From: Vibrio sp. CDRSL-10 TSBA
GTDB taxonomy: Bacteria > Pseudomonadota > Gammaproteobacteria > Enterobacterales > Vibrionaceae
Direction of reading: 5' to 3'
NCBI GenBank assembly: GCA_039696685.1
Contig: CP155566.1
Coordinates: forward strand, 2,666,001 to 2,730,000
DNA length: 64,000 nucleotides
Under the pieces are notes generated by a model that made no database searches, was not told the origin of the DNA, and worked only from the letters and a program-made list of their open reading frames with translations. This document shows positions 1 to 64,000 of this stretch, one piece after another. Made by a program: the position numbers and the translations under genes. Position 1 is the first letter of the stretch, and each line of letters opens with the position of its first letter.

Positions 1-52
1 AACCGGCCGGAATCTGATACGGAGGAAGTTCTTGTTGCGGTTTTTTCGCCAT
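1..52 (-). CDS. rnhB: Ribonuclease HII, N-terminal fragment
   Basis: Only the first 17 codons lie in the window, starting at an ATG at 52-50 and running off the left edge. They read MAKKPQQELPPYQIPAG, which resembles the start of Vibrio RNase HII, the enzyme that removes ribonucleotides from DNA. Position supports this: rnhB follows lpxB in the lpx operon of related gammaproteobacteria, and here it starts 55 bases after the lpxB stop on the same strand. No catalytic residues are visible, so the call rests on the short N-terminus and context. Confidence 0.7.
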   Translation of the reverse strand, partial: MAKKPQQELPPYQIPAG

Positions 53-106
53 AATCTGCTCTGAGCCTGAAATGTTGGATTGTGTGATTAGTGTTGAATG
101 CTTTAA

Positions 107-1247
107 TTAGTGTTGAACAAGAGCGAGTACGGCCTGCGCCGCCTGCTGGTCGGCGTCTTTACGAATCCAGTGATGCATCTGGTCAAATTTATCCAGCATC
201 ACCCGGTTGTCGCTGTCGAGTAACTGGCTGACTTCCCGGTAGAGGTTATCCACGGTGCAGTCATCCTGCAGCAGCTCTTTGACCAGCTCCTGCTCGGCAA
301 GAATATTCGGCAGCGAAACGTACTTGGTTTTAAGCAGTCGTTTAGCCAGAAATGCCGTGATAGCATTGACCCGGTAACCAACCACCATAGGGCGTTTGAG
401 CAGCATGCACTCCAGCGCAACCGTCCCCGACGCCAGCAACACCGCGTCGGATGCCGTAATCACATTACGCGCGGTATCATCGACCAGAAACAAAGTGCAG
501 TTCAGGGGCTATCGCCTGCCAGGCCGCTTCAAATTGTTCACGTCGTTTCTGATTGACCAGAGCGACAACAAAACCGAGGTCCGGATAACTCTGCTGCAAA
601 CGCTGACAGGTGCGAATAAACGGCTCGGCCAGCATTTTCATCTCACTGCCCCGGCTGCCCGGCAGCACAGCCAGCCAGCGCTTCGCCGGATCAAGGCCCA
701 GCAGTTGCTGCGCCGCCTGCTGATCACTCTGGAAAGGAATCGCATCGGCCAGGGTATGACCAATAAACTCACACGGCACATTAAATTTATCGTAGAAGGC
801 TTTCTCAAACGGCAGAAACGCCAGTACCAGATTGGTCGCAGCTGCAATTTTAAAGATGCGCTTCTGGCGCCAGGCCCAGACAGACGGACTGACGTAGTGC
901 ACGGTTTTGATCCCGGCCTGCTTAAGATCGAGCTCAAGGCGCAGATTGAAATCCGGCGCATCGATACCGACAAACACATCCGGCGGATTAGTGGTGAAAT
1001 ACTTAACCAGCTCTGCTTTGACTTTAAGCAAACGCGGCAGACGTCCAAGCACTTCCACCAGTCCCATCACCGCCAGCTCTTCCATATCAAACAGAGACTG
1101 ACAGCCCTGGGCCATCATCTTCGGACCACCAATGCCGACAAACTCAGCATCCGGATAGCGGGCTTTAACGGCTTTGATAAAGCCCTCGCCCAGGGTATCA
1201 CCGGATAGCTCACCTGCCACAATGCCGATACGTAGTGGTTTTTTCAC
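107..1247 (-). CDS. lpxB: Lipid-A-disaccharide synthase (apparent frameshift)
   Basis: LpxB joins UDP-2,3-diacylglucosamine and lipid X into the lipid A disaccharide at the inner face of the inner membrane. The start is a GTG at 1247-1245 with GAGGACA upstream, giving [20 protein letters not shown], the conserved LpxB N-terminus. The reading frame breaks at GAAAC 487-491. Dropping one A there joins APELHFV to [14 protein letters not shown] and restores a 379-residue protein of normal family length, with the downstream motif [12 protein letters not shown]. The gene is essential for lipopolysaccharide, so a true break is unlikely. It sits between lpxA and rnhB. Confidence 0.93.
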
Positions 1248-1353
1248 GCCGAATGTCCTCTATAAAACTAACTTATGCATTTTGGGCAGCAGCTTTGAGA
1301 AAAAGCGGCTGTCCAAAAAACATGACGCACAAAACACGCCGGGCTATAAAACA

Positions 1354-1388
1354 CAAAAAGACCGTCCGCAGGCGGACGATCTTTTTCC
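1354..1388 (-). terminator. Intrinsic terminator between lpxA and lpxB
   Basis: Arms CGTCCGC (1363-1369) and GCGGACG (1372-1378) are flanked by A and T runs on both sides, so it could act in both directions. On the minus strand it follows lpxA and is followed by five T, suggesting partial termination before lpxB. Confidence 0.7.
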
Positions 1389-1407
1389 ATCATCGGATTA
1401 GCCGAGC

Positions 1408-2197
1408 TTAGCGGATAATGCCACGCTCAGAGCTCTCCAGCAGGTCAACAAAGCTCTGCACAGATGACCACTCAGCCGCCATCTCTTTCAGTACGACCAG
1501 GGCTTCAGCCTGAGTTTTACCGGCGCGGTAGATCTCTTTGTACGCTTTTTGCAGAGCTCGAATTTCTGCTTTTTCAAAGCCGTTACGCTTAAGACCAACC
1601 AGGTTAAGACCAAACGGAGACGCATGGTTACCCTGCGCCAGCACGTAAGCCGGTACATCCTGAACCACGGCAGAACAGCCGCCGATGTAGGCATAAGCGC
1701 CGACTGAGCAGAAACGGGTGAATCGCTGACAGAGCCATGACACCTGCGTAATCATGCACGGTCACGTGACCGCCCAGAATCGCGTTGTTACCAATGTGCG
1801 TGTGGTTGCCCACAATCACATCGTGCGCAATGTGCGCATTAACACATAGCAGGTTGTCGTTGCCGACCACGGTTTCGTGTTTATCCTGCGTGGTACCACG
1901 GTGGATCTGGACTGCTTCACGAATGACGTTACGGTCACCGATGATAACGCGCGTATCTTCGCCGCCGTACTTCTTGTCCTGGTTCTCTTCACCAATGACA
2001 GCATGCGGGAAAATGCGGTTGTCTTTGCCGATTACTGTGTTGCCTTTGATCACAACATGCGACATCACTTCCGTGCCTTCACCAATGGTGACGCCGGCAG
2101 TAATGTAAGTAAATGGCCCAACCGTGACATTAGCGCCAATCACTGCGCCGTCTTCGACCACCGCTGCCGGGTGGATTTGTGCCGTTTCGTGGATCAT
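1408..2197 (-). CDS. lpxA: UDP-N-acetylglucosamine acyltransferase (apparent frameshift)
   Basis: LpxA performs the first step of lipid A synthesis, moving a 3-hydroxyacyl chain from acyl-ACP to UDP-GlcNAc. The start giving [10 protein letters not shown] at 2197 is the family start and leaves one base after the fabZ stop. Left-handed beta-helix hexapeptide repeats fill the N-terminal two thirds (for example [14 protein letters not shown]), and the C-terminus carries [17 protein letters not shown] and ends in ERGIIR. The frame breaks at GAAAC 1711-1715, within the segment GVMALSAIH to [11 protein letters not shown]. Removing one base gives 262 residues, the normal length. Confidence 0.94.
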
Positions 2198-2198
2198 A

Positions 2199-2657
2199 TT
2201 AAAATTCTCTGCGTGCACATTTCAGTTCAGCTGAACACACCACTTCACCGTCAACTTTCGCAACGCCATTAAACAGTGCGATACCGCGACGCTCTTTAAC
2301 GAATTCCACTTCAATCATCAGCTGGTCACCAGGACCCACTGGTTTACGGAATTTTGCGTTGTCGATGCTGGCAAAGTAGTACAGCTCGTTTTCTTTTGGC
2401 GCACCGAAGGTTTTGAATGCCAGCAGGCCGGTTGCCTGTGCCATAGCTTCAAGGATCAGTACACCAGGAAAGACTGGAAGCTGGGGAAAATGACCGGTGA
2501 ACTGAGGTTCATTCACTGAAACATTCTTAAGGCCAATCAGGTATTTACCTTCTTCATAATCCGTTACGCGATCAATCAGCAGAAAAGGATAACGGTGTGG
2601 AAGAAGCTCCTGAATTTCAGTGATATTCATCATTTTCTTTTCAGTAGTCAAAGTCAT
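2199..2657 (-). CDS. fabZ: 3-hydroxyacyl-ACP dehydratase FabZ
   Basis: FabZ dehydrates 3-hydroxyacyl-ACP in fatty-acid elongation and competes with LpxA/LpxD for the same acyl pool, which fits its place between them. The hot-dog fold motifs are present: [14 protein letters not shown] near residue 20, the catalytic His in [11 protein letters not shown], and the catalytic Glu in VLILEAMAQ. An upstream ATG at 2672 exists in frame, but the ATG at 2657 follows an AGGAAT ribosome site and matches Vibrio FabZ, giving 152 residues. The frame is intact. Confidence 0.96.
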
Positions 2658-2700
2658 ATTCCTATTTATCAATACAAAAATTAATTAGGGCATTATAGAC

Positions 2701-2731
2701 GAAAAAGACTCGCATATTGCGAGCCTTTTTA
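2701..2731 (-). terminator. Hairpin terminator between lpxD and fabZ
   Basis: CTCGCA (2709-2714) and TGCGAG (2718-2723) form a short stem with a TAT loop, flanked by AAAAA on the left and TTTTT on the right, so it is bidirectional. It lies inside the lpxD-fabZ-lpxA gene run and may attenuate read-through into fabZ. Confidence 0.7.
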
Positions 2732-2745
2732 ACAAAAAACCGGAA

Positions 2746-3780
2746 TTATGATTCCGCTTTTTGCTCAAGCAGCTTCTCTACCGCCTTTAAGCGCTTATTC
2801 ATCTCATCAATACGATGAACGCGAGCTGCTGTCTTACGCCACTCTTTATTAGGTTGCAGCGGAATGCCTGAAGAGTACATGCCCTTCTCATCAATACTGC
2901 GCATCACCATCCCCATACCGGTAATGGTAACACCGTCTGCTATCGTGATATGGCCGTTAATTACCGACGCGCCGCCGATGATACAGTATTTACCGATCGT
3001 CGTACTACCGGCCACAATAGTACCACCGGCCATGGCTGTACCATATCCGATGTGCACGTTGTGGGCGATTTGGAGTTGGTTATCGAGAATAACGTTATCT
3101 TCAATCACGGTATCATCGAGTGCACCACGGTCAATGGTGGTACACGCCCCGATTTCAACCCGGTTACCGATACGCACTGAGCCAAGCTGAGGAATTTTAA
3201 TCCACTCGCCACGCTCATTGGCATAACCGAAACCATCCGAGCCAATCACAGTGCCGGACTGCACCAGGCAGTCCGTACCGATAGCCACATCATGATAAAT
3301 ACTGACGTTAGCCCACAGCTTAGTATTGTTACCCAGCTTAGCATTTTGGCCAATAAAGCAACCTGCGCCAATTACCACGTTATCACCCAGCTCAGCGCCA
3401 GATTCAATCACCGCATTGGCGCCAATTGAAACATTACTTCCTAACTTAGCGTCCTCGGCCACCACTGCACTCGGTGCAATGCCGCCTTTAGCCGGCGCCG
3501 GAGTGGTATCCAGAGCCTGTGCCACCTTAGCAAACGCCACATAAGGGTCTGCAACCACCAGAGCGTTGGATGGGCATAGCGCCTGCTCCGCCGCTTTCAC
3601 CATGATCACGGTGGCTTGACACTCTGCCAGGTGTTTACTGTATTTCGGATTTGACAGGAAGGTTACATCTCCCTGCTGTGCGCGATTCATCGGCGCAACG
3701 GCAGATACCACTGCGCTGCTGTCACCGTGAACCTCGCCCCCAGTAATCGTTGCCAATTCGGCTAAAGTTAGTGTTGTCAT
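2746..3780 (-). CDS. lpxD: UDP-3-O-acylglucosamine N-acyltransferase
   Basis: LpxD adds the second hydroxyacyl chain, on the amino group, in lipid A synthesis. The 344-residue product has the expected N-terminal uridine-binding domain ([11 protein letters not shown] at the start, [14 protein letters not shown] near residue 80), then a long run of hexapeptide repeats (about residues 105-300). It contains [17 protein letters not shown], which holds the catalytic His region, and a C-terminal helix [13 protein letters not shown]. It starts 10 bases after the skp stop. Skp-LpxD-FabZ-LpxA-LpxB is the usual order. Frame intact. Confidence 0.97.
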
Positions 3781-3790
3781 AATGATTTAA

Positions 3791-4301
3791 TTATTTAATT
3801 GCTTTGATAACTTGTTCGGAAATATTGTACTCAGGCTTGCCGTATTGCATTGCACTCACGTCAATGATCATATCGTAGCCATCTTTTTCCGCTACTTTTT
3901 GTACTGCATCCTGAATCACTTTGAACAGTTTTTGCTTCTCTTCTGCTTCACGACGCTTAGACGCTTGATCCAGTGCCTGAGCTTTGATCTTGTATTTGCT
4001 GTCCAGCTGACCAATCTCAATACGCAGTTTCTCTACGTCTGCTTCGCTCATCAGTTTCTGAATCGCGTTTCAGTTTCTCGATTTTGGTCTTAGCTTCAGC
4101 CTGAATGCTTTGCAGTTCAGCCGCTTTATCCTTGAACTCTTCCTGCATCTTTTGCAGAACCACATCACGCTGTGGCAGAGCCTGGAAGACTTGTGCAGTG
4201 TTAATGAAACCCACTTTTTGCGCAGCTTCAGCCGCCTGCGCAATAAATGAAGAGCTGAGTACAATAAGGCTAACACCTGCAGCTTTGATGATGTTTTTCA
4301 A
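3791..4301 (-). CDS. skp: Periplasmic chaperone Skp/OmpH (apparent frameshift)
   Basis: Skp is a trimeric periplasmic chaperone that holds unfolded outer-membrane proteins on their way to the BAM complex. Residues 1 to about 23 form a signal peptide (MKNIIKAAGVSLIVLSSSFI, then AQA). The rest is a charged coiled-coil (for example ELQSIQAEAKTKIEKLKRD) typical of the tentacle helices, ending with ISEQVIKAIK. The frame breaks at GTTTC 4054-4058 (mRNA sense CAGAAACTG). Removing one A joins KRDSE to LMSEADVEKLRIE and gives 169 residues. The gene lies 14 bases after bamA, a standard pairing. Confidence 0.93.
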
Positions 4302-4315
4302 AATAGCTTCCTCTA

Positions 4316-6731
4316 TTAGAAGGTTCGTCCGATTGTGAAAGTGAAGAATTCTTCGTCGTCACCTTCGTATTTCTCAATAGGTTTCGCCAGTGAGAACACC
4401 AGTGGTCCCATCGGCGACATCCATTGCAGCGCCACACCGTAAGATGAGCGGTAGTTGGTTGGATCCGAGTAATCGTAGTAATAGTTAGCACCGTAAGCGG
4501 CACCACCATCACGGTAGTCAAATTCGGTATCCCACACGCTGGCCATATCGTAGAAAATACTGGTACGAATCTGGTTACGTGCTTCATCCGATGCGAAAGG
4601 CGTCGGAACGATCAGCTCCACGCTGCCGAGGGCAACCGCGTTACCGCCCACTGAATCATCGGTCGCGGTATCCGCACCGTTGTTCGAGCCGGAGTAATCA
4701 CGATACACCGCTTTAGGACCAGCAGAGTTCGAGCCAAATCCACGCAGCGAGGTAAAGCCACCTGCGTAAAAGTTTTCATAGAACGGATAGAGGTTATCTT
4801 TGCCGTCGGTCTGACCATAGCCGTTACCGTAACCTAAGCGGCCACGCAGTAACAGCGTAAACTCATGCTTTTTGGTCAGCGGAATGTACTGACGCACATC
4901 ATATTGCAGTTTAAAGTACTTGGCATCCGAGCCAGGTACGGTCATTTTGGCCGACGCACGCTGATAGTTACCTGCGGTCGGGAAGTAACCTTTATTAAGG
5001 TTATTGCGGGTCCAGGCCACGTTGATATCAAAGTCATCGGTGATCAGACTGCCGTCTGAGTCCATGTTGCTTTCCTGAGCACGCAGGAACTGCTCAACCT
5101 GCAGGTAAGGCGTCAGGTTACCGATCTTGTTGTGGGTGTAGCCGACACCAAACTCAAAACGGTTCAGTTCATCAAACGGGAAACCCCAGGTCAGACTGGT
5201 GCCGTAACTTTCGTTGGTATAGTCAACAATACCGGCTTCTGATGCTTCAAACTTGTTGAAGAACACTTTGCCGCCCAGGCTGACGCCGTCGATGTTCCAG
5301 TACGGGTCACGATATTCCAGCGTGATGTTACGCTGATAATCGTTGGTGGTCGCGTTAATACCAACCCGGTTACCGGTACCAAGGAAGTTATCCTGAGTCA
5401 GACCCACGGTAAAGCTCACGCCTGATTCGGTACCGTAGCCAACACCAAAGTTGACGCTGCCCGAGTTGGCTTCTTTGACGTTATACACCAGGTCAACCTG
5501 GTCATCAGTACCCGGTACACGTACCGTCTGCACATCAACGGTTTCAAAGAAACCAAGACGGTTGAGACGGGCTTTACCGGTATCAATCGCTTTCGAGTTC
5601 AGCCAGGAGCCTTCCATCTGACGCATCTCACGGCGCAGTACTTCATCTTTGGTCGCATTGTTACCGACAAAACGGATATCACGTACATACATACGTTTGC
5701 CCGTTTCAACGTTAATCACCAAAGATACCTGCTGTGTTTCATCGTCAAATTCAGGAATAGTCCGCACCTGAGGATAAGCATAACCTGCTTCACCCAGTTC
5801 ACGTTTGATTGACTCTTCCAGCTGTGTCACCGCCGACCCCTGATAGGTTTCACCCATCTCAAACGGGATCATGGCTTTAAAGTCATCTTCTTTGCCAATC
5901 AGCTCACCACGGAATTTGACATCCTTCACCGTATAAGGCTTACCCTCGTTGAGGTTCATGGTGATATACACACCCTTTTTATCGGGTGAGATAGAAACGT
6001 TGGTCGAGTCCACCTGGAACTTGAGGTAACCACGATCGAGATAGAAGGAGCGCAGCGCTTCAATATCACCGGCCAGAAACCTGCTTCTGATATTTATCAT
6101 CAGACAGGAAGTTCCACCACGCGACATCCACATTAAGATTAAAACGCGAGCGCAGCTCTTCATCTGAGAAGACATCATTACCGATAAAGTTGATCTGCTG
6201 AATTTTAGCCGAGACACCTTCGGTGAAGACAAATTTCAGGTCGGCACGGTTACGTGGCAGCGGTGTGACAACCGCTTTAACCGTGGCGTTGTATTTACCT
6301 ACACTGTAGTAGAAATCTTCCAGGCCCTTTTCGATGTTGCTCAGCTTAGTGCGATCCAGTGCCTCACCAACGCGAATGCCGGAAGCATCCAGGTTCTGTT
6401 GCAACTGCTCTTCTTTAATCGCCTTGTTGCCGGAAAAAGAGACGCTAGCAATTGTCGGACGCTCTTTGACCTGCACCATCAAAGTATCGCCGTCACGCAG
6501 CACTTTGACATCTTCAAAGTTACCGGAGGCGTAAAGGGCTTTAATGATCTCGGCCACGTCCTGAGAATCCACGGTATCGCCAACCCGTACCGGCATTTTC
6601 AATAATGCGGCACCCAGCGCTACGCGTTGCAAACCCTCAATCTGAATGTCCTGCACAACAAAGTTTTCGGCACTGTGCGCTGACACGCTTGTTGCGAGCA
6701 GTGTCGCGAACAGGATTTTTTTCATTGCCAT
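4316..6731 (-). CDS. bamA: Outer-membrane protein assembly factor BamA (apparent frameshift)
   Basis: BamA is the essential Omp85 channel that inserts beta-barrel proteins into the outer membrane. The N-terminus ([18 protein letters not shown]) is a signal peptide; MAMKK at 6731 or MKK at 6725 are both possible starts. Five POTRA repeats follow, then the barrel, with the Omp85 L6 motif near [16 protein letters not shown] and a C-terminal aromatic residue (FTFTIGRTF) as required for assembly. The frame breaks at GAAAC 6076-6080. Removing one base joins DDKYQKQV to [17 protein letters not shown] and gives 804 residues. Confidence 0.96.
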
Positions 6732-6779
6732 ATTTGTTTTAGTTAGTCCTTACTACAACCTTTGCCTAATGCGTATCAA

Positions 6780-8139
6780 TCACAGGCGAGTAAAATCGTT
6801 AAATATTGCCACGGCCATCAGAGAGAAAATGATCATACCACCGATGCGGTAGCCCATTTCCTGTACTCTTTCCGGTACCGGACGACGAATGACAGCCTCA
6901 ATGGCAAAAAACAGCAGGTGGCCGCCATCAAGCATCGGCAGAGGAACCAGATTAATGATCCCTAAGTTAACGCTGATCAACGCCAGAAAACCAAGGAAGT
7001 AGACCAGACCGTAATCCGCGGTCGTCCCGGCCCCTTTGGCAATCGAAATCGGGCCACTCAGGTTATTCAGGCCGACATCCCCTACCAGCAGTTTTTTCAG
7101 CATGCTGATCGTCAGATCAATAATCTGCCCGGTTTTATCAACCGCTTTTCCGATCGATTCAAATACACCAAATTGCAGTTCAAATCGATAATTTTCCGGC
7201 CAATCTGCGATTTTTGGCGCAATCCCCGCAAAACCAATCACTTTTCCTTGAGACAGCTCTCGCGCCTGTGGATTCAGCTCTACCGACAGGCTCTGCTGAT
7301 CACGCTCAAGGTCAAGCGTCAAGGATTGCTCAGGGTGTGCCTGAATCGCCTCAACCACCTGTTGCCAGTCTGTAATCGGCTGACCGTCAATGCGGGTCAG
7401 CACATCCCCTACCTGTAATCCGGCGCGCTCTCCGGCTCCGCCGGCAGACACACTGGTCAACTCCGGCGAAATTGCAGGGGTAAATGGATTAAATCCAAGC
7501 GCTCCCATAGCAGACTCTGATTCAGGATCAAAGTTCCAACTGCTCAGGTCAAAAGTTTTGATTTCGTCGACACCGACACCGTCTGGTGAAGAAACCGTCA
7601 TCGTCATGCGCTGATCGCCAATATGGGAAATCAGCCCCATGTTCACCGATTCCCAGTCCGGCGTTTCCACCCCGGAGACGGATTTAATTTCCATCCCCGA
7701 CTGCAGGCCGGCATCGGCAGCGATCGAATACGGGGTTACAGTACCGACCACCGGCTTAACGGCCGGGATGCCGATCATAAATACCAGCCAGTAGGCAAAC
7801 ACGGCAAAGATAAAGTTAAATGCCGGACCGGCACTGACAATCGCACTGCGTTGCCAGAGCGGCTTTTTATCAAACGCAAACTGCTGCTGTTTCTGGCGCT
7901 ACATCATCGACACGCCCGTCGAGCATCTTGACGTAACCACCCAGCGGAATCATGGCAATACTGTACTCAGTGCCATCTTTACCGATCCGTTTCCAGATAG
8001 ACTTACCAAAGCCGATCGAGAATTTTTCGACCCGGACACCACATTTTCTTGCTACCCAGAAATGGCCGTATTCATGCACAGCCACCAAAATGCCCAGGGC
8101 AACAATAAACGACACCAGATTCCACAATATGCCACTCAT
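6780..8139 (-). CDS. rseP: Site-2 protease RseP (apparent frameshift)
   Basis: RseP is the inner-membrane zinc metalloprotease that cleaves anti-sigma factor RseA to release sigma E, and also clears signal-peptide remnants. The HEYGH zinc motif is near residue 22 in the first membrane segment; two PDZ domains follow ([16 protein letters not shown] and [18 protein letters not shown]), and the third zinc ligand lies in [16 protein letters not shown]. The frame breaks at GTTTC 7889-7893 (mRNA CCAGAAACAG). Removing one A restores [17 protein letters not shown] and a 452-residue protein. Its start overlaps the dxr stop by four bases, suggesting translational coupling. Confidence 0.95.
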
Positions 8140-9345
8140 AACAATCGCTCTTTTAACTCCTGAGATGCCAGACTGCGAGCCATTGTATCCAGCTCCAACA
8201 GGCTTTCCAAGGTATAGGAATGTAACGGATTATTCATGCCGCAAATTTTAGACAACACCTGCTGGTTAATAGTTGCGATATCAGTAAACCGGATTTGACC
8301 GTTCAAAAATGCCTCAACCGCCACCTCATTCGCCGCATTGAGTGAAGTCGTGGCATGCTGGCCTTCGTAGCAGGCGTCGATGGCCAGCTTAAGACACGGA
8401 TAGCGCTGGTAATCGACATCCATAAAAGTCAGTTCACTCAAACGGGTAAAATCAAGCGGAGCCACTCCGGCTCCGACCCGCTCCGGATACGCCAGAGTAT
8501 GAGCAATCGGTGTCGCCATGTCCTGCTCACCTAGCTGGGCAATCACAGAACCATCACGGTACTGCACCATGGAGTGAATCACCGACTGGGGATGAATCAG
8601 CACTTTGAGCTGCTGCGGCGCCGCGTTAAACAGCCATTTGGCTTCAATAAATTCCAGACCTTTATTCATCATAGTGGCGGAATCGACCGAAATTTTGGGC
8701 CCCATCGACCAGTTTGGATGGGCGATCGCCTGCTGCGGCGTCACATCAGATAACGTGTTGATATCACTATAACGGAAAGGACCACCGGAGCCGGTCAGCA
8801 GAATGTGAGAAACGCCGCTTTGGGCAAGATCACAACGTCCGAGACGAGTCTGAATTTCCACTGGCAGGCACTGGAAAATCGCATTGTGCTCGCTGTCGAC
8901 CGGCATCAGCTCTGCGCCGAACTCTTCCACTGCGTCAATAAACAGCTGGCCGGACATCACCAGGGCTTCTTTATTGGCGAGCAGAAACGCGTTTACCGGC
9001 TTTGACCGCGGCCATGGTCGGCAGCAGCCCTGCTGCACCGACAATCGCCGCCATCACGGTGTCGACTTCATCGCAGGCAGCAACCTGACACATAGCGTCA
9101 GTGCCGTACAGCACCTCGACATTCAGCTTAAGTTCACGCAGTTGCGCCTGCAGTGTCTGCGCGGCTTGCGCCGTGGCCATCACCGCATATTTCGGCTGCC
9201 AACGCTGGCAAAGCTCACGCATTTTGTCAACATTGCCACCTGCCGCCAGTGCGACCACGGTAAATTGTTCAGGATTCTCTGCGACTACCTTGAGCGTACT
9301 GGCTCCGATTGAACCCGTTGCCCCCAGAATCGTTAATTTACGCAT
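8136..9345 (-). CDS. dxr: 1-deoxy-D-xylulose 5-phosphate reductoisomerase (apparent frameshift)
   Basis: Dxr (IspC) makes 2-C-methylerythritol 4-phosphate with NADPH, the committed step of the non-mevalonate isoprenoid pathway. The chosen start gives [18 protein letters not shown], with the NADPH-binding GATGSIG. Catalytic and substrate motifs follow the break: [18 protein letters not shown] and [13 protein letters not shown]. The frame breaks at GAAAC 8984-8988. Removing one base joins AVKAGKRV to [12 protein letters not shown], giving 402 residues. The gene is essential in Vibrio, and it feeds uppS two genes downstream. Confidence 0.95.
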
Positions 9346-9396
9346 AGCAAAAACCGTTGTGATTAAAGATGAGCAGGCCAAATGCCTGCTCAAACA

Positions 9397-10239
9397 TTAG
9401 AACAAGAAGTATAGAAGAGCGAATACAGGGAAAGCAGCCGTCAGGCTGTCGATACGATCCAGAATACCACCGTGTCCGGGAATGATGTTGCTGCTGTCTT
9501 TGATGCCGGAGACACGTTTAAACATGCTCTCGACCAAATCACCCAGCACCGAGATAACCACAGTGAGCAAAATGGTCAGCAACATAACCGGTAAAGAACT
9601 GAATTCAATGGCGAACAGATCCGCAAACACCCAACCAACCAGCATGGCAGCGATCACACCGCCCACCAGACCTTCGATGGTTTTATTCGGACTCACCGCC
9701 GGAGCCATTTTGTGTTTACCGAAGCTTTTTCCGGAAAAATAGGCGCCGCTATCGGCCGACCAGACGATCAGGCACACAAACAGCACCAGTTTGGCACCGT
9801 GGAAAAAATCACTGTCTATCTGCTCTGCACGCAGAAACACCACGCTCCAGAAAAACGGCAGCAGGGTCAGCAGCCCAAACGCATGGCGTGAGACATTGCA
9901 GCCTTCCCACCAGCTACGTGATTTCGGATAAGTGATCGCGAGAAAACTTGAGTACAGCCACCACAGCGTACCCAGCACTAATACAGCATAATGCAGCGTT
10001 GAAGGCTCACGTAGATCGGCGGCTGCCGGAGAAATAATAAAAAAGCTTGCTCCACCAACGATAACCGCCGGTAACAGCGCAGAGTAACGTGAAGAGTGCT
10101 CAACAAACTGAGTCCACTCCCAAAAGCCCAATAAGGTAACTACGGCCAGAGCGGCCACAAACCAAGCCAGCGGCAAATAGACAATGCCGGCAATCACCAG
10201 AGGGGCAAGAATGAGCGCGGTTATAATTCTTTGCTTCAA
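9397..10239 (-). CDS. cdsA: Phosphatidate cytidylyltransferase
   Basis: CdsA activates phosphatidic acid with CTP to CDP-diacylglycerol, the branch point for all phospholipids. The 280-residue protein is almost entirely membrane-spanning (about eight segments, for example IITALILAPLVIAGIVYLPL at the N-terminus). It carries the family signature near the C-terminus, SMFKRVSGIKDSSNIIPG followed by HGGILDRIDS. It starts 17 bases after the uppS stop. Frame intact; a natural in-frame GAAAC (mRNA GTTTC) occurs here as VVFLRAEQ, showing that not every GAAAC is an insertion. Confidence 0.97.
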   Translation of the reverse strand: MKQRIITALILAPLVIAGIVYLPLAWFVAALAVVTLLGFWEWTQFVEHSSRYSALLPAVIVGGASFFIISPAAADLREPSTLHYAVLVLGTLWWLYSSFLAITYPKSRSWWEGCNVSRHAFGLLTLLPFFWSVVFLRAEQIDSDFFHGAKLVLFVCLIVWSADSGAYFSGKSFGKHKMAPAVSPNKTIEGLVGGVIAAMLVGWVFADLFAIEFSSLPVMLLTILLTVVISVLGDLVESMFKRVSGIKDSSNIIPGHGGILDRIDSLTAAFPVFALLYFLF

Positions 10240-10255
10240 ACTCAGAAATCCTATT

Positions 10256-11009
10256 CTATGATTCCATCAGTGCCTTAACCTGCTCACCAGTGCAGCCGAA
10301 TCGGCGCTCGCGGTTCACAAACCAGGTCACTGCTTCAATTAAGCTGTCTTCACCAAATTCAGGCCAGTATTGCGGCGTGAAATACATTTCTGCATACGCC
10401 AGCTGCCACAACATAAAGTTGCTGATGCGGCATTCACCACTGGTGCGGATCAACAGGTCCACTTCCGGAATATCGGCCATGGTCAGATGCTGGGTAATCA
10501 TGGCTTCATCAATCTGCGATGGATCCACTTCACCGCATGCGACCTTACGGGCGATTTCACGTGTGGCCTGAGTAATGTCCCACTTACCGCCATAGTTGGC
10601 GGCAATATTGACCACCAAACCGGTATTATTGGCAGTCAGGGCTTCCGCCTGGGCAATTTTTTTCTGCAGCCGCTCACTAAAACGACGTGTGTCGCCGATG
10701 ATACGGAGACGCAGGTTATTCTTGTGCAATTTTTTGACTTCGGTCGACAGAAACTGTGATGAACAGCTCCATTAACACACCGACTTCTTCTTCAGGACGA
10801 CGCCAGTTCTCGCTGCTGAATGCAAAGAGGGTGACCGCTTTGATGCCTAGTTTCGCTGCAGTAGAGATGGTTTTTCGAACAGCTGAGACGCCATTTTTAT
10901 GGCCGAAGACTCGAGGTTTACCTTGCGCTTTCGCCCAGCGCCCGTTGCCATCCATAATGATTGCAATGTGCTGAGGTAAAACATCTGAAGAGAGTTGCGA
11001 ATTTTGCAT
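10256..11009 (-). CDS. uppS: Undecaprenyl diphosphate synthase (apparent frameshift)
   Basis: UppS condenses isopentenyl diphosphate onto farnesyl diphosphate to make the C55 lipid carrier for peptidoglycan and O-antigen. The N-terminal [19 protein letters not shown] holds the catalytic Asp and GNGRW. The C-terminal [20 protein letters not shown] and FTPQYWPEF are family motifs. The frame breaks at GAAAC 10750-10754. Removing one base joins LMELFITV to [20 protein letters not shown], giving 250 residues. It lies between frr and cdsA as in other gammaproteobacteria. Confidence 0.95.
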
Positions 11010-11050
11010 AGGAACGTATTGACGACAAAAAAGATGATGAAGAGTAGCAT

Positions 11051-11084
11051 AAAAAAACGCTGTGCTGCGAGCACAGCGCTTTTA
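11051..11084 (-). terminator. Intrinsic terminator after frr
   Basis: CGCTGTGC (11058-11065) pairs with GCACAGCG (11071-11078) around a five-base loop. Seven A precede and four T follow on the plus strand, so on the minus strand it ends in a T run just after frr and before uppS. Confidence 0.75.
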
Positions 11085-11104
11085 TCACTGAAATTAATCG
11101 GAAA

Positions 11105-11662
11105 TTATACTTCCATCAATTCTTTTTCTTTTGCTGCCAGCACTTCATCAATGCGTTTAACAGCAGCGTCAGTCAGTTTCTGAATTTCGTCCTGCGCTTT
11201 ATGATCTTCATCTTCAGAGATTTCTTTCTCTTTCAGCAGGGCTTTCAGATCCGCGTTCGCGTCACGACGAATGTTACGTACAGCAACACGACCGCCTTCA
11301 GCTTCACCACGTACGATTTTAACCAGATCACGACGACGCTCTTCAGTCAGTGGTGGCAGTGGTACACGGATTACCGTACCTGCTGACATTGGGTTCAGAC
11401 CCAGGTCAGACATCAGGATCGCTTTTTCGACTTTTGGCGTCAGCTCTTTGTCGAATACGGTGATTGCCAGAGTACGAGCATCTTCTGCTACGACGTTAGC
11501 AATTTGGTTAAGAGGCGTTGGTGCACCGTAGTACTCAACTGAGATGCCAGATAGCAGGCTTGGGTGCGCACGGCCAGTACGAACCTTACTCAGGTTGTTC
11601 TTTAGTGCTTCTACACTTTTGTCCATACGCTCTTGAGCGTCTTGTTTGATCTCATTAATCAC
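11105..11662 (-). CDS. frr: Ribosome recycling factor
   Basis: Frr splits post-termination ribosomes together with EF-G. The 185-residue length is exactly that of the family. Recognisable stretches are [20 protein letters not shown] near residue 13, [16 protein letters not shown] in the central domain, and the C-terminal helix [24 protein letters not shown] in part. The gene sits 39 bases after pyrH, the normal pyrH-frr pairing. Frame intact. Confidence 0.97.
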
Positions 11663-11701
11663 AATTTCACCTTAATTCTTATTTCATCTTGCCAGTGATT
11701 C

Positions 11702-12431
11702 TTAAGCGGAGGTAATCAAAGTACCTTCCGTCTCACCCATCACTACGCGGCGCAGAGCGCCAGGTTTGTTCATGTTGAAGACACGGATTGGCATCTTGTG
11801 GTCACGAGCCAGAGTAAATGCCGCCAAATCCATAACTTTCAATTCTTTCTCAAGTACATCGTTGTATGCGAGCTTATCATACAGCTGTGCGTCTGGGTTG
11901 GCTACCGGGTCTGCACTGTAAACGCCGTCGACTTTTGTCGCTTTGAGAACTATGTCCGCTTCAATTTCGATACCACGCAGACATGCAGCCGAATCAGTAG
12001 TAAAGAACGGGTTACCGGTACCTGCAGAGAAGATCACCACTCGGCCCTGACGCAGTTGGCTAATCGCATCTGCCCAGTTGTAGTCATCACACACACCGTT
12101 CAGAGGAATTGCTGACATTACGCGTGCGTTTACATAAGCACGGTGCAGTGCGTCACGCATTGCCAGACCATTCATTACTGTTGCCAACATGCCCATGTGG
12201 TCACCCACAACGCGGTTCATACCAGCTGCAGCCAGACCAGCACCACGGAACAGGTTACCGCCACCGATAACAACGCCAACCTGAACACCAAGTTCTACCA
12301 GTTCCTTGACCTCCTGCGCCATGCGATCAAGAAACGGTTGGATCGATACCAAAACCTTCTTCGCCTTGAAGCGCTTCACCGCTAAGTTTTAACAGAATAC
12401 GTTGATATGCTGGTTTAGGGTTCGTTGTCAT
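11702..12431 (-). CDS. pyrH: Uridylate kinase (apparent frameshift)
   Basis: PyrH phosphorylates UMP to UDP and is essential. The true start is the ATG at 12431, giving [20 protein letters not shown], which matches the family, rather than any internal start. [11 protein letters not shown] then runs into GAAAC 12331-12335 (mRNA ACCGTTTCTTGATC), where removing one T gives [17 protein letters not shown]. Further motifs are [13 protein letters not shown], the ATP-binding part, and [19 protein letters not shown] near the end. The corrected length is 242 residues. The same insertion type as its neighbours, here preceded by AA rather than CA. Confidence 0.95.
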
Positions 12432-12477
12432 GGACTTTACCTTCCAAAGAGAGTTCAAAGAGTTGTTTAACAGTCAT

Positions 12478-12506
12478 GATTGGAGGCCAGGTTAAGACCT
12501 CCAATC
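12478..12506 (-). repeat. Inverted repeat in the tsf-pyrH gap
   Basis: GATTGGAGG (12478-12486) and CCTCCAATC (12498-12506) are perfect nine-base arms around an eleven-base loop, without a T run. It lies between the tsf terminator and the pyrH start, so it would be in the pyrH leader if transcription starts upstream. Function not known. Confidence 0.6.
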
Positions 12507-12540
12507 ATCACGGCTAAACGAAATGCATGCCTAGTCGTGA

Positions 12541-12570
12541 AAAGACCGCAGCCTGGGCTACGGTCTTTAT
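12541..12570 (-). terminator. Intrinsic terminator after tsf
   Basis: GACCG(C)AGC (12545-12553) pairs with GCT(A)CGGTC (12558-12566) with one mismatch. On the minus strand it is followed by AGACCGTAGCC...GGTCTTTT, a T-run end, just downstream of tsf. Confidence 0.7.
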
Positions 12571-12590
12571 CTGAGCAGTCTCGAAAAGGA

Positions 12591-13433
12591 TTAACCTTTT
12601 TGAGCCATTGCTACTTCTTCAGCAAAGCTCAGCTCTTCTTTCTTCTCGATACCTTCGCCTACTTCCAGACGAACGAATGAAGTTACAGAAGCGCTTTTCT
12701 CTTTCAGAACTTCACCTACAGATTTCTTAGGTTCCATTACGAAAGGCTGGCCAGTCAGAGAAACTTCGCCAGTGAACTTACGCATACGGCCTTCAACCAT
12801 CTTCTCAGCGATTTCTTTAGGCTTGCCTTCGTTCATTGCGATTTCTACTTGAACTTCACGTTCTTTAGCAACAACGTCAGCTGGTACATCTTCTGGGTTC
12901 ACGTATTCTGGACGTGAAGCAGCAACGTGCATTGCAACGTGCTTCAGTGTTTCTGCGTCGCCTTCACCAGCAACAACAACACCGATTTTCTCACCGTGAC
13001 GGTAAGAAGCTAGAGCTACACCCTGTACGTACTGTACGCGACGGATGTTGATGTTTTCACCGATTTTAGCAACCAGTGCAACACGCTCTTCTTCGAATTT
13101 AGCTTGTAGCTCTTCAACAGATACTTTAGAAGCCAGTGCTTCTACAGCTACTTTCTCAGCGAATGCTGCGAAGTTTGCATCTTTTGCTACGAAGTCAGTT
13201 TGGCAGTTAACTTCAAGAAGAACCGCAACGCCTTCACCTTCTTTGATGATGATCGCGCCTTCAGCAGCAACGTTGCCTGCTTTTTTAGCAGCTTTAGCAG
13301 CGCCTGACTTACGCATGTTCTCGATCGCTAGCTCGATGTCACCGTTAGTTTCAACAAGCGCTTTCTTACATTCCATCATGCCTGCGCCAGTACGGTCGCG
13401 CAGTTCTTTAACTAGAGCAGCAGTAACAGCCAT
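12591..13433 (-). CDS. tsf: Elongation factor Ts
   Basis: EF-Ts exchanges GDP for GTP on EF-Tu. The 280-residue product has the N-terminal UBA-like region [20 protein letters not shown] followed by ECKKAL (EF-Ts signature 1), and [20 protein letters not shown], the EF-Tu contact segment. It lies downstream of rpsB with an attenuator in between, the universal bacterial arrangement. Codon use is highly biased, as expected for a translation factor. Frame intact. Confidence 0.98.
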
Positions 13434-13463
13434 TCTCTATTCCTCAGTTGATTCTGGATGTGG

Positions 13464-13497
13464 TAAAAATTGGGGGCCTACGTTTTCGGCCCCCAAT
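13464..13497 (-). terminator. Attenuator between rpsB and tsf
   Basis: ATTGGGGGCC (13469-13478) pairs perfectly with GGCCCCCAAT (13488-13497), and on the minus strand the hairpin ends in TTTTT. It lies between rpsB and tsf, where a partial terminator sets the ratio of S2 to EF-Ts in related bacteria. Confidence 0.8.
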
Positions 13498-13568
13498 GCT
13501 AACTATAATAACTTAGCTTATGCTTCAGCTTTGTGGCACATAGAACTAAGTATTACTATGAGCAGCTA

Positions 13569-14297
13569 TTATTCAGCTTCTACGAAGTCGTCTTTGTCAG
13601 CAACAGCTGCAACGTCTTTGTTGCGGCCTTCAGTCAGAGATGCAGCAGCAGCGTTCAGGTACAGTTGAACAGCGCGGATTGCGTCGTCGTTACCTGGGAT
13701 GATGTAGTCGATGCCGTCTGGGCTAGAGTTAGTATCAACTACTGCAAATACTGGGATACCCAGGTTGTTTGCTTCTTTAACTGCGATGTGCTCGTGATCA
13801 GCGTCGATTACGAACAGAGCGTCTGGTAGACCGCCCATGTCTTTGATACCACCAAGAGACTTCTCTAGCTTCTCCATTTCACGAGTACGCATTAGAGCTT
13901 CTTTCTTGGTCAGCTTGTCGAAAGTACCGTCAGTAGATTGTACTTCCAGCTCTTTCAGACGCTTGATTGACTGGCGAACAGTTTTCCAGTTAGTCAGCAT
14001 ACCGCCCAACCAGCGGTTGTTAACGTAGTACTGGTTGCTAGCAATAGCAGCTTCTTTAACCGCTTCAGATGCAGCGCGCTTAGTACCTACGAAAAGAACT
14101 TTACCTTTTTTCTCGCCAACTTTAACCAGCTCAGACAGAGCTTCGTTGAACATAGGTACAGTTTTTTCCAGGTTGATGATGTGAACCTTGTTACGAGCGC
14201 CAAAGATGAATGGCTTCATTTTTGGGTTCCAGTAACGAGTCTGGTGACCGAAGTGAACACCAGCTTTCAGCATATCGCGCATTGATACAGTTGCCAT
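13569..14297 (-). CDS. rpsB: 30S ribosomal protein S2
   Basis: S2 is a late-assembling protein of the small ribosomal subunit. The start at 14297 gives [20 protein letters not shown], the invariant S2 N-terminus; an upstream in-frame start at 14330 would add 11 non-conserved residues. Motifs [20 protein letters not shown] and [12 protein letters not shown] are typical, and [19 protein letters not shown] holds the second S2 signature. It has 242 residues and an intact frame. A long structured leader precedes it (see separate entry). Confidence 0.98.
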
Positions 14298-14465
14298 TAT
14301 ATAATCCTCTATGGGGTTAGGCCTCCACATCCCCCATGTTTCCGACCTCTCAGACTTACGCTGGAGGCACCCCGGATCATGTGTCGGAATGTGTGTGATT
14401 TAAAGTTAAATGTTAGTGGAATCGTATCTGTTTCGCCAAATGAAGAAATCAGACCGGGTTTCCGG
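14298..14465 (-). promoter_or_regulatory. rpsB leader, candidate S2 autoregulatory element
   Basis: The roughly 165-base leader carries GGGGTGCC, GGTCGGAAAC and GGGGGATG...CCTAACCCC blocks that can fold into stems next to the start. Gammaproteobacterial rpsB leaders are known to bind S2 and repress rpsB-tsf translation. The assignment here is by position and by these G-rich/C-rich pairs, not by alignment. Confidence 0.55.
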
Positions 14466-14470
14466 CGCGC

Positions 14471-14476
14471 TTTATA
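14471..14476 (-). promoter_or_regulatory. Likely rpsB -10 element with GC-rich discriminator
   Basis: Read on the minus strand, GGTATAAAGCGCGCC has a TATAAA -10 box followed by a GC-rich discriminator, typical of stringently controlled ribosomal promoters. I see no good -35 match, so the box is tentative. Confidence 0.45.
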
Positions 14477-14632
14477 CCATATTTTGCGCTCAGGTGGCTA
14501 GTAAAAAATCGGTCGGCCTCACAGCCGGACCTCGCTCGTCATGCCCGTTATCGCTCTCTTTTTGACACACGCGGCAGCCTGGTTAATGACAATTCAATCA
14601 CCTCTGATTCTCATTCTTACTTGACGGTATTG

Positions 14633-14660
14633 TTGCGCTTCCCTCTTCCACTGTTACAAT
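14633..14660 (+). promoter_or_regulatory. Candidate map promoter
   Basis: TTGCGC (14633-14638) and TACAAT (14655-14660) are separated by 16 bases and lie about 50 bases upstream of map. This is a moderate sigma-70 match in the 411-base gap between the divergent rpsB and map genes. Confidence 0.45.
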
Positions 14661-14708
14661 AGCCCGATTAGCACAATGTGTGTGCATAAGCGTTAGTAGA
14701 GAAAGCCG

Positions 14709-15552
14709 ATGTCTGTAATTATTAAAACTGCTGAAGAAATTGAAAAAATGCGCGTAGCCGGCCGTCTGGCGGCTGAGGTTCTGGAAATGATTGAACCTCA
14801 TGTTAAGGCGGGCGTAACGACCGAAGAAACTGGATCAGATCTGTCACAAGTACATCACTGAAGTTCAGGGCGCAATTCCGGCTCCTCTCAATTATCACGG
14901 TTTCCCTAAATCTATCTGTACGTCAATCAACCACATCGTCTGCCACGGCATCCCGGCAGAGCAAGACACTGCTTACGGCCAGATCACCCGCCCGGCAGTG
15001 CTGAAAGATGGCGATATCATGAACATCGACATCACAGTGATTAAAGATGGCTATCACGGTGATACCTCGAAGATGTTCCAGGTCGGTGAAGTTGCTCCGG
15101 CGGATAAGCGCCTGTGCCTGGTTGCGCAGGAATGTCTGTACCTGGCACTGAAAAAAGTCAAACCGGGTACACAACTGGGTGAGATTGGTACCGCGATTGA
15201 AAAACACATCAAGACCAACAACAAGAATAACCCGCGCCTGAAATTCTCTATCGTGCGTGATTACTGTGGCCACGGCATCGGTGCCGGCTTCCATGAAGAG
15301 CCACAAGTTGTGCACTACCGCAACAGCGACCGCACAGTGCTGCGCGAAGGAATGATTTTCACCATCGAGCCGATGATTAACGCCGGTAAGTTCGGCTGCC
15401 GTCTGGATGATGAAGATAACTGGACCGTTTACACCGCCGACGGCAAAAACTCGGCGCAGTGGGAACACACCATTCTGGTCACCGCAGACGGCTGCGAAAT
15501 CCTGACCCTGCGTGAGGAAGAGAGCATCCCACGCGTGTTCCACAACGCATAA
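14709..15552 (+). CDS. map: Methionine aminopeptidase (apparent frameshift)
   Basis: Map removes the initiator methionine from nascent proteins and is essential. The N-terminus MSVIIKTAEEIEKMRVAGRL is typical of type I enzymes. Metal ligands are visible: Asp in MNIDITVIKDGYHGDTSKMF (two), His in YCGHGIGAGFHEEP, Glu in FTIEPM and the last Glu in QWEHTILVT. The frame breaks at GAAAC 14826-14830. Removing one A changes TEETGSDL to TEELDQICHKYITEVQGA, joining to the conserved YHGFPKSICTSINHIVCHG. Corrected length 280 residues. It is divergent from rpsB, as usual. Confidence 0.95.
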
Positions 15553-15561
15553 CCCGCTTCT

Positions 15562-15588
15562 AATCCCTGCTTCGGCAGGGATTTTTTT
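15562..15588 (+). terminator. Intrinsic terminator after map
   Basis: AATCCCTGC (15562-15570) pairs perfectly with GCAGGGATT (15575-15583) around a stable TTCG tetraloop and ends in a run of T. Confidence 0.9.
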
Positions 15589-15692
15589 ATCCCCGGTTTC
15601 CGGCCCCACGCCTTGGCAGCTCTGACGTAATATCTTGAGGCCGCTGACCGTTATCTGATAAATTCAATCACAGTATGTATTGAAACATTTGC

Positions 15693-18331
15693 ATGGACGC
15701 ACTTATGCCCTATTTATCTCCTGTGAGCCTGAGCGAAGAACAACTGACCATCAGTGAACTGAAACAGCAGCTCGAACAGTTTGCCCAGTATCAGAAAGAC
15801 GAATTCCTCAGCCATCATCCGGTTGCCGATCTGGTTATCGGCCGTGCCGAATACATGGATCTGTTGCTCAACCGTTTATGGCGCCACTTCGGTTTTGATC
15901 AAATCGCAGAGATGAGCCTGGTGGCCGTGGGCGGTTACGGCCGCGGCGAGCTTCATCCGCTGTCCGATATCGATATTCTGGTGGTCTCCAGCCACAAGCT
16001 CCCCGACGACATCGCCGCCAAAATCAGCGAGTTCATCACCTTCTTATGGGATTTGCGTCTTGAAGTCGGTCATGCGGTACGTACCGTCTCTGAATGCGGC
16101 GATATCGGCCGCGAAGATCTCACCGTCGCCACTAACCTGCAGGAAGCACGTTTGCTGAGCGGCAGTGAAGAGACCTTCCACCGCCTGAAACTGGTTATCC
16201 ATTCAGAAAGCTTCTGGCCCAGTGAAACCTTTTACCGCGCCAAGATTCAGGAGCAGCGTGAGCGTCACGCACGCTACCACGACACCACCTACAATCTGGA
16301 AACCGGACATTAAATCAACGCCGGGCGGCCTGCGCGACATCCATACCCTGGGCTGGGTAGCGCGCCGCCACTTCGGGGCCAAGACGCTGTATGAAATGAG
16401 CACGTTTGGCTTTCTGACCGATGCGGAGTTTCGTGAACTGGTCGAGTGTCAGGACTTTCTGTGGCGGGTACGTTTTGCCCTCCATCTGGAGCTGAAACGC
16501 TACGACAACCGACTGACATTTGCCCATCAGGCTCAGGTCGCTGAACACCTGGGGTTCACCGGTGAACATAACCGTCCGGTCGAAATGATGATGAAAGAGT
16601 TCTACCGTACCCTGCGCCGGGTAGCTGAACTCAACAAAATGCTGCTTAAGCTGTTTGATCAGGCGATCCTCAATAACGGTGAAGAGTGCGAGCCGCAAAT
16701 CATCGACGATGACTTTCAGCGCCGCGGCAACCTGATTGAAGCGCGTAAACCGGCGCTGTTTCAGGCCCGTCCGGAAACCATTCTCGACATGTTCCTGCAT
16801 ATTGCCAATGACTCGAGCATAGAAGGTGTGTCACCACCGACCATGCGCCAGCTGCGCACGGCGCGTCGGCGTCTGAATAAGTTCCTGCACACTATTCCGG
16901 CGGCGCGGGAAAAATTCATGGAGCTGACCCGCCACCCCAATGCGCTGCATAAAGCCTTCAGCCTGATGCACAAACTGGGCGTACTGGCGGCTTACCTGCC
17001 GCAATGGAGCCAGATTGTCGGCCAGATGCAGTTCGATCTGTTCCACGTCTATACCGTCGATGAACACAGCATTCGCCTGCTCAAGCATATTCATGTCTTC
17101 TCTGACATGAAAAACCATGATAAACACCCGATTTGCTGTGAAGTTTACCCTAAAATCCAGAAAAAAGAGTTGTTAATCCTGGCAGCCATTTTCCATGACA
17201 TCGGTAAAGGCCGCGGCGGCGATCACTCTGAAATCGGCGCAGTTGAGGCCTACGACTTCTGTATTGAACACGGCTTGTCCAAACCGGAAGCTAAACTGGT
17301 TTCCTGGCTGGTACAAAACCACCTGCTGATGTCGGTCACCGCCCAGCGCCGCGACATCTACGATCCGGATGTGATTATCGAGTTTGCCAAAAAAGTACGC
17401 GATGAAGAGTACCTGGAATACCTGCTGTGTCTGACCGTAGCGGATATCTGTGCCACCAACCCGGAATTGTGGAACAGCTGGAAACGCACCCTGCTGGCCG
17501 AACTTTACTACTCAACCCAGCGCGCCCTGCGGCGCGGACTGGAAAACCCGGTCGACGTCCGCGACAGGATCCGTCACAACCAACAGATGGCCTCTGCCCT
17601 GCTGCGCAAAGAAGGCTTCAGTGCGCGTGAAATCGAGCTGTTGTGGCAACGTTTCAAAGCCGACTATTTCCTGCGTCACACTCATAAACAGATCGCCTGG
17701 CACGGCACACACCTGCTGCGTCTGGAAGATCACACTAAACCCATGGTGATGATCAGTAAAAAAGCACCGCGCGGCGGCAGCGAAATTTTTGTCTATACCA
17801 AAGACCAGCCAGCCCTGTTTGCCACTGTGGTGGCTGAGCTCGACCGGCGCAATCTCAGCGTCCATGACGCCCAGATTATGACCAGCAAAGACGGCTATGT
17901 ACTCGATACTTTTATGGTCCTGGATCAGAAACGGTAATGCGATTGAAGAAGCCAACCGCGAACCTTTAACCCAGCAACTGTTACAGGTACTGCAGGAAGG
18001 CCAGCGGCCTAAAATCCGCCCACGCCGTATTCCGCGTCAGTTACAACATTTTAAAGTCAAAACCCAGGTCGACTTTTTACCCACCAAGAGTAAAAAACGT
18101 ACCCTGATGGAGTTTGTCGCGCTCGATACGCCGGGATTACTGGCTACCGTCGGTGCCACCTTCTCCGAACTGAATCTTGATTTGCACGCGGCAAAAATCA
18201 CCACCATCGGCGAACGGGCAGAAGATTTATTCATTCTGACCGGCGCCCACGGCGGTAAACTGAGTGAGGAAGAAGAACAGACATTGCGTGAACATCTGGT
18301 AAGTAACGTCTCCGAACTTGCGCCGAATTAG
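15693..18331 (+). CDS. glnD: Bifunctional uridylyltransferase/uridylyl-removing enzyme GlnD (two apparent frameshifts)
   Basis: GlnD senses glutamine and adds or removes UMP on PII proteins, so controlling glutamine synthetase and nitrogen response. Domains in order: nucleotidyltransferase with GGYGRGELHPLSDIDILV near residue 90; HD hydrolase with FHDIGKGRGGDHSEIG near residue 510; two C-terminal ACT domains (GSEIFVYTKDQPALFATV and ALDTPGLLATVGATFSEL). Two breaks occur. At GAAAC 16299-16303, removing one A turns YNLETGH-stop into [20 protein letters not shown]; at GAAAC 17928-17932, VLDQKR-stop becomes VLDQNGNAIEEA. Corrected length 878 residues, normal for Vibrio. Confidence 0.95.
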
Positions 18332-18472
18332 GACAAACTCGCGGGAAGCGCGATCTTGCCCACAAGTTAGAGGTGTGGGTATAAAGTAAGCTATCTCAGT
18401 CAGTGACAGGCTGCTACATTATTAATAACCGTCTCACTGTTCACTATCGTACTGATAATAAAGAGGTCGCTT

Positions 18473-18853
18473 ATGTTTCCACACCTCACGGGTCTAGGAA
18501 TTTCCGAACCGACGCAAATTGAACGCTATTCGCTGCGCCAGGAGGCACACAAAGATGTCTTGAAAATCTATTTCAAGAAGCAGAAAGGCGAGCTGTTTGC
18601 CAAAAGTGTTAAGTTCAAATACCCACGCCAGGTTAAAAATGTCCTGGTCGACAGTGGCAGCCATCAGTACAAAGAGGTCACGGAAATCAACCGAAACCTG
18701 ACTCTGGTGATTGAAGAGCTCAACAAAGTGACCCGTCATGTCAGCGTGAGCACAACGGATACTAAACAGAAGATTCTCAACGACCTGCGCCACCTGGAAA
18801 AGGTGGTCGCAAGTAAGATTGCCGAGATTGAAGCCGATCTGGAAAAACTGTAA
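18473..18853 (+). CDS. yaeH: UPF0325 family protein YaeH
   Basis: The 126-residue protein matches my recollection of E. coli YaeH over its length: [18 protein letters not shown] at the N-terminus, [20 protein letters not shown] centrally, and [20 protein letters not shown] then EADLEKL at the end. The family has no assigned biochemical role. Sequence shows no signal peptide or membrane segment, and a helical charged C-terminus. It follows glnD as in enterobacteria, but the 141-base gap suggests its own promoter. Confidence 0.9.
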
Positions 18854-18886
18854 CCGGCCTGCTCAGCAGTACGTTCACCGACCAAC

Positions 18887-18914
18887 AAAAAAGGTTCCTT
18901 CAGGAACCTTTTTT
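18887..18914. terminator. Bidirectional terminator between yaeH and pgpA
   Basis: AAAAAAGGTTCC and GGAACCTTTTTT are perfect 12-base arms around TTCA. It serves the convergent yaeH and pgpA genes. It contains both GTTC and GAAC, unaltered. Confidence 0.92.
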
Positions 18915-18917
18915 CGT

Positions 18918-19424
18918 TTAAACCAGCCACCCGGCCCAGTGCCCGACCAGCACCAGAGCAATCGCCGCCATCACACCGGCCACCAGATCATCGAGCATGA
19001 TGCCGAATCCGCCGTGAACCCGCTTATCAAGCCAGCCAATCGGCCAGGGTTTGACCATGTCAAAGAAGCGAAACAGCACAAAGCCAGTGACCAGCCAGCG
19101 CCAGTCCAGCACCGGTAACTGCATGACCGGTACCACCAGCATGGTGATCCAGAATCCGGCAAATTCATCCCACACAATGGAGCCGTGATCGTGCACCTGC
19201 ATGTCATCAGAAGTGACCTGACAGATTTTAATTCCAATCACAGAAGCGGCAACAATCACCACTACATACAGTGCCAGCGGCAGTTGTGCCAGCAGCAGAT
19301 AAAACGGCACCGATGCCAGAGTGCCCATCGTGCCTGGCACCACAGGCGACAGACCACTGCCGAACCCGGTAGCCAGCAGATGCCACGGATTATTCATATG
19401 TAAACGAGACTTGGGATTGGTCAT
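18918..19424 (-). CDS. pgpA: Phosphatidylglycerophosphatase A
   Basis: PgpA dephosphorylates phosphatidylglycerol phosphate at the inner membrane to give phosphatidylglycerol. The 168-residue product has the PgpA core: ATGFGSGLSPVVPGTMGTLA near residue 17, VWDEFAGFWITML with the acidic residues, and FRFFDMVKPWPIGWLD followed by GGFGIMLDDLVAG. About four membrane segments. Its start overlaps the thiL stop, and thiL-pgpA pairing is standard. Frame intact. Confidence 0.95.
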   Translation of the reverse strand: MTNPKSRLHMNNPWHLLATGFGSGLSPVVPGTMGTLASVPFYLLLAQLPLALYVVVIVAASVIGIKICQVTSDDMQVHDHGSIVWDEFAGFWITMLVVPVMQLPVLDWRWLVTGFVLFRFFDMVKPWPIGWLDKRVHGGFGIMLDDLVAGVMAAIALVLVGHWAGWLV

Positions 19425-20396
19425 TTTACTTCCTTGAAGTGATCATAGCCGCTCAGCGACCAATCTAGTTTCTGGCCGTTGTTCATCAGCTCAAACACAC
19501 CTTGCGGGCGAATCTGACCAATACAGGTCACTTTGGTGCCGCAGTGCGCCAACGCACTATTGAGCGTGCCCTTGTTTTGCTCAGGGACGGTGAAACACAA
19601 TTCGTACTCTTCGCCACTGGTCAGTGCATACTGCTGCGCAACCTGAATCGAAGGGGCAAACTGACGCAGTTTCTTTCGACATCGGCAGACAGTTGACATC
19701 CAGACTCACACCGACCTGTGACTGATGCAGAATATGCCCCAGGTCTGAAATCAGACCGTCCGAGATATCGATTGCTGCGGAAGCGAGGTTGAGCAGAGCC
19801 TGCCCGGCCAGAATGCGTGGAGTAGAGAGATAGTGGCGCTGCTCGAGCTCAGCGGCGAATGGTTCATGCCGTTTGGCGGGATCAAGAATCACATCCAGCC
19901 CCGCTTTGCTGTCACCCAGTTCACCGGTCACATACACCCAGTCACCGACTTTAGCCTGGTTACGCAGTAAGACTTTATCTTGCGGCACAAAGCCCTGAAC
20001 TGTCAGCGTAATGCTGAGCGGACCTTTGGTCGTGTCACCACCTATCAGCTGAATGTTGTAGTAATTGGCCAGCTCAAAGAACGCATTACAAAATGGTTCC
20101 AGCCAGGCTTCATCAATCTGCGGCAGAGTCAGCCCCATAGAAACCCAGGCCGGTGTCGCGCCCATCGCGGCTAAATCACTCAGGTTAGAGGCCAGTGCCT
20201 TATGCGCCACCCAGGCCGGATTGGCATCCGCCAGAAAGTGAGTACCAGCAACCAGGGTATCGGTGCTGATGGCAATACGCACGTTATCAGGTGCTTTGAC
20301 GATGGCGCAGTCGTCACCGAGAGTCAGGTGGACATCTTTGCGCTGCGCCTGACGGGCAGAAAAATACTTATCGATTAGGTTAAATTCACCAAACAT
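19421..20396 (-). CDS. thiL: Thiamine-monophosphate kinase (apparent frameshift)
   Basis: ThiL phosphorylates thiamine monophosphate to the active diphosphate. The start at 20396 (MFGEFNLIDKYF) is the conserved one; a longer in-frame extension would run through the 22-bp tandem repeat and is not protein-like. Motifs: GDDCAIV and ISTDTLVAGTHF (metal and ATP), IGGDTTKGP, and AAIDISDGLISDLGHI. The frame breaks at GTTTC 19669-19673 (mRNA AAAGAAACTG). Removing one A gives LPMSKELRQFAPSIQVAQQY. Corrected length 324 residues. The ribosome site is weak and an 18-bp palindrome sits 12 bases upstream. Confidence 0.93.
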
Positions 20397-20407
20397 CAGG
20401 AGTACCA

Positions 20408-20425
20408 AGTCTTGTCGACAAGACT
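20408..20425. repeat. Perfect 18-bp palindrome upstream of thiL
   Basis: AGTCTTGTCGACAAGACT equals its own reverse complement. It lies 12 bases upstream of the thiL start, where it could be an operator or fold over the ribosome site. No family assigned. Confidence 0.8.
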
Positions 20426-20435
20426 GAATTGACGA

Positions 20436-20548
20436 TAGAAAAAGACTAAACGAACTATATAGAAAGACCAAACGTACTAGACAGAAAGATTAAACGAACT
20501 GTGTAGAAAGACGAAATTTACTATATAGAAAACACGAAATTGACGATA
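20436..20548. repeat. Five imperfect 22-bp tandem repeats in the nusB-thiL gap
   Basis: Units begin at 20436, 20460, 20482, 20504 and 20526 (spacing 24, 22, 22, 22), each close to TAGAAAGACnAAACGnACTA. The array is bounded by two copies of AATTGACGATA at 20427-20437 and 20538-20548. There are no unique spacers, so it is not a CRISPR. It lies between the nusB terminator and thiL and would be in the thiL leader or promoter. Confidence 0.85.
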
Positions 20549-20549
20549 T

Positions 20550-20578
20550 AAAAAAGGTCAGCGATTGCTGACCTTTTC
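20550..20578 (-). terminator. Intrinsic terminator after nusB
   Basis: AAAAGGTCAGC (20552-20562) and GCTGACCTTTT (20567-20577) are perfect arms around GATT, just beyond the nusB stop, ending in T residues on the minus strand. Confidence 0.9.
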
Positions 20579-20591
20579 ATTGTAAAGCGAA

Positions 20592-21062
20592 TTACGATTT
20601 TTTGCGTACATGGGGTGCGGCTTTATCCAGCACACCATTCACAAATTTATGGCTGTCTTCTGCAGCGAAGACTTTAGCCAGTTCAATCGCTTCATTGATG
20701 ACCACTTTGTAAGGAACATCATCGCGGCGAGTCATTTCGTACATCGCCAGACGCAGCAACGCCAGCTCCATCATATCCAGATCCTGCATAGGACGAGATA
20801 CAAACGGGCGTAGTTTGCTGTCTAATTCAGTGTGGTTCAGAACAACCCCTGCGAGCAGGTCACGGAAGTATGCCACATCAGTTTCTGGCGCTGAAAGTGC
20901 AGGTTCTGCAGCATGATGCTCTTCTTCATCATACTTACCACTGGATAAAAATTGCTCTTCGATAGTCGCAACATTATCTTTAGTAATCTGCCACGAATAA
21001 ATAGCTTGTAGCGCAAACTGGCGTGCATTACGACGTGCGGCTGGTTTCACACTGGCCCCCAT
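20592..21062 (-). CDS. nusB: Transcription antitermination protein NusB
   Basis: NusB with S10 loads onto boxA RNA to prevent early termination, mainly in rRNA operons. The 156-residue product has the NusB start [20 protein letters not shown], the central [20 protein letters not shown], and the C-terminal [20 protein letters not shown] then [13 protein letters not shown]. It overlaps the last base of ribH, giving tight coupling. Frame intact. Confidence 0.97.
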
Positions 21063-21532
21063 TAGGAATCAATTTCAGAAAGAACGTTAATCATCTCAAG
21101 TGCGCTTAGTGCAGCTTCTGCACCTTTATTACCAGCCTTGGTTCCTGCGCGTTCAATAGCTTGATCGATTGTATCAACGGTCAGAACACCGAATGCGACA
21201 GGAATGCTGAATTCCATCGACACTTGTGCCAGACCTTTATTCATTTCACTACAAACATAGTCAAAGTGTGGTGTACCACCACGAATTACTGAACCCAGCG
21301 ATACGATCGCATCAAATTTACCGGTTTTCGCCACACGTTGGGCAACCAGTGGTAGCTCTACCGCACCCGGGCAACGAACTACAGTGATGTTGTCGTCGCT
21401 CACTTGGCCGTGACGCTTCAAAGTGTCGATGGCACCAGACAGCAGACTTTCGTTAATAAAACTGTTGAAACGAGAAATCACAATCGCAACTTTTGCATTT
21501 GGTGCTGGGAAACCACCTTCGATCACTTTCAT
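21062..21532 (-). CDS. ribH: 6,7-dimethyl-8-ribityllumazine synthase
   Basis: RibH condenses the ribityl pyrimidine with dihydroxybutanone phosphate, the step before riboflavin synthase. The start at 21532 ([18 protein letters not shown]) follows AAGGAAAG and matches the family; upstream in-frame starts add non-conserved residues. Motifs: [49 protein letters not shown] with the catalytic His, and [20 protein letters not shown]. 156 residues, frame intact. Called ribE in E. coli nomenclature. Confidence 0.97.
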
Positions 21533-21727
21533 AAGCTTTCCTTTAACTATGTTCATCAAGTGAGAATCGCCGGATTCTAGCACAATTTTGTGAGCGATAT
21601 CTAATGGAAATTGACACACTCAGCCCACACTGACCCAGCCCTCTCCCTGAGAACTTGATTGAATTTGAATTTATTATTAAGGCTTAAACACTTGCCGCCC
21701 ACCTTGGCGACAGGTATCGGTTTTATT

Positions 21728-21753
21728 GCTCAGACCCATCAACGGGCCTGAGC
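21728..21753 (-). terminator. Weak hairpin after ribBA
   Basis: GCTCAGACCC (21728-21737) pairs with GGGCCTGAGC (21744-21753) with one mismatch. No strong T run follows on the minus strand, so termination is uncertain. Confidence 0.4.
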
Positions 21754-21762
21754 GAAGTTTGC

Positions 21763-22872
21763 TTACTCGCAGATGTACTCAACCACGTTGAGGCCAAAGC
21801 CACCTAAAGCGTGGTATTTTTTGTTCGGTGACGACAGCAGACGCATATCACTCACACCCAAATCTGCCAGGATCTGCGACCCGACACCGACGCGACGCGA
21901 GGTGCCCTGTTTCTTAGCCAGTGTCGGCGCTTCACCTTTGTCCTGCTGTTCAAACATTTTCAGACGATGCAGCAGCAGTTCAGTCGACTCTTCATTACCG
22001 AGGATAACCAGCACGCCACCATCCTGACCGATGCGTTTCATCGCTTTGTCCAGCGTCCAGCTACGCTCGGCATTGCGGTCACTGCGCAGCAGATCGGTAA
22101 ACGTATCTTGCAGATGAACCCGAACCAGCGGTACTTCTGTAACCAGATCGCCTTTCTTCAGCGCATAATGCAGTTGGTTATCGATGATATCGCGATAGGT
22201 CACCAAGTCGAACTCACCAAACTCGGTCGGCAGCTTACACTCAGAAACACGCTCAATCGTGGTTTCGGTGTTATTGCGGTATTCGATCAGATCAGCAATG
22301 GTGCCCAGTTTAATGTCGTGCTTGTCAGCAAACAGTTCCAGATCCGGGCGACGCGCCATCGTGCCGTCATCATTGAGGATCTCAACAATCACCGAAGCCG
22401 GCTCCAGGCCCGCCAGACGCGCCAGGTCACAACCGGCTTCCGTATGGCCGGCACGAATAAGCACACCGCCGTCCTGTGCGGCCAGCGGGAAGATATGACC
22501 AGGCTGGACCAGGTCAGAAGCTACTGCGCCTTTCGCTACCGCCGCCTGCACAGTTCGGGCACGATCAGCGGCAGAGATACCAGTGGTTACGCCACGGGCC
22601 GCTTCAATAGAAACAGTGAAGTTGGTGGTATACTGAGCATTGTTATCCTGCACCATAGGTGGCAGGCCAAGGTTGTGACAACGCTCTTTGGTCATGGTCA
22701 GACAAATCAGACCGCGGCCGTGGGTCGCCATAAAGTTGATCGCTTCCGGCGTAATATGCTCGGCAGCCATGATCAAATCACCTTCATTTTCCCGGTCTTC
22801 ATCATCCATCAGGATGACCATCTTACCGAGGCGAATATCTTCGATAATTTCTTGCGGCGTACTAATTGGCAT
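21763..22872 (-). CDS. ribBA: 3,4-dihydroxy-2-butanone 4-phosphate synthase with degenerate GTP cyclohydrolase II-like domain
   Basis: The start at 22872 ([20 protein letters not shown]) is chosen over a longer frame because it begins the conserved RibB domain. Residues 1-200 hold RibB motifs: [18 protein letters not shown] with catalytic acidic residues, [16 protein letters not shown] and [19 protein letters not shown]. Residues 205-369 align in position with GTP cyclohydrolase II, but I find no C-x10-C-x-C zinc motif; the segment reads [20 protein letters not shown]. So it probably makes only dihydroxybutanone phosphate, with GTP cyclohydrolase II supplied by a separate ribA elsewhere. Such hybrids are known in Vibrio. 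Frame intact. Confidence 0.93.
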
Positions 22873-22910
22873 GATTCTCGTCCTATTGTCCGGTGCGCGC
22901 ACGTTACGTG

Positions 22911-23567
22911 TTACGCGAAACCATTTTGTTGTAAGAATTCCATTGTAATGCGTGACTCTGGCTGCTCGGCTTGACGACCGCCCTGCAGCAGTCGCTCCAG
23001 ATAACGGGCCAGCACATCCACTTCCAGGTTCACTTTATGTCCGACCTGGAACTGGTCGATCGTCGTCTCTTGGGAAGTGTGCGGCACTATGGTCAGTTTA
23101 AACGCATTTTTACGCAAGTCATTGACGGTTAAGCTGATACCATCAACCGTTACCGAACCTTTCTCGGCGATGTACTTGCTCAGCTCAGCTGGAATCGCGA
23201 CCCAGAATTCGATCGCCCGACCGACCGCATTACGTTCAACGATTTCACCTACGCCATCCACGTGACCCGACACGATATGACCACCAAAACGGGTTGTCGG
23301 TAACATGGCTTTTTCTAAGTTTACTTTGTCACCCACTTTGTAGTGAGCAAAACCCGACTTTTTCAGGGTCTCGAGCGACAAATCAGCGCTGTAGCTGTGG
23401 TCATCAAATGCCACCACGGTCAGACAGACACCATTGGTAGCAATACTGTCCCCGAGTTTGACATCACTCATATCCAGAGCGCCGGCATCGACAGAGATGC
23501 TGATGTCCTCGCCTTTTGGCGTAATCGCAGTCAGCGTACCGACCGCTTCGACAATTCCAGTAAACAT
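22911..23567 (-). CDS. ribE: Riboflavin synthase
   Basis: This enzyme dismutates two lumazines into riboflavin and the pyrimidine precursor. The two homologous lumazine-binding barrels are clear: [15 protein letters not shown] with [19 protein letters not shown] in the first, and [17 protein letters not shown] with [10 protein letters not shown] in the second. It has 218 residues, starts right after the ribD stop (three-base gap) and is followed by ribBA. Riboflavin feeds the flavin-rich NQR cluster further along the window. It is named ribC in E. coli. Confidence 0.96.
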
Positions 23568-23570
23568 AAT

Positions 23571-24681
23571 CTAATCATCTTTCAATTGTGGCTTTGCCAC
23601 GATGCGAATATCCGGGCCGACCATACGGCAATCCTGAATTTTAACATCCAGAACCTGCTGCATATCGGTCAGTCCCAAAGCTCCAAACAGGCCGCGTCCG
23701 TCGCTGCCCATCACCTTTGGTGCCAAATATAAAATCAGTTCATCAACCAGTTGCTGCTGCAGCAGTGATTTGGCCAGAGTTGCCCCTGCTTCTACCCAAA
23801 TATGGTTGATGTTGTGCTGCTTAGCTAGTGCTCCCAGAGCCTGAGCGAGGTCGAGCTGACCATCCGTATTCACCGCCACGCATACTTCAGCGTCCTGTTC
23901 GGCCACGCGCAGTACCGCGCCGTCTGCCGCATACAGTTTCAGTTCCGGATGCAGCTGGTGCTGACGATCCAGCACCACACGCACCGGCTGACGCAACTCC
24001 TGCTCAGCATAAGCGTCCTGAACGCCTTGCGGTAACTCAGACCAGCGTACCGTCAGCGAGGCATTATCGGCCAGTACTGTCTGGCTGGTTGACAGAACAG
24101 CACCTGCTTTAGCGCGCAAGGCCTGCACATCACGACGCGCCTGCGCAGAGGTGATCCACTGACTGCGTCCGTTGGCGAGCGCCGTCTGTCCATCCAGACT
24201 GGCAGCCATCTTAAGTTGCACGAACGGCATGCCGCTTTGCATACGTTTAATGAAAGCCGGATTAAGCGCGTACGCATCCTGCTCCAGCAAGCCCACTTCT
24301 ACCTCAATGCCCGCATCGCGCAGCATCTGAATACCGCGTCCGGAAACCTGAGGATTCGGGTCCTGCATCGCGCAGATCACTTTCGCCACACCGGCATTAA
24401 TCAGGCCTTCGGCACACGGCGGAGTGCGACCGTAATGAGAACAGGGTTCGAGGGTGACATAGGCGGTCGCACCTTGCGAAACGCTCACCCGCCATGCGCA
24501 GCGCATGGACTTCAGCGTGGGGCTGACCGGCACGAAAATGGAAACCTTCACCGACGATCGTCTCACCCTGGGTGATGACACAGCCGACATTCGGATTAGG
24601 TGCAGTGGTAAACTGCCCGCGCTGGGCTAATTTGATCGCGCGGGACATCATCTGAAAATCAAAAGGAGTAAATGTAGGCAT
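23571..24681 (-). CDS. ribD: Bifunctional riboflavin deaminase/reductase RibD (apparent frameshift)
   Basis: RibD deaminates the pyrimidine intermediate and then reduces its ribose. The N-terminal cytidine-deaminase fold has HAEVHALRMAGER (zinc His, catalytic Glu) and TLEPCSHYGRTPPCAEGL (two zinc Cys). The C-terminal reductase has KMAASLDGQTAL and VWVEAGATLAKSLLQQQL-like segments. The frame breaks at GAAAC 24478-24482 (mRNA GCGTTTCGC). Removing one T gives AGERSQGATAYVTLEPC. Corrected length 369 residues. This is the only site where C precedes the altered GAAC. Confidence 0.94.
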
Positions 24682-24693
24682 AGTCGGAAATGA

Positions 24694-25143
24694 TCAATCT
24701 TCTAGTTTGGCAATCTCTTCACCAAATTCACGTACATCTTCAAAACTGCGATATACCGAGGCAAAACGGATGTAGGCCACTTTATCCAGCTCTTTGAGCT
24801 GCTCCATGACCAGATTGCCGATAAGCTTACTCGGCACTTCTCGTTCGCCGGTAGCACGTAATTTGGATTTGATGGTGGTGATAGCCAGATCAATTGAATC
24901 GGCGCTGACCGGACGTTTTTCCAGTGCACGCTGCAAACCACCTACCATTTTGTCTTCATCAAACGGTTCACGGTTGCCGTTAGACTTGATTACACGCGGC
25001 ATCACCAGTTCGGCCGTTTCAAATGTGGTGAAACGTTCATTACAAGCCAGACACTGGCGACGGCGGCGCACCTGGTGGCCATCTGCAACCAGACGTGAGT
25101 CGATCACTTTTGTATCGTTCTCAGAACAAAAAGGACAATGCAT
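24694..25143 (-). CDS. nrdR: Transcriptional repressor NrdR
   Basis: NrdR is an ATP-cone and zinc-ribbon repressor of ribonucleotide reductase genes. The 149-residue product has the N-terminal ribbon [18 protein letters not shown] with a second Cys pair in [16 protein letters not shown], then an ATP-cone from about residue 49 ([20 protein letters not shown]). It heads the nrdR-ribD-ribE-ribBA gene run, the usual order. Frame intact. Confidence 0.97.
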
Positions 25144-25197
25144 ATCACCTCCATAACAATCCTGTCAGTGTACCGGAATTGCTTGAATGAAGAAAAG

Positions 25198-25222
25198 AAA
25201 AAGGGGCATATACGCCCCTTTT
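25198..25222 (-). terminator. Intrinsic terminator after proA
   Basis: GGGGC (25203-25207) and GCCCC (25214-25218) form a stem flanked by A and T runs, immediately downstream of proA on the minus strand. Confidence 0.8.
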
Positions 25223-25245
25223 CAGTTCAACTTCACGCGATTTTG

Positions 25246-26496
25246 TTAACTGCGTGACAAGTAGTTCGCTTTCCCGACCCATTTGTAGCTGGTCAGCTCT
25301 TCAAGGCCCATAGGTCCGCGTGCATGCAGCTTCTGAGTAGACACCGCGACTTCAGCCCCCAGACCAAACTGAGCACCGTCGGTGAAGCGGGTCGAAGCAT
25401 TGACGTACACCGCAGCCGAACCGGCAGAATTGATGAAGAGTTCAGCATTGAACAGGTCATTGGTCATGATGGCATCCGAGTGACTGGCATTGTGCTCACG
25501 CATGTGCTCAATCGCTTCCTGCACGTCTTTAACCACTTTAACGCCCAGGGTGTAGCTCAGCCATTCCATATCGAAATCACCCGCCTGGGCCGCACGGACT
25601 TCCGCCGCTGAGGTCATCAGTGGTTGCGCTTTTTCTTCCGCGACAAAACTGACCTTGTTGCCGAGTTTGGCAATCAGTTTTTCCAGTAGCGGCTGCGCTA
25701 CGGCTTCATGCACCAGCAAGGTATCGAGTGCGTTACAGGCCGACGGACGCTGCACTTTGGCGTTTTCAATCACGTCAACTGACTTATCCAGATCGGCACT
25801 GGCATCGACAAAAATGTGGCTGATACCAAAACCGCCGATAATCACAGGAATGGTGCTGTTCTCTTTACACATCTTGTGCAGGCCAGCGCCACCACGCGGA
25901 ATGATCATATCGACGTAGTCATCCAGTTTAAGCAGTTGGGTCACCAGTTCACGATCCGGTTTCTCAATGTACTGCACTGATGCAGCAGGCAGATCCGCTT
26001 TCTGCAGCGCCGACTGAATCACTTTGACCAGTTCCATATTGGAGAAAAAGGTCTCTTTACCACCACGCAGAATAGAAGCATTACCGGTTTTCAGACACAA
26101 TGCCGCAATATCGATGGTCACGTTAGGACGCGCTTCATAAATGACACCGACCACACCCAGAGGTACGCGACGGCGAGAAAGCGACATGCCGTTTTCCAGC
26201 ACCTTGCTGTCAATTTCACTGCCCACCGGATCGCTCAGGCTGATCACGTTACGCACGTCACCGGCAATCGCGCTCAGGCGCGCTTCGTTCAGTAAAAGAC
26301 GATCCAGCAGCGCATCGGTCAGACCGGCTGCGCGGCCAAGTTCAATATCTTTGGCATTCGCAGCCAGAATTGCATCAGCATTTGCTTCCAGTTCATCGGC
26401 AATAATCGCCAGCGCCTGGTTTTTCTGTGCCGTCGAGGCGGTGGCTAACTGAAAAGCGGCCTGTTTGGCGGCTTTTCCCATCAAGGTTAAATCCAC
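25246..26496 (-). CDS. proA: Glutamate-5-semialdehyde dehydrogenase
   Basis: ProA reduces glutamyl-5-phosphate to the semialdehyde, the second step of proline synthesis. The 416-residue protein has [20 protein letters not shown] near residue 120, the dinucleotide and substrate region [10 protein letters not shown], and the catalytic Cys in [14 protein letters not shown]. The C-terminus has [20 protein letters not shown] then [10 protein letters not shown], the family signature. It follows proB by 18 bases. Frame intact. Confidence 0.97.
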
Positions 26497-26514
26497 TTTC
26501 TCTTCTCCCTACTT

Positions 26515-27648
26515 CTATTCCTGAATCACGACCATGTCGTCGCGGTGAATCACTTCTGAGCCATAATCATAGCCAAGTGTTTCGATAATAAGTTTACTGT
26601 GCTTACCGGCAATTTTTGCCATGTCGTGGCTCGAGTACGCGGCAATACCACGCGCAATCAGATGGCCATGACCATTGGTCACCCGTACCACTTCACCACG
26701 GGAGAATTCGCCCTGAACACGCACCACGCCTTTAGCCAGCAGGCTGCTGCCTTTGGTGGTTACTGCGCGCACGGCGCCGTCATCAATGAAAATATCACCG
26801 GATGCGGCCGGACCGGCCAGAATCCAGCGTTTGCGGTTTTCCAGCGACTCTTCCAGCGGCAGAAAACGAGTACCCTGCGGGTTATTGCTCAGTGAGTCAA
26901 AAATCACGTTCGGTGCACGACCTGCGGCTATGATAACCTCTATGCCGGCCCGGCGCGCGATGTCCGCCGCCTGCAACTTAGTGGCCATACCACCGGTCCC
27001 CAATGTAGTACCGCTGCCACCGGCAATTTTGCGCAGAGTGTCATCGATGGTTTTGACTTCTTTAATCAGCTCCGCGTTGGGATCTTTACGCGGGTCAGCG
27101 GTAAACAAACCTTTCTGATCAGTCAGCAGCAGTAATTTATCGGCACCACACAAAATACCGACCAGCGCCGATAAGTTATCGTTATCGCCGACTTTGATTT
27201 CATTGGTCGCTACCGCATCATTTTCATTCACGATCGGAATAATACCGTGGTCAACCAGGGCATTAATGGTATCGCGCGCATTAAGGAAACGTTCACGGTC
27301 TTCCAGATCGGCGCGAGTCAGCAACATCTGACCAATTTTAATCCCATAAATAGAGAACAGACGTTCCCACGCTTCAATCAACTGACTTTGCCCGACAGCG
27401 GCCAGAAGCTGTTTGCTGGCGATCGCGTTGGGCAATGCGGGGTAACCAAGATGTTCACGGCCTGCTGCAATTGCACCAGACGACACGATCACCACTGAGT
27501 GACCCTGTTTTTTCAGTTCAGCACACTGACGCGCCAGTTCGACCATATGCGCACGGTCTAGCGCCAATGTACCACCGGTAAGAACACTGGTTCCTAGTTT
27601 CACAATCACTGTTTGTGAAGCTTTTCCGCTTTGTTGATTCGATTTCAT
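26515..27648 (-). CDS. proB: Glutamate 5-kinase
   Basis: ProB phosphorylates glutamate, the first and feedback-regulated step of proline synthesis. The start at 27648 ([20 protein letters not shown]) follows AAGAAGAAA and is preferred over a longer frame. The amino-acid kinase domain has [27 protein letters not shown] and [20 protein letters not shown] with LSALV; the C-terminal 100 residues form a PUA domain ([20 protein letters not shown]). 377 residues. Frame intact. Confidence 0.97.
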
Positions 27649-27715
27649 GATTTCTTCTTGGTGGAAACATTTGAGAGAGGATGTTTTAGCAATCAACTGA
27701 CCAATGCACAAGCAG

Positions 27716-27740
27716 AAAAAGGTGCTAAAAGCACCTTTTT
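27716..27740 (-). terminator. Intrinsic terminator after crl
   Basis: AAAAAGGTGC and GCACCTTTTT are perfect ten-base arms around TAAAA, between crl and proB. Confidence 0.9.
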
Positions 27741-27768
27741 GATTCAGTTTTCCAATACTAAGGGCGAA

Positions 27769-28158
27769 TCAGACAAATTCGGCTGATTTTGCGTCCAGGG
27801 TTAAGCTGAGAGCGAAACGCTGCTGCAGGGTATCTTCCAGTTTTTGATGAAACTCTTCCTGAATACGGCTGACTTCCGGCAGTGCTTTAGCAGGCGGAGC
27901 ATCGCTGTCCCACTCACCGGCCAGATTGTAGCGCCCGATATGATAATTGGCCTCAAAACCGTCGCCGCTGGCATTTAATTCCATCCACCAACCCCAGAAT
28001 TCACGTTTTTCCGGTGACTTCTTGTCGTTGACGCACACCGCGAGACAATCAAACAGATAAAAGCCTTCTTTGCACTGTCCTTCGCGCAAATACGGACCGA
28101 TTGCCTTCAGGGCTGCCAACAAACGATAATGAGTAGGATTTTGCGCCATCTCAGACAT
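27769..28158 (-). CDS. crl: Sigma factor-binding protein Crl
   Basis: Crl binds RpoS and helps it capture core RNA polymerase, raising stationary-phase gene expression. The start at 28158 follows AAGGAGT at good spacing. The family core is clear: AIGPYLREGQCKEGFYLFDC then LAVCVNDKKSPEKREFWGWW, with the conserved WWMEL. 129 residues. It lies between proBA and frsA, as in enterobacteria. A Fur-like box lies just upstream. Frame intact. Confidence 0.95.
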   Translation of the reverse strand: MSEMAQNPTHYRLLAALKAIGPYLREGQCKEGFYLFDCLAVCVNDKKSPEKREFWGWWMELNASGDGFEANYHIGRYNLAGEWDSDAPPAKALPEVSRIQEEFHQKLEDTLQQRFALSLTLDAKSAEFV

Positions 28159-28183
28159 ATTGACTCCTTGCTTCCATGTTAAG

Positions 28184-28202
28184 AATGACAATTATTATTA
28201 TT
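28184..28202 (-). promoter_or_regulatory. Fur-like box upstream of crl
   Basis: The 19 bases, read on the minus strand as AATAATAATAATTGTCATT, match the classic 19-bp Fur consensus at about 13 of 19 positions. They lie about 25 bases upstream of the crl start. The AT-rich composition makes chance matches easy. Confidence 0.35.
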
Positions 28203-28256
28203 AATCATGAAGTTAATAATACACATTCACCACTCTTAACTAATTTGTGCAAAAAG

Positions 28257-29504
28257 TCACCTACAGAGTTCATCTTCTAGCCAATTTATCGCCAAATCGA
28301 GGGATTGCTCATAACCCTGACTGATTGTCTTACTTTTTATTTGCTTAGCTTTGCCACCTTGGCTAAAGAGCGCAACCAGTTGATTATCACTATAAGGTGA
28401 CACAGGATCGCCCTCCAGACCCATGGCCAGGATTGGCACCTTGGTGCGCCGACTGGATAAAAAGCCCTGAACTTTGAGAGACCAGGCCATCATCTGCCCG
28501 GCCAGACTGTCAATATCGACCGCGTTTTTGCCCAGACGCGATGCCAGTACATCGATATACATCTTCGGCATTTTTTTCATTTTCGGCGGTGAAACCAGCA
28601 CGTCATGAATCGGCGCGCCGAGTGTGACACACGCTTTGATGCGCTCAGGTTCGAGAAACGACAGCCGCACCATGGCATTGCCGCCAAAGCGAAAACCAAT
28701 CAGCCCGACCCGGAAGTGATCCACCCACGGCAGGGTATGCAGCTGGCTCAGGACTTCCTGATGTAAACAGCAAGAATCTTCGGTCAGGGTCCAGTGCGAG
28801 CTCTGACCGACTGACGGCATATCTAAAGTCAGCATGGCGATATTGCGCTTGGCGAGAAAATCGCGGAACAGGCGCCACATATCAGTTTGCAGACTGTCGA
28901 GCCCGGCGCTGACAATCACCACCGGCTGTGGTTTGTCGGTTTTCGATAAATGCAGATGACCAATGATTTTTTTATTCTTAAACGGAAACTCGAGACGTTT
29001 AATCACGTACTTGGTGTGAGTCGCCGCTTGCGCATAAGCCGTATTGGCCAGCACCTGGGCCTGAGTTGCCAGATTGTCATTTTTCAGGTGCGGGTAGCCG
29101 GCAATGCTGAAACAAAGCGAGGCGGAAAACATTTCATCTGCGGCTTGTTCGCCCTGCTGCTGCTGAGCCCGTAACTGGTGACGCATACCGAGCTTAGTCC
29201 ACTCAAATGCCCAGTTACCACTGTGATAGCCCATGACGGTATCCAGCCACTGCTCTTCAGTGCGCGAATGTGTAGACGATGCGATCCGGGCCAGTACCTC
29301 TTCCTGCTCTATCGGATCAATGCCCTGCCACGCCCACTGTAAGCGACGCAGGTTGCGATACCAGGCATGCCCCTCCTCTGCCATTTTATCGGCCAGGAAC
29401 TTATGGCTGCTCGGCATGTATTGAGTGAGTGATGAGGTCTCTTGAGCTTGCTTGTACTTTTGGAATAACGTCTCAGAAAGGTTTTTACTGACTTCTTCGG
29501 ACAT
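28257..29504 (-). CDS. frsA: Alpha/beta hydrolase-fold protein FrsA
   Basis: FrsA (YafA) is an esterase-like protein first described as a partner of the phosphotransferase protein EIIA-Glc. The 415-residue product has a helical N-terminal half, then a hydrolase-fold core from about residue 190 (QPVVIVSAGLDSLQTDMWRL, LTLDMPSVGQSSHW). At the nucleophile elbow the sequence is GLIGFRFGGNAMVRL, with Phe where Ser would be; E. coli FrsA has the same GFRFG, so this is a family trait. It lies between crl and gpt. Frame intact. The catalytic activity is therefore uncertain. Confidence 0.92.
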   Translation of the reverse strand: MSEEVSKNLSETLFQKYKQAQETSSLTQYMPSSHKFLADKMAEEGHAWYRNLRRLQWAWQGIDPIEQEEVLARIASSTHSRTEEQWLDTVMGYHSGNWAFEWTKLGMRHQLRAQQQQGEQAADEMFSASLCFSIAGYPHLKNDNLATQAQVLANTAYAQAATHTKYVIKRLEFPFKNKKIIGHLHLSKTDKPQPVVIVSAGLDSLQTDMWRLFRDFLAKRNIAMLTLDMPSVGQSSHWTLTEDSCCLHQEVLSQLHTLPWVDHFRVGLIGFRFGGNAMVRLSFLEPERIKACVTLGAPIHDVLVSPPKMKKMPKMYIDVLASRLGKNAVDIDSLAGQMMAWSLKVQGFLSSRRTKVPILAMGLEGDPVSPYSDNQLVALFSQGGKAKQIKSKTISQGYEQSLDLAINWLEDELCR

Positions 29505-29541
29505 AACGCGTCTCTGTTGAGGGCAATGGCCTAATAGTAAT

Positions 29542-29573
29542 AAAAAAAATGGCCCTATACAGGGCCATTATCA
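29542..29573 (-). terminator. Intrinsic terminator after gpt
   Basis: AATGGCCCT (29549-29556 and flank) pairs with AGGGCCATT (29561-29569) around ATAC, followed on the minus strand by a run of eight T. Strong. Confidence 0.92.
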
Positions 29574-29594
29574 AATAAAGTTGCGATCTTGGAC

Positions 29595-30059
29595 TTATTT
29601 TTGTTTGCGGTTAACCGGCTCAACAAAAGACAGCGCCATATCCCATGGCTGTTCAATCCAGGTATCCTGCTCAATATCTACGATGTACTCGTCAACCAGG
29701 TCTTTACCCGCTGGTTTAGCACATACAGTAACAAATTTCGCTTTTGGATACATTTCACGGATTTTACGTGCTGTATCGCCGCTGTCGACCAGGTCATCAA
29801 CAACAATAAAACCTTCGCCATCGTGCTCAGGAGCTTTCAGAACATTCATGTCACGCTGGTGATCGTGGTCGTAGCTGGAGATACACACGGTATCTACGTA
29901 ACGAATACCCAGTTCGCGGGCCAGAATTGCTGCTGGTACCAGGCCACCTCGGCTCACACCCAGGATACCTTTCCATTGTTCTGCAGGCATTTGAAGTTGT
30001 GCCAGTTCACGGCAGTACTTCTGCATATTGTCCCAAGTGATAACGAATTTTTTGCTCAT
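29595..30059 (-). CDS. gpt: Xanthine-guanine phosphoribosyltransferase
   Basis: Gpt salvages guanine and xanthine to nucleotides using PRPP. The 154-residue product has [20 protein letters not shown], the PRPP-binding loop [20 protein letters not shown], and the C-terminal [10 protein letters not shown] with the purine-contacting Trp. A purine permease lies 39 bases upstream in the same direction, so uptake and salvage may be co-transcribed. Frame intact. Confidence 0.96.
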
Positions 30060-30098
30060 TGTGATAAACCTAACTTTAAAAAATGTAGTGGACTGCGC

Positions 30099-31391
30099 TT
30101 ACGCAGCCACAATGTATTTAGCCGCGAAGATGATTGCCATCACCCAGACACTGAGTGATACGCTGCGACCTTTACCACTCAGAAGCTTGATCACTGCATA
30201 AGCGATAAAGCCCATTGAGATACCTTCTGCAATCGAGAAAGTCAGTGGCATCAGCAGACAGGTCACGACGGTTGGCGCCGCTTCGGTCAGGTCACGCCAG
30301 TCGATGCTGACCAGACCAGACAACATCAGAATCGCCACATAAAACAGCGCACCTGACGTTGCGTAAGCTGGAATCATACCCGCTAATGGCGAGAAGAATA
30401 GTGCAAGCACAAACAGAATGCCAACCACAACCGCAGTCAGACCGGTACGACCGCCTGCTGCGACACCTGATACACTCTCAACGTAAGAGGTGGTGTTTGA
30501 GGTACCCAGCAGAGCGCCCACTGAAGTTGCGGTAGAGTCCGCCAGCAGTGCGCGGTTAAGACGTGGAATTTTGCCGTCTTCACCAATCAGGTTCGCTTTG
30601 GTTGCCACACCCACCAGCGTACCGGCAGTGTCGAACAGATCAACGAACAGGAAGGCAAACACAACCGAAATCATGCCGACTTCAAATACAGAAGAGAAAT
30701 CCAGTTGCAGGAATGTCGGCGCAATACTTGGTGGCGCAGACACAATGCCGCCCCACTGAACATCACCAAACAGCAGACCCAGCGCAGTAATCGCCAGGAT
30801 TGCGATCATAACAGCACCTTTCACGTTGCGGTGTACCAGCGCGATGGTCAGGAAGAAGCCCAGAGAACCCAGTACTGCAGGCAGAGAAGTGATGCCACCC
30901 AGTGAAACCAGAGTTGCCGGGTTATCAACCACGATACCCGCATTTTTCAGCGCGATGAACGCCAGAAACAGGCCGATACCGGCCGAGATACCGGTGCGCA
31001 GCGACAATGGAATCGAGTTGATGATCCACTCACGAATCTTAAACAGACTCAGAATGATAAACAGCACGCCTGAGCAGAATACTGCTGCCAGCGCAACCTG
31101 CCAGGTGTAACCCATACCCAGTACCACTGAGTAAGTGAAGAATGCGTTCAACCCCATACCCGGCGCTTGGGCGATTGGGTAGTTAGCCACGAAGCCCATG
31201 ATGAAACAGCCGACCGCCGCTGCCAGACAGGTCGCGACAAACACCGCGCCGTGATCCATTCCGGCGTCGGAAAGAATCGCAGGGTTAACAAAAATAATGT
31301 AAGCCATGGTCAGGAAGGTGGTGATCCCGGCAATGACTTCAGTGCGCACGTTAGTGCCATATTCACTGAGTTTGAATAGCCTTTCCAGCAT
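30099..31391 (-). CDS. AzgA-family purine permease
   Basis: This 430-residue protein has about 12-13 hydrophobic segments and the NCS2/AzgA features: TEVIAGITTFLTMAYIIFVN at the N-terminus, QAPGMGLNAFFTYSVVLGMG, FVDLFDTAGTLVGVATKANL, and SVGALLGTSNTTSYVESVSG. Members carry adenine, guanine or hypoxanthine by proton symport; which base is used here cannot be read from sequence. It precedes gpt by 39 bases and has a PurR-like box upstream. Frame intact. Confidence 0.9.
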   Translation of the reverse strand: MLERLFKLSEYGTNVRTEVIAGITTFLTMAYIIFVNPAILSDAGMDHGAVFVATCLAAAVGCFIMGFVANYPIAQAPGMGLNAFFTYSVVLGMGYTWQVALAAVFCSGVLFIILSLFKIREWIINSIPLSLRTGISAGIGLFLAFIALKNAGIVVDNPATLVSLGGITSLPAVLGSLGFFLTIALVHRNVKGAVMIAILAITALGLLFGDVQWGGIVSAPPSIAPTFLQLDFSSVFEVGMISVVFAFLFVDLFDTAGTLVGVATKANLIGEDGKIPRLNRALLADSTATSVGALLGTSNTTSYVESVSGVAAGGRTGLTAVVVGILFVLALFFSPLAGMIPAYATSGALFYVAILMLSGLVSIDWRDLTEAAPTVVTCLLMPLTFSIAEGISMGFIAYAVIKLLSGKGRSVSLSVWVMAIIFAAKYIVAA

Positions 31392-31417
31392 GTTCGATTC
31401 CTAATAAAGGTAAAAGA

Positions 31418-31433
31418 GTAAACGGTTGCGTAA
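31418..31433 (-). promoter_or_regulatory. Candidate PurR operator upstream of the purine permease
   Basis: On the minus strand the site reads TTACGCAACCGTTTAC, close to the PurR consensus ACGCAAACGTTTNCGT. It lies about 27 bases before the start codon and just downstream of a TATAAT -10 box at 31448-31453, a position that would block transcription. Confidence 0.5.
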
Positions 31434-31594
31434 TCGATTGGGCGCAGATTATAAAGTTATCAAATCACAAATTCCAGACAGAATTTATGGGAACGAGAAG
31501 CAGGCGGGAACAGAATAAGACCAGAATGGCACAAAAGCGCGGGATTTTAGAGCAAAAATACCAATTTTTTTAATAACTTGCAAAAACGAGATCT

Positions 31595-31629
31595 AACTCT
31601 CCCTTTACTGAATCATAAAAGGGAGAGTT
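31595..31629 (-). terminator. Hairpin downstream of dctM
   Basis: AACTCTCCCTTT (31595-31606) and AAAGGGAGAGTT (31618-31629) are perfect 12-base arms around an 11-base loop. No T run follows, so it may be a 3' stabilising hairpin or a factor-assisted terminator. Confidence 0.55.
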
Positions 31630-31665
31630 GCAGAATAAACCTCAGATGATCACATTTTAAACCAG

Positions 31666-32985
31666 CTAGTTCATCACCTTATTAGGCAACCAGGTGACCA
31701 GATCCGGGAACAGCATACAGATGACCAGCACGGTAAACTGAACCAGAATGAACGGCGTCACCGACTTGTACAGGTCCATCATGGTCACCCCTTTCGGCGC
31801 GATACCTTTCAGGTAGAACAAGGCAAAACCATAAGGTGGTGTCTGCACCGCAATCACGATGTTAAGAATCATCAGCACCCCGAACCAAATCGGGTCATAA
31901 CCGAGCGATACCGCAACCGGGGTGAAAATCGGCGCGCACATCAGTACGATAATGAATTCATCAATGATGAAACCCAGCAGCAGCATGATCACCTGGAACA
32001 TCATGATAATCACAATCGGCGGCAGGTCGAGGTCGCGGGTAAAACCGGACACCATGCCCTGAATTCCCATCAGCAAATGGAAATTACTGAATACCGACGC
32101 GCCGAGAATAATCCACATCGCCACACTGACCAGCAGCGCAGTCTGCATTCCGGAGCGCATCAACAGCTCAGGTTTAAAACGTTTAAACAGAATCGACAGC
32201 AGAATCGCCCCGACTACCCCCAGCGCACCGGATTCGGTTGGCGTCGCGATCCCGGCAATAATACTGCCCAGCACGATGACGATCAGTGCAAACGAAGAGG
32301 CACCATCACGAATGGTCTTAAACATCTCATACCCTTTCGGGATTTCGATGTCATTGTCACTGTCGAGCGGTGCGCGCTCAGGACGCAGCTTACAGCTGAT
32401 CACCACATAAGCAATCAATAACACTATGGTGATCAGAGCCGGCACCATAGCCCCGAGGAACATTTTACCCACGGAGTTCTGCGTCGCCGAAGCGAACATA
32501 ATCATCGGAATACTCGGCGGAATCAGGATCCCCAGCGAGCCCCCGGCCATGATCACACCCAGCGCCAGCTTCTTATCGTAACCACGCTCCAACATAGGTT
32601 TGAGTGCGATAGAACTTGAGGTCATGATACCGGCACCGATAATGCCCACCATGGCACCAATCATCGAACACACACCGATAACACTGATGGCCAGAGAGCC
32701 ACGCACACGGCCAATCAGCAGCTGGCTGGCATTAAACATCGCATCACCGATACCAGAACGGGTCAGGATTTGCCCCATATAGATATAGAGCGGGATAGCG
32801 AGCAGGATGAAATTAAAGAAGGTGCTTTCCACTGTGGTCGGAATGATGTTGAACATCGACTCGCCCCAGGTCAGATAACCGACCCCCATGGCAATTCCGC
32901 CCAGTGCCAGCCCCACCTGAGCACCGAGGACAAACGCGGTCAGAATACAGCCCAGCAACACCAGGGTTAACATCTCAATTCCCAT
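31666..32985 (-). CDS. TRAP transporter large membrane subunit DctM-like
   Basis: The large TRAP subunit forms the sodium-driven translocation channel. The start at 32985 (MGIEMLTLVLLGCILTAFVL) is eight bases after AAGGAG. The 439-residue protein has about 12 membrane segments and DctM-type stretches such as AIPLYIYMGQILTRSGIGDA, IGAGIMTSSSIALKPMLERG and IMAGGSLGILIPPSIPMIMF. It is the last gene of a dctP-dctQ-dctM unit. Substrate is not readable. Frame intact. Confidence 0.93.
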   Translation of the reverse strand: MGIEMLTLVLLGCILTAFVLGAQVGLALGGIAMGVGYLTWGESMFNIIPTTVESTFFNFILLAIPLYIYMGQILTRSGIGDAMFNASQLLIGRVRGSLAISVIGVCSMIGAMVGIIGAGIMTSSSIALKPMLERGYDKKLALGVIMAGGSLGILIPPSIPMIMFASATQNSVGKMFLGAMVPALITIVLLIAYVVISCKLRPERAPLDSDNDIEIPKGYEMFKTIRDGASSFALIVIVLGSIIAGIATPTESGALGVVGAILLSILFKRFKPELLMRSGMQTALLVSVAMWIILGASVFSNFHLLMGIQGMVSGFTRDLDLPPIVIIMMFQVIMLLLGFIIDEFIIVLMCAPIFTPVAVSLGYDPIWFGVLMILNIVIAVQTPPYGFALFYLKGIAPKGVTMMDLYKSVTPFILVQFTVLVICMLFPDLVTWLPNKVMN

Positions 32986-33032
32986 TTGTGTTCTCCTTGT
33001 CAAAAACGGAATTCAACTGGTCGTTATCGACC

Positions 33033-33593
33033 TTAAAGGGCTGTTTCGCTCAGATGGACGTGTTTGTGAACATCGCCATTTAATTCGCGGCCTTTGATCA
33101 AAAAGAACAGGTTTGCGATCAGCTCAGTGGAATATTCGGCGATAAAGATGATGGCAGACACGGTAATCATCAGCCAGAAGTGGTGCATCGCAGGCGCCCA
33201 CTCACTCTGAGTTTTATAGTTAAACTCCAGGGCTTCAAAAAACATACTGCCGCAGGTTTTGGCCATCACCGCCAAGAAACCAATCGCCAGGATGCCGGTC
33301 AGGACATCAAAAACACGGCGGGTCTTCTCTGACACTTTGGCGTGGACAATATCCACGTTAATGTGTGCTTCGCGCTGCTGTGCATACGCGCCGCCAAGGG
33401 CTGCAATGTAACCGAATAAAAACAGTGACGTGTCGTAACCCCAGATGGTCGGTTTGTTTAACACATAACGGGCAAACACTTCATAGAATACGATCGCAGC
33501 CAAAACGGGAAGCAAGTACGACACTGAGCGTCCAATCAGACTGACGATGTATTTCGTGAATTGGCAATACCTCAGTAAAATGGCTTCAAGCAT
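33033..33593 (-). CDS. TRAP transporter small membrane subunit DctQ-like
   Basis: The small TRAP subunit supports the DctM channel. The 186-residue protein has four membrane segments (about residues 15-35, 52-70, 92-112 and 136-158) with the typical WGYDTSLFLFGYIAALGGAY and REAHINVDIVHAKVSEKTRR. It ends in a charged His-rich tail (VHKHVHLSETAL). It lies between dctP and dctM; a hairpin terminator separates it from dctP. Frame intact. Confidence 0.92.
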   Translation of the reverse strand: MLEAILLRYCQFTKYIVSLIGRSVSYLLPVLAAIVFYEVFARYVLNKPTIWGYDTSLFLFGYIAALGGAYAQQREAHINVDIVHAKVSEKTRRVFDVLTGILAIGFLAVMAKTCGSMFFEALEFNYKTQSEWAPAMHHFWLMITVSAIIFIAEYSTELIANLFFLIKGRELNGDVHKHVHLSETAL

Positions 33594-33607
33594 AAATAAA
33601 CTCCCTG

Positions 33608-33641
33608 TAAAAAACAGGTGAACCCAGAGGGTCCACCTGCG
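33608..33641 (-). terminator. Hairpin between dctP and dctQ
   Basis: CAGGTG (33615-33620) with inner ACCC pairs to GGGT and CACCTG (33634-33639); on the minus strand it ends in a run of T. It likely allows the binding protein to be made in excess over the membrane subunits. Confidence 0.75.
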
Positions 33642-33648
33642 TTATGCC

Positions 33649-34666
33649 TTATTGTTGCTCCAGAATATCAACCAGCTGTTTGGAGTACTTATCTTCACTT
33701 GCGTACTCTTTCGCCAGTGACAGACCCGCCTCGTTCCAGGCTTGTTTGTCAGCGTCAGAAGGCTGCGGGCTCCATAGCAGACCTTTGGCTTCCATGTCAG
33801 CAACGGCCTGAGATTCCCATAGTTTTGATTTAGACATCTGCTCCTGAGCGTGAACCGCGGTCGCCGCTTTCACAATCGCCTGCAGATCTTGTGGCAGTTT
33901 GTTCCACTCTTTCTTGTTAACGATGATAGGCAGTACCTGCGCACCTGCCAGAGGCAGCGGATACATGTACTTAGCCACTTCAACGTGGTTACCGTCACGG
34001 TGGTCAATCATGTTAGAACCGATAGAACCATCGATAACACCGGTAGCCAGTGAGGTGTAGATTTCACTCCAGGCCAGAGAAACTGGCGAAGCGCCTAAAT
34101 TACGCAGGAATTTGCCGTACGCACCTGGCGCACGAATCTTCAGACCTTTGAAATCGGCGATAGAATTGATTGGCTCTTTAGTGATGATGTAAACCGGTGG
34201 CTGAATGTACGGGTCAAGCCATTCCAGGCCTTGTGAACCGTATGCTTCTTTCAGAACCTTGCCCCAGCCTTTGTCGTGAAACAAGGTGGTCAGCTCGGCA
34301 ACATCCGACGTACCGCCAGGTAAACCGACTTCAACCACACCAGCAGGAAATTCACCCGCATGCATCGGCTGGAAACGGTGCGCCCATGGTAATCAGACCC
34401 GATTTCACCGCAGTCAGAATGCCGCTGGTACCCACCCCCTCACCGGAGTAAAGCACCTGCACAGCAATACGGCCGTTTGACATGGTTTCAATGTTTTTGG
34501 CCAGGTCTTCATACACTTCACCAAAGGCAGTGCCACGACCATATAAGTTGGCGAAACGCCAGTTGTAATCAGCCGCCATGGCAGCGGTTGAACAGACCAG
34601 AGTGCTGACACCCAGCGCCGCGGTCAGAAAGGCTTTCGCCAGTTTAGTTCCTTTAACGCTTAACAT
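33649..34666 (-). CDS. TRAP transporter substrate-binding protein DctP-like (apparent frameshift)
   Basis: This periplasmic protein would capture the solute for the DctQM channel. A signal peptide covers about residues 1-31 (AKAFLTAALGVSTLVCSTAA then MAA). The mature part has DctP features: YEDLAKNIETMSNGRIAVQV, YIITKEPINSIADFKGLKIR and TSLATGVIDGSIGSNMIDHR. The frame breaks at GAAAC 34372-34376 (mRNA CCGTTTCCAG). Removing one T joins GLITMGAPF to QPMHAGEFPAGVVEVG. Corrected length 338 residues. It is divergent from a gabD-like gene, suggesting the solute is a precursor in that pathway. Confidence 0.92.
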
Positions 34667-34772
34667 AGAAATTTCTCTTCCTGCATGGTTACACTTTTGT
34701 TATTTATTTGTTTCCCGGACTCAATATGAAGAACACGGCAGGAATGCGATAGTGCCAGTCGGGCAGTTGTTA

Positions 34773-34827
34773 TGGTACCAGCGGGTTAGTGCCAACTGGT
34801 ACCAACGTTTGTGACAAACTGGTACTT
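34773..34827. promoter_or_regulatory. Three TGGTAC direct repeats, candidate MocR operator
   Basis: TGGTACCA (34773-34780), TGGTACCA (34797-34804) and TGGTACTT (34820-34827) recur with 24- and 23-base spacing, about two helical turns, in the gap between dctP and the gabD-like gene. MocR regulators such as GabR bind direct repeats with a similar core (ATACCA). The MocR-type gene three genes away is the obvious candidate binder. Confidence 0.6.
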
Positions 34828-34886
34828 AGGGTCGACTGAGGTTTGTGTCTAACATGCAATCAACAGCCTACAAAAGAGACACAAAC

Positions 34887-36314
34887 ATGGAGCAAATTGT
34901 TAACACGACGCTATTGAAAGCGACCTGTCCGGCCAGCGATGATGCCATCGCGGTTTTGAACCCGGCTACCGATGAGATCCTGGCGTACATTCCGTCCATG
35001 GATACGCAGACTATTCACACCATGATCGACCGCTCCAAACAGGCGCAGGCCGAATGGCAGGAAAAAAGTGCCGCTGAGCGCTCTGCTGTTCTGAAACGCT
35101 GGTACGATCTGATGATCGACAACGCCGACGATCTGGCGCGCATCATGACTCTGGAACAGGGTAAACCGCTGGCAGAAGCCAAAGGTGAAGTGATGTACGG
35201 TGCCTCTTTTATCCAGTGGTTTGCCGAAGAGGCCAAACGCACTTACGGCGATACCATTCCAGCACCTACCGGCAATAAACGCCTGATGACCATCAAGCAA
35301 CCGGTCGGTGTCGCGGCAGCAATCACGCCGTGGAACTTCCCGATTGCGATGATTACCCGTAAAGCCGCACCGGCACTGGCTGCTGGCTGTAGCTTTATCG
35401 TGAAACCGGCCAACCAAACACCGCTGTCAGCATACGCCACCGCTGAACTGGCGTATCAGGCGGGTCTGCCACAAGATTTGCTGATTGTGCTCAACAATCA
35501 TTCATCCGTCGCCGTGGGTGATATTTTCTGCAGTCATGACGACATCAAAAAGCTGTCGTTCACTGGCTCAACTCAGGTTGGCCGCCATCTGATCACCCAA
35601 TGTGCTGACACCATCAAGCGCACCTCAATGGAGCTGGGCGGCAACGCACCTTTCATCGTGTTTGATGATGCCGACATTGACGAGGCGGTCAAAGGCGCAA
35701 TGGCCTCAAAATTCCGTAATGCCGGCCAGACCTGTGTGTGTGCCAACCGCTTCTACGTCCAGGATGGCGTCTATGATGCTTTCGTTGAGAAGTTTGTCGC
35801 CGCTGTGGCTGAACTGAAAATGGGTAATGGCCTGGAAGCCGGCGTTAATATCGGTCCGCTGATTGATATCAAAGCCAAAAACAGCGTCCTCGGCTACATC
35901 GACACGGCGATTGCGCAGGGTGCCAAAGTGGCACTGGGCGGTAAATCAGCCGGCGGCCTGTTTGTCGAACCAACCGTTCTGACCGACGTGACCCAGGATA
36001 TGGACATCATTCAGACTGAACTGTTTGGCCCGGTTGCTCCGGTTGTCCGCTTTAGCCAGGATGAAGAATTGGTCGAAAAAGCCAATGACACCATCTACGG
36101 CCTGGCGAGCTACTTCTACACCAATAACATTCACCGCGCTTTCCGTATCGCCGAGAAACTGGAATATGGCATGGTCGGTATCAATGAAGGTCTCATCTCC
36201 AATGAAGTCGCACCCTTTGGTGGTGTGAAACAGTCTGGTTTTGGCCGCGAAGGTGCCAAACAAGGCATCGATGAATACCTGAACGTTAAATATCTTTGCT
36301 TGGGCGGCTTCTAA
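34887..36314 (+). CDS. Succinate-semialdehyde dehydrogenase-like aldehyde dehydrogenase
   Basis: This NAD(P)-dependent aldehyde dehydrogenase resembles GabD: LARIMTLEQGKPLAEAKGEV near residue 80, PWNFPIAMITRKAAPALAAG, the catalytic Glu in MELGGNAPFIVFDDADIDEA, and the catalytic Cys in RNAGQTCVCANRFYVQDG. The ATG at 34887 is preferred; a GTG at 34845 would add 14 unconserved residues. The length, 475 residues, is normal. Next to gabT it likely oxidises the semialdehyde made by that transaminase. Frame intact. Confidence 0.88.
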   Translation: MEQIVNTTLLKATCPASDDAIAVLNPATDEILAYIPSMDTQTIHTMIDRSKQAQAEWQEKSAAERSAVLKRWYDLMIDNADDLARIMTLEQGKPLAEAKGEVMYGASFIQWFAEEAKRTYGDTIPAPTGNKRLMTIKQPVGVAAAITPWNFPIAMITRKAAPALAAGCSFIVKPANQTPLSAYATAELAYQAGLPQDLLIVLNNHSSVAVGDIFCSHDDIKKLSFTGSTQVGRHLITQCADTIKRTSMELGGNAPFIVFDDADIDEAVKGAMASKFRNAGQTCVCANRFYVQDGVYDAFVEKFVAAVAELKMGNGLEAGVNIGPLIDIKAKNSVLGYIDTAIAQGAKVALGGKSAGGLFVEPTVLTDVTQDMDIIQTELFGPVAPVVRFSQDEELVEKANDTIYGLASYFYTNNIHRAFRIAEKLEYGMVGINEGLISNEVAPFGGVKQSGFGREGAKQGIDEYLNVKYLCLGGF

Positions 36315-36347
36315 GCCTCTCCTGAATCACGAAAAGGACACCTCATT

Positions 36348-37619
36348 ATGACAAACTCGGAATGGCAAAATCGCAAGGAAAAAGTCGTTGCAAAAGGCAT
36401 GGCTAACCTGGCCCCAATTTATGCAGCGAAAGCGGAAAATGCATTGATCACCGACATCGAAGGCAACCAGTACATTGACTTTGCAGCGGGTATCGCGGTC
36501 AACAACACCGGTCATTCACACCCACGTATCGTGGCAGCAGTGAAAGACCAGCTGGATAACTTCAGCCACACCTGTTCTATGGTGACCCCTTACACCAGCT
36601 TCGTTGAACTGGCAGAAAAAGTGGTCGAAATCGCGCCGGGTGACTTCGACAAGAAAGCAGCATTTGTAACGACCGGTGCAGAAGCCGTAGAAAACGCGGT
36701 TAAATTTGCCCGCGCCCATACCGGCCGCAGCGGTGTTATCGCGTTTAAAGGTGGCTTCCACGGCCGTACCAACATGTGTATGGGTCTGACCGGTAAAGTC
36801 GCGCCTTACAAAATCGGCTTCGGTCCGTTCCCGGGTGACATCTTCCACGTACCATACCCAAATGCTTACCACGGTATCAGTGAAGAGCAGAGCTTGAGCG
36901 CGCTTAACGATCTGTTTGCGTGTGACATCGAGCCGTCACGCGTGGCAGCCATCATCTTTGAACCGATTCAGGGTGAAGGTGGTTTCTATCAGGCACCGAA
37001 CTCCTGGGTCAGCGCGATTCGCGAACTGTGTGACAAACATGGCATCGTGATGATCTGTGATGAAATCCAGACTGGCTTTGCCCGTACCGGTAAAGTGTTT
37101 GCGTGTGAATACTATGATGCGAAACCTGACCTTATCACCATGGCGAAAGGCATCGCAGGCGGCTTCCCTCTGTCGGGCGTGGTCGGTAAAGCAGACATCA
37201 TGGACTCAGCCACTCCGGGCGGTATCGGCGGTACTTACGCGGGTTCACCACTGGCTTGTCGCGCTGCACTGGAAGTGATTGGCATCATTAAAGATGAGAA
37301 TTTGTGCGAAAAAGCCCAGCATGTCGGCCTACAATTTAAAGAAAGTTTGATCGAGATGCAGAAAGCGATCCCACAGATCGGGGATATTCGTCAGGTCGGC
37401 GCGATGATCGCAATTGAGCTGAACGATCCTGAAACAAAACAACCACTTGCAGATGTGACCAAACAACTGGTATTAAAGTGTCATCATCAGGGCGTGATCC
37501 TGCTCTCATGTGGTGTGAAAGGTAACGTGATTCGTTTCCTGCCACCACTGACTATCGAGCCGGAGCTAATCACCAAAGGCCTGGAGATCATCACCAAGGA
37601 ACTTCAGTCGTTAATCTGA
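36348..37619 (+). CDS. gabT: 4-aminobutyrate aminotransferase-like transaminase
   Basis: The class-III PLP transaminase moves an omega-amino group to 2-oxoglutarate. Motifs: FAAGIAVNNTGHSHPRIVAA, TTGAEAVENAVKFARAHTGR, the PLP-contacting IMICDEIQTGFARTGKV-type segment (here VMICDEIQTGFARTGK), and the Schiff-base Lys in ITMAKGIAGGFPLSGV. 423 residues, 33 bases after the dehydrogenase, so one operon. GABA is the best guess for substrate; 5-aminovalerate is possible. Frame intact. Confidence 0.88.
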   Translation: MTNSEWQNRKEKVVAKGMANLAPIYAAKAENALITDIEGNQYIDFAAGIAVNNTGHSHPRIVAAVKDQLDNFSHTCSMVTPYTSFVELAEKVVEIAPGDFDKKAAFVTTGAEAVENAVKFARAHTGRSGVIAFKGGFHGRTNMCMGLTGKVAPYKIGFGPFPGDIFHVPYPNAYHGISEEQSLSALNDLFACDIEPSRVAAIIFEPIQGEGGFYQAPNSWVSAIRELCDKHGIVMICDEIQTGFARTGKVFACEYYDAKPDLITMAKGIAGGFPLSGVVGKADIMDSATPGGIGGTYAGSPLACRAALEVIGIIKDENLCEKAQHVGLQFKESLIEMQKAIPQIGDIRQVGAMIAIELNDPETKQPLADVTKQLVLKCHHQGVILLSCGVKGNVIRFLPPLTIEPELITKGLEIITKELQSLI

Positions 37620-37634
37620 GCTTCAACGATGCTT

Positions 37635-37667
37635 TAAAAAAGATGTGCAGCAATGCACATCTTTTTC
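37635..37667 (+). terminator. Intrinsic terminator after gabT
   Basis: AAAAAGATGTGC (37637-37648) and GCACATCTTTTT (37655-37666) are perfect arms around a six-base loop, ending in T residues. The regulator gene downstream must have its own start or read-through. Confidence 0.9.
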
Positions 37668-37722
37668 TCTCCCGCTGTCGTTGATTCTGAACGGATTCGA
37701 CTCTTTGATAAGCAGGAAAGCT

Positions 37723-39502
37723 ATGCTGTACCAATTTATCCATATCGACCCGCAAGATTCGCGAACCCTGCAGGATCAAATCAAAGGTGACATAGCCAAA
37801 GCCATCTTTGCCGGTTTTGTCCCCAAAAATACCAGTATCATGTCGTCTCGTCGCTTAGCCGAGCAGCTCAAAGTCTCTCGTAACACCATATTGCGCGTGT
37901 ATGAACAGTTAGCGGAAGAAGGCGTTCTGGTCCCGATTGAGCGCAAGGGCTACTACGTTAATCCGCAGCTAGAAACTGCAAGTACCATCCGCCGAGCAAC
38001 AGCAGCAACCCGGCAGCCAAAACCTCAACTGGGTCAACTATCTTAATGCCGAGCATACCGTCTCAGACATCGCGGTGAAAAACCTCAACCAGTATCCTTA
38101 TCTGTTTGTCAGCGGCATGGTGGATGAGGATCTGTTTCCGGTTTCGGAATGGCGCAAATGCAGTATTCAGTCACTCAACAAAAGTAACCATCGCAGCTGG
38201 ACCTCGGACGATCATGATTACCATGAACTGATCGAGCAGATCCGCACCCGAGTGCTCACCAAGCGCGGGATCTTTGTCGGCAAGGAAAATATCGCGATCA
38301 CGCTCGGCAGCCAGAACAGCCTCTATTTTCTGTCCAAACTGCTGGTATCTAAACGCAGTTGTGTCGCCATGGAAAATCCGGGCTACCCGGAAGCCCTGCA
38401 TCAATTTCAGGCACGGCGTGCCCGGGTCATGCCGATCGAAGTCGATCGCAACGGCATGGTGATCGATGAACGCCTCACCTCAGCCAATGTGGTGTACACC
38501 ACGCCGAGCAACCAGTTTCCGACCACGGTACGCATGTCCGCCGAGCGACGCAAGGCCTTGATGGATTGCGCCGAGCAGCATGATTTTCTGGTGATTGAAG
38601 ATGACTTCGAACATGACATTAACTTCATGGAACACAGTTGTCCGCCGCTGCGCTGCGAATATCAGAGCGAACGCATCATCTATATTTCCAGTTTTACGTC
38701 CAGCATTGCCCCCGGGCTGCGGATCGGTTTTATTGTCGCAGCAGCGCCGCTGATCGCACAGATAAAATCTCTCCAGGTACGCACCCACAGCCTGCCTCCG
38801 AAAAGTAACTGCCAGACGCTGGCGCTGTTTCTCAGTCTGGGGTATTACGACGTACTGGCGCAAAAACTGCTCAAACGCTATCGCGACAAATGGCTGACGA
38901 TGGAAAAAGCGATGAATTACTACTTCCCTCAGTCCGGCGCGATCCCGTCGCTGGCCGGGACCGCATTCTGGGTGGAGTACAAGCAGGGCTTCGATGCCGA
39001 ACGTTTTGAGCAACTGGCACAAGAGCAAGGCATCCTGATTAACAACGGGGCCAAATACTTTAGTTGCGATCATAAAAACAACAGCTTTCGTCTCAGCTTT
39101 CAGTCGATCCGTTGTGAGAACATCCGCGAAGGCATCAAACAGCTGGCCGCGATTGCCAAACAGATTCTGCCGATCCCCCGCATTGAGGATTGTACCAGCG
39201 CACCACTGGATAGCGCGCAAATCCGCGCCGCACTGACCAATCAGACCCTGCTGACTAAAGACTGCTTTAATATTCCTTATCGTATTACTCTGCAGGCGGA
39301 CGGTAAGTTGCTGGGCATTTCAGAACGCCCGAATGATATGGATGAAGGCTACTGGTGGGTTGAGAATAACAAATTTGTCTACCAGTGGCGTAACTGGCAG
39401 TTTTCCGATATCCGCTATATCACGATTGTGCAGGAAAACGGTGAGATCAAACGCTTTGATGAGCAGGGCTATTTTATCGGTGAAGCGCGCATCGCCTCCT
39501 GA
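37723..39502 (+). CDS. MocR/GabR-type regulator with C-terminal extension (apparent frameshift)
   Basis: The N-terminus is a GntR-type winged helix (QDQIKGDIAKAIFAGFVPKN, SSRRLAEQLKVSRNTILRVY), followed by an aminotransferase-like domain (SQNSLYFLSKLL, VYTTPSNQFPTTVRMSAERR, SFTSSIAPGLRIGFIVAAAP). The frame breaks at GAAAC 37972-37976; removing one A runs QLELQVPSAEQQQQPGSQNL into the conserved NWVNYLN region. The corrected protein is 592 residues, about 100 longer than usual MocR proteins. The extra C-terminus (from about residue 480) is Trp-rich: GYWWVENNKFVYQWRNWQF, then ITIVQENGEIKRFDEQGYF. It probably controls the adjacent gabD-like/gabT and TRAP genes. Confidence 0.88.
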
Positions 39503-39586
39503 TCCCCACCTCCCGCATCACACCTTTACCCCTGGTCCGGCTGGATCCTCAGTCATCCCAAGCGATAACAAACCGGATCAACAGGC

Positions 39587-39616
39587 AAAAAAAACGCCAC
39601 CTGAACTCAGGTGGCG
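39587..39616 (-). terminator. Strong terminator with eight T, end of the small transcript
   Basis: CGCCACCTGA (39595-39604) and TCAGGTGGCG (39607-39616) are perfect ten-base arms; on the minus strand eight T follow. No annotated minus-strand gene needs it other than the 29-codon unit to its right. Confidence 0.92.
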
Positions 39617-39696
39617 GAGAATTCTATTAATCAAATTGATTAAAAATAAATTCCAATATAGGGGTGAACAAAACTGTTCAGGAAGCAAATTTGATC

Positions 39697-39786
39697 TCAA
39701 TAACCAAAACTTGCTGGATATGCAAAGTTCCCGGTAAATACAGCACGTTTTTGCCAGAACATTACAGACGATAAACCTTTACTCAT
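39697..39786 (-). CDS. 29-residue small protein, VcdP-like
   Basis: ATG at 39786-39784 opens a 29-codon frame ending in TGA at 39697-39699. The ribosome site AAAGGTG lies at good spacing upstream. The peptide begins MSKGLSSVMFWQKRAVF and ends NFAYPASFGY, with no signal or membrane segment. Its length equals that recalled for VcdP, the small protein of V. cholerae VcdRP that stimulates citrate synthase. Identity is inferred from size, control region and terminator. It is too short for ordinary gene finders. Confidence 0.6.
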   Translation of the reverse strand: MSKGLSSVMFWQKRAVFTGNFAYPASFGY

Positions 39787-39896
39787 TACTATCACCTTTA
39801 TAAACCAAACATTGTGTTTTGATTTCTCGGTTCCCTGGAGGCGATAAATCGGACTCATCCTTTGAGCATTTTTGCTTCGCTTGCGAAGTGGTTATA

Positions 39897-39924
39897 AATA
39901 TACCACCAAGAAATTTTATTACAA
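39897..39924 (-). promoter_or_regulatory. Promoter of the small RNA
   Basis: On the minus strand, TTGTAA (39924-39919) and TATATT (39902-39897) are separated by 16 bases, a good sigma-70 pair. Transcription would begin near 39890. Confidence 0.6.
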
Positions 39925-39931
39925 CACATAA

Positions 39932-39947
39932 GGTGATAAAAATCACA
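39932..39947 (-). promoter_or_regulatory. CRP site upstream of the small RNA promoter
   Basis: TGTGATTTTTATCACC matches the CRP consensus TGTGA-N6-TCACA at nine of ten key positions. It lies directly upstream of the -35 box, centred near -49 from the estimated start. Confidence 0.7.
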
Positions 39948-40055
39948 CAAACCACACAAAGTGACTTTAATTTGAATTTTTTGGTAATTAAATTACAAAA
40001 TAGTCAGCCTGAATGCTAAAAAAATTACTTCTAGATAGCAATGTGTTGCTTATAG

Positions 40056-40071
40056 TGTGATTCAGATTACA
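40056..40071 (+). promoter_or_regulatory. Second CRP-like site, between the small RNA and pepD
   Basis: TGTGATTCAGATTACA matches TGTGA-N6-TCACA except for one base in the right half. It lies about 185 bases upstream of pepD in a 754-base gap that otherwise holds only the small RNA unit and AT-rich sequence. Confidence 0.45.
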
Positions 40072-40256
40072 GCGCATCAGACACGACTGTGCTAACCGGG
40101 ATGTATACGGTAATGAATAGCACTACACCCTCTCAGCGCATAGTGATATGCTCTTCAGTAGATTCACTATGTCACAGCCCGATATCAGTTAATTTCTCCG
40201 GAAATTAAACAATAACCAGTAAAAATTCGGGAAATGTTATACAAAAGGAGTTAACT

Positions 40257-41729
40257 GTGTCTGAGTTCCATTCTGAAATCAGTAAATTATCACCAGCGCC
40301 TGTCTGGCAGTTTTTCGATATGATCTGTTCGATCCCTCACCCGTCTAAACATGAAGAAGCGTTAGCCCAAGCTATCATCCGCTGGGCTGAAGATCAGGGT
40401 CTGGCAGTTCGTCGTGATCCAACCGGTAACGTGTTTATCAAAAAACCGGCCACTCAGGGTATGGAACACAAGAAAGCGGTGGTGCTGCAGGCTCATATTG
40501 ATATGGTGCCCCAAAAAAATGAAGACACCGATCATGACTTCATCCGCGATCCTATCCAGCCTTATATCGATGGCGAATGGGTGACGGCGAAAGGCACTAC
40601 ATTAGGTGCCGATAACGGAATTGGTATGGCCACCTGTCTGGCGGTGCTGGCATCCGATGAGATCAAACACGGACCGCTGCAAGTCCTGCTGACCATCGAT
40701 GAAGAAGCCGGTATGAGCGGAGCGTTCGGCCTTGAAGCCGGTTGGCTGGAAGGCGATATCCTGCTCAACACCGACTCCGAGCAGGAAGGCGAAGTTTACA
40801 TGGGTTGTGCCGGTGGGGTAGATGCAGCGCTGACCTTTAACATCCGCCGTGAAGCACAACCGGCCGGTTACGTCACTCGTCAACTGATTCTGAAAGGTCT
40901 GAAAGGCGGTCACTCCGGGGTCGATATCCATACCGGACGCGGCAATGCCAACAAGCTGCTGGCGCGTTTTCTTGCCGCTCACGCCGCTGAACTGGACCTG
41001 CGTTTGATTGAATTTCGCGGCGGCAGCCTGCGTAACGCCATTCCGCGTGAAGCGTTTGTGACGCTGGCCGTTCCGGCCTCGAACCAGGATAAGCTTGATC
41101 GCTTGTTCCAGACGTATATCGAACTGCTGCAAAGCGAGCTGGGCCGAATCGAAACCAATCTGGTTGGCTACAACCAGGCATCCGATAGCCAGGCAGAAGT
41201 GCTGATACTGGCCGATCAACAGCGTCTGATCGCCGCACTCAATGCCTGCCCGAACGGCGTCATGCGCATGAGTGATGAAATTGAAGGTGTCGTGGAAACG
41301 TCACTCAATCTCGGTGTGATCACCACAGAACAAGACACGGTCAAGGTATTGTGCCTGATTCGCTCCCTCATCGATTCCGGCCGCAGCCAGACGGAAGGCA
41401 TGCTGGCTTCCGTCGCTGAACTGGCCGGTGCTGAGATCACATTCTCAGGCGCTTACCCGGGCTGGAAGCCGGATGCTAACTCAGAAATCATGCAAATTTT
41501 CCGTGACATGTATGAAGGCATCTACGGCCATAAGCCTAACATCATGGTCATTCATGCCGGCCTGGAATGCGGTCTGTTTAAAAAGCCATATCCGGACATG
41601 GACATGGTCTCTTTCGGTCCGACGATTAAATTTCCTCACTCCCCGGACGAAAAGGTCAAGATAGATACTGTGGGCCTGTTCTGGCAACAAATGGTCGCCC
41701 TGCTGGAAAACATCCCGGCCAAAAACTGA
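40257..41729 (+). CDS. pepD: Aminoacyl-histidine dipeptidase
   Basis: PepD is a cytosolic M20-family zinc peptidase that cleaves Xaa-His dipeptides such as carnosine. The GTG start at 40257 follows AAGGAG. Metal-ligand motifs are present: VLQAHIDMVPQK, TTLGADNGIGMATCLAVL, TIDEEAGMSGAFGLEAGW, LLNTDSEQEGEVYMGCAGG and the C-terminal VIHAGLECGLFKKPYPDMD then ISFGPTI-type VSFGPTIKFPHSPDEKV. 490 residues, frame intact, normal length. Followed by a terminator. Confidence 0.96.
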   Translation: MSEFHSEISKLSPAPVWQFFDMICSIPHPSKHEEALAQAIIRWAEDQGLAVRRDPTGNVFIKKPATQGMEHKKAVVLQAHIDMVPQKNEDTDHDFIRDPIQPYIDGEWVTAKGTTLGADNGIGMATCLAVLASDEIKHGPLQVLLTIDEEAGMSGAFGLEAGWLEGDILLNTDSEQEGEVYMGCAGGVDAALTFNIRREAQPAGYVTRQLILKGLKGGHSGVDIHTGRGNANKLLARFLAAHAAELDLRLIEFRGGSLRNAIPREAFVTLAVPASNQDKLDRLFQTYIELLQSELGRIETNLVGYNQASDSQAEVLILADQQRLIAALNACPNGVMRMSDEIEGVVETSLNLGVITTEQDTVKVLCLIRSLIDSGRSQTEGMLASVAELAGAEITFSGAYPGWKPDANSEIMQIFRDMYEGIYGHKPNIMVIHAGLECGLFKKPYPDMDMVSFGPTIKFPHSPDEKVKIDTVGLFWQQMVALLENIPAKN

Positions 41730-41736
41730 TCCCCCT

Positions 41737-41766
41737 CAGCCGGGACATCTCGTCCCGGCTGCTTTT
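41737..41766 (+). terminator. Intrinsic terminator after pepD
   Basis: CAGCCGGGAC (41737-41746) and GTCCCGGCTG (41752-41761) are perfect arms around ATCTC, followed by CTTTT. The remaining gap up to 42052 is AT-rich and holds a TAGAGTT/AACTCTA inverted pair but no gene I can support. Confidence 0.88.
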
Positions 41767-42052
41767 CCTCTACCCGCCCATAGGCTCAATGGCCGGCACA
41801 CGGCGACTTTCTTGCGTGGCAGCTCACAAATAAGTTATTAATATTTTTTGTCGATACGGAAAATTTTATTCGTTAGCTAATATTGATTAATCACTGATAG
41901 AGTTCGCCTCCTTGAAGTTCCCTGAGTTAATCACCAAACTCTATTCAAGCGATAACGCCATTATGATGTGGTATCGGGGATGCGGCTTTACGTTCGACTT
42001 TTACGTCTGATGGCCAGATCCGTGTCTGAAATTCTCCAAATAATGAACTGCA

Positions 42053-42493
42053 ATGAAAGAAAAAATGATTGTCGGATGGCGAGAAACTCTCAGCCTTCCA
42101 GCTTTAGGCATTGATAAAATTAACGCAAAGATCGATACCGGAGCCCGAACGTCTTGCTTACATGCATTTAAGATCGAGAGCTTTCGCAACCAAGATGAAC
42201 TTTGGGTTCGTTTCTGGATGCACCCAATCCAACATAATGACGACGTCGTCGTCGTGTGTGAAGCTAAAGTGGTCGATGAGCGCACGGTACGTGACTCAGG
42301 AGGCCATGAAGAAACCCGCTATGTGGTTCAGTCTGAGATCTGTCTGGGCGGACAAACCTGGCCGGCAGAAATTACCCTGACCAACCGTGAAAACATGGCT
42401 TTCCGTATGCTGCTGGGGCGCACCGCAATGCACCACAGAATCATTGTCGATCCTACAGCATCGTTTTTGATCCCTTTCGAGGAGTGTAAATAA
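42053..42493 (+). CDS. Retropepsin-like protease, RimB-type (often annotated ATP-dependent zinc protease)
   Basis: The 146-residue protein has the single-domain retropepsin motif [18 protein letters not shown] near residue 20, where DTGA holds the catalytic Asp, and a second conserved block [20 protein letters not shown] near residue 110. Databases often call the family 'ATP-dependent zinc protease', but I see no ATP or zinc motif. In Pseudomonas a related protein, RimB, works with RimK. The stop codon shares one base with the rimK start, so the two are coupled. Frame intact. Confidence 0.82.
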
Positions 42494-43398
42494 TGAAAAT
42501 TGGTATTCTGTCTCGTAATTCGTCTTTGTATTCAACTAAGCGCTTGATCGAGGCTTGTAAGCAACGCGGCCATGAGGTCAAAGTGATCGATGCCCTGCGT
42601 TGTTATATGAATATCAATTCACAAGAGCCGGAAATTCACTTTAAGGGTGAACAGCTCTCCGGCTTTGACGCAATCATTCCACGTATCGGCGCCTCGGTCA
42701 CCTTTTATGGTACAGCTGTCCTGCGCCAGTTCGAGATGATGGGGGTTTATCCGGTTAACGAATCGGTGGCTATCAGCCGCTCACGCGACAAACTGCGCTC
42801 GATGCAGCTGCTGTCCCGCAAAGGCATCGGTATGCCAATTACCGGCTTTGCCAGCAAACCGGATGATGTCAAAGACCTGCTCGACATGGTGGGCGGCGCG
42901 CCAGTGGTGATCAAACTGCTGGAAGGCACGCAAGGTATAGGTGTGGTTCTGGCCGAAACCCGTAAAGCGGCCGAAAGCGTTATCGAGGCCTTTATGGGTC
43001 TGAAAGCCAACATCATGGTTCAGGAATACATTAAAGAAGCCGGCGGTGCTGATATCCGCTGCTTCGTCATCGGCGACAAGGTCATCGCGGCAATGAAACG
43101 TCAGGGCGCAGAAGGCGAATTCCGCTCTAACCTGCATCGTGGCGGTACCGCATCACTGATCAAGATTACTCCGACCGAACGCAAAACCGCGATTGAAGCG
43201 GCCAAATCAATGGGGCTCAATGTCGCGGGTGTCGATCTGCTGCGCTCTGAGCGCGGCCCACTGGTGATGGAGGTGAACTCATCGCCGGGCCTGGAAGGCA
43301 TCGAAGCTGCAACCGGAAAAGACATCGCAGGAATGATTGTCGAATTCATTGAAAAAAATGCGGCCAGTAAAAGGACTAAAACACGTGGTAAAGGCTAA
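42493..43398 (+). CDS. rimK: RimK-type ATP-grasp ligase
   Basis: RimK adds glutamate residues to the C-terminus of ribosomal protein S6 in E. coli and can make poly-glutamate. The 301-residue product has the RimK N-terminal domain ([40 protein letters not shown]), then the ATP-grasp fold ([40 protein letters not shown], and [16 protein letters not shown] with the Mg ligands). It is flanked by two hydrolase genes that overlap it on either side. Frame intact. Confidence 0.94.
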
Positions 43399-44459
43399 CA
43401 GAAAACAGATACCCTACCAATTCCTGGGGGAAACCATTCCCCCAGCCAGCCGAAAAGTCATCGAGCTGGAAGCGGCGAAGCTTTATACCCATTCGCCGCT
43501 CTCAATCCCGGTCGAAATCATCCACGGTTACGCACCGGGTCCGGTTCTGATGGTGAATGCCGCCATTCATGGCGATGAACTCAACGGTGTTGAGATTGTC
43601 CGCCAGCTCAACAGCACCATAGACCCGAAAAAACTCAAAGGCACACTGATAGCGGTGCCGATCGTCAATGTATTTGGCTTTATTCATAAATCCCGTTACC
43701 TGCCGGACCGCAGAGACCTCAACCGTTGCTTTCCGGGCAGCGAAAAAGGCTCGCTCGCCTCACGTATGGCGCATACGTTCTTTTCTCAGGTTGCTCTCAA
43801 CTGCGATTACATCATCGATCTGCATACCGGTGCCATTCATCGCACCAACCTGCCGCAGATTCGTGCCGATTTGAGCAACGAAGAAACATTACGTATTGCA
43901 CAGGCGTTTGCGACTCCGGTAGTGATTGATTCGCCGTTGCGTAACGGCTCGCTGCGCAGTGAGGCAGAAAAAGCCGGTATTACCGTTCTGACCTATGAAG
44001 CCGGTGAAGCACTGCGCTTTGAGCCTATTGCGATTAATGCCGGCATTGTGGGCGTTAAACGGGTGATGCAGGCGGTGGGTATGTTACGAGCCAGCCGCAA
44101 GAAACTGCCGACCTCCGTGATTGCCAAATCCACCAGCTGGCTGCGCGCGGAAGCAGACGGCATCCTGCGCACCGTGGTGTCGCTGGGCGATCGGGTAGAA
44201 AAAGGTCAGGTTTCTGGCGTATATCAACTCCCCGCTGGGTAACGTCGAGGTCGAGATCAAGGCGAATAAAGGCGGTATTGTGATTGGTCAGCAAACACTG
44301 CCGCTGGTTAATGAAGGCGATGCCGTGTTCCATCTGGCCTATTTCACCCAGCGTGATGATGTGGTCGAACAGGTTGTCGGCGACTTTATTGAAGAAGTCG
44401 CAGATACCGATCTCGAACCGCTGACGACGGGGCAGATAATGCCACCCTCCCCGCTTTGA
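43385..44459 (+). CDS. Succinylglutamate desuccinylase/aspartoacylase family protein (apparent frameshift)
   Basis: A GTG at 43385 inside the rimK end gives [20 protein letters not shown] and follows AAAGGAC, so it is coupled to rimK. The M14-like zinc deacylase core is clear: [20 protein letters not shown] with His and Glu ligands, [14 protein letters not shown], and [20 protein letters not shown] with the third ligand. The frame breaks at GTTTC 44210-44214; removing one T gives [18 protein letters not shown] and a C-terminal hammerhead-like domain ending at TGA 44457-44459. Corrected length 357 residues. True substrate unknown; linkage to rimK suggests an N-acyl or gamma-glutamyl amide. Confidence 0.88.
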
Positions 44460-44561
44460 GCCGGCAACATTGTACTGTTCACAAACAGATGCTGTTCACA
44501 CAGAAATGCTGAGCACAAAGATACCAAGTCACAGTACAAAACAGACTAACGCCACATAGCC

Positions 44562-44589
44562 AAAGCCCCTGCAGCGATGCAGGGGCTTT
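44562..44589. terminator. Bidirectional terminator between convergent genes
   Basis: AAAGCCCCTGCA and TGCAGGGGCTTT are perfect 12-base arms around GCGA. It separates the rimK operon from the minus-strand transporter gene. Confidence 0.92.
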
Positions 44590-44619
44590 GTTGTTTTCGT
44601 GAGTAGCTTGTCGCCGGCA

Positions 44620-45975
44620 TTAACCCAGTGATGCCCAGATAACCGTAATCACCAGCAGCGGGCAGACAAAGCGTACATACCAAGGCCAGATTTTGCCAAA
44701 CAGGCTTTGGCTGAACTCCGGAAAACCCTGGCGCAGCTCATTGAATTTCTCGTTACGTTTCCAGACCCAACCACCAAACAGACAGAACATCAGGGCGGCG
44801 ACCGGCTGCAGATACTGGGTGGCGGTCTTTGCCACCAGGCCAAACAGCGCGCCAAAGTTATACACGATCACCACACTAAACAGCGCAATCAGACCGCCCA
44901 GTACCCAACTGGTTGGAGTACGTTTGGTATTCAGACGTTCACTGACCAGAGCAACCGGACACTCAAGCATCGAAATCGATGACGTTAAAGCGGCAATCGT
45001 CAGCAGCAGGAAGAAAACAATCGCAAACAGCTGCCCCAGCAGCCCCAAGCTGTCAAACATTAGTGGCAGAACCGTAAACACCAGCGTGTCCGAGCTGAGC
45101 AGAGAACCATCCTGGGCATAGATTTCAACCCCTTTGTGCATCGCGACAAACATCGCAGGCATCACTACCAGACCGGCAATAAACGCGACCGCTGTATCGA
45201 CCAGAGTGACACTCATTGCCATTTTCGGCAGATTCTCTTTTTTGCTCAGATACGAACCGTAAATCAGCATTGAGCAACCACCAATGGTGAGAGAAAAGAA
45301 GCCTTGCCCCATCGCGGCCAGAATCAGGTCGCGATCCCAAATCTTGGTAAAGTCCGGGACCAGATAATGCTGTAAGCCTTCCATCGCCCCCTGCTGGAAC
45401 ATGATGTAGACAAACAGGACGGCAAACAGGACAAACAGTGCCGGCATTAAACGGGTCGACCACTTTTCAATTCCCTGCTTCACGCCGCCCTGCACAATCA
45501 AAATCGTCAGGACATAAAACAGCAAGGTACCCAATAAATTACGCTCAACCGAAAAACCTTTAAACCATGCGGCGGCGTCAGTCAGACCGAGTACATCACT
45601 CATGGCGCCAAACATATAGCAGAGGATCCAACCGCCGACAATGCTGTAAAAGGCCAGCACGGCACTTGGCACACTGAGGCCAATCCAGCCAACCAAACCA
45701 CCAATACGCTTGGCGACATGATTATCAGTAAGTGAGTGCATACTATCAACCGGATTTGCCTGGCCGTAGCGACCAATCGCCATTTCGACCACCAACATCG
45801 GATAGGCAACCACAAAGATAAGGATCAGATAGACCAGCAAGAAGGCTCCGCCACCATTACTGGCTGCCTGAGTAGGAAACCCCCAGATATTGCCCAGTCC
45901 GACCGCAGCGCCGGCCGCAGCCAGGATAAAGCCCAGACGGGATCCAAAGGTTTCTCGAGAATTGTTCTGTGCCAT
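44620..45975 (-). CDS. Sodium-dependent NSS-family transporter
   Basis: The 451-residue protein belongs to the neurotransmitter:sodium symporter family. The signature is at the N-terminus: RLGFILAAAGAAVGLGNIWG followed by FP, the sodium and substrate site of TM1. About 11-12 membrane segments follow, with GGGAFLLVYLILIFVVAYPM in TM2 and GQGFFSLTIGGCSMLIYGSY in TM6. Bacterial members carry amino acids; substrate here is unknown. Frame intact. Confidence 0.9.
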   Translation of the reverse strand: MAQNNSRETFGSRLGFILAAAGAAVGLGNIWGFPTQAASNGGGAFLLVYLILIFVVAYPMLVVEMAIGRYGQANPVDSMHSLTDNHVAKRIGGLVGWIGLSVPSAVLAFYSIVGGWILCYMFGAMSDVLGLTDAAAWFKGFSVERNLLGTLLFYVLTILIVQGGVKQGIEKWSTRLMPALFVLFAVLFVYIMFQQGAMEGLQHYLVPDFTKIWDRDLILAAMGQGFFSLTIGGCSMLIYGSYLSKKENLPKMAMSVTLVDTAVAFIAGLVVMPAMFVAMHKGVEIYAQDGSLLSSDTLVFTVLPLMFDSLGLLGQLFAIVFFLLLTIAALTSSISMLECPVALVSERLNTKRTPTSWVLGGLIALFSVVIVYNFGALFGLVAKTATQYLQPVAALMFCLFGGWVWKRNEKFNELRQGFPEFSQSLFGKIWPWYVRFVCPLLVITVIWASLG

Positions 45976-46076
45976 TACGACTCACACATACCATTAAACT
46001 AGTTGGCTAGTACACTAATATAAACCAACAAAATACTCAATGAGTAAAAGAATGGTTTACTGGATAAATCGTATTT

Positions 46077-47646
46077 TTAGCTTAATTTGTGTGGCAAAGG
46101 AGAGCCTGTATGGTTTTTCTGTTTGCCAGCTTGCCAGTCGACCACTTGATAGCGATTCCGCCCGGTATGTTTGGCCTGATACAAAGCAGCATCCGCATGA
46201 TGGAATAAGTGCAGATAATCATCGAGTCCCGCTTGAAACGCTTTGACGCCACCGATACTGACAGTAACCGTTTCTCCTAGAGGGGAACTTTGGTGTGGGA
46301 TCGCCAACTGACGGATCTGTGCACATAATTGCGCGGCATAATGGCTGATATTAGGCTCACTATCGCCAGCCAACACGACACAGAAACTCTTCACCGCCAA
46401 AACGGGCGACCACTTTATCGCCACTAAAGTCGATCTGCTCCAAAGCCTGGGCAACTGATTTAAGCACCTCATCGCCCTCAAGATGGCCGTAGTAGTCGTT
46501 ATACAACTTAAAGTAATCGACATCGATCAGATAGACCGCTAACCAGTCATATTTGAGTTCAGCAATAAAGTGTTTCAGTTGCCGCTCCAGCTTACGCCGG
46601 TTGGAAAGTCGGGTCAGAGGATCGTGATCAGATTGCCAGCGCAATTTATTGCGGCTCTCTTCAAGCTCAGCAAAAATCCGATTAATTGCACGGGCAAAAT
46701 CCTTCATTTCACGCGATACAAACAAGCTTTCGTCCGGCATTTTACCGCGTGACGCTTTAAAATTCTCCAGCGCCATATTAGCTTGGGTAATCGGCCGCAC
46801 CAGATAACCGACCATGAGTAAGCTGACAAAGAACAGCAACAGCGAGAAAGCGATCAATGCGATAATTTCGTCAGTGCGAATAAAATCGGGCAGCTTCACT
46901 TTATGCCACAACTTGATCAGCACACTCGCATGGCCCTGAAAATCAAGCGGAGTAAGGTAAGTCACATTGACTTGCTTAGCAGGTAAAGAAGTAAAAGGCG
47001 CCCGACTCAGGACATCAATATCAGTCCCGGTTGCCTGTTCGACCACGCTCTCAAACTGGCTGCGTACCTTCTTCATAAAGATCAGAAAACCTTTGTCACA
47101 GTTCAATCCTTCGCTGTCACATACCCTTGATGCTGCGGCCAGATAAGGCTCCTGATCGATGACGACGAAACGCACTTTCGGATCAACCATGTCAGCCGAA
47201 GAGCGCTGCGACTCACGCAGCATGACCGGGAAATAAGGAATAAAGCTGTCATAGCCGATCTGCTGACCGGCTTCATCATCATATTGCATCCCCCACACCA
47301 GACTGGCATCGGGAGCAAAAATGAATATCCCGTCCAGTGACTGGGAAGTAAACGCATGAATGCCGATACTGTCTTCAACAAAGCTGGGATCAGGCGAAAC
47401 AATATAATCGGCCATGTCATTCCAGGCCGCATAGTCCGCCATCGAGCTGCCCATCTCCTTCTTTTCCAACGCAATCACGGTTTCGACCCGCTTGGTCTCT
47501 TCATGCTGCAAAAGCAGAGCATGTTGCGTCTCACGTTCAAATGACCAGAAATATTTAAACGTGAGATAAAAAAACACAAAACAGACCACCACACAGGTGG
47601 CGGTAATCGCGGTTAACCAACGAATACTGATATTGGAAAGTAACAT
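46077..47646 (-). CDS. Membrane diguanylate cyclase with CHASE4-like sensor (apparent frameshift)
   Basis: A GGDEF protein likely makes cyclic di-GMP in response to a periplasmic signal. Layout: TM1 near residues 8-30, a periplasmic domain with DYAAWNDMADYIVSPDPSF, typical of CHASE4, TM2 near residues 260-282, a HAMP-like linker, then GGDEF (DHDPLTRLSNRRKLERQL, VARFGGEEF). GGEEF is an active signature; five residues upstream the sequence is FSGD, so no RxxD inhibitory site. The frame breaks at GAAAC 46383-46387 (mRNA GAGTTTCTG); removing one T gives GGEEFCVVLAGDSEPNI. Corrected length 522 residues. Confidence 0.92.
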
Positions 47647-47670
47647 GGCACCTAACTAAACAGGAATAAC

Positions 47671-47697
47671 GAAAAAGAGCGCCGTCGCGCCCTTTTA
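47671..47697 (-). terminator. Terminator after the yggN-like gene
   Basis: AAGAGCGC and GCGCCCTT pair with one mismatch around CGTC, with A and T runs outside, just beyond the stop of the gene at 47700. Confidence 0.65.
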
Positions 47698-47699
47698 TT

Positions 47700-48449
47700 T
47701 TAGATCGTAAAAACCTGATAATTCTTGAGTTCAGGTATCTTTTTATGCAGTTGTTGCTCTTGTTGCACCATTTCGTCGAGCGAATCACATAACTCTTGAC
47801 GTTCTTCCTCGATGGTTTGTGAATGCTCACTAAATCTCTGTTCCAGACGCGAGCGCAACTGGGCCATGGTGTTCCCCAGCTCGGTCAGGTTGATGCCGCC
47901 ATCTTGGCTCATCTTAGCGGCAATCGCGTCAAACGCACCGCTGAGAAATTCCTGGGTAAACAGCGCACGGGCTTTATCAAAATCCTGCTGCCATTGCTGG
48001 CTCATGGATTCAAACGTATCCGCCGGCAGAACCCAGTCGCCCTCTTTTTGGTAGCGGGCTTCAATATCCGTCACAAACTGCTGCAGTGAATGTTTGACCT
48101 TGTCAAACGCCTGTGGCGAATCGATACTGTCAGCCACATCGTCCAGAATATCATTGGCCATGGCAACGCCATCCTGGGCAACCTGACGCGCTTTCGGTAA
48201 CGCGTCGGCGATACTTTCACGGTAGGACTCCAGCGCATCCTGCTGCTCGGAATTCAGCGCCTGTTTCTGACCTGACAAATACAGATTGTTGTCGTGATCC
48301 AGTAAGGCTGTCGCACCATTGGCGGTATGGATTTCAACATCAGAGCCACGGCTGAGACGCAGTTCATTTTTCACATCCACCGTCTGGCACTGAGCCGCCC
48401 ACAAAGAGCCACTGGATAACAAAGAAATCACTAATACTAACTTTTTCAT
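47700..48449 (-). CDS. yggN: DUF2884 (YggN-like) exported protein
   Basis: The start at 48449 (MKKLVLVISLLSSGSLWAAQ) is five bases after GAGG and opens a signal peptide cleaved near residue 19. The mature part (about 230 residues) is helical and Gln/Asp-rich: LYLSGQKQALNSEQQDALES near residue 55, and a C-terminal coiled-coil SHSQTIEEERQELCDSLDEM. It matches the length and layout of E. coli YggN, a periplasmic protein of unknown role. Two Cys (mature position 2-3 region and near the end) could pair. Frame intact. Confidence 0.75.
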   Translation of the reverse strand: MKKLVLVISLLSSGSLWAAQCQTVDVKNELRLSRGSDVEIHTANGATALLDHDNNLYLSGQKQALNSEQQDALESYRESIADALPKARQVAQDGVAMANDILDDVADSIDSPQAFDKVKHSLQQFVTDIEARYQKEGDWVLPADTFESMSQQWQQDFDKARALFTQEFLSGAFDAIAAKMSQDGGINLTELGNTMAQLRSRLEQRFSEHSQTIEEERQELCDSLDEMVQQEQQLHKKIPELKNYQVFTI

Positions 48450-48633
48450 CATAGCCTCAGTTTGTCTGTTTTCGCTCACCATAACCAAAACCATTCAGCG
48501 CTTGGTTAGCCGCGTGTCAGTTATTGCTCTGACTGATGTGACCATCGTCAATGCTGCGCAGCATATGCTGTCGCCAAATAAAGCGCAAGCGTGGCGCATA
48601 CATCTGCCGGTGACAGGTTCCATCGTGGTGGAT

Positions 48634-49699
48634 TCAAAAAAAACTCAGTTGCCGGATCTGATCTTCCGGCTTTAACATTACGCTCAATCCAAGCAACCGA
48701 ATTTCGCGTCCTTTTTGCCGTTTGAGCACCTCGCTCAGCAACAGCTTAAAATCTTCCAGTTCAAGCTGTGGGTGAATGTGCTCTATGGTGGTCTGCTGAA
48801 AATCGGCGAACTTCACTTTAATCCCCTGCTTGATGATACCGCGCTCGGCCGCGGCGCGGGTCAGACGAGCATCCAGTTCAGGGTAGAGACGCTGCTCAAT
48901 CACCTGCCAGCACTCCTCGTAAGTCGAAATATTGTGGCTGAAGGTTCGCTCGACCCCGACCGACTTGCGCTCGCGTTCAACCACGACTTCTCGCTCATCA
49001 ATGCCGTGGCTTTTCTTCCATAACGACGCTCCCAAGCGACCAAAGCGGCGCAGCAGCTCCCGGTAGTCACTGTTCTTAATATCTTCGCACACAAAAAAAC
49101 CGGCCTGATTGAGCTTTTCCAGGCTGACTTTGCCGACCCCGGGTATCTTGCCCAGAGGCAGCTTATCGACCACGTCCTGAACCTGTTCCGGCGTCACCAC
49201 ATAACAGCCGTTAGGTTTGTTGATATCGGAGGCGACTTTGGCAAGAAACTTAACCGGAGCAACCCCGGCCGATGCGGTCAGATGCAGCTCATTCCAGATA
49301 TCGCGCCGGATGGCTTCAGCAATCAGAGTCGCGCTACCGTGGCAAGCCGGTGATTCGGTGACATCCAGGTAGGCTTCATCCAGCGACAATGGCTCAATCA
49401 AATCGGTATAGCGCTGAAAAATAGCATGAATCTGGCGGGAAACGTCTTTATAAACCGACATGCGCCCGGGAAACCACCAGCAGGCCCGGGCACAACTTTA
49501 TCGCCTGGGCCGTCGGCATCGCTGAATGCAAACCGAACTTACGGGCTTCATAGTTACAGGTGCTCAACACGCCACGCTGCTTCTCTGAACCGCCGACAGC
49601 CATCGGCCGGCCGCGGTAGTGAGGGTTATCCCTCATTTCCACAGCAGCATAGAAACAGTCCATATCAATATGGATAATTTTACGAATCCGCTCGGCCAT
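48634..49699 (-). CDS. dinB: DNA polymerase IV (apparent frameshift)
   Basis: DinB is the Y-family translesion polymerase induced by DNA damage. Motifs: [20 protein letters not shown] with the first metal Asp, [10 protein letters not shown] with the catalytic Asp-Glu, [20 protein letters not shown], and the helix-hairpin-helix [15 protein letters not shown]. The C-terminus ends DQIRQLSFF, a beta-clamp binding motif (QLSFF). The frame breaks at GAAAC 49470-49474 (mRNA GTGGTTTCCC). Removing one T gives [18 protein letters not shown]. Corrected length 354 residues. A LexA box lies upstream. Confidence 0.95.
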
Positions 49700-49724
49700 C
49701 TTTGTTCAGTCAGTGATGATAGAT

Positions 49725-49744
49725 TACTGGTTAAAAAAACAGTA
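49725..49744 (-). promoter_or_regulatory. LexA box upstream of dinB
   Basis: TACTG-N10-CAGTA with an A/T-rich spacer, the exact gammaproteobacterial SOS-box form, centred about 35 bases before the dinB start. Confidence 0.88.
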
Positions 49745-49867
49745 TACACCAGTTAAGCCGCGAATCGATCAGCATGAGCAACAATTCATCGATCTGCTTT
49801 CATCTGTCAGTGAAGCGAACAAGCCAATGAGACGTCCGGGAGGCACTGCTGTGTCTCAAGCAATCAT

Positions 49868-50101
49868 TCAGGGACGCAGCATCACATCGAGCTGATCCAC
49901 CAGCTCCGCCCAGTCAGCATCCTGTTCAATCGCCTGTTTGAGAAAATGCGCCTGGGATGCGCTCCAGAATCGCGCCTCATATAAAGGCGCACTGTCACGC
50001 TGATGCTTATGCTGAGTAATAAAATCGCGCATTTCCTGCGGACTGCTGCCTAACCCGAGCTGTTCAAACAGCTCCGCCATACCATGTTGATGCAGTTCCA
50101 T
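49868..50101 (-). CDS. DUF2789 family small protein
   Basis: The start at 50101 follows GGAGGAATT and gives a 77-residue protein beginning MELHQHGMAELFEQLGLGSS. It is helical and acidic, with PLYEARFWSASQAHFLKQAI centrally, and ends VDQLDVMLRP. This fits the DUF2789 family as I recall it (about 75 residues, unknown role). A longer in-frame reading to 50239 lacks a ribosome site and adds unconserved residues. No membrane segment. Confidence 0.75.
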   Translation of the reverse strand: MELHQHGMAELFEQLGLGSSPQEMRDFITQHKHQRDSAPLYEARFWSASQAHFLKQAIEQDADWAELVDQLDVMLRP

Positions 50102-50239
50102 AATTCCTCCAATAAGGGGATTGCTCTGATCCCATGAGTGCGTAAAACAATCTAACGTGTCAGGACACAATAAATATCCGAACCCGCTTTCATTGAGTAT
50201 AGCGGTGCCAGGCGAAAGCACCTGCCAGGCCACAGGCAT

Positions 50240-50266
50240 AAAAAAACCGGCCTGAGCCGGTTTTCT
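50240..50266 (-). terminator. Intrinsic terminator after nqrM
   Basis: AAAACCGGC (50243-50251) and GCCGGTTTT (50256-50264) are perfect arms around CTGA, with more T on the minus strand. It closes the nqr-apbE-nqrM unit. Confidence 0.88.
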
Positions 50267-50315
50267 CTGCTATTTGGCTTTAAGCAATTATTAGCTTTTA
50301 AGCCGTGGCAACGAG

Positions 50316-50549
50316 TTAAGCAATGCGATCTTTTTCCCATGCCGCAATGCGTTCCGCACGGGCTGCTTCTCGCGCTTCGCGCTTCTTACGCGCATCACAC
50401 GGCTCAGGACAGTTACACACTTTCTCGATGCCAACCGCACCCAGACCACCGCAGCTGCCTTTAACCACTTTTTTCTGGAAGATATAGCCGACCGCCATCG
50501 CAGCGATAACAGCCAGAAATACTCCGAATGTAATCAGAAAAGTATTCAT
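50316..50549 (-). CDS. nqrM: Na(+)-translocating NADH-quinone reductase maturation factor NqrM
   Basis: NqrM is needed to assemble the NQR complex and is thought to deliver iron for the Cys-ligated centre between NqrD and NqrE. The 77-residue protein has one N-terminal membrane segment (about residues 3-24) followed by a four-Cys cluster, GSCGGLGAVGIEKVCNCPEP then C, and a charged C-terminal helix rich in Arg and Ala. It lies 18 bases after apbE at the end of the nqr unit. Frame intact. Confidence 0.93.
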   Translation of the reverse strand: MNTFLITFGVFLAVIAAMAVGYIFQKKVVKGSCGGLGAVGIEKVCNCPEPCDARKKREAREAARAERIAAWEKDRIA

Positions 50550-50567
50550 AATTCCACGCTCACTCAG

Positions 50568-51576
50568 TTAATTACGGTTGAGATAAGGCTTGAAAGCACT
50601 TGATGCGACTTCTTTAAAACCATCGTCAGTCTTTACAATCATAAAGACCGGAACCTGGTTTTGTTCCGCAATCTCAATTCCTTTTTTATCGCCTAATACC
50701 ATCAGGCCGGTCGCCAGACCATCGGCCGTCATACAGGACTTATCTAATACGGTAACAGATACTACACGGTTATGTATAGGACGCCCAGTCTGTGGATCGA
50801 TAATGTGCGAGTAACGGACACCATCACGTTCAAAGTAATTGCGGTAATCACCGGAGGTGGCAATCGCCATGTCGCCCGGCTCAATGATTTCCTGCACGCT
50901 ACGTTCATCAACGGTTGGTTTCTCCACCGCAATACGCCACGGCACACCATCACGGTTAAGGCCTTTGAGCCGGATTTCTCCGCCGACTTCCACCATGTAG
51001 TTGTGAATGCCCTCTGATTGCAGATAGTCAGCAACCACATCCACACCCCAGCCTTTGGCAATCGTTGACAGGTCAACATACAGATGCGGCAGATCTTTAC
51101 TCAGCTTATTACCATCCACACTCAGATGATGAATACCGACATTCGCCTTACGCTCGGCCAGTTTCCTCGTCACTCGGTACCACTTCCGGACGTGCCTCAG
51201 GGCCAAAGCCCCACAGATTGACCAGAGGACCGACGGTCACATCCAGTGCGCCTTGCGTCACCTGATTAAGACGAATCGCCTCTTTCACCACGGTCGCAGT
51301 CTGCTCAGAAACCTCATACGGATCCGTACTCTGATGCTGATTAAAACGACTCAGCTCTGAATCCTTACGGTAGGTCGACATCTGGTCGTTGACCTGCTCC
51401 AGCAAGCGATCCACTTCGGTTTGCAAATCTTGTGACGACGGCTGGCCGTCCTGAACTATGTATTTAATGTTGTAGGTCGTGCCCATAGTCGGGCCACTTA
51501 AATGCACTTGCTGAGGTGGCTGCTCACAACCAGCCAACAGCATTAAGGATGCGAATGCAACAAGCCAGGTTTTCAC
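50568..51576 (-). CDS. apbE: FAD:protein FMN transferase ApbE (apparent frameshift)
   Basis: ApbE attaches FMN to Thr residues of NqrB and NqrC in the periplasm. The N-terminus is a lipoprotein signal (MKTWLVAFASLMLLAGC) with Cys at residue 17. Motifs: MGTTYNIKYIV, VDLSTIAKGWGVDVVADYLQ, and SHIIDPQTGRPIHNRVVSVT with TADGLATGLMVLG. The frame breaks at GTTTC 51161-51165 (mRNA GAGGAAACTGG). Removing one A joins VPSDEE to LAERKANVGIHHL, giving 335 residues. It follows nqrF, and its substrates are encoded three and four genes upstream. Confidence 0.95.
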
Positions 51577-51601
51577 TTGTTTACTCCTTGAGGTCAGTAA
51601 A

Positions 51602-51664
51602 TAGATATAGGGAAATCCGAATCCCGGCGGTCAGCAGGCTCCTCGCCTTATTTACCTATATCTA
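51602..51664. repeat. Ten-base inverted repeat upstream of apbE
   Basis: TAGATATAGG (51602-51611) and CCTATATCTA (51655-51664) are exact inverted copies separated by 43 bases in the nqrF-apbE gap. Could be an operator pair; no known family. Confidence 0.5.
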
Positions 51665-51711
51665 CTCAGATATGTCTCGGTGTGAATATATTGATACCCA
51701 AACCAGAGAGC

Positions 51712-51748
51712 CAAAAAAAGAATGGCTGACTCAAACGAGCCAGCCATA
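51712..51748 (-). terminator. Intrinsic terminator after nqrF
   Basis: ATGGCTG (51722-51728) pairs with CAGCCAT (51741-51747); on the minus strand a run of seven T follows. apbE-nqrM downstream are therefore probably a separate or read-through unit. Confidence 0.85.
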
Positions 51749-51768
51749 GAGATATCACTTACTGTGGA

Positions 51769-52993
51769 TTAACCACCGAAGTCATCCAGCAGGATGTTTT
51801 CGTCTTCAACACCAAGGTCTTTCAGCATACCGATAACGGCGGCGTTCATCATTGGTGGACCACACATGTAGTATTCACAATCTTCAGGCGCATCATGGTC
51901 TTTCAGATAGTTTTCGTACAATACGTTGTGGATGAAGCCAGTGTAACCATCCCAGTTGTCTTCCGGCGTAGGATCAGACAGTGCACAATGCCAAACGAAG
52001 TTATCGTTCTCGCTTTGCAGCATGTCGAAGTCTTCTACGTAGAACATTTCACGACGTGAACGTGCACCGTACCAGAAAGACATCTTACGTTTAGATTGCA
52101 GACGTTTCAGTTGGTCGAAGATATGTGAACGCATCGGAGCCATACCAGCACCACCGCCGATAAAGACCATTTCTGCGTCAGTATCTTTGGCGAAGAACTC
52201 ACCGAACGGACCAGAAATTGTACACTTATCACCTTCTTTCAGTGACCAGATGTAAGAAGACATTTGGCCTGGTGGTACGTCTGGGTTGTTTGGCGGCGGA
52301 GTCGCGATACGCACGTTCAGCATGATGATGCCAAACTCTTCCGGGTAGTTAGCCATTGAGTATGCACGGATGATTGGCTCATCCACTTTAGACTCGTAGC
52401 GGAACAGGTTGAATTTATCCCAGTCACCACGGAATTTTTCCGGTACGTCGTAATCGGCGTACTTAACATGGTGAGCAGGTGCTTCAATCTGAATGTAACC
52501 ACCAGCACGGAAAGGTACTGATTCGCCATCCGGGATCTGCAATTTCAGTTCTTTGATGAAAGTCGCTTTGTTATCGTTAGAGATAACAGTACATTCCCAC
52601 TTCTTAACACCAAAGATCTCTTCCGGCAGTTCCAGTTCAAGATCGTTTTTCACTGCAACCTGACAAGCCAGACGCTCACCTTCACGCGCTTCACCTTTAG
52701 TAATATGGTCAAGCTCGGTAGGGAGAATGTCGCCACCGCCAGATTTAATTTTCACACGGCACTGACCACAAGAGCCACCACCACCACAAGCAGACGAAAC
52801 GAATACGCCAGAGCCCGCCAGGGCACCCAGCAGCTTACCGCCTGGTTGGGTCACGATCGCTTTTTCAGGATCGCCATTGATAGAGATTGTAATGTCACCT
52901 GTTGGTACCAGCTTAGATTTGGCGAACAGAATCACCAGAAACCAGAGCCAGAACAATCAGAGTAAACATCACTACACCAAGAATAATGTCCAT
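51769..52993 (-). CDS. nqrF: Na(+)-NQR subunit F (apparent frameshift)
   Basis: NqrF is the NADH-oxidising subunit with FAD and a 2Fe-2S cluster. The ATG at 52993 gives [18 protein letters not shown], a membrane anchor. The ferredoxin motif [20 protein letters not shown] is near residue 68, the FAD site [11 protein letters not shown] near 210, and the NADH site [14 protein letters not shown] near 275. The frame breaks at GAAAC 52938-52942 (mRNA CTGGTTTCTGG). Removing one T restores [18 protein letters not shown], giving 407 residues. A GAAC 52951-52954 just 10 bases away is untouched. Confidence 0.96.
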
Positions 52994-53026
52994 TGACTAT
53001 TCCTTTATTGTTGCGGTTTACCCGAC

Positions 53027-53623
53027 TTACAGTTGAACACCAGAGAAAGACATAAAGCCCAGCGCCATCAGACCCGCTGTGATAAAGGTAATACCCAGAC
53101 CACGCAGACCAGGAGGCACGTCAGAATATTTCATCTTCTCACGGATACCTGCAAGAGCGACGATAGCCAGCATCCAACCCAGACCAGAACCGAATCCGTA
53201 AACCACAGATTCACCGAAGTTGTAGTCACGTTGTACCATGAAAGATACACCACCAAAGATCGCACAGTTTACTGTGATCAGCGGCAGGAAGATGCCCAGC
53301 GCGTTGTACAGAGGCGGGAAGAAACGATCGAGGATCATTTCCAGAATCTGTACCAGCGCCGCAATTACACCGATAAAGGTAATAAAGTTCAGGAAGCTAA
53401 GATCCACTCCCGGAGCCAGCGCATCAGGTTTCAGAACCAGATTATAAACCAGGTTGTTAACTGGTACAGAGATAGTCAGTACAACAGTTACCGCAATGCC
53501 CAGACCAAATGATGTCTTAACTTTCTTAGATACCGCCAGGAAGGTACACATACCCAGGAAGAAAGACAGTGCCATGTTCTCGATGAAAATCGATTTAACC
53601 AGCAAACTAATATAATGTTCCAT
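53027..53623 (-). CDS. nqrE: Na(+)-NQR subunit E
   Basis: NqrE is an integral membrane subunit of the sodium pump; with NqrD it holds the intramembrane iron centre. The 198-residue protein has six membrane segments with the conserved [20 protein letters not shown] near residue 15 (Cys ligand) and [20 protein letters not shown] near residue 110 (second Cys). It ends [14 protein letters not shown]. Seven bases after nqrD. Frame intact. Confidence 0.97.
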
Positions 53624-53630
53624 GACGCCC

Positions 53631-54264
53631 TTACTCCTTCGCTTCTACTTGTTCAGGTTTGAAGGTACGGATCGTCCAAATCAGGAAACCGATTAAGAAG
53701 AATGCTGAAGGTGCCAGTAGCATCAGACCATTTGGCTGGTACCAGCCACCTTTGCTGATCAGAGGCAGCACTTCCAATCCGAACACTTTGCCTGAACCCA
53801 GCAGCTCACGGAAGAAGCCCACAGTGATCAGTACAAAACCGTAACCCAGACCGTTAGCGATACCATCGATGAACGACGGAACCGGTGCTGACTTCATCGC
53901 GAATGCTTCTGCGCGACCCATTACAATACAGTTAGTAATGATCAGGCCAACGAATACCGACAGCTGTTTAGAGATGTCGTACAGGTATGCTTTCAGGATT
54001 TGGTCTACCACGATTACCAGTGATGCGATGATCGCCATCTGAACGATGATACGAACACTGCTCGGAATGTGGTTACGGATCAAAGACACGAAAAAGTTAG
54101 ACAGAGCAGTAACAAACATTACCGCCAGAGTCATAACGAATGCCGTTTCCAGCTTAGTCGTTACTGCCAGAGCAGAACAGACACCAAGAAACTTGCAGCG
54201 CGATTGGGTTGTTATCCAATACCGGCGCGACAATGCTCTTTTTAAGATCTTTTGCGCTAGCCAT
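53631..54264 (-). CDS. nqrD: Na(+)-NQR subunit D (apparent frameshift)
   Basis: NqrD pairs with NqrE around the iron centre. The ATG at 54264, overlapping the nqrC stop by one base, gives [20 protein letters not shown]. Conserved Cys occur in [20 protein letters not shown] and [20 protein letters not shown]. The frame breaks at GAAAC 54188-54192 (mRNA CAAGTTTCTTGG), 25 codons in. Removing one T gives [16 protein letters not shown]. Corrected length 210 residues. A GAAC at 54175-54178, only ten bases away, is unaltered. Confidence 0.96.
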
Positions 54265-55031
54265 TAGTTCAGACCTCCGTCACGAACTTTTGTCAGGAAC
54301 GGACCAAAGCCCATGTCACCTAACCAAAAGTCGAATTGATGTTGAACACCATTACTGGTCAGTGTTGCACCCGACAGAGCATCAACACCGTGCTCAGAAC
54401 CTGCTGGCGCGCCACCTTTCACGATTTTAATCGCTGGTTTGTGGTTTTCGTCATACAGCTTCTTACCTGGCCACTGGGCACGCCAAGATGGGTTTTCAAC
54501 TTCGCCACCCAATCCAGGAGTTTCACCCTGTTCGTAGTAAGTAATGCCCGCAACAGTGTTGCCGTCTGTTTCTACTGCAACAAAAGCGTACATCATAGAC
54601 CACAGGCCGTTACCGTGAATCGGCAGAATCACTTTAGACACTTTGTCGCCGTCTTTCACCAGGTACACTACGCCGGTATTTGAACGGCGAATGATCTTAC
54701 CGAAGTCTTCATCTGCTGGCAGTTTGATTGACTCAGCAGGATCTTTCGCTGCTGCGCGCTGATCAAATTGCGCTGCGTTACCTTCGACAAAATCACCGGT
54801 CTTAAAATCAATCAGACGCGGTTCGATGTACTGAGCAAACAACTCAGGAACAGAACCTGACTCTTGAATACCCGCAACTTCGATGATTTTGCTTTGCTTG
54901 TCTAACAGTGCGTTACGTTGCTGTTTACTACGCAGACCCACTGCCGCTGTCGATACGATGATTGAGCACACCAGGCTCAATGCAATAACAACAAACAGCG
55001 TCTTTTTAATGCTATCGTTCTTACTTGCCAT
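54264..55031 (-). CDS. nqrC: Na(+)-NQR subunit C
   Basis: NqrC carries covalently bound FMN in the periplasm and passes electrons along the pump. The 255-residue protein has an N-terminal membrane segment (about residues 12-31) and the ApbE target motif SGAT in [20 protein letters not shown] near residue 222, where the Thr takes FMN. It overlaps nqrB by 11 bases and nqrD by one. Frame intact. Confidence 0.97.
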
Positions 55032-56265
55032 AGCGCGCTAGTCTCCGTTTGATGTTTTTCTCAACCACAATGTGGTCGAACAGCGGTGCAAATAGGTTCG
55101 CGAACAGAATCGCCAGCATCATACCCTCAGGGTAAGCCGGGTTAATCACGCGGATAAGCACACACATTAGGCCAATCAGAATACCGTATGCCCACTTCGC
55201 TTTATTAGTAAATGAAGCGGAAACCGGGTCCGTCGCCATGAAGAACATACCGAATGCAAAACCACCCAGAACCAGGTGCCAGTGCCAAGGCATGCTGAAC
55301 ATTGCGTTGGTATCTGAACCAATCACATTAAACAGGGTCGACAGCGCAATCATACCGATCATCACACCTGCGATGATGCGCCATGAAGCAATACCCATAT
55401 AAACGATAAATGCAGCGCCGATAGCCAGAGCCAGCGTCGATACTTCACCAATAGAACCAGGAACATTACCGATGAAAGCATCCATCCAGGTAATTGCCTG
55501 GCCAGTTGCCGAGTTCACCAGAGCACCGTTACCGCCTTGTGCCCACTGGCTCAGTGCTGTTGCACCAGAGAAGCCATCTGCCGCAGTCCAAACCAGGTCA
55601 CCAGAGATTTGCGCCGGGTATGCAAAGAACAGGAATGCACGGCCTGCCAGAGCAGGGTTCAGGAAGTTACGACCTGTACCACCGAACACCTCTTTAGCAA
55701 CCACGACACCAAAGGTAATACCCAGAGCCGCTTGCCATAGTGGCAGCGTTGGCGGAACGATCAGTGCGAACAGGATAGAAGTAACAAAGAAACCTTCGTT
55801 AACTTCGTGCTTACGCACCATACAGAACAGCACTTCCCAGAAACCACCGACAATAAAGACAGTCGCGTAGATAGGCAGGAAGTAAGTTGCACCCAGCAGC
55901 ATTTTGCTGCCCCAACCCGCGTCAGACGCAAGCGTGCCACCCAGCATCTCTGTCAACCAGTAATGCCAGTTGCCATCGATGATAGAGGTCAGTTGCGCAC
56001 CCGCATACATGTGGTTTAGTGCTGCGATAGCCTGACCACCAGCGTTGTACATACCCCAGAACATTGCCGGGAATACTGCTAGCCAAACCATGATCATGAT
56101 ACGTTTCAAATCAACGCTATCACGAACGTGTGAGCTTTTTTTCGTCACCAAGCCAGGGGTGTAGAACACTGTCGCAACAGCTTCGTACAGAGCAAACCAT
56201 TTTTCATGTTTGCCACCTGGTTCAAAGTGAGGCTCGATATCTTCAAGAAACTTTTTGAGGCCCAT
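55021..56265 (-). CDS. nqrB: Na(+)-NQR subunit B
   Basis: NqrB is the largest membrane subunit; it holds covalent FMN and riboflavin and forms the main sodium path. The 414-residue protein begins [20 protein letters not shown] and has about ten membrane segments. The FMN-attachment Thr is in [12 protein letters not shown] near residue 230, another SGAT motif for ApbE. It follows nqrA by five bases. Frame intact. Confidence 0.97.
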
Positions 56266-56270
56266 GAAAA

Positions 56271-57612
56271 TTACCCTTCCTTCTCAATCTTGTCCAAGCA
56301 CTCACGCAGAAGCTGACCGTACTCGTACTTACCCGGACATACAAAGGTACACAGCGCTAGATCTTCTTCGTCCAGTTCCAGTGCGCCCAGTGCTTGCGCA
56401 CTGTCGGAGTCACCGGCACAAAGATCACGAAGCAACAGAGTCGGCTCCATGTCCAGCGGCAATACTTTTTCATAGTTACCGATTGGTACCATTGATCGAT
56501 CACTACCGTTCGTCGTTGTGGTCATGTTGAACAGCTGACCTTTGAACAGGTGACCCAAGAAGGCACGGGTGACTGAGAATTTGTTCTTACCCGGCATAGC
56601 CCAGCCCAGGAAGTCCTTCTCGCGACCTTCACGCAGTACAGAGACTTGCAGATGGTAGCGACCAAGGTAAGCATGAGGACCAGACGCTTTCACACCAGAC
56701 AGCACAGAGCCAGAGATAACACGCACTTCACCAGGCATGATTTCATTGCTGGTCAGTTGGTCAAGGCTTGCACCTAAAACGGTACGGATAAGACGTGGTT
56801 TGTTTACGACAGGGCCAGCCAGTGACACAACGCGCTCACTAAACAGTTCGCCAGTCAGGAACAGCTTACCAATCGCGATAACGTCTTGATAATTGATGCT
56901 CCAAGCCACTGTTTCTGCATTTACCGGATACAGGAAATGCATGTGAGTGCCAGGCAAACCGGCAGGGTGAGGGCCGTCAAAGACGTGCTCTTCTACGTTT
57001 GACTGAGAAGAACGTGGCAGGCTGTTGCCTTTCTTACACACGTAAACTTTGCCTTCAGTCAGAGCAGACAGCACATCCAAGCCAGCAACGAAGGCTTCGG
57101 ATTGCTCATTGATGATCACCGCCGGCTCTGCTGCCAATGGATTGGTGTCCATTGCCGTAACAAAGATTGCCTTAGTGGTGGAATCAATAGCGGGAACCTT
57201 GCTGAACGGACGAGTACGCAGCGATGTCCAAAGACCAGATTCAACCAGTTGAGTTTTCACCGCTTCACGGTCAAGACTAGCTAGCTGATTGGCTTCAAAC
57301 TTGTTGAAAGTTACCTGGTCATCACCTGCTACTTCAATCACTACGGATTGAAGAACACGTCTTGCACCACGGTTGATTTCAACAACTTTACCGCTGACAG
57401 GTGAAGTAAACAGAACCCCTGGATTCTTCTTATCTTCAAAAAGAAACTTGAGCTTTCTTTACTTCATCACCTACGCGAACATGCATCGTAGGACGCATGC
57501 CAACGTACTCTTCGCCAAGCAAGGCGACTTTGTTGATGGCTTTGCCATCACTAATCACCTGGGATGGAGTTCCTGCGATAGGAAGGTCCAAACCCTTTTT
57601 TATTGTAATCAT
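56271..57612 (-). CDS. nqrA: Na(+)-NQR subunit A (apparent frameshift)
   Basis: NqrA is the first, peripheral subunit and contributes to the quinone site. The start at 57612 gives [20 protein letters not shown]; a longer reading to 57675 adds unconserved residues. Other landmarks: [33 protein letters not shown] and the C-terminal [23 protein letters not shown] segment. The frame breaks at GAAAC 57443-57447 (mRNA CAAGTTTCTT). Removing one T gives [18 protein letters not shown]. Corrected length 446 residues. Confidence 0.95.
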
Positions 57613-57708
57613 ACGCACTTGCACTACTTTTTTATCGGGAAAAAGATTCTTTAATTGCGTAAATTCGAGACGCACTGAACTCTGCGAGCTTGCATGAATA
57701 GAAGCGAC

Positions 57709-57846
57709 TGCAGAAGTGGACTGTCTCTAGACACGACATTTTCAGTGTCCGCTTCTGGCTGTAAAAAGCCAAAACCGCAACATCCTATTAAAAATCTCAG
57801 CACCTAGTCAGAGTGAGATTTATCAGGTGCGATATTCTAGCACCTT
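57709..57846 (-). promoter_or_regulatory. Structured leader upstream of nqrA
   Basis: Read on the minus strand, AGGTGC (57845-57840), GCACCT (57830-57825) and a second AGGTGC (57805-57800) can pair in two exclusive ways; the last copy sits in the loop of an AAATCTCA/TGAGATTT hairpin followed by five T. Nearer nqrA, CAGAAG(C)GGAC and GTCC(A)CTTCTG (57757-57711) form a longer stem. This is the layout of an attenuator. The rest of the 57613-58092 gap shows a CCGCAC/GTGCGG hairpin near 57945 and no gene. Confidence 0.45.
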
Positions 57847-58092
57847 TTCGGAACTTGATGCCATGATCAATCCCCTCATCAGTCGCTTTATTTGGGGTTA
57901 AATGAAGAAGCAGACCGATGTATTGACCATAAATTTGAAGCACCGCACACTTAACTAGTGCGGCTGTTTTCGCGCACTGGGTCACACATTTATTGACCAA
58001 AACAATGCTTGATTCTGATTTTATTAACGCAACTTGTTGAAAAGGTGTTAAGCATTTGCACACTCTTCCACCTGTTCGCGCAATGTTTAAAC

Positions 58093-58401
58093 TTAATGGC
58101 CACCACCGACACACATCGGGCTGTCCGGGGCGCTGTTTTCCTTCTCATTCCATTCTTGTGGCGTATAGGTGTGAATCGCCAGCGCATGGATATGATTTGA
58201 CAGCTCTTCCATCAGTGCCTGGTTGACCTGACGATGACGCGCCAGTAAACGCTGCCCAGCAAAACTGTCACTGACAACAATCACCTTAAAATGGCTTTCC
58301 GAACCAGGCGCAACATTGTGCATATAGCTCTCATTTATAACTTTAAGATATTCTGGCTGAAAAGCATTATGTAATTTGGTTTCAATCACTTCTTGAATCA
58401 T
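58093..58401 (-). CDS. bolA: BolA-family protein
   Basis: BolA proteins work with monothiol glutaredoxins in iron-sulfur handling and affect cell shape and biofilm. The 102-residue product has the family core: [40 protein letters not shown] and the His-containing helix [18 protein letters not shown]. The C-terminal tail ends MCVGGGH. It lies upstream of the nqr unit in the same direction, a common Vibrio arrangement. Frame intact. Confidence 0.93.
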
Positions 58402-58491
58402 AGGTATTCCTTGTCACGCGAACGCGGATAAACGTAAACCGGATGGCTCAACACCAGCATAGAGGCTTAGCGTATAAAGCGTCATTTAAGG

Positions 58492-58521
58492 CTGATGGCC
58501 TTTAAACTGATGGTCTTTAAA
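58492..58521. repeat. 15-bp tandem duplication between bolA and rlmG
   Basis: CTGATGGCCTTTAAA (58492-58506) is followed at once by CTGATGGTCTTTAAA (58507-58521), one mismatch. It lies in the promoter gap of the divergent bolA and rlmG genes. Confidence 0.8.
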
Positions 58522-58629
58522 TATGTGGCTTAGTTTACTCGCGCATGACGGGAAGAGAAAGGTTTTGGTTTCAACATCCATGTCCATTTGAGACAATGAA
58601 CGCGACTTGTCATTAACTACATTGCAAAT

Positions 58630-59763
58630 ATGAAAACTGAGCTTTCACTTCACGAACGCCACCTCACGCTAAGCCGTTTCCCGCCGCGTAACAATGAGAC
58701 GCTGCAAGCCTGGGACGCCGGTGACGAGTATCTGATTAATTATGTTGAGGATTCGGGCTTGCCGGCTGACAGCCACATTCTGGTCCTCAACGACAGCTTT
58801 GGAGCGCTGAGCTGCTGGTTCTCTGACCAGCACCGGGTCACTATGATGAGCGACTCGTATATCGCCCATCAGGCCACGCTGAACAACTTACAACACAACC
58901 ATTGCGCCCCGGTGACATTACTGAGCACGTTAGATGCTATACCTGACGATGTCGATCTGGTCATCATGCAAATACCGCGTAATAACCGTCACTTAGTATG
59001 GCAACTTAGCCAGTTAAGGCAGCACCTGCCAACATCGTGCCAGGTTATCGCCGTCAACAAGGCGAAAGAGATTCATACCTCGACGCTTAAGCTGTTTGAG
59101 AAGTACCTTGGGACTACCACCACCTCTCTGGCCTGGAAAAAACATCGTTTAGTGTTCAGCCAGCCAGACAGCCAGGTCGTACTTGACGTCAGTCCGGATA
59201 CACGCTGGCAAGTGGAAAACAGCGACATCACGCTGAATAATCTGCCGAACGTTTACTCCGGAGAGAGCCTGGATCAGGGGGCGAGATTTTTATTACCTCA
59301 CCTGCCGAATGATGAGAAGCTGGAACAGTTTATTGATCTTGGCTGTGGTAACGGCGTGTTATCGGTACGAATGGGTCAGCTTAACCCGCAGGCACGCATT
59401 ACTTGCGTGGATGAAAGCTTTATGGCGACCGAATCGGCACGGCAAAACCTGCAGAGCAACCTGCAGGGCGAGCGAAATGTGTCCTGTATTACCAATAACT
59501 GCCTGGATGGCTTCGAGGCCAACAGCACTCAACTGGTGGTATGTAATCCGCCCTTTCACCAACAGCAGGCGATTACCGACCACATTGCATGGCAAATGTT
59601 CTGTGACTCAAAGCATGTTCTCAGTAAGGGTGGCAAATTATTAGTGATCGGCAATCGTCACCTCGGCTACGATGTAAAACTGACGAGATTATTTGGCCGC
59701 TCTCAAGTAAAGACTGTCGCCAGCAATAAGAAATTTGTTATCTTACAGGCTATTAAGCAATAA
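58630..59763 (+). CDS. rlmG: 23S rRNA (guanine-N2) methyltransferase RlmG
   Basis: RlmG methylates G1835 of 23S rRNA. The 377-residue protein has the two-domain layout of RlmG/RsmC: an N-terminal pseudo-methyltransferase half (residues 1-200) and a C-terminal SAM-binding half with FIDLGCGNGVLSVRMGQLNP near residue 238 and the catalytic VVCNPPFHQQQAITDHIAWQ near 305. N6/N2 methylases use this NPPF motif. Divergent from bolA. Frame intact. Confidence 0.92.
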   Translation: MKTELSLHERHLTLSRFPPRNNETLQAWDAGDEYLINYVEDSGLPADSHILVLNDSFGALSCWFSDQHRVTMMSDSYIAHQATLNNLQHNHCAPVTLLSTLDAIPDDVDLVIMQIPRNNRHLVWQLSQLRQHLPTSCQVIAVNKAKEIHTSTLKLFEKYLGTTTTSLAWKKHRLVFSQPDSQVVLDVSPDTRWQVENSDITLNNLPNVYSGESLDQGARFLLPHLPNDEKLEQFIDLGCGNGVLSVRMGQLNPQARITCVDESFMATESARQNLQSNLQGERNVSCITNNCLDGFEANSTQLVVCNPPFHQQQAITDHIAWQMFCDSKHVLSKGGKLLVIGNRHLGYDVKLTRLFGRSQVKTVASNKKFVILQAIKQ

Positions 59764-59808
59764 GCATTTAAGCATTTAAGCATGCTCACTAAACGAAAGG
59801 AATTGACC

Positions 59809-60385
59809 ATGAAGAAACTGGTTCTCGCGGCGTCTATCGCTCTGTTGACGGCGTGTTCAGCCCCTCAACAGCCACAGCTTAACTTTATGCCTCAGCCAGT
59901 GCTGAGCCGCAGCGACATTGTCAAAAACAGCACCTTTACGCTGGTCAGTAAAGATGTTCGCTCTGCGCAGTACGTCGCTTTGGTTGACAGTGGTCGCAAT
60001 AACATTGAACCGGTCCATGCCAAGCAGAAACGTACGTATCGCACTGGAAAATGCCCTGTCTGAACAGTTCGCTTCTCAAGGCTTCCAGTTGACAGTGAAC
60101 AGTGAAAACACCGTGACGCTGGAAGTTCAGGAAGCTCTGGTTAACGTCACTCACTCCATTTTTGAAAACCAGATGGATGCAAAAGTAACCCTGGAACTGA
60201 CCGCAGAAACGCCACAAGGCAAACTGGTAAAAAGCTACAACGGCACAGCAAAACGTACGGCTGCACTGAGCGCATCTGACGAAGACATCGAGAACGTACT
60301 TAACGATGTGGTGAACTTAGTGCTCAAAGAGATCTCTAATGACAAAGAATTGCAAACTTACATGAAGGACCGTTTCCGTGGCTAA
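59809..60385 (+). CDS. yajG: YajG-family lipoprotein (apparent frameshift)
   Basis: The ATG at 59809 follows GAAAGGAATTG and gives MKKLVLAASIALLTACSAPQ, a lipoprotein signal with the acylated Cys at residue 16. The mature protein has the YajG pattern (LVSKDVRSAQYVALVDSGRN). The frame breaks at GAAAC 60027-60031. Removing one A joins PVHAKQ to NVRIALENALSEQFASQGFQ. Corrected length 191 residues. In E. coli yajG lies next to ampG, and here ampG is two genes on. Role unknown; envelope maintenance is likely. Confidence 0.9.
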
Positions 60386-60923
60386 ACTGTGGCTAACGGC
60401 ACTGGCGCTGCTCAGCAGCGCTGTATGGGCCGGACCGAAAGTAGAATTTGAAACGACACTGGGTAATTTCACTGTCGAGTTGAATGATGAAAAAGCACCG
60501 ATCAGCAGTGCGAACTTCCTCAAATATGTCGAAGACGGCAGTTACGTCGGTAGTCAGTTCCACCGTATCATCCCGGGCTTTATGGCTCAGGGCGGTGGCT
60601 ATGATAAAGACATGAATCAGCTCAAGACCTACGCACCGATCAAAAATGAAGCAAGCAATGGCCTGGCCAATAATACCGCGACCATTGCTATGGCACGTAC
60701 CGCGAATCCGAATTCTGCGACACGCCAGTTCTTCATCAACCTGACTGACAATAATTTCCTCGATTATAACCAACGTCCACCGGGTTACGCGGTATTCGGC
60801 CAGGTGGTTGAAGGTTTTAGTGTCATTCAGACGATGGCGAAACAGCCGACTCACTCAGTTGGCCGCATGGGCGACGTACCGCAAACTCCTATCGTGATCA
60901 CCAAAGCCACCCTCATCAAGTAA
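60378..60923 (+). CDS. ppiA: Exported cyclophilin-type peptidyl-prolyl isomerase
   Basis: The GTG at 60378 lies inside the yajG end (eight-base overlap). Residues 1-18 (MAKLWLTALALLSSAVWA) are a signal peptide, so the enzyme acts in the periplasm. The cyclophilin core has SQFHRIIPGFMAQGGGYDKD, ATIAMARTANPNSATRQFFI then NLTDNNFLD, and GYAVFGQVVEGFSVIQTM, with catalytic Arg in FHR and the Gln and Phe of QFFINL. 181 residues. Frame intact. Confidence 0.92.
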   Translation: MAKLWLTALALLSSAVWAGPKVEFETTLGNFTVELNDEKAPISSANFLKYVEDGSYVGSQFHRIIPGFMAQGGGYDKDMNQLKTYAPIKNEASNGLANNTATIAMARTANPNSATRQFFINLTDNNFLDYNQRPPGYAVFGQVVEGFSVIQTMAKQPTHSVGRMGDVPQTPIVITKATLIK

Positions 60924-60974
60924 TCTCATCAGGGCTCTGACAATTATCAGGGCCCTGGTTTTAAGGAATCATTC

Positions 60975-62361
60975 ATGCAGAGCGACCAGTCTTATACCTG
61001 GAAAGAAACCGTGCTTAGTTACTTTGACCGCCGCTTACTTTGGGTTTTCATGCTCGGCTGTTCAAGTGGTTTCCCTTGGGTGCTGATTGGATCCAGTATG
61101 TCCGGTTGGCTGACAGATGCCGGGTTAACCTTATCTGCCATCGGCTACTTTGGCAGCGTGTTCTCGGTCTACGCGATTAATTTCCTCTGGGCACCTCTGG
61201 TTGACCGGGTAAAACTACCGCTGCTGCAACCCTTGCTCGGACAACGCCGCAGCTGGATATTTTTCTGCCAAAGCCTGGTTCTGCTCTGTACACTGGCGAT
61301 TGCCAAGGTCGACCCGGCCAGTAACCTGTTGCTCACTTCCATGCTGGCACTGGCGATTGCCACCGCTTCAGCTACCCAAGACATCGCCATTGATGCTTTT
61401 CGTATCGACAGCTTTCCTAAATCAGAGCCCTCCAAACTGCCCCAGGCTTCAGCCATGGCCGTCATCGGATGGTGGACCGGCTATTCGCTGCCGGGTTATC
61501 TGGCCTTTGTCAACGCAGACCAGGTCGGCTGGAATCAGGTTTACCTCGGGATGGCCGCTATTGTGGTACTGCTGATGTTTTTTACCCTATTAGTGGGTGA
61601 GCCCAAAACCCTGCGCGATCAACTGCAACAACAAGCAGAGAGTCGTCACAGCAAGTATGTCCATTCAAAGCTCGGCCGCTGGCTGAGTGTCACTCTGATT
61701 GAGCCTTTCGTTGACTTCTTTCGCCGTAACGGCACTCAGGTGGCTCTTACCCTGTTGCTGTTCGTATTCTTGTTTAAGATTGGTGAAGCGTTTCTTGGGT
61801 CGAATGTCGATCGCCTTCTATAAGGAAATCGGTTTTAGTAATGAACAAATTGGCTATTACTCTAAACTCATTGGATGGGGAATGACCATGCTGTTTACCT
61901 TTATCGGCAGCATGTTCAACGTGCGGTTTGGTATTGTGCGCGGCCTGATGATTGGCGGCATTGCCATGTCGGCCAGTAATCTGATGTTCTCGTGGATTGC
62001 CGAAGTCGGACCAAATGAGGATCTGCTGCTGGCAACTATATTTGTCGATAACTTCACCACCGCTTTCTCTACCGTGGCATTTGTTTCCTTCCTTACCGTT
62101 GTCACCGGCCAGGCATTTTCCGCTACCCAGTACGCCTTATTAGCCTCTTTGGGTAACTTTGGTCGTACGGTATTGGCATCGTTCAGCGGCAATCTGGCAG
62201 AGATGCTCGATAACTGGTCGCTGTTCTTTATCCTGACAGCTGTCATGGTGGTTCCGAGCCTGATTATGCTTTATTCGCTGCGCCACTACTTCACAGACAT
62301 GCTGCGCAATGCCCAGCAAAAACATCAAGACGAAGTCTCATCGGTCAAGCAGAGCGATTAA
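60975..62361 (+). CDS. ampG: Muropeptide permease AmpG (apparent frameshift)
   Basis: AmpG imports anhydro-muropeptides during peptidoglycan recycling, and so affects beta-lactamase induction where present. The protein has about 14 membrane segments; the N-terminal FMLGCSSGFPWVLIGSSMSG and SATQDIAIDAFRIDSFPKSE are typical. The frame breaks at GTTTC 61790-61794 (mRNA GCGTTTCTTGG). Removing one T joins KIGEAF to LGRMSIAFYKEIGFSNEQIG. Corrected length 461 residues. Linked to yajG as in E. coli. Confidence 0.93.
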
Positions 62362-62387
62362 TCTTCCGGACCACTGAATGGTTAAAT

Positions 62388-62414
62388 AAAAAACCGCCTG
62401 TCGGCGGTTTTTTA
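62388..62414. terminator. Bidirectional terminator between ampG and nfsA
   Basis: AAAACCGCC and GGCGGTTTT arms around TGTC with long A and T runs outside, serving the convergent genes. Confidence 0.9.
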
Positions 62415-62419
62415 TTAGC

Positions 62420-63142
62420 TTAACGCTTGGCCAGTCCTTTACGCTGCAGATAATCGAGCATGTAAGGGCGAGACTCCTGACTGAGCTTAGTGGTGATTTG
62501 CTCAGACCAGCCCTGCTGCTTAGCGTTACTTGAGCGGGAGCTGTAGTACTCGATCATGGTCTGATCGTATTGTTCGATCAATGCATGATCGAGTGGCTGA
62601 TAGCTGTTCTCATGCACGATCACCTGAGGGCTGAGACGAGGCTTGAGTTGAGGATCCTGATCCGGTTCTCCAAGGCACATACCAAACAACACCGCAGTAT
62701 AGGGAGGCAGGTCCAGCAGAGCATCAACCTCATCCGGCGCGTTACGCAACCCACCAATGTAGACGCCACCCAGACCGATAGATTCTGCAGCCAGCAAACA
62801 GTTCTGCGCCATAATACCTGAGTCAACCGCACCGATTAAAGTCAGTTCCATAAACTCAGGTTTGACATTCGGGTTCATCGCGTAATGACGCTGATAGTCG
62901 ATACAGAACACCAGAAACTCTGCCGCACTCTCGACATATACCTGATTACCCGCCAGTTGAGCGAGCTTGGCCCGCTTCTCTTGATCGGTGATCCGGATGA
63001 TAGAGACAACTTGTAACAAGCTGGAAGATGAGGCGGAAATACCTGACGCAATGATAGTATCCAACTGCTCTTTGGATACCGGTGTATCGGTGAAAGCCCG
63101 AATCGAGCGATGTCCCTGAATCGTTTCAATGACACTGTTCAT
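62420..63142 (-). CDS. nfsA: NfsA-family NADPH nitroreductase
   Basis: This FMN-dependent oxygen-insensitive reductase family reduces nitro compounds and quinones with NADPH. The 240-residue product has HRSIRAFTDTPVSKEQLDTI at the N-terminus (FMN phosphate contact), the SASSSSLLQVVSIIRI segment, a central MAQNCLLAAESIGLGGVYIG then GLRN, and a C-terminal Arg-containing NfsA tail (ESRPYMLDYLQRKGLAKR). An orthologue FRP of Vibrio harveyi is a close relative, so flavin reductase is an alternative. Frame intact. Confidence 0.88.
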   Translation of the reverse strand: MNSVIETIQGHRSIRAFTDTPVSKEQLDTIIASGISASSSSLLQVVSIIRITDQEKRAKLAQLAGNQVYVESAAEFLVFCIDYQRHYAMNPNVKPEFMELTLIGAVDSGIMAQNCLLAAESIGLGGVYIGGLRNAPDEVDALLDLPPYTAVLFGMCLGEPDQDPQLKPRLSPQVIVHENSYQPLDHALIEQYDQTMIEYYSSRSSNAKQQGWSEQITTKLSQESRPYMLDYLQRKGLAKR

Positions 63143-63159
63143 ACCCAGCTCTCCCGTAA

Positions 63160-63492
63160 TTAATAATGTTCGCCGTTGTCGTAATACTGTTCCGGCTTGA
63201 GCGCAGTAAAAATAACCGCGACATTAAGCTCTTCACCGATAACATCACGCACCTGACGGGTAATGATTTCGGCAACCTTATCCTGCTTTTCCTGGCCCCG
63301 ATCGAACCAAAGGACTTCGACAAACGGATAAGCCGGAGAGACTTCTTCCTCAAAGAAAAACGTGGTGTAGATATATTCAAAGGTAAAATCAGCACGCGGC
63401 GACTGCATGATCGACTCTAGTTCATCAATCAGGCTTTTGGATAATACTTGTACCGTCTGCGGCTCTACCGCGCGAAAACGAAAATGTGGCAT
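63160..63492 (-). CDS. DUF1904 family protein
   Basis: The 110-residue protein begins MPHFRFRAVEPQTVQVLSKS and has YPFVEVLWFDRGQEKQDKVA near residue 65, a layout like the tautomerase-type small folds to which DUF1904 belongs; the Pro after Met would be the catalytic base if active. I recognise the family but not a tested function. It lies 17 bases upstream of nfsA, so the two are likely co-transcribed. Frame intact. Confidence 0.75.
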   Translation of the reverse strand: MPHFRFRAVEPQTVQVLSKSLIDELESIMQSPRADFTFEYIYTTFFFEEEVSPAYPFVEVLWFDRGQEKQDKVAEIITRQVRDVIGEELNVAVIFTALKPEQYYDNGEHY

Positions 63493-63587
63493 AAATTTAC
63501 TTCCTCTTTTTCAAAGCATAATAACAGCTTAAAAATAGAGGTTCGACCTTATGCCACTCAATTTATTTAATTGATATCCCGCCACCA

Positions 63588-64000
63588 TCAAATCAAGTGC
63601 GATTTAAAGAAGATCAAGGTTTTCCCCCAGGCCGATTCGGCGGCCTCTTCGTTGTAACGGGCAGTCGAATCATTATGGAAACCATGGTTCACACCAGGGT
63701 AAACCACCGCCTCATAAGGCACCTGATTCGCCTGTAAGACTTGTTGATATTCTGGCCATGTATCGTTAACGCGCTTGTCCAGCTCAGCAAAATGAATCAA
63801 CAGTGGCCCCTTAACCTGAGCACGCAGACTTTCAGCTGCTGGTGTGCCATAAAATGGTACCCCTGCATTCAGTTCATCCGGTATAACAGCAGCCAGCATA
63901 TTGACGATATAGCCACCAAAACAGAAACCCACAGCACCAAGCTTACCGGACGATCCCGAATAAGACTTAATAAAACGCGCCGCAGCAATAAAGTCCTGTT
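63588..64000 (-). CDS. Dienelactone hydrolase family protein, C-terminal part
   Basis: The gene enters from the right edge; 137 codons are visible. The hydrolase triad is present: Cys in GAVGFCFGGYIVNM (nucleophile), Asp in IHFAELDKRVNDTW, and His in VYPGVNHGFHNDSTARYNEE. It ends WGKTLIFFKSHLI. Family members open cyclic esters such as dienelactone, but most enterobacterial and Vibrio members have no known substrate. The N-terminal half is outside the window. A natural in-frame GTTTC (VGFCF) occurs here. Confidence 0.85.
   Translation of the reverse strand, partial: QDFIAAARFIKSYSGSSGKLGAVGFCFGGYIVNMLAAVIPDELNAGVPFYGTPAAESLRAQVKGPLLIHFAELDKRVNDTWPEYQQVLQANQVPYEAVVYPGVNHGFHNDSTARYNEEAAESAWGKTLIFFKSHLI

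Follow-up and report, generated by a model that had tools for sequence, protein, structure and literature searches.

Single-base frame breaks at GAAC/GTTC sites in a Vibrio genome carrying a dnd-dpt island

Frame breaks in the 64-kb window

The window, the whole 64-kb stretch of DNA analysed here, contains a long series of genes interrupted by a shift of frame at the motif GAAAC/GTTTC (Table 1). Breaks were called by tblastn with the intact open reading frames of two relatives (G046 and G056), a procedure blind to the motif, and one-base differences between the window and relatives served as a second line of evidence. The original prediction had listed 24 coordinates at which GAAC/GTTC gained one base. 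GAAAC or GTTTC was found at all 24 and each is supported as a +1 frame break by intact relatives, 23 by tblastn and the one at 52938 by a one-base difference. G046 frames gave 23 breaks, 21 of them with the motif no more than 15 bases away; G056 frames gave 25, all with the motif within this distance. The two sets combined recovered 23 of the 24 listed sites. GTTTC at 33043, marked by both a one-base difference and tblastn, had been overlooked and the count should therefore read "at least 25", not "all 24".

Two other breaks do not fit this pattern. The break at 14333 (G056 set) was likewise unlisted and has the motif nearby, with a shift of opposite sense and an N-terminal piece of 29 aa. The break at 11029 (G046 only) lacks the motif and leaves an N-terminal piece of 20 aa. 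When a third relative was added and at least 20 aa were required per piece, 24 break clusters were obtained in the window, 22 with the motif. As had been claimed, most GAAC sites escape alteration, with 25 altered and 495 intact in the window.

Programmed ribosomal frameshifting would be in keeping with a single motif common to the breaks. Counted from the strands, 9 of the 24 mRNAs carry the motif as GAAAC and 15 as GUUUC, matching the earlier count, and the same genes lie in one frame in relatives; such frameshifting is barely credible. The window showed a strand imbalance, with GAAAC outnumbering GTTTC (18 vs 7). A strand bias as a general feature was rejected, as it was gone in a larger set of 110 sites (56 vs 54).

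Table 1. Frame breaks in the window (window coordinates) and dnd genes (coordinates of locus L008). Gene names of broken genes are from NCBIfam matches; diff, one-base difference from relatives.
Feature	Position	Strand	Motif	Evidence and remarks
lpxB break	487..491	+	GAAAC	diff, tblastn; unbroken copy P0002 spans site
lpxA break	1711..1715	+	GAAAC	diff, tblastn
169-aa protein gene break	4054..4058	-	GTTTC	diff, tblastn (G056); no NCBIfam match at cut-off used
bamA break	6076..6080	+	GAAAC	diff, tblastn
rseP break	7889..7893	-	GTTTC	diff, tblastn
dxr break	8984..8988	+	GAAAC	diff, tblastn
uppS-type polyprenyl diphosphate synthase gene break	10750..10754	+	GAAAC	diff, tblastn
pyrH break	12331..12335	+	GAAAC	diff, tblastn
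type I methionyl aminopeptidase gene (map) break	14826..14830	+	GAAAC	diff, tblastn
glnD break no. 1	16299..16303	+	GAAAC	diff, tblastn
glnD break no. 2	17928..17932	+	GAAAC	diff, tblastn
thiL break	19669..19673	-	GTTTC	diff, tblastn
ribD break	24478..24482	+	GAAAC	tblastn (G056); diff placed within a few bases
Break near C-terminus of gene 33033-33593	33043..33047	-	GTTTC	diff, tblastn; absent from original prediction
338-aa protein gene break	34372..34376	+	GAAAC	tblastn; diff within a few bases; no NCBIfam match
MocR-like regulator gene break	37972..37976	+	GAAAC	tblastn (G056); G046 break ~30 bases off
373-aa protein gene break	44210..44214	-	GTTTC	diff, tblastn; no NCBIfam match
GGDEF-domain gene break	46383..46387	+	GAAAC	diff (G056), tblastn
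DNA polymerase IV gene break	49470..49474	+	GAAAC	diff, tblastn
apbE break	51161..51165	-	GTTTC	diff, tblastn; apbE below curated cut-off
nqrF break near N-terminus	52938..52942	+	GAAAC	diff in 4/4 relatives; not by tblastn
nqrD break	54188..54192	+	GAAAC	diff, tblastn
nqrA break	57443..57447	+	GAAAC	diff, tblastn
200-aa protein gene break	60027..60031	+	GAAAC	diff, tblastn; no NCBIfam match
AmpG-family transporter gene break	61790..61794	-	GTTTC	tblastn; diff within a few bases
dndB	L008 17236-18315			in one cluster with dndC-D-E
dndC	L008 15608-17239			550.3 bits, cut-off 290.4
dndD, two pieces	L008 14430-15599 and 13586-14299
dndE	L008 13239-13586

Enrichment of the motif and its flanking bases

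Beyond the window we sampled the 4.9-Mb genome to a total of about 464 kb, comprising the window, an adjacent 200 kb, 160 kb taken from places across both contigs and the 40 kb surrounding the dnd genes. Every one of the 85 breaks detected in 264 kb of the genome was of +1 sense. GAAAC/GTTTC lay inside 64 of the 65 narrowly placed breaks, where 3.0 were expected, and no more than 15 bases from the break in 80/85; the most enriched 5-mer at breaks was GAAAC. Chance is excluded as the cause of this coincidence. The predicted excess of GAAAC/GTTTC held wherever either contig was sampled, with break rates of 0.125-0.39 per kb across the samples. A reference-free frame decoder, trained on G046 and G056, placed 93 +1 switches on the motif in the 464 kb. 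In seven other Vibrio genomes, both training genomes among them, 638 kb yielded a single one, in G046. At two loci the motif was present at 1/2 (L008, the dnd locus of this genome) and 0/1 (L057) of the +1 switches called by the decoder, which is therefore less sensitive than tblastn.

The number of sites used was small. In the 264 kb, 76 hit sites stood against 1,563 intact coding GAAC/GTTC, or 4.6% of 1,639, this figure and the flank scores below resting on hits with one motif only. For comparison, nanopore error analysis of wild-type Salmonella Cerro 87 flagged 3.9% of GTTC and 4.4% of GAAC (PMC9069010).

The flanks of the hit sites resembled those published for phosphorothioated GAAC, which have C then A/C before the core and T/G then G after it. 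Scored against this preference, hits had a mean of 2.41, compared with 1.61 for intact coding GAAC (p=6e-12) and 1.64 for native GAAAC sites (p=4e-10). By preceding base, hits numbered 47/358 for A, 17/306 for G, 11/366 for C and 1/609 for T. The low use of T and the favoured T or G after the core agree with the published map. C before GAAC is favoured in that map and not here, where A takes its place; in the set of 110 sites, which omits three two-motif breaks and takes one of the two motifs of a fourth, C preceded 20% of hits against 21%. Unlike this genome, the dnd-positive Vibrio G140 has C before the motif in 6/10 decoder sites. The flank match is a feature that the original prediction did not contain.

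The dnd-dpt island and other genomes

A GAAC-specific modification system had been predicted elsewhere in the genome, and an island of dndB-C-D-E and dptF-G-H is present about 1.5 Mb from the window. The restriction partner genes scored 475.7 (dptF), 312.2 (dptG) and 1284.5 bits (dptH), all above their NCBIfam cut-offs. Identity to the proteins of E. coli B7A, whose phosphorothioation motif is GAAC/GTTC (PMC9069010), was 66% for DndB, 68% for DndC, 53 and 58% for the DndD pieces and 64% for DndE. The island thus resembles the DndBCDE-DptFGH systems of E. coli B7A and Salmonella Cerro 87 in gene content and in 53-68% DndB-E identity to B7A, as well as in the GAAC/GTTC core and partial site use, both judged here by the proxy of errors. 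It differs from that type in that no dndA was found among the 10 island proteins scanned, and in that modification is here deduced from errors. SspABCD-type phosphorothioation, which acts at CCA, does not match by the same proxy, the breaks sitting at GAAAC/GTTTC; the only SspD match seen was a weak PADLOC match to DndC itself. The island further encodes a phosphorothioation-associated putative methyltransferase of 675 aa (TIGR04096). Its gene seemed truncated, being short in L008, and this was rejected once the adjoining stretch was read and the gene found whole.

The island's own dndD and dptH are split at the GAAAC/GTTTC motif. DndD is part of the modifying complex (PMC9069010) and a true dndD break should therefore abolish the mark. 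An unbroken LpxB spans site 487 on a separate 1,015-base contig of unstated source (P0002), sharing 99.6% and 98.6% identity with the lpxB pieces, and a full-length DndD exists that is 97% identical to the N-terminal DndD piece. Real mutations, arising at hypermutable phosphorothioated sites or in decaying genes, are what the deposited sequence literally shows. They would entail the joint loss of several of the broken genes that are essential (lpxA, lpxB, bamA, dxr, uppS, pyrH and map), a break in dndD itself, and a broken lpxB beside a near-identical unbroken copy; and only 5/85 breaks lie away from the motif. We give this reading next to no weight.

We also looked for the signature, +1 breaks at the motif, in other genomes. 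Vibrio G140 showed the motif in 3/3 breaks of its dnd locus and 5/5 in a second region. In the dnd-positive Psychrosphaera haliotis UCD-MCMsp1aY, of which our literature search found no paper naming the strain, it lay at 3/3 +1 breaks and 0/6 breaks of opposite sense, all nine in one 20-kb stretch, the sole one with a good panel match. The decoder placed it there at 10/16 +1 switches (1.7 expected) and at 1/28 of other sense (2.9 expected).

Among Vibrio loci the signature was absent from 27 of 29 dnd-positive loci (the two with it being those of this genome and G140) and, by tblastn, from 16/16 dnd-negative loci; 2/29 against 0/16 are too few to establish a genome-level association. Break clusters without the motif made up 11/16 in dnd-positive loci (up to five in the draft G057) and 2/2 in dnd-negative loci. 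Of 243 confirmed named dnd loci, 80 were tested and 79 lacked the signature, the exception being P. haliotis (L131). Eight others were broken without the motif, all except L115 and L152 seen with single queries only. A dndC match was present in 204/5,426 E. coli genomes. In E. coli B7A and five more dnd regions, the five taken, with partners for comparison, from 60 of 214 records because of one-base length differences, annotated dnd/dpt genes were not flagged as broken and the signature was not seen. RefSeq excludes heavily frameshifted assemblies, which may conceal affected cases. As most dnd-positive genomes lack the signature, a dnd system alone is not sufficient to produce it.

This scarcity, together with an unstated sequencing platform, would suit a fault of base-calling or polishing at GAAC that needs no modification at all. 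Such a fault should not spare 95% of coding GAAC or strike TGAAC once in 609. All three affected assemblies are dnd-positive, two of them found by looking at dnd-positive loci only. With platforms unstated throughout, tblastn revealed no +1 motif break in the 16 dnd-negative Vibrio loci or in the relatives G046, G056, G116 and G033, the decoder switch in G046 being the one such case. We regard a fault of this kind as very improbable.

Slightly less improbable, though still unlikely, is that the base-caller is misled by another modification specific to GAAC, adenine methylation for example, with the dnd island a bystander. Nanopore errors caused by modification at short motifs are known (PMC10687267), and the genome holds a D12-class methyltransferase gene (PF02086) besides the TIGR04096 gene. 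Of five methyltransferase families searched in the genome, PF01555 and PF00145 gave no match and PF02384 and PF07669 gave weak matches only, in reading frames 316 and 269 aa long. A methyltransferase usually modifies almost every one of its sites. Against that expectation only 4.6% of sites were hit, and the flanks agree with the phosphorothioate map.

Proposed origin of the breaks

The original prediction held that a GAAC/GTTC modification causes an extra base to be called, and the dnd island, the enrichment and the flanks support it. The broken genes are very probably explained by base-calling errors at phosphorothioated GAAC that became fixed in the assembly. A DndBCDE system of GAAC/GTTC type with a DptFGH partner would swap a backbone oxygen for sulfur in both strands at a minority of GAAC/GTTC sites chosen by their sequence. 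If native DNA was then read on a long-read platform (nanopore being likeliest and PacBio possible), the altered signal could have been read as one extra base. The error would survive into the consensus because most molecules carry the mark at that site. In the cell the genes would be whole and the broken frames would be a partial map of modified sites. Activity of the system, phosphorothioation of these sites in the present strain and an origin of the error in the sequencing step are inferences, as is any tie to phosphorothioate chemistry or to a platform.

More broadly, we consider it fairly likely that finished dnd-positive public assemblies hold fossil phosphorothioate maps, in which modified sites appear as +1 breaks at GAAC within coding sequence that is otherwise clean. 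The site choice seen here would then be longer than GAAC, the preceding base being preferentially A and almost never T, and G being favoured two bases after. If so, every break would be one modification call, and Dnd site choice could therefore be read across species with no new experiments. The breaks would serve as an inexpensive test for active phosphorothioation of GAAC type. They would further supply independent data on a longstanding puzzle (PMC9521924), namely why Dnd modifies just a fraction of its sites. It would also mean that false gene breaks in some public genomes number from hundreds to almost two thousand (for this genome, extrapolated as 0.125-0.39 breaks per kb over 4.9 Mb); they resemble decay and may raise estimates of contamination.

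Published nanopore detection of phosphorothioate (PMC9069010) shares with our case the GAAC/GTTC motif, native DNA (here presumed) and errors at about 4% of motifs. It used a read-level signal compared with amplified DNA, where ours is a +1 break fixed in a finished assembly; in what we consulted of that paper, errors and signal shifts are reported and no statement was seen that an insertion is involved. Listeria offers a similar case of nanopore errors (PMC10687267), with a strain-specific modification and systematic errors at one motif in long-read assemblies; that paper's main text contains neither of the words phosphorothio and dnd. Unlike here, the Listeria errors are mainly mismatches, at GCAGC or GCTGG, and those at GCAGC were tied to the methyltransferase-encoding mza system in four strains.

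Frame breaks in the window and beyond

The Vibrio sp. CDRSL-10 TSBA genome (G000), which its gene matches place in Vibrio, comprises two contigs of 4.90 Mb in all, with an estimated completeness of 95.9% and contamination of 4.55%; the window lies on contig 2 at 2,666,001-2,730,000. Frame breaks were located blind to the GAAAC/GTTTC motif, using the intact ORFs of two relatives, G046 and G056. G046 ORFs gave 23 window breaks, 21 of them with the motif within 15 bases, whilst G056 ORFs gave 25, all with the motif within that distance. The 24 motif sites of the original prediction are all present in the window sequence and its 24 breaks were borne out, site 52938 being added by nucleotide alignment to four relatives. 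The total was however too low, as alignment to four relatives revealed a 25th at 33043. The G056 break at 14333 has the opposite shift, lies outside the predicted sites and leaves a short N-terminal piece (29 aa). A misfit break at 11029 was found with G046 only, lacks the motif and also leaves a short N-terminal piece (20 aa). Broken window genes include lpxA, lpxB, bamA, rseP, dxr, uppS, pyrH, map, thiL, ribD, nqrA, nqrD and nqrF, several of which are essential. Rfam matches to t44 RNA (14316-14415, minus strand) and to Vibrio RNA AS9 (22672-22775, plus strand) were also recorded in the window.

The 200 kb beside the window contained 62 breaks by G046 ORFs, all of them +1 (an inserted base), and 59 carried the motif, which occurs in 9.5% of random intervals of equal width. 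Once window and flank were joined (264 kb), the breaks came to 85, every one of them +1. The motif was found in 64 of the 65 breaks placed within 15 bases, against 3.0 expected, and GAAAC was the most enriched 5-mer. Five of the 85 lacked it: site 37972, which G046 placed imprecisely; three whose N-terminal piece is short (20, 23 or 35 aa); and a break between pieces of 77 and 104 aa at G000:C2:2625384-2625401 (159384-159401 of the joined stretches L061-L070). The original observation is thus confirmed and extends past the window.

A reference-free frame decoder trained on G046 and G056 made 24 switches in the window, recovering 18 of the 25 known sites, and was applied elsewhere in the genome and to other Vibrio.

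Frame-decoder switches of +1 sense at GAAAC/GTTTC
Sequence	+1 switches at motif / all switches
Window	19/24
200 kb beside window	45/61
Four dispersed contig 2 stretches	15/19
Four contig 1 stretches	10/14
Around dnd	4/6
G140 (another dnd-positive Vibrio)	10/18
Seven other Vibrio genomes	1/58

With either sense counted, the motif lay near 9 of the 58 switches in the seven other genomes, where about 6 were expected. Motif-bearing switches numbered 0.312 per kb in the window, 0.125 on contig 1 (L173-L176) and 0.100 in the dnd surroundings (L008-L009); the lower densities may be genuine or may arise because the decoder is less sensitive where the sequence is atypical.

A dnd island and the rival explanations

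A GAAC-specific modification system had been predicted elsewhere in the genome, and a dnd island was found. The genome has one strong dndC, surrounded by dndB, dndD (in two pieces), dndE, dptF, dptG and a short dptH. The island further encodes a DGQHR protein and a putative methyltransferase of the phosphorothioation-associated type, and adjoins a tRNA-Ser gene. Identity to E. coli B7A is 66% for DndB, 68% for DndC, 64% for DndE, and 53 and 58% for the two DndD pieces. The dndD break lies at a motif (L008:14449) and that of dptH inside a three-motif cluster (L008:10438-10463). A PF01507 gene 315 kb past the window, which we take to be cysH, is in two pieces with a motif at the junction (L003:2044).

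Real mutation is very unlikely given the breaks in essential genes and in dndD. According to PMC9069010, DndD belongs to the sulfur-installing complex, so a genuine dndD break would abolish the very mark that the other evidence requires. Ribosomal frameshifting is very unlikely given the strand of the motif and the relatives. Unbroken copies also exist. One protein, encoded on another contig of 1,015 bases whose source is not stated, crosses the lpxB site unbroken and is 99.6% and 98.6% identical to the window pieces; among full-length LpxB proteins of named source, the best match is that of Vibrio fluvialis (92%). A full-length DndD (670 aa) is 97% identical to the N-terminal piece.

Five methyltransferase families were searched in G000. 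PF01555 and PF00145 had no match, and PF02384 and PF07669 gave only weak matches, in frames of 316 and 269 aa. PF02086 matched one D12-class gene, presumably Dam-like, in two pieces (G000:C2:3095904-3096633).

Choice of GAAC sites

Across the 264 kb, 76 of 1,639 coding GAAC/GTTC sites were hit (4.6%). By the base before the core, hits numbered 47/358 for A, 17/306 for G, 11/366 for C and 1/609 for T. In a wider set of 110 sites, A directly 3' of the core was depleted (10% vs 32%), whilst G two bases 3' (54% vs 35%) and C three bases 5' (45% vs 26%) were enriched. According to PMC9521924, EcoWI-seq of E. coli carrying the Salmonella Cerro 87 dnd cluster gave C at -2, A/C at -1, T/G at +1 and G at +2, with similar preferences in Cerro 87 itself. 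A flank score derived solely from this published preference averaged 2.41 at hits, compared with 1.61 at intact coding GAAC (p=6e-12) and 1.64 at native GAAAC sites away from breaks (p=4e-10). The published map favours C at -1, however, and G000 hits show no C enrichment there. The hit fraction is near the 3.9-4.4% of motif sites flagged by nanopore error analysis of Cerro 87 (PMC9069010) and under the 12% of EcoWI-seq. In G046, 21 of the 76 hit sites read exactly GAAC. The G046 stretch aligned to a hit is shorter by one base in 67 of 76 cases, compared with 5 of 480 for native coding GAAAC/GTTTC sites.

These results support the proposed interpretation, that partial GAAC/GTTC modification misleads base-calling. 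PMC9069010 shows read-level errors at GAAC/GTTC, and PMC10687267 documents artefacts of this class that stem from other modifications. Among the literature matches listed, seen as title and start of abstract and covering few subscription papers, none described phosphorothioate-caused insertions in finished assemblies. The modification system is of a known kind; what is new is that the +1 footprint becomes fixed in assemblies, where it can serve as a map of modification.

The footprint in other assemblies

In G140, 78% identical at a test gene, the motif was present at 3/3 dnd-locus breaks and 5/5 breaks of a second region, all +1. Six of its 10 decoder sites have C, not A, before the motif, possibly a difference in site choice. 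The dnd-positive Psychrosphaera haliotis UCD-MCMsp1aY has dptH broken at the motif and bamA in three pieces. Its +1 breaks carried the motif in 3/3 cases, against 0/6 of opposite sense; by decoder the figures were 10/16 and 1/28. Opposite-sense errors without the motif are typical nanopore homopolymer noise, and both error classes may coexist in this assembly. At seven other dnd-positive loci of other species, none of 10 +1 decoder switches lay at the motif.

The signature was found at 2 of 29 dnd-positive Vibrio loci (all those above the dndC cut-off among 196 genomes) and 0 of 16 dnd-negative loci, counts which alone show no association. Such rarity among dnd-positive loci would be expected if the effect were limited to unpolished long-read assemblies of native DNA.

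Motif-less breaks were also seen. In G173, a dnd-positive Vibrio, one lies at L059:4997-5001 in a gene that matches phosphorothioation-associated methyltransferases encoded at other dnd loci. Another, in Vibrio variabilis CAIM 1454 (L152), interrupts a gene judged by length and position to be dndB; L205 of G038 equals it in length, is broken at the same place and is probably the same contig.
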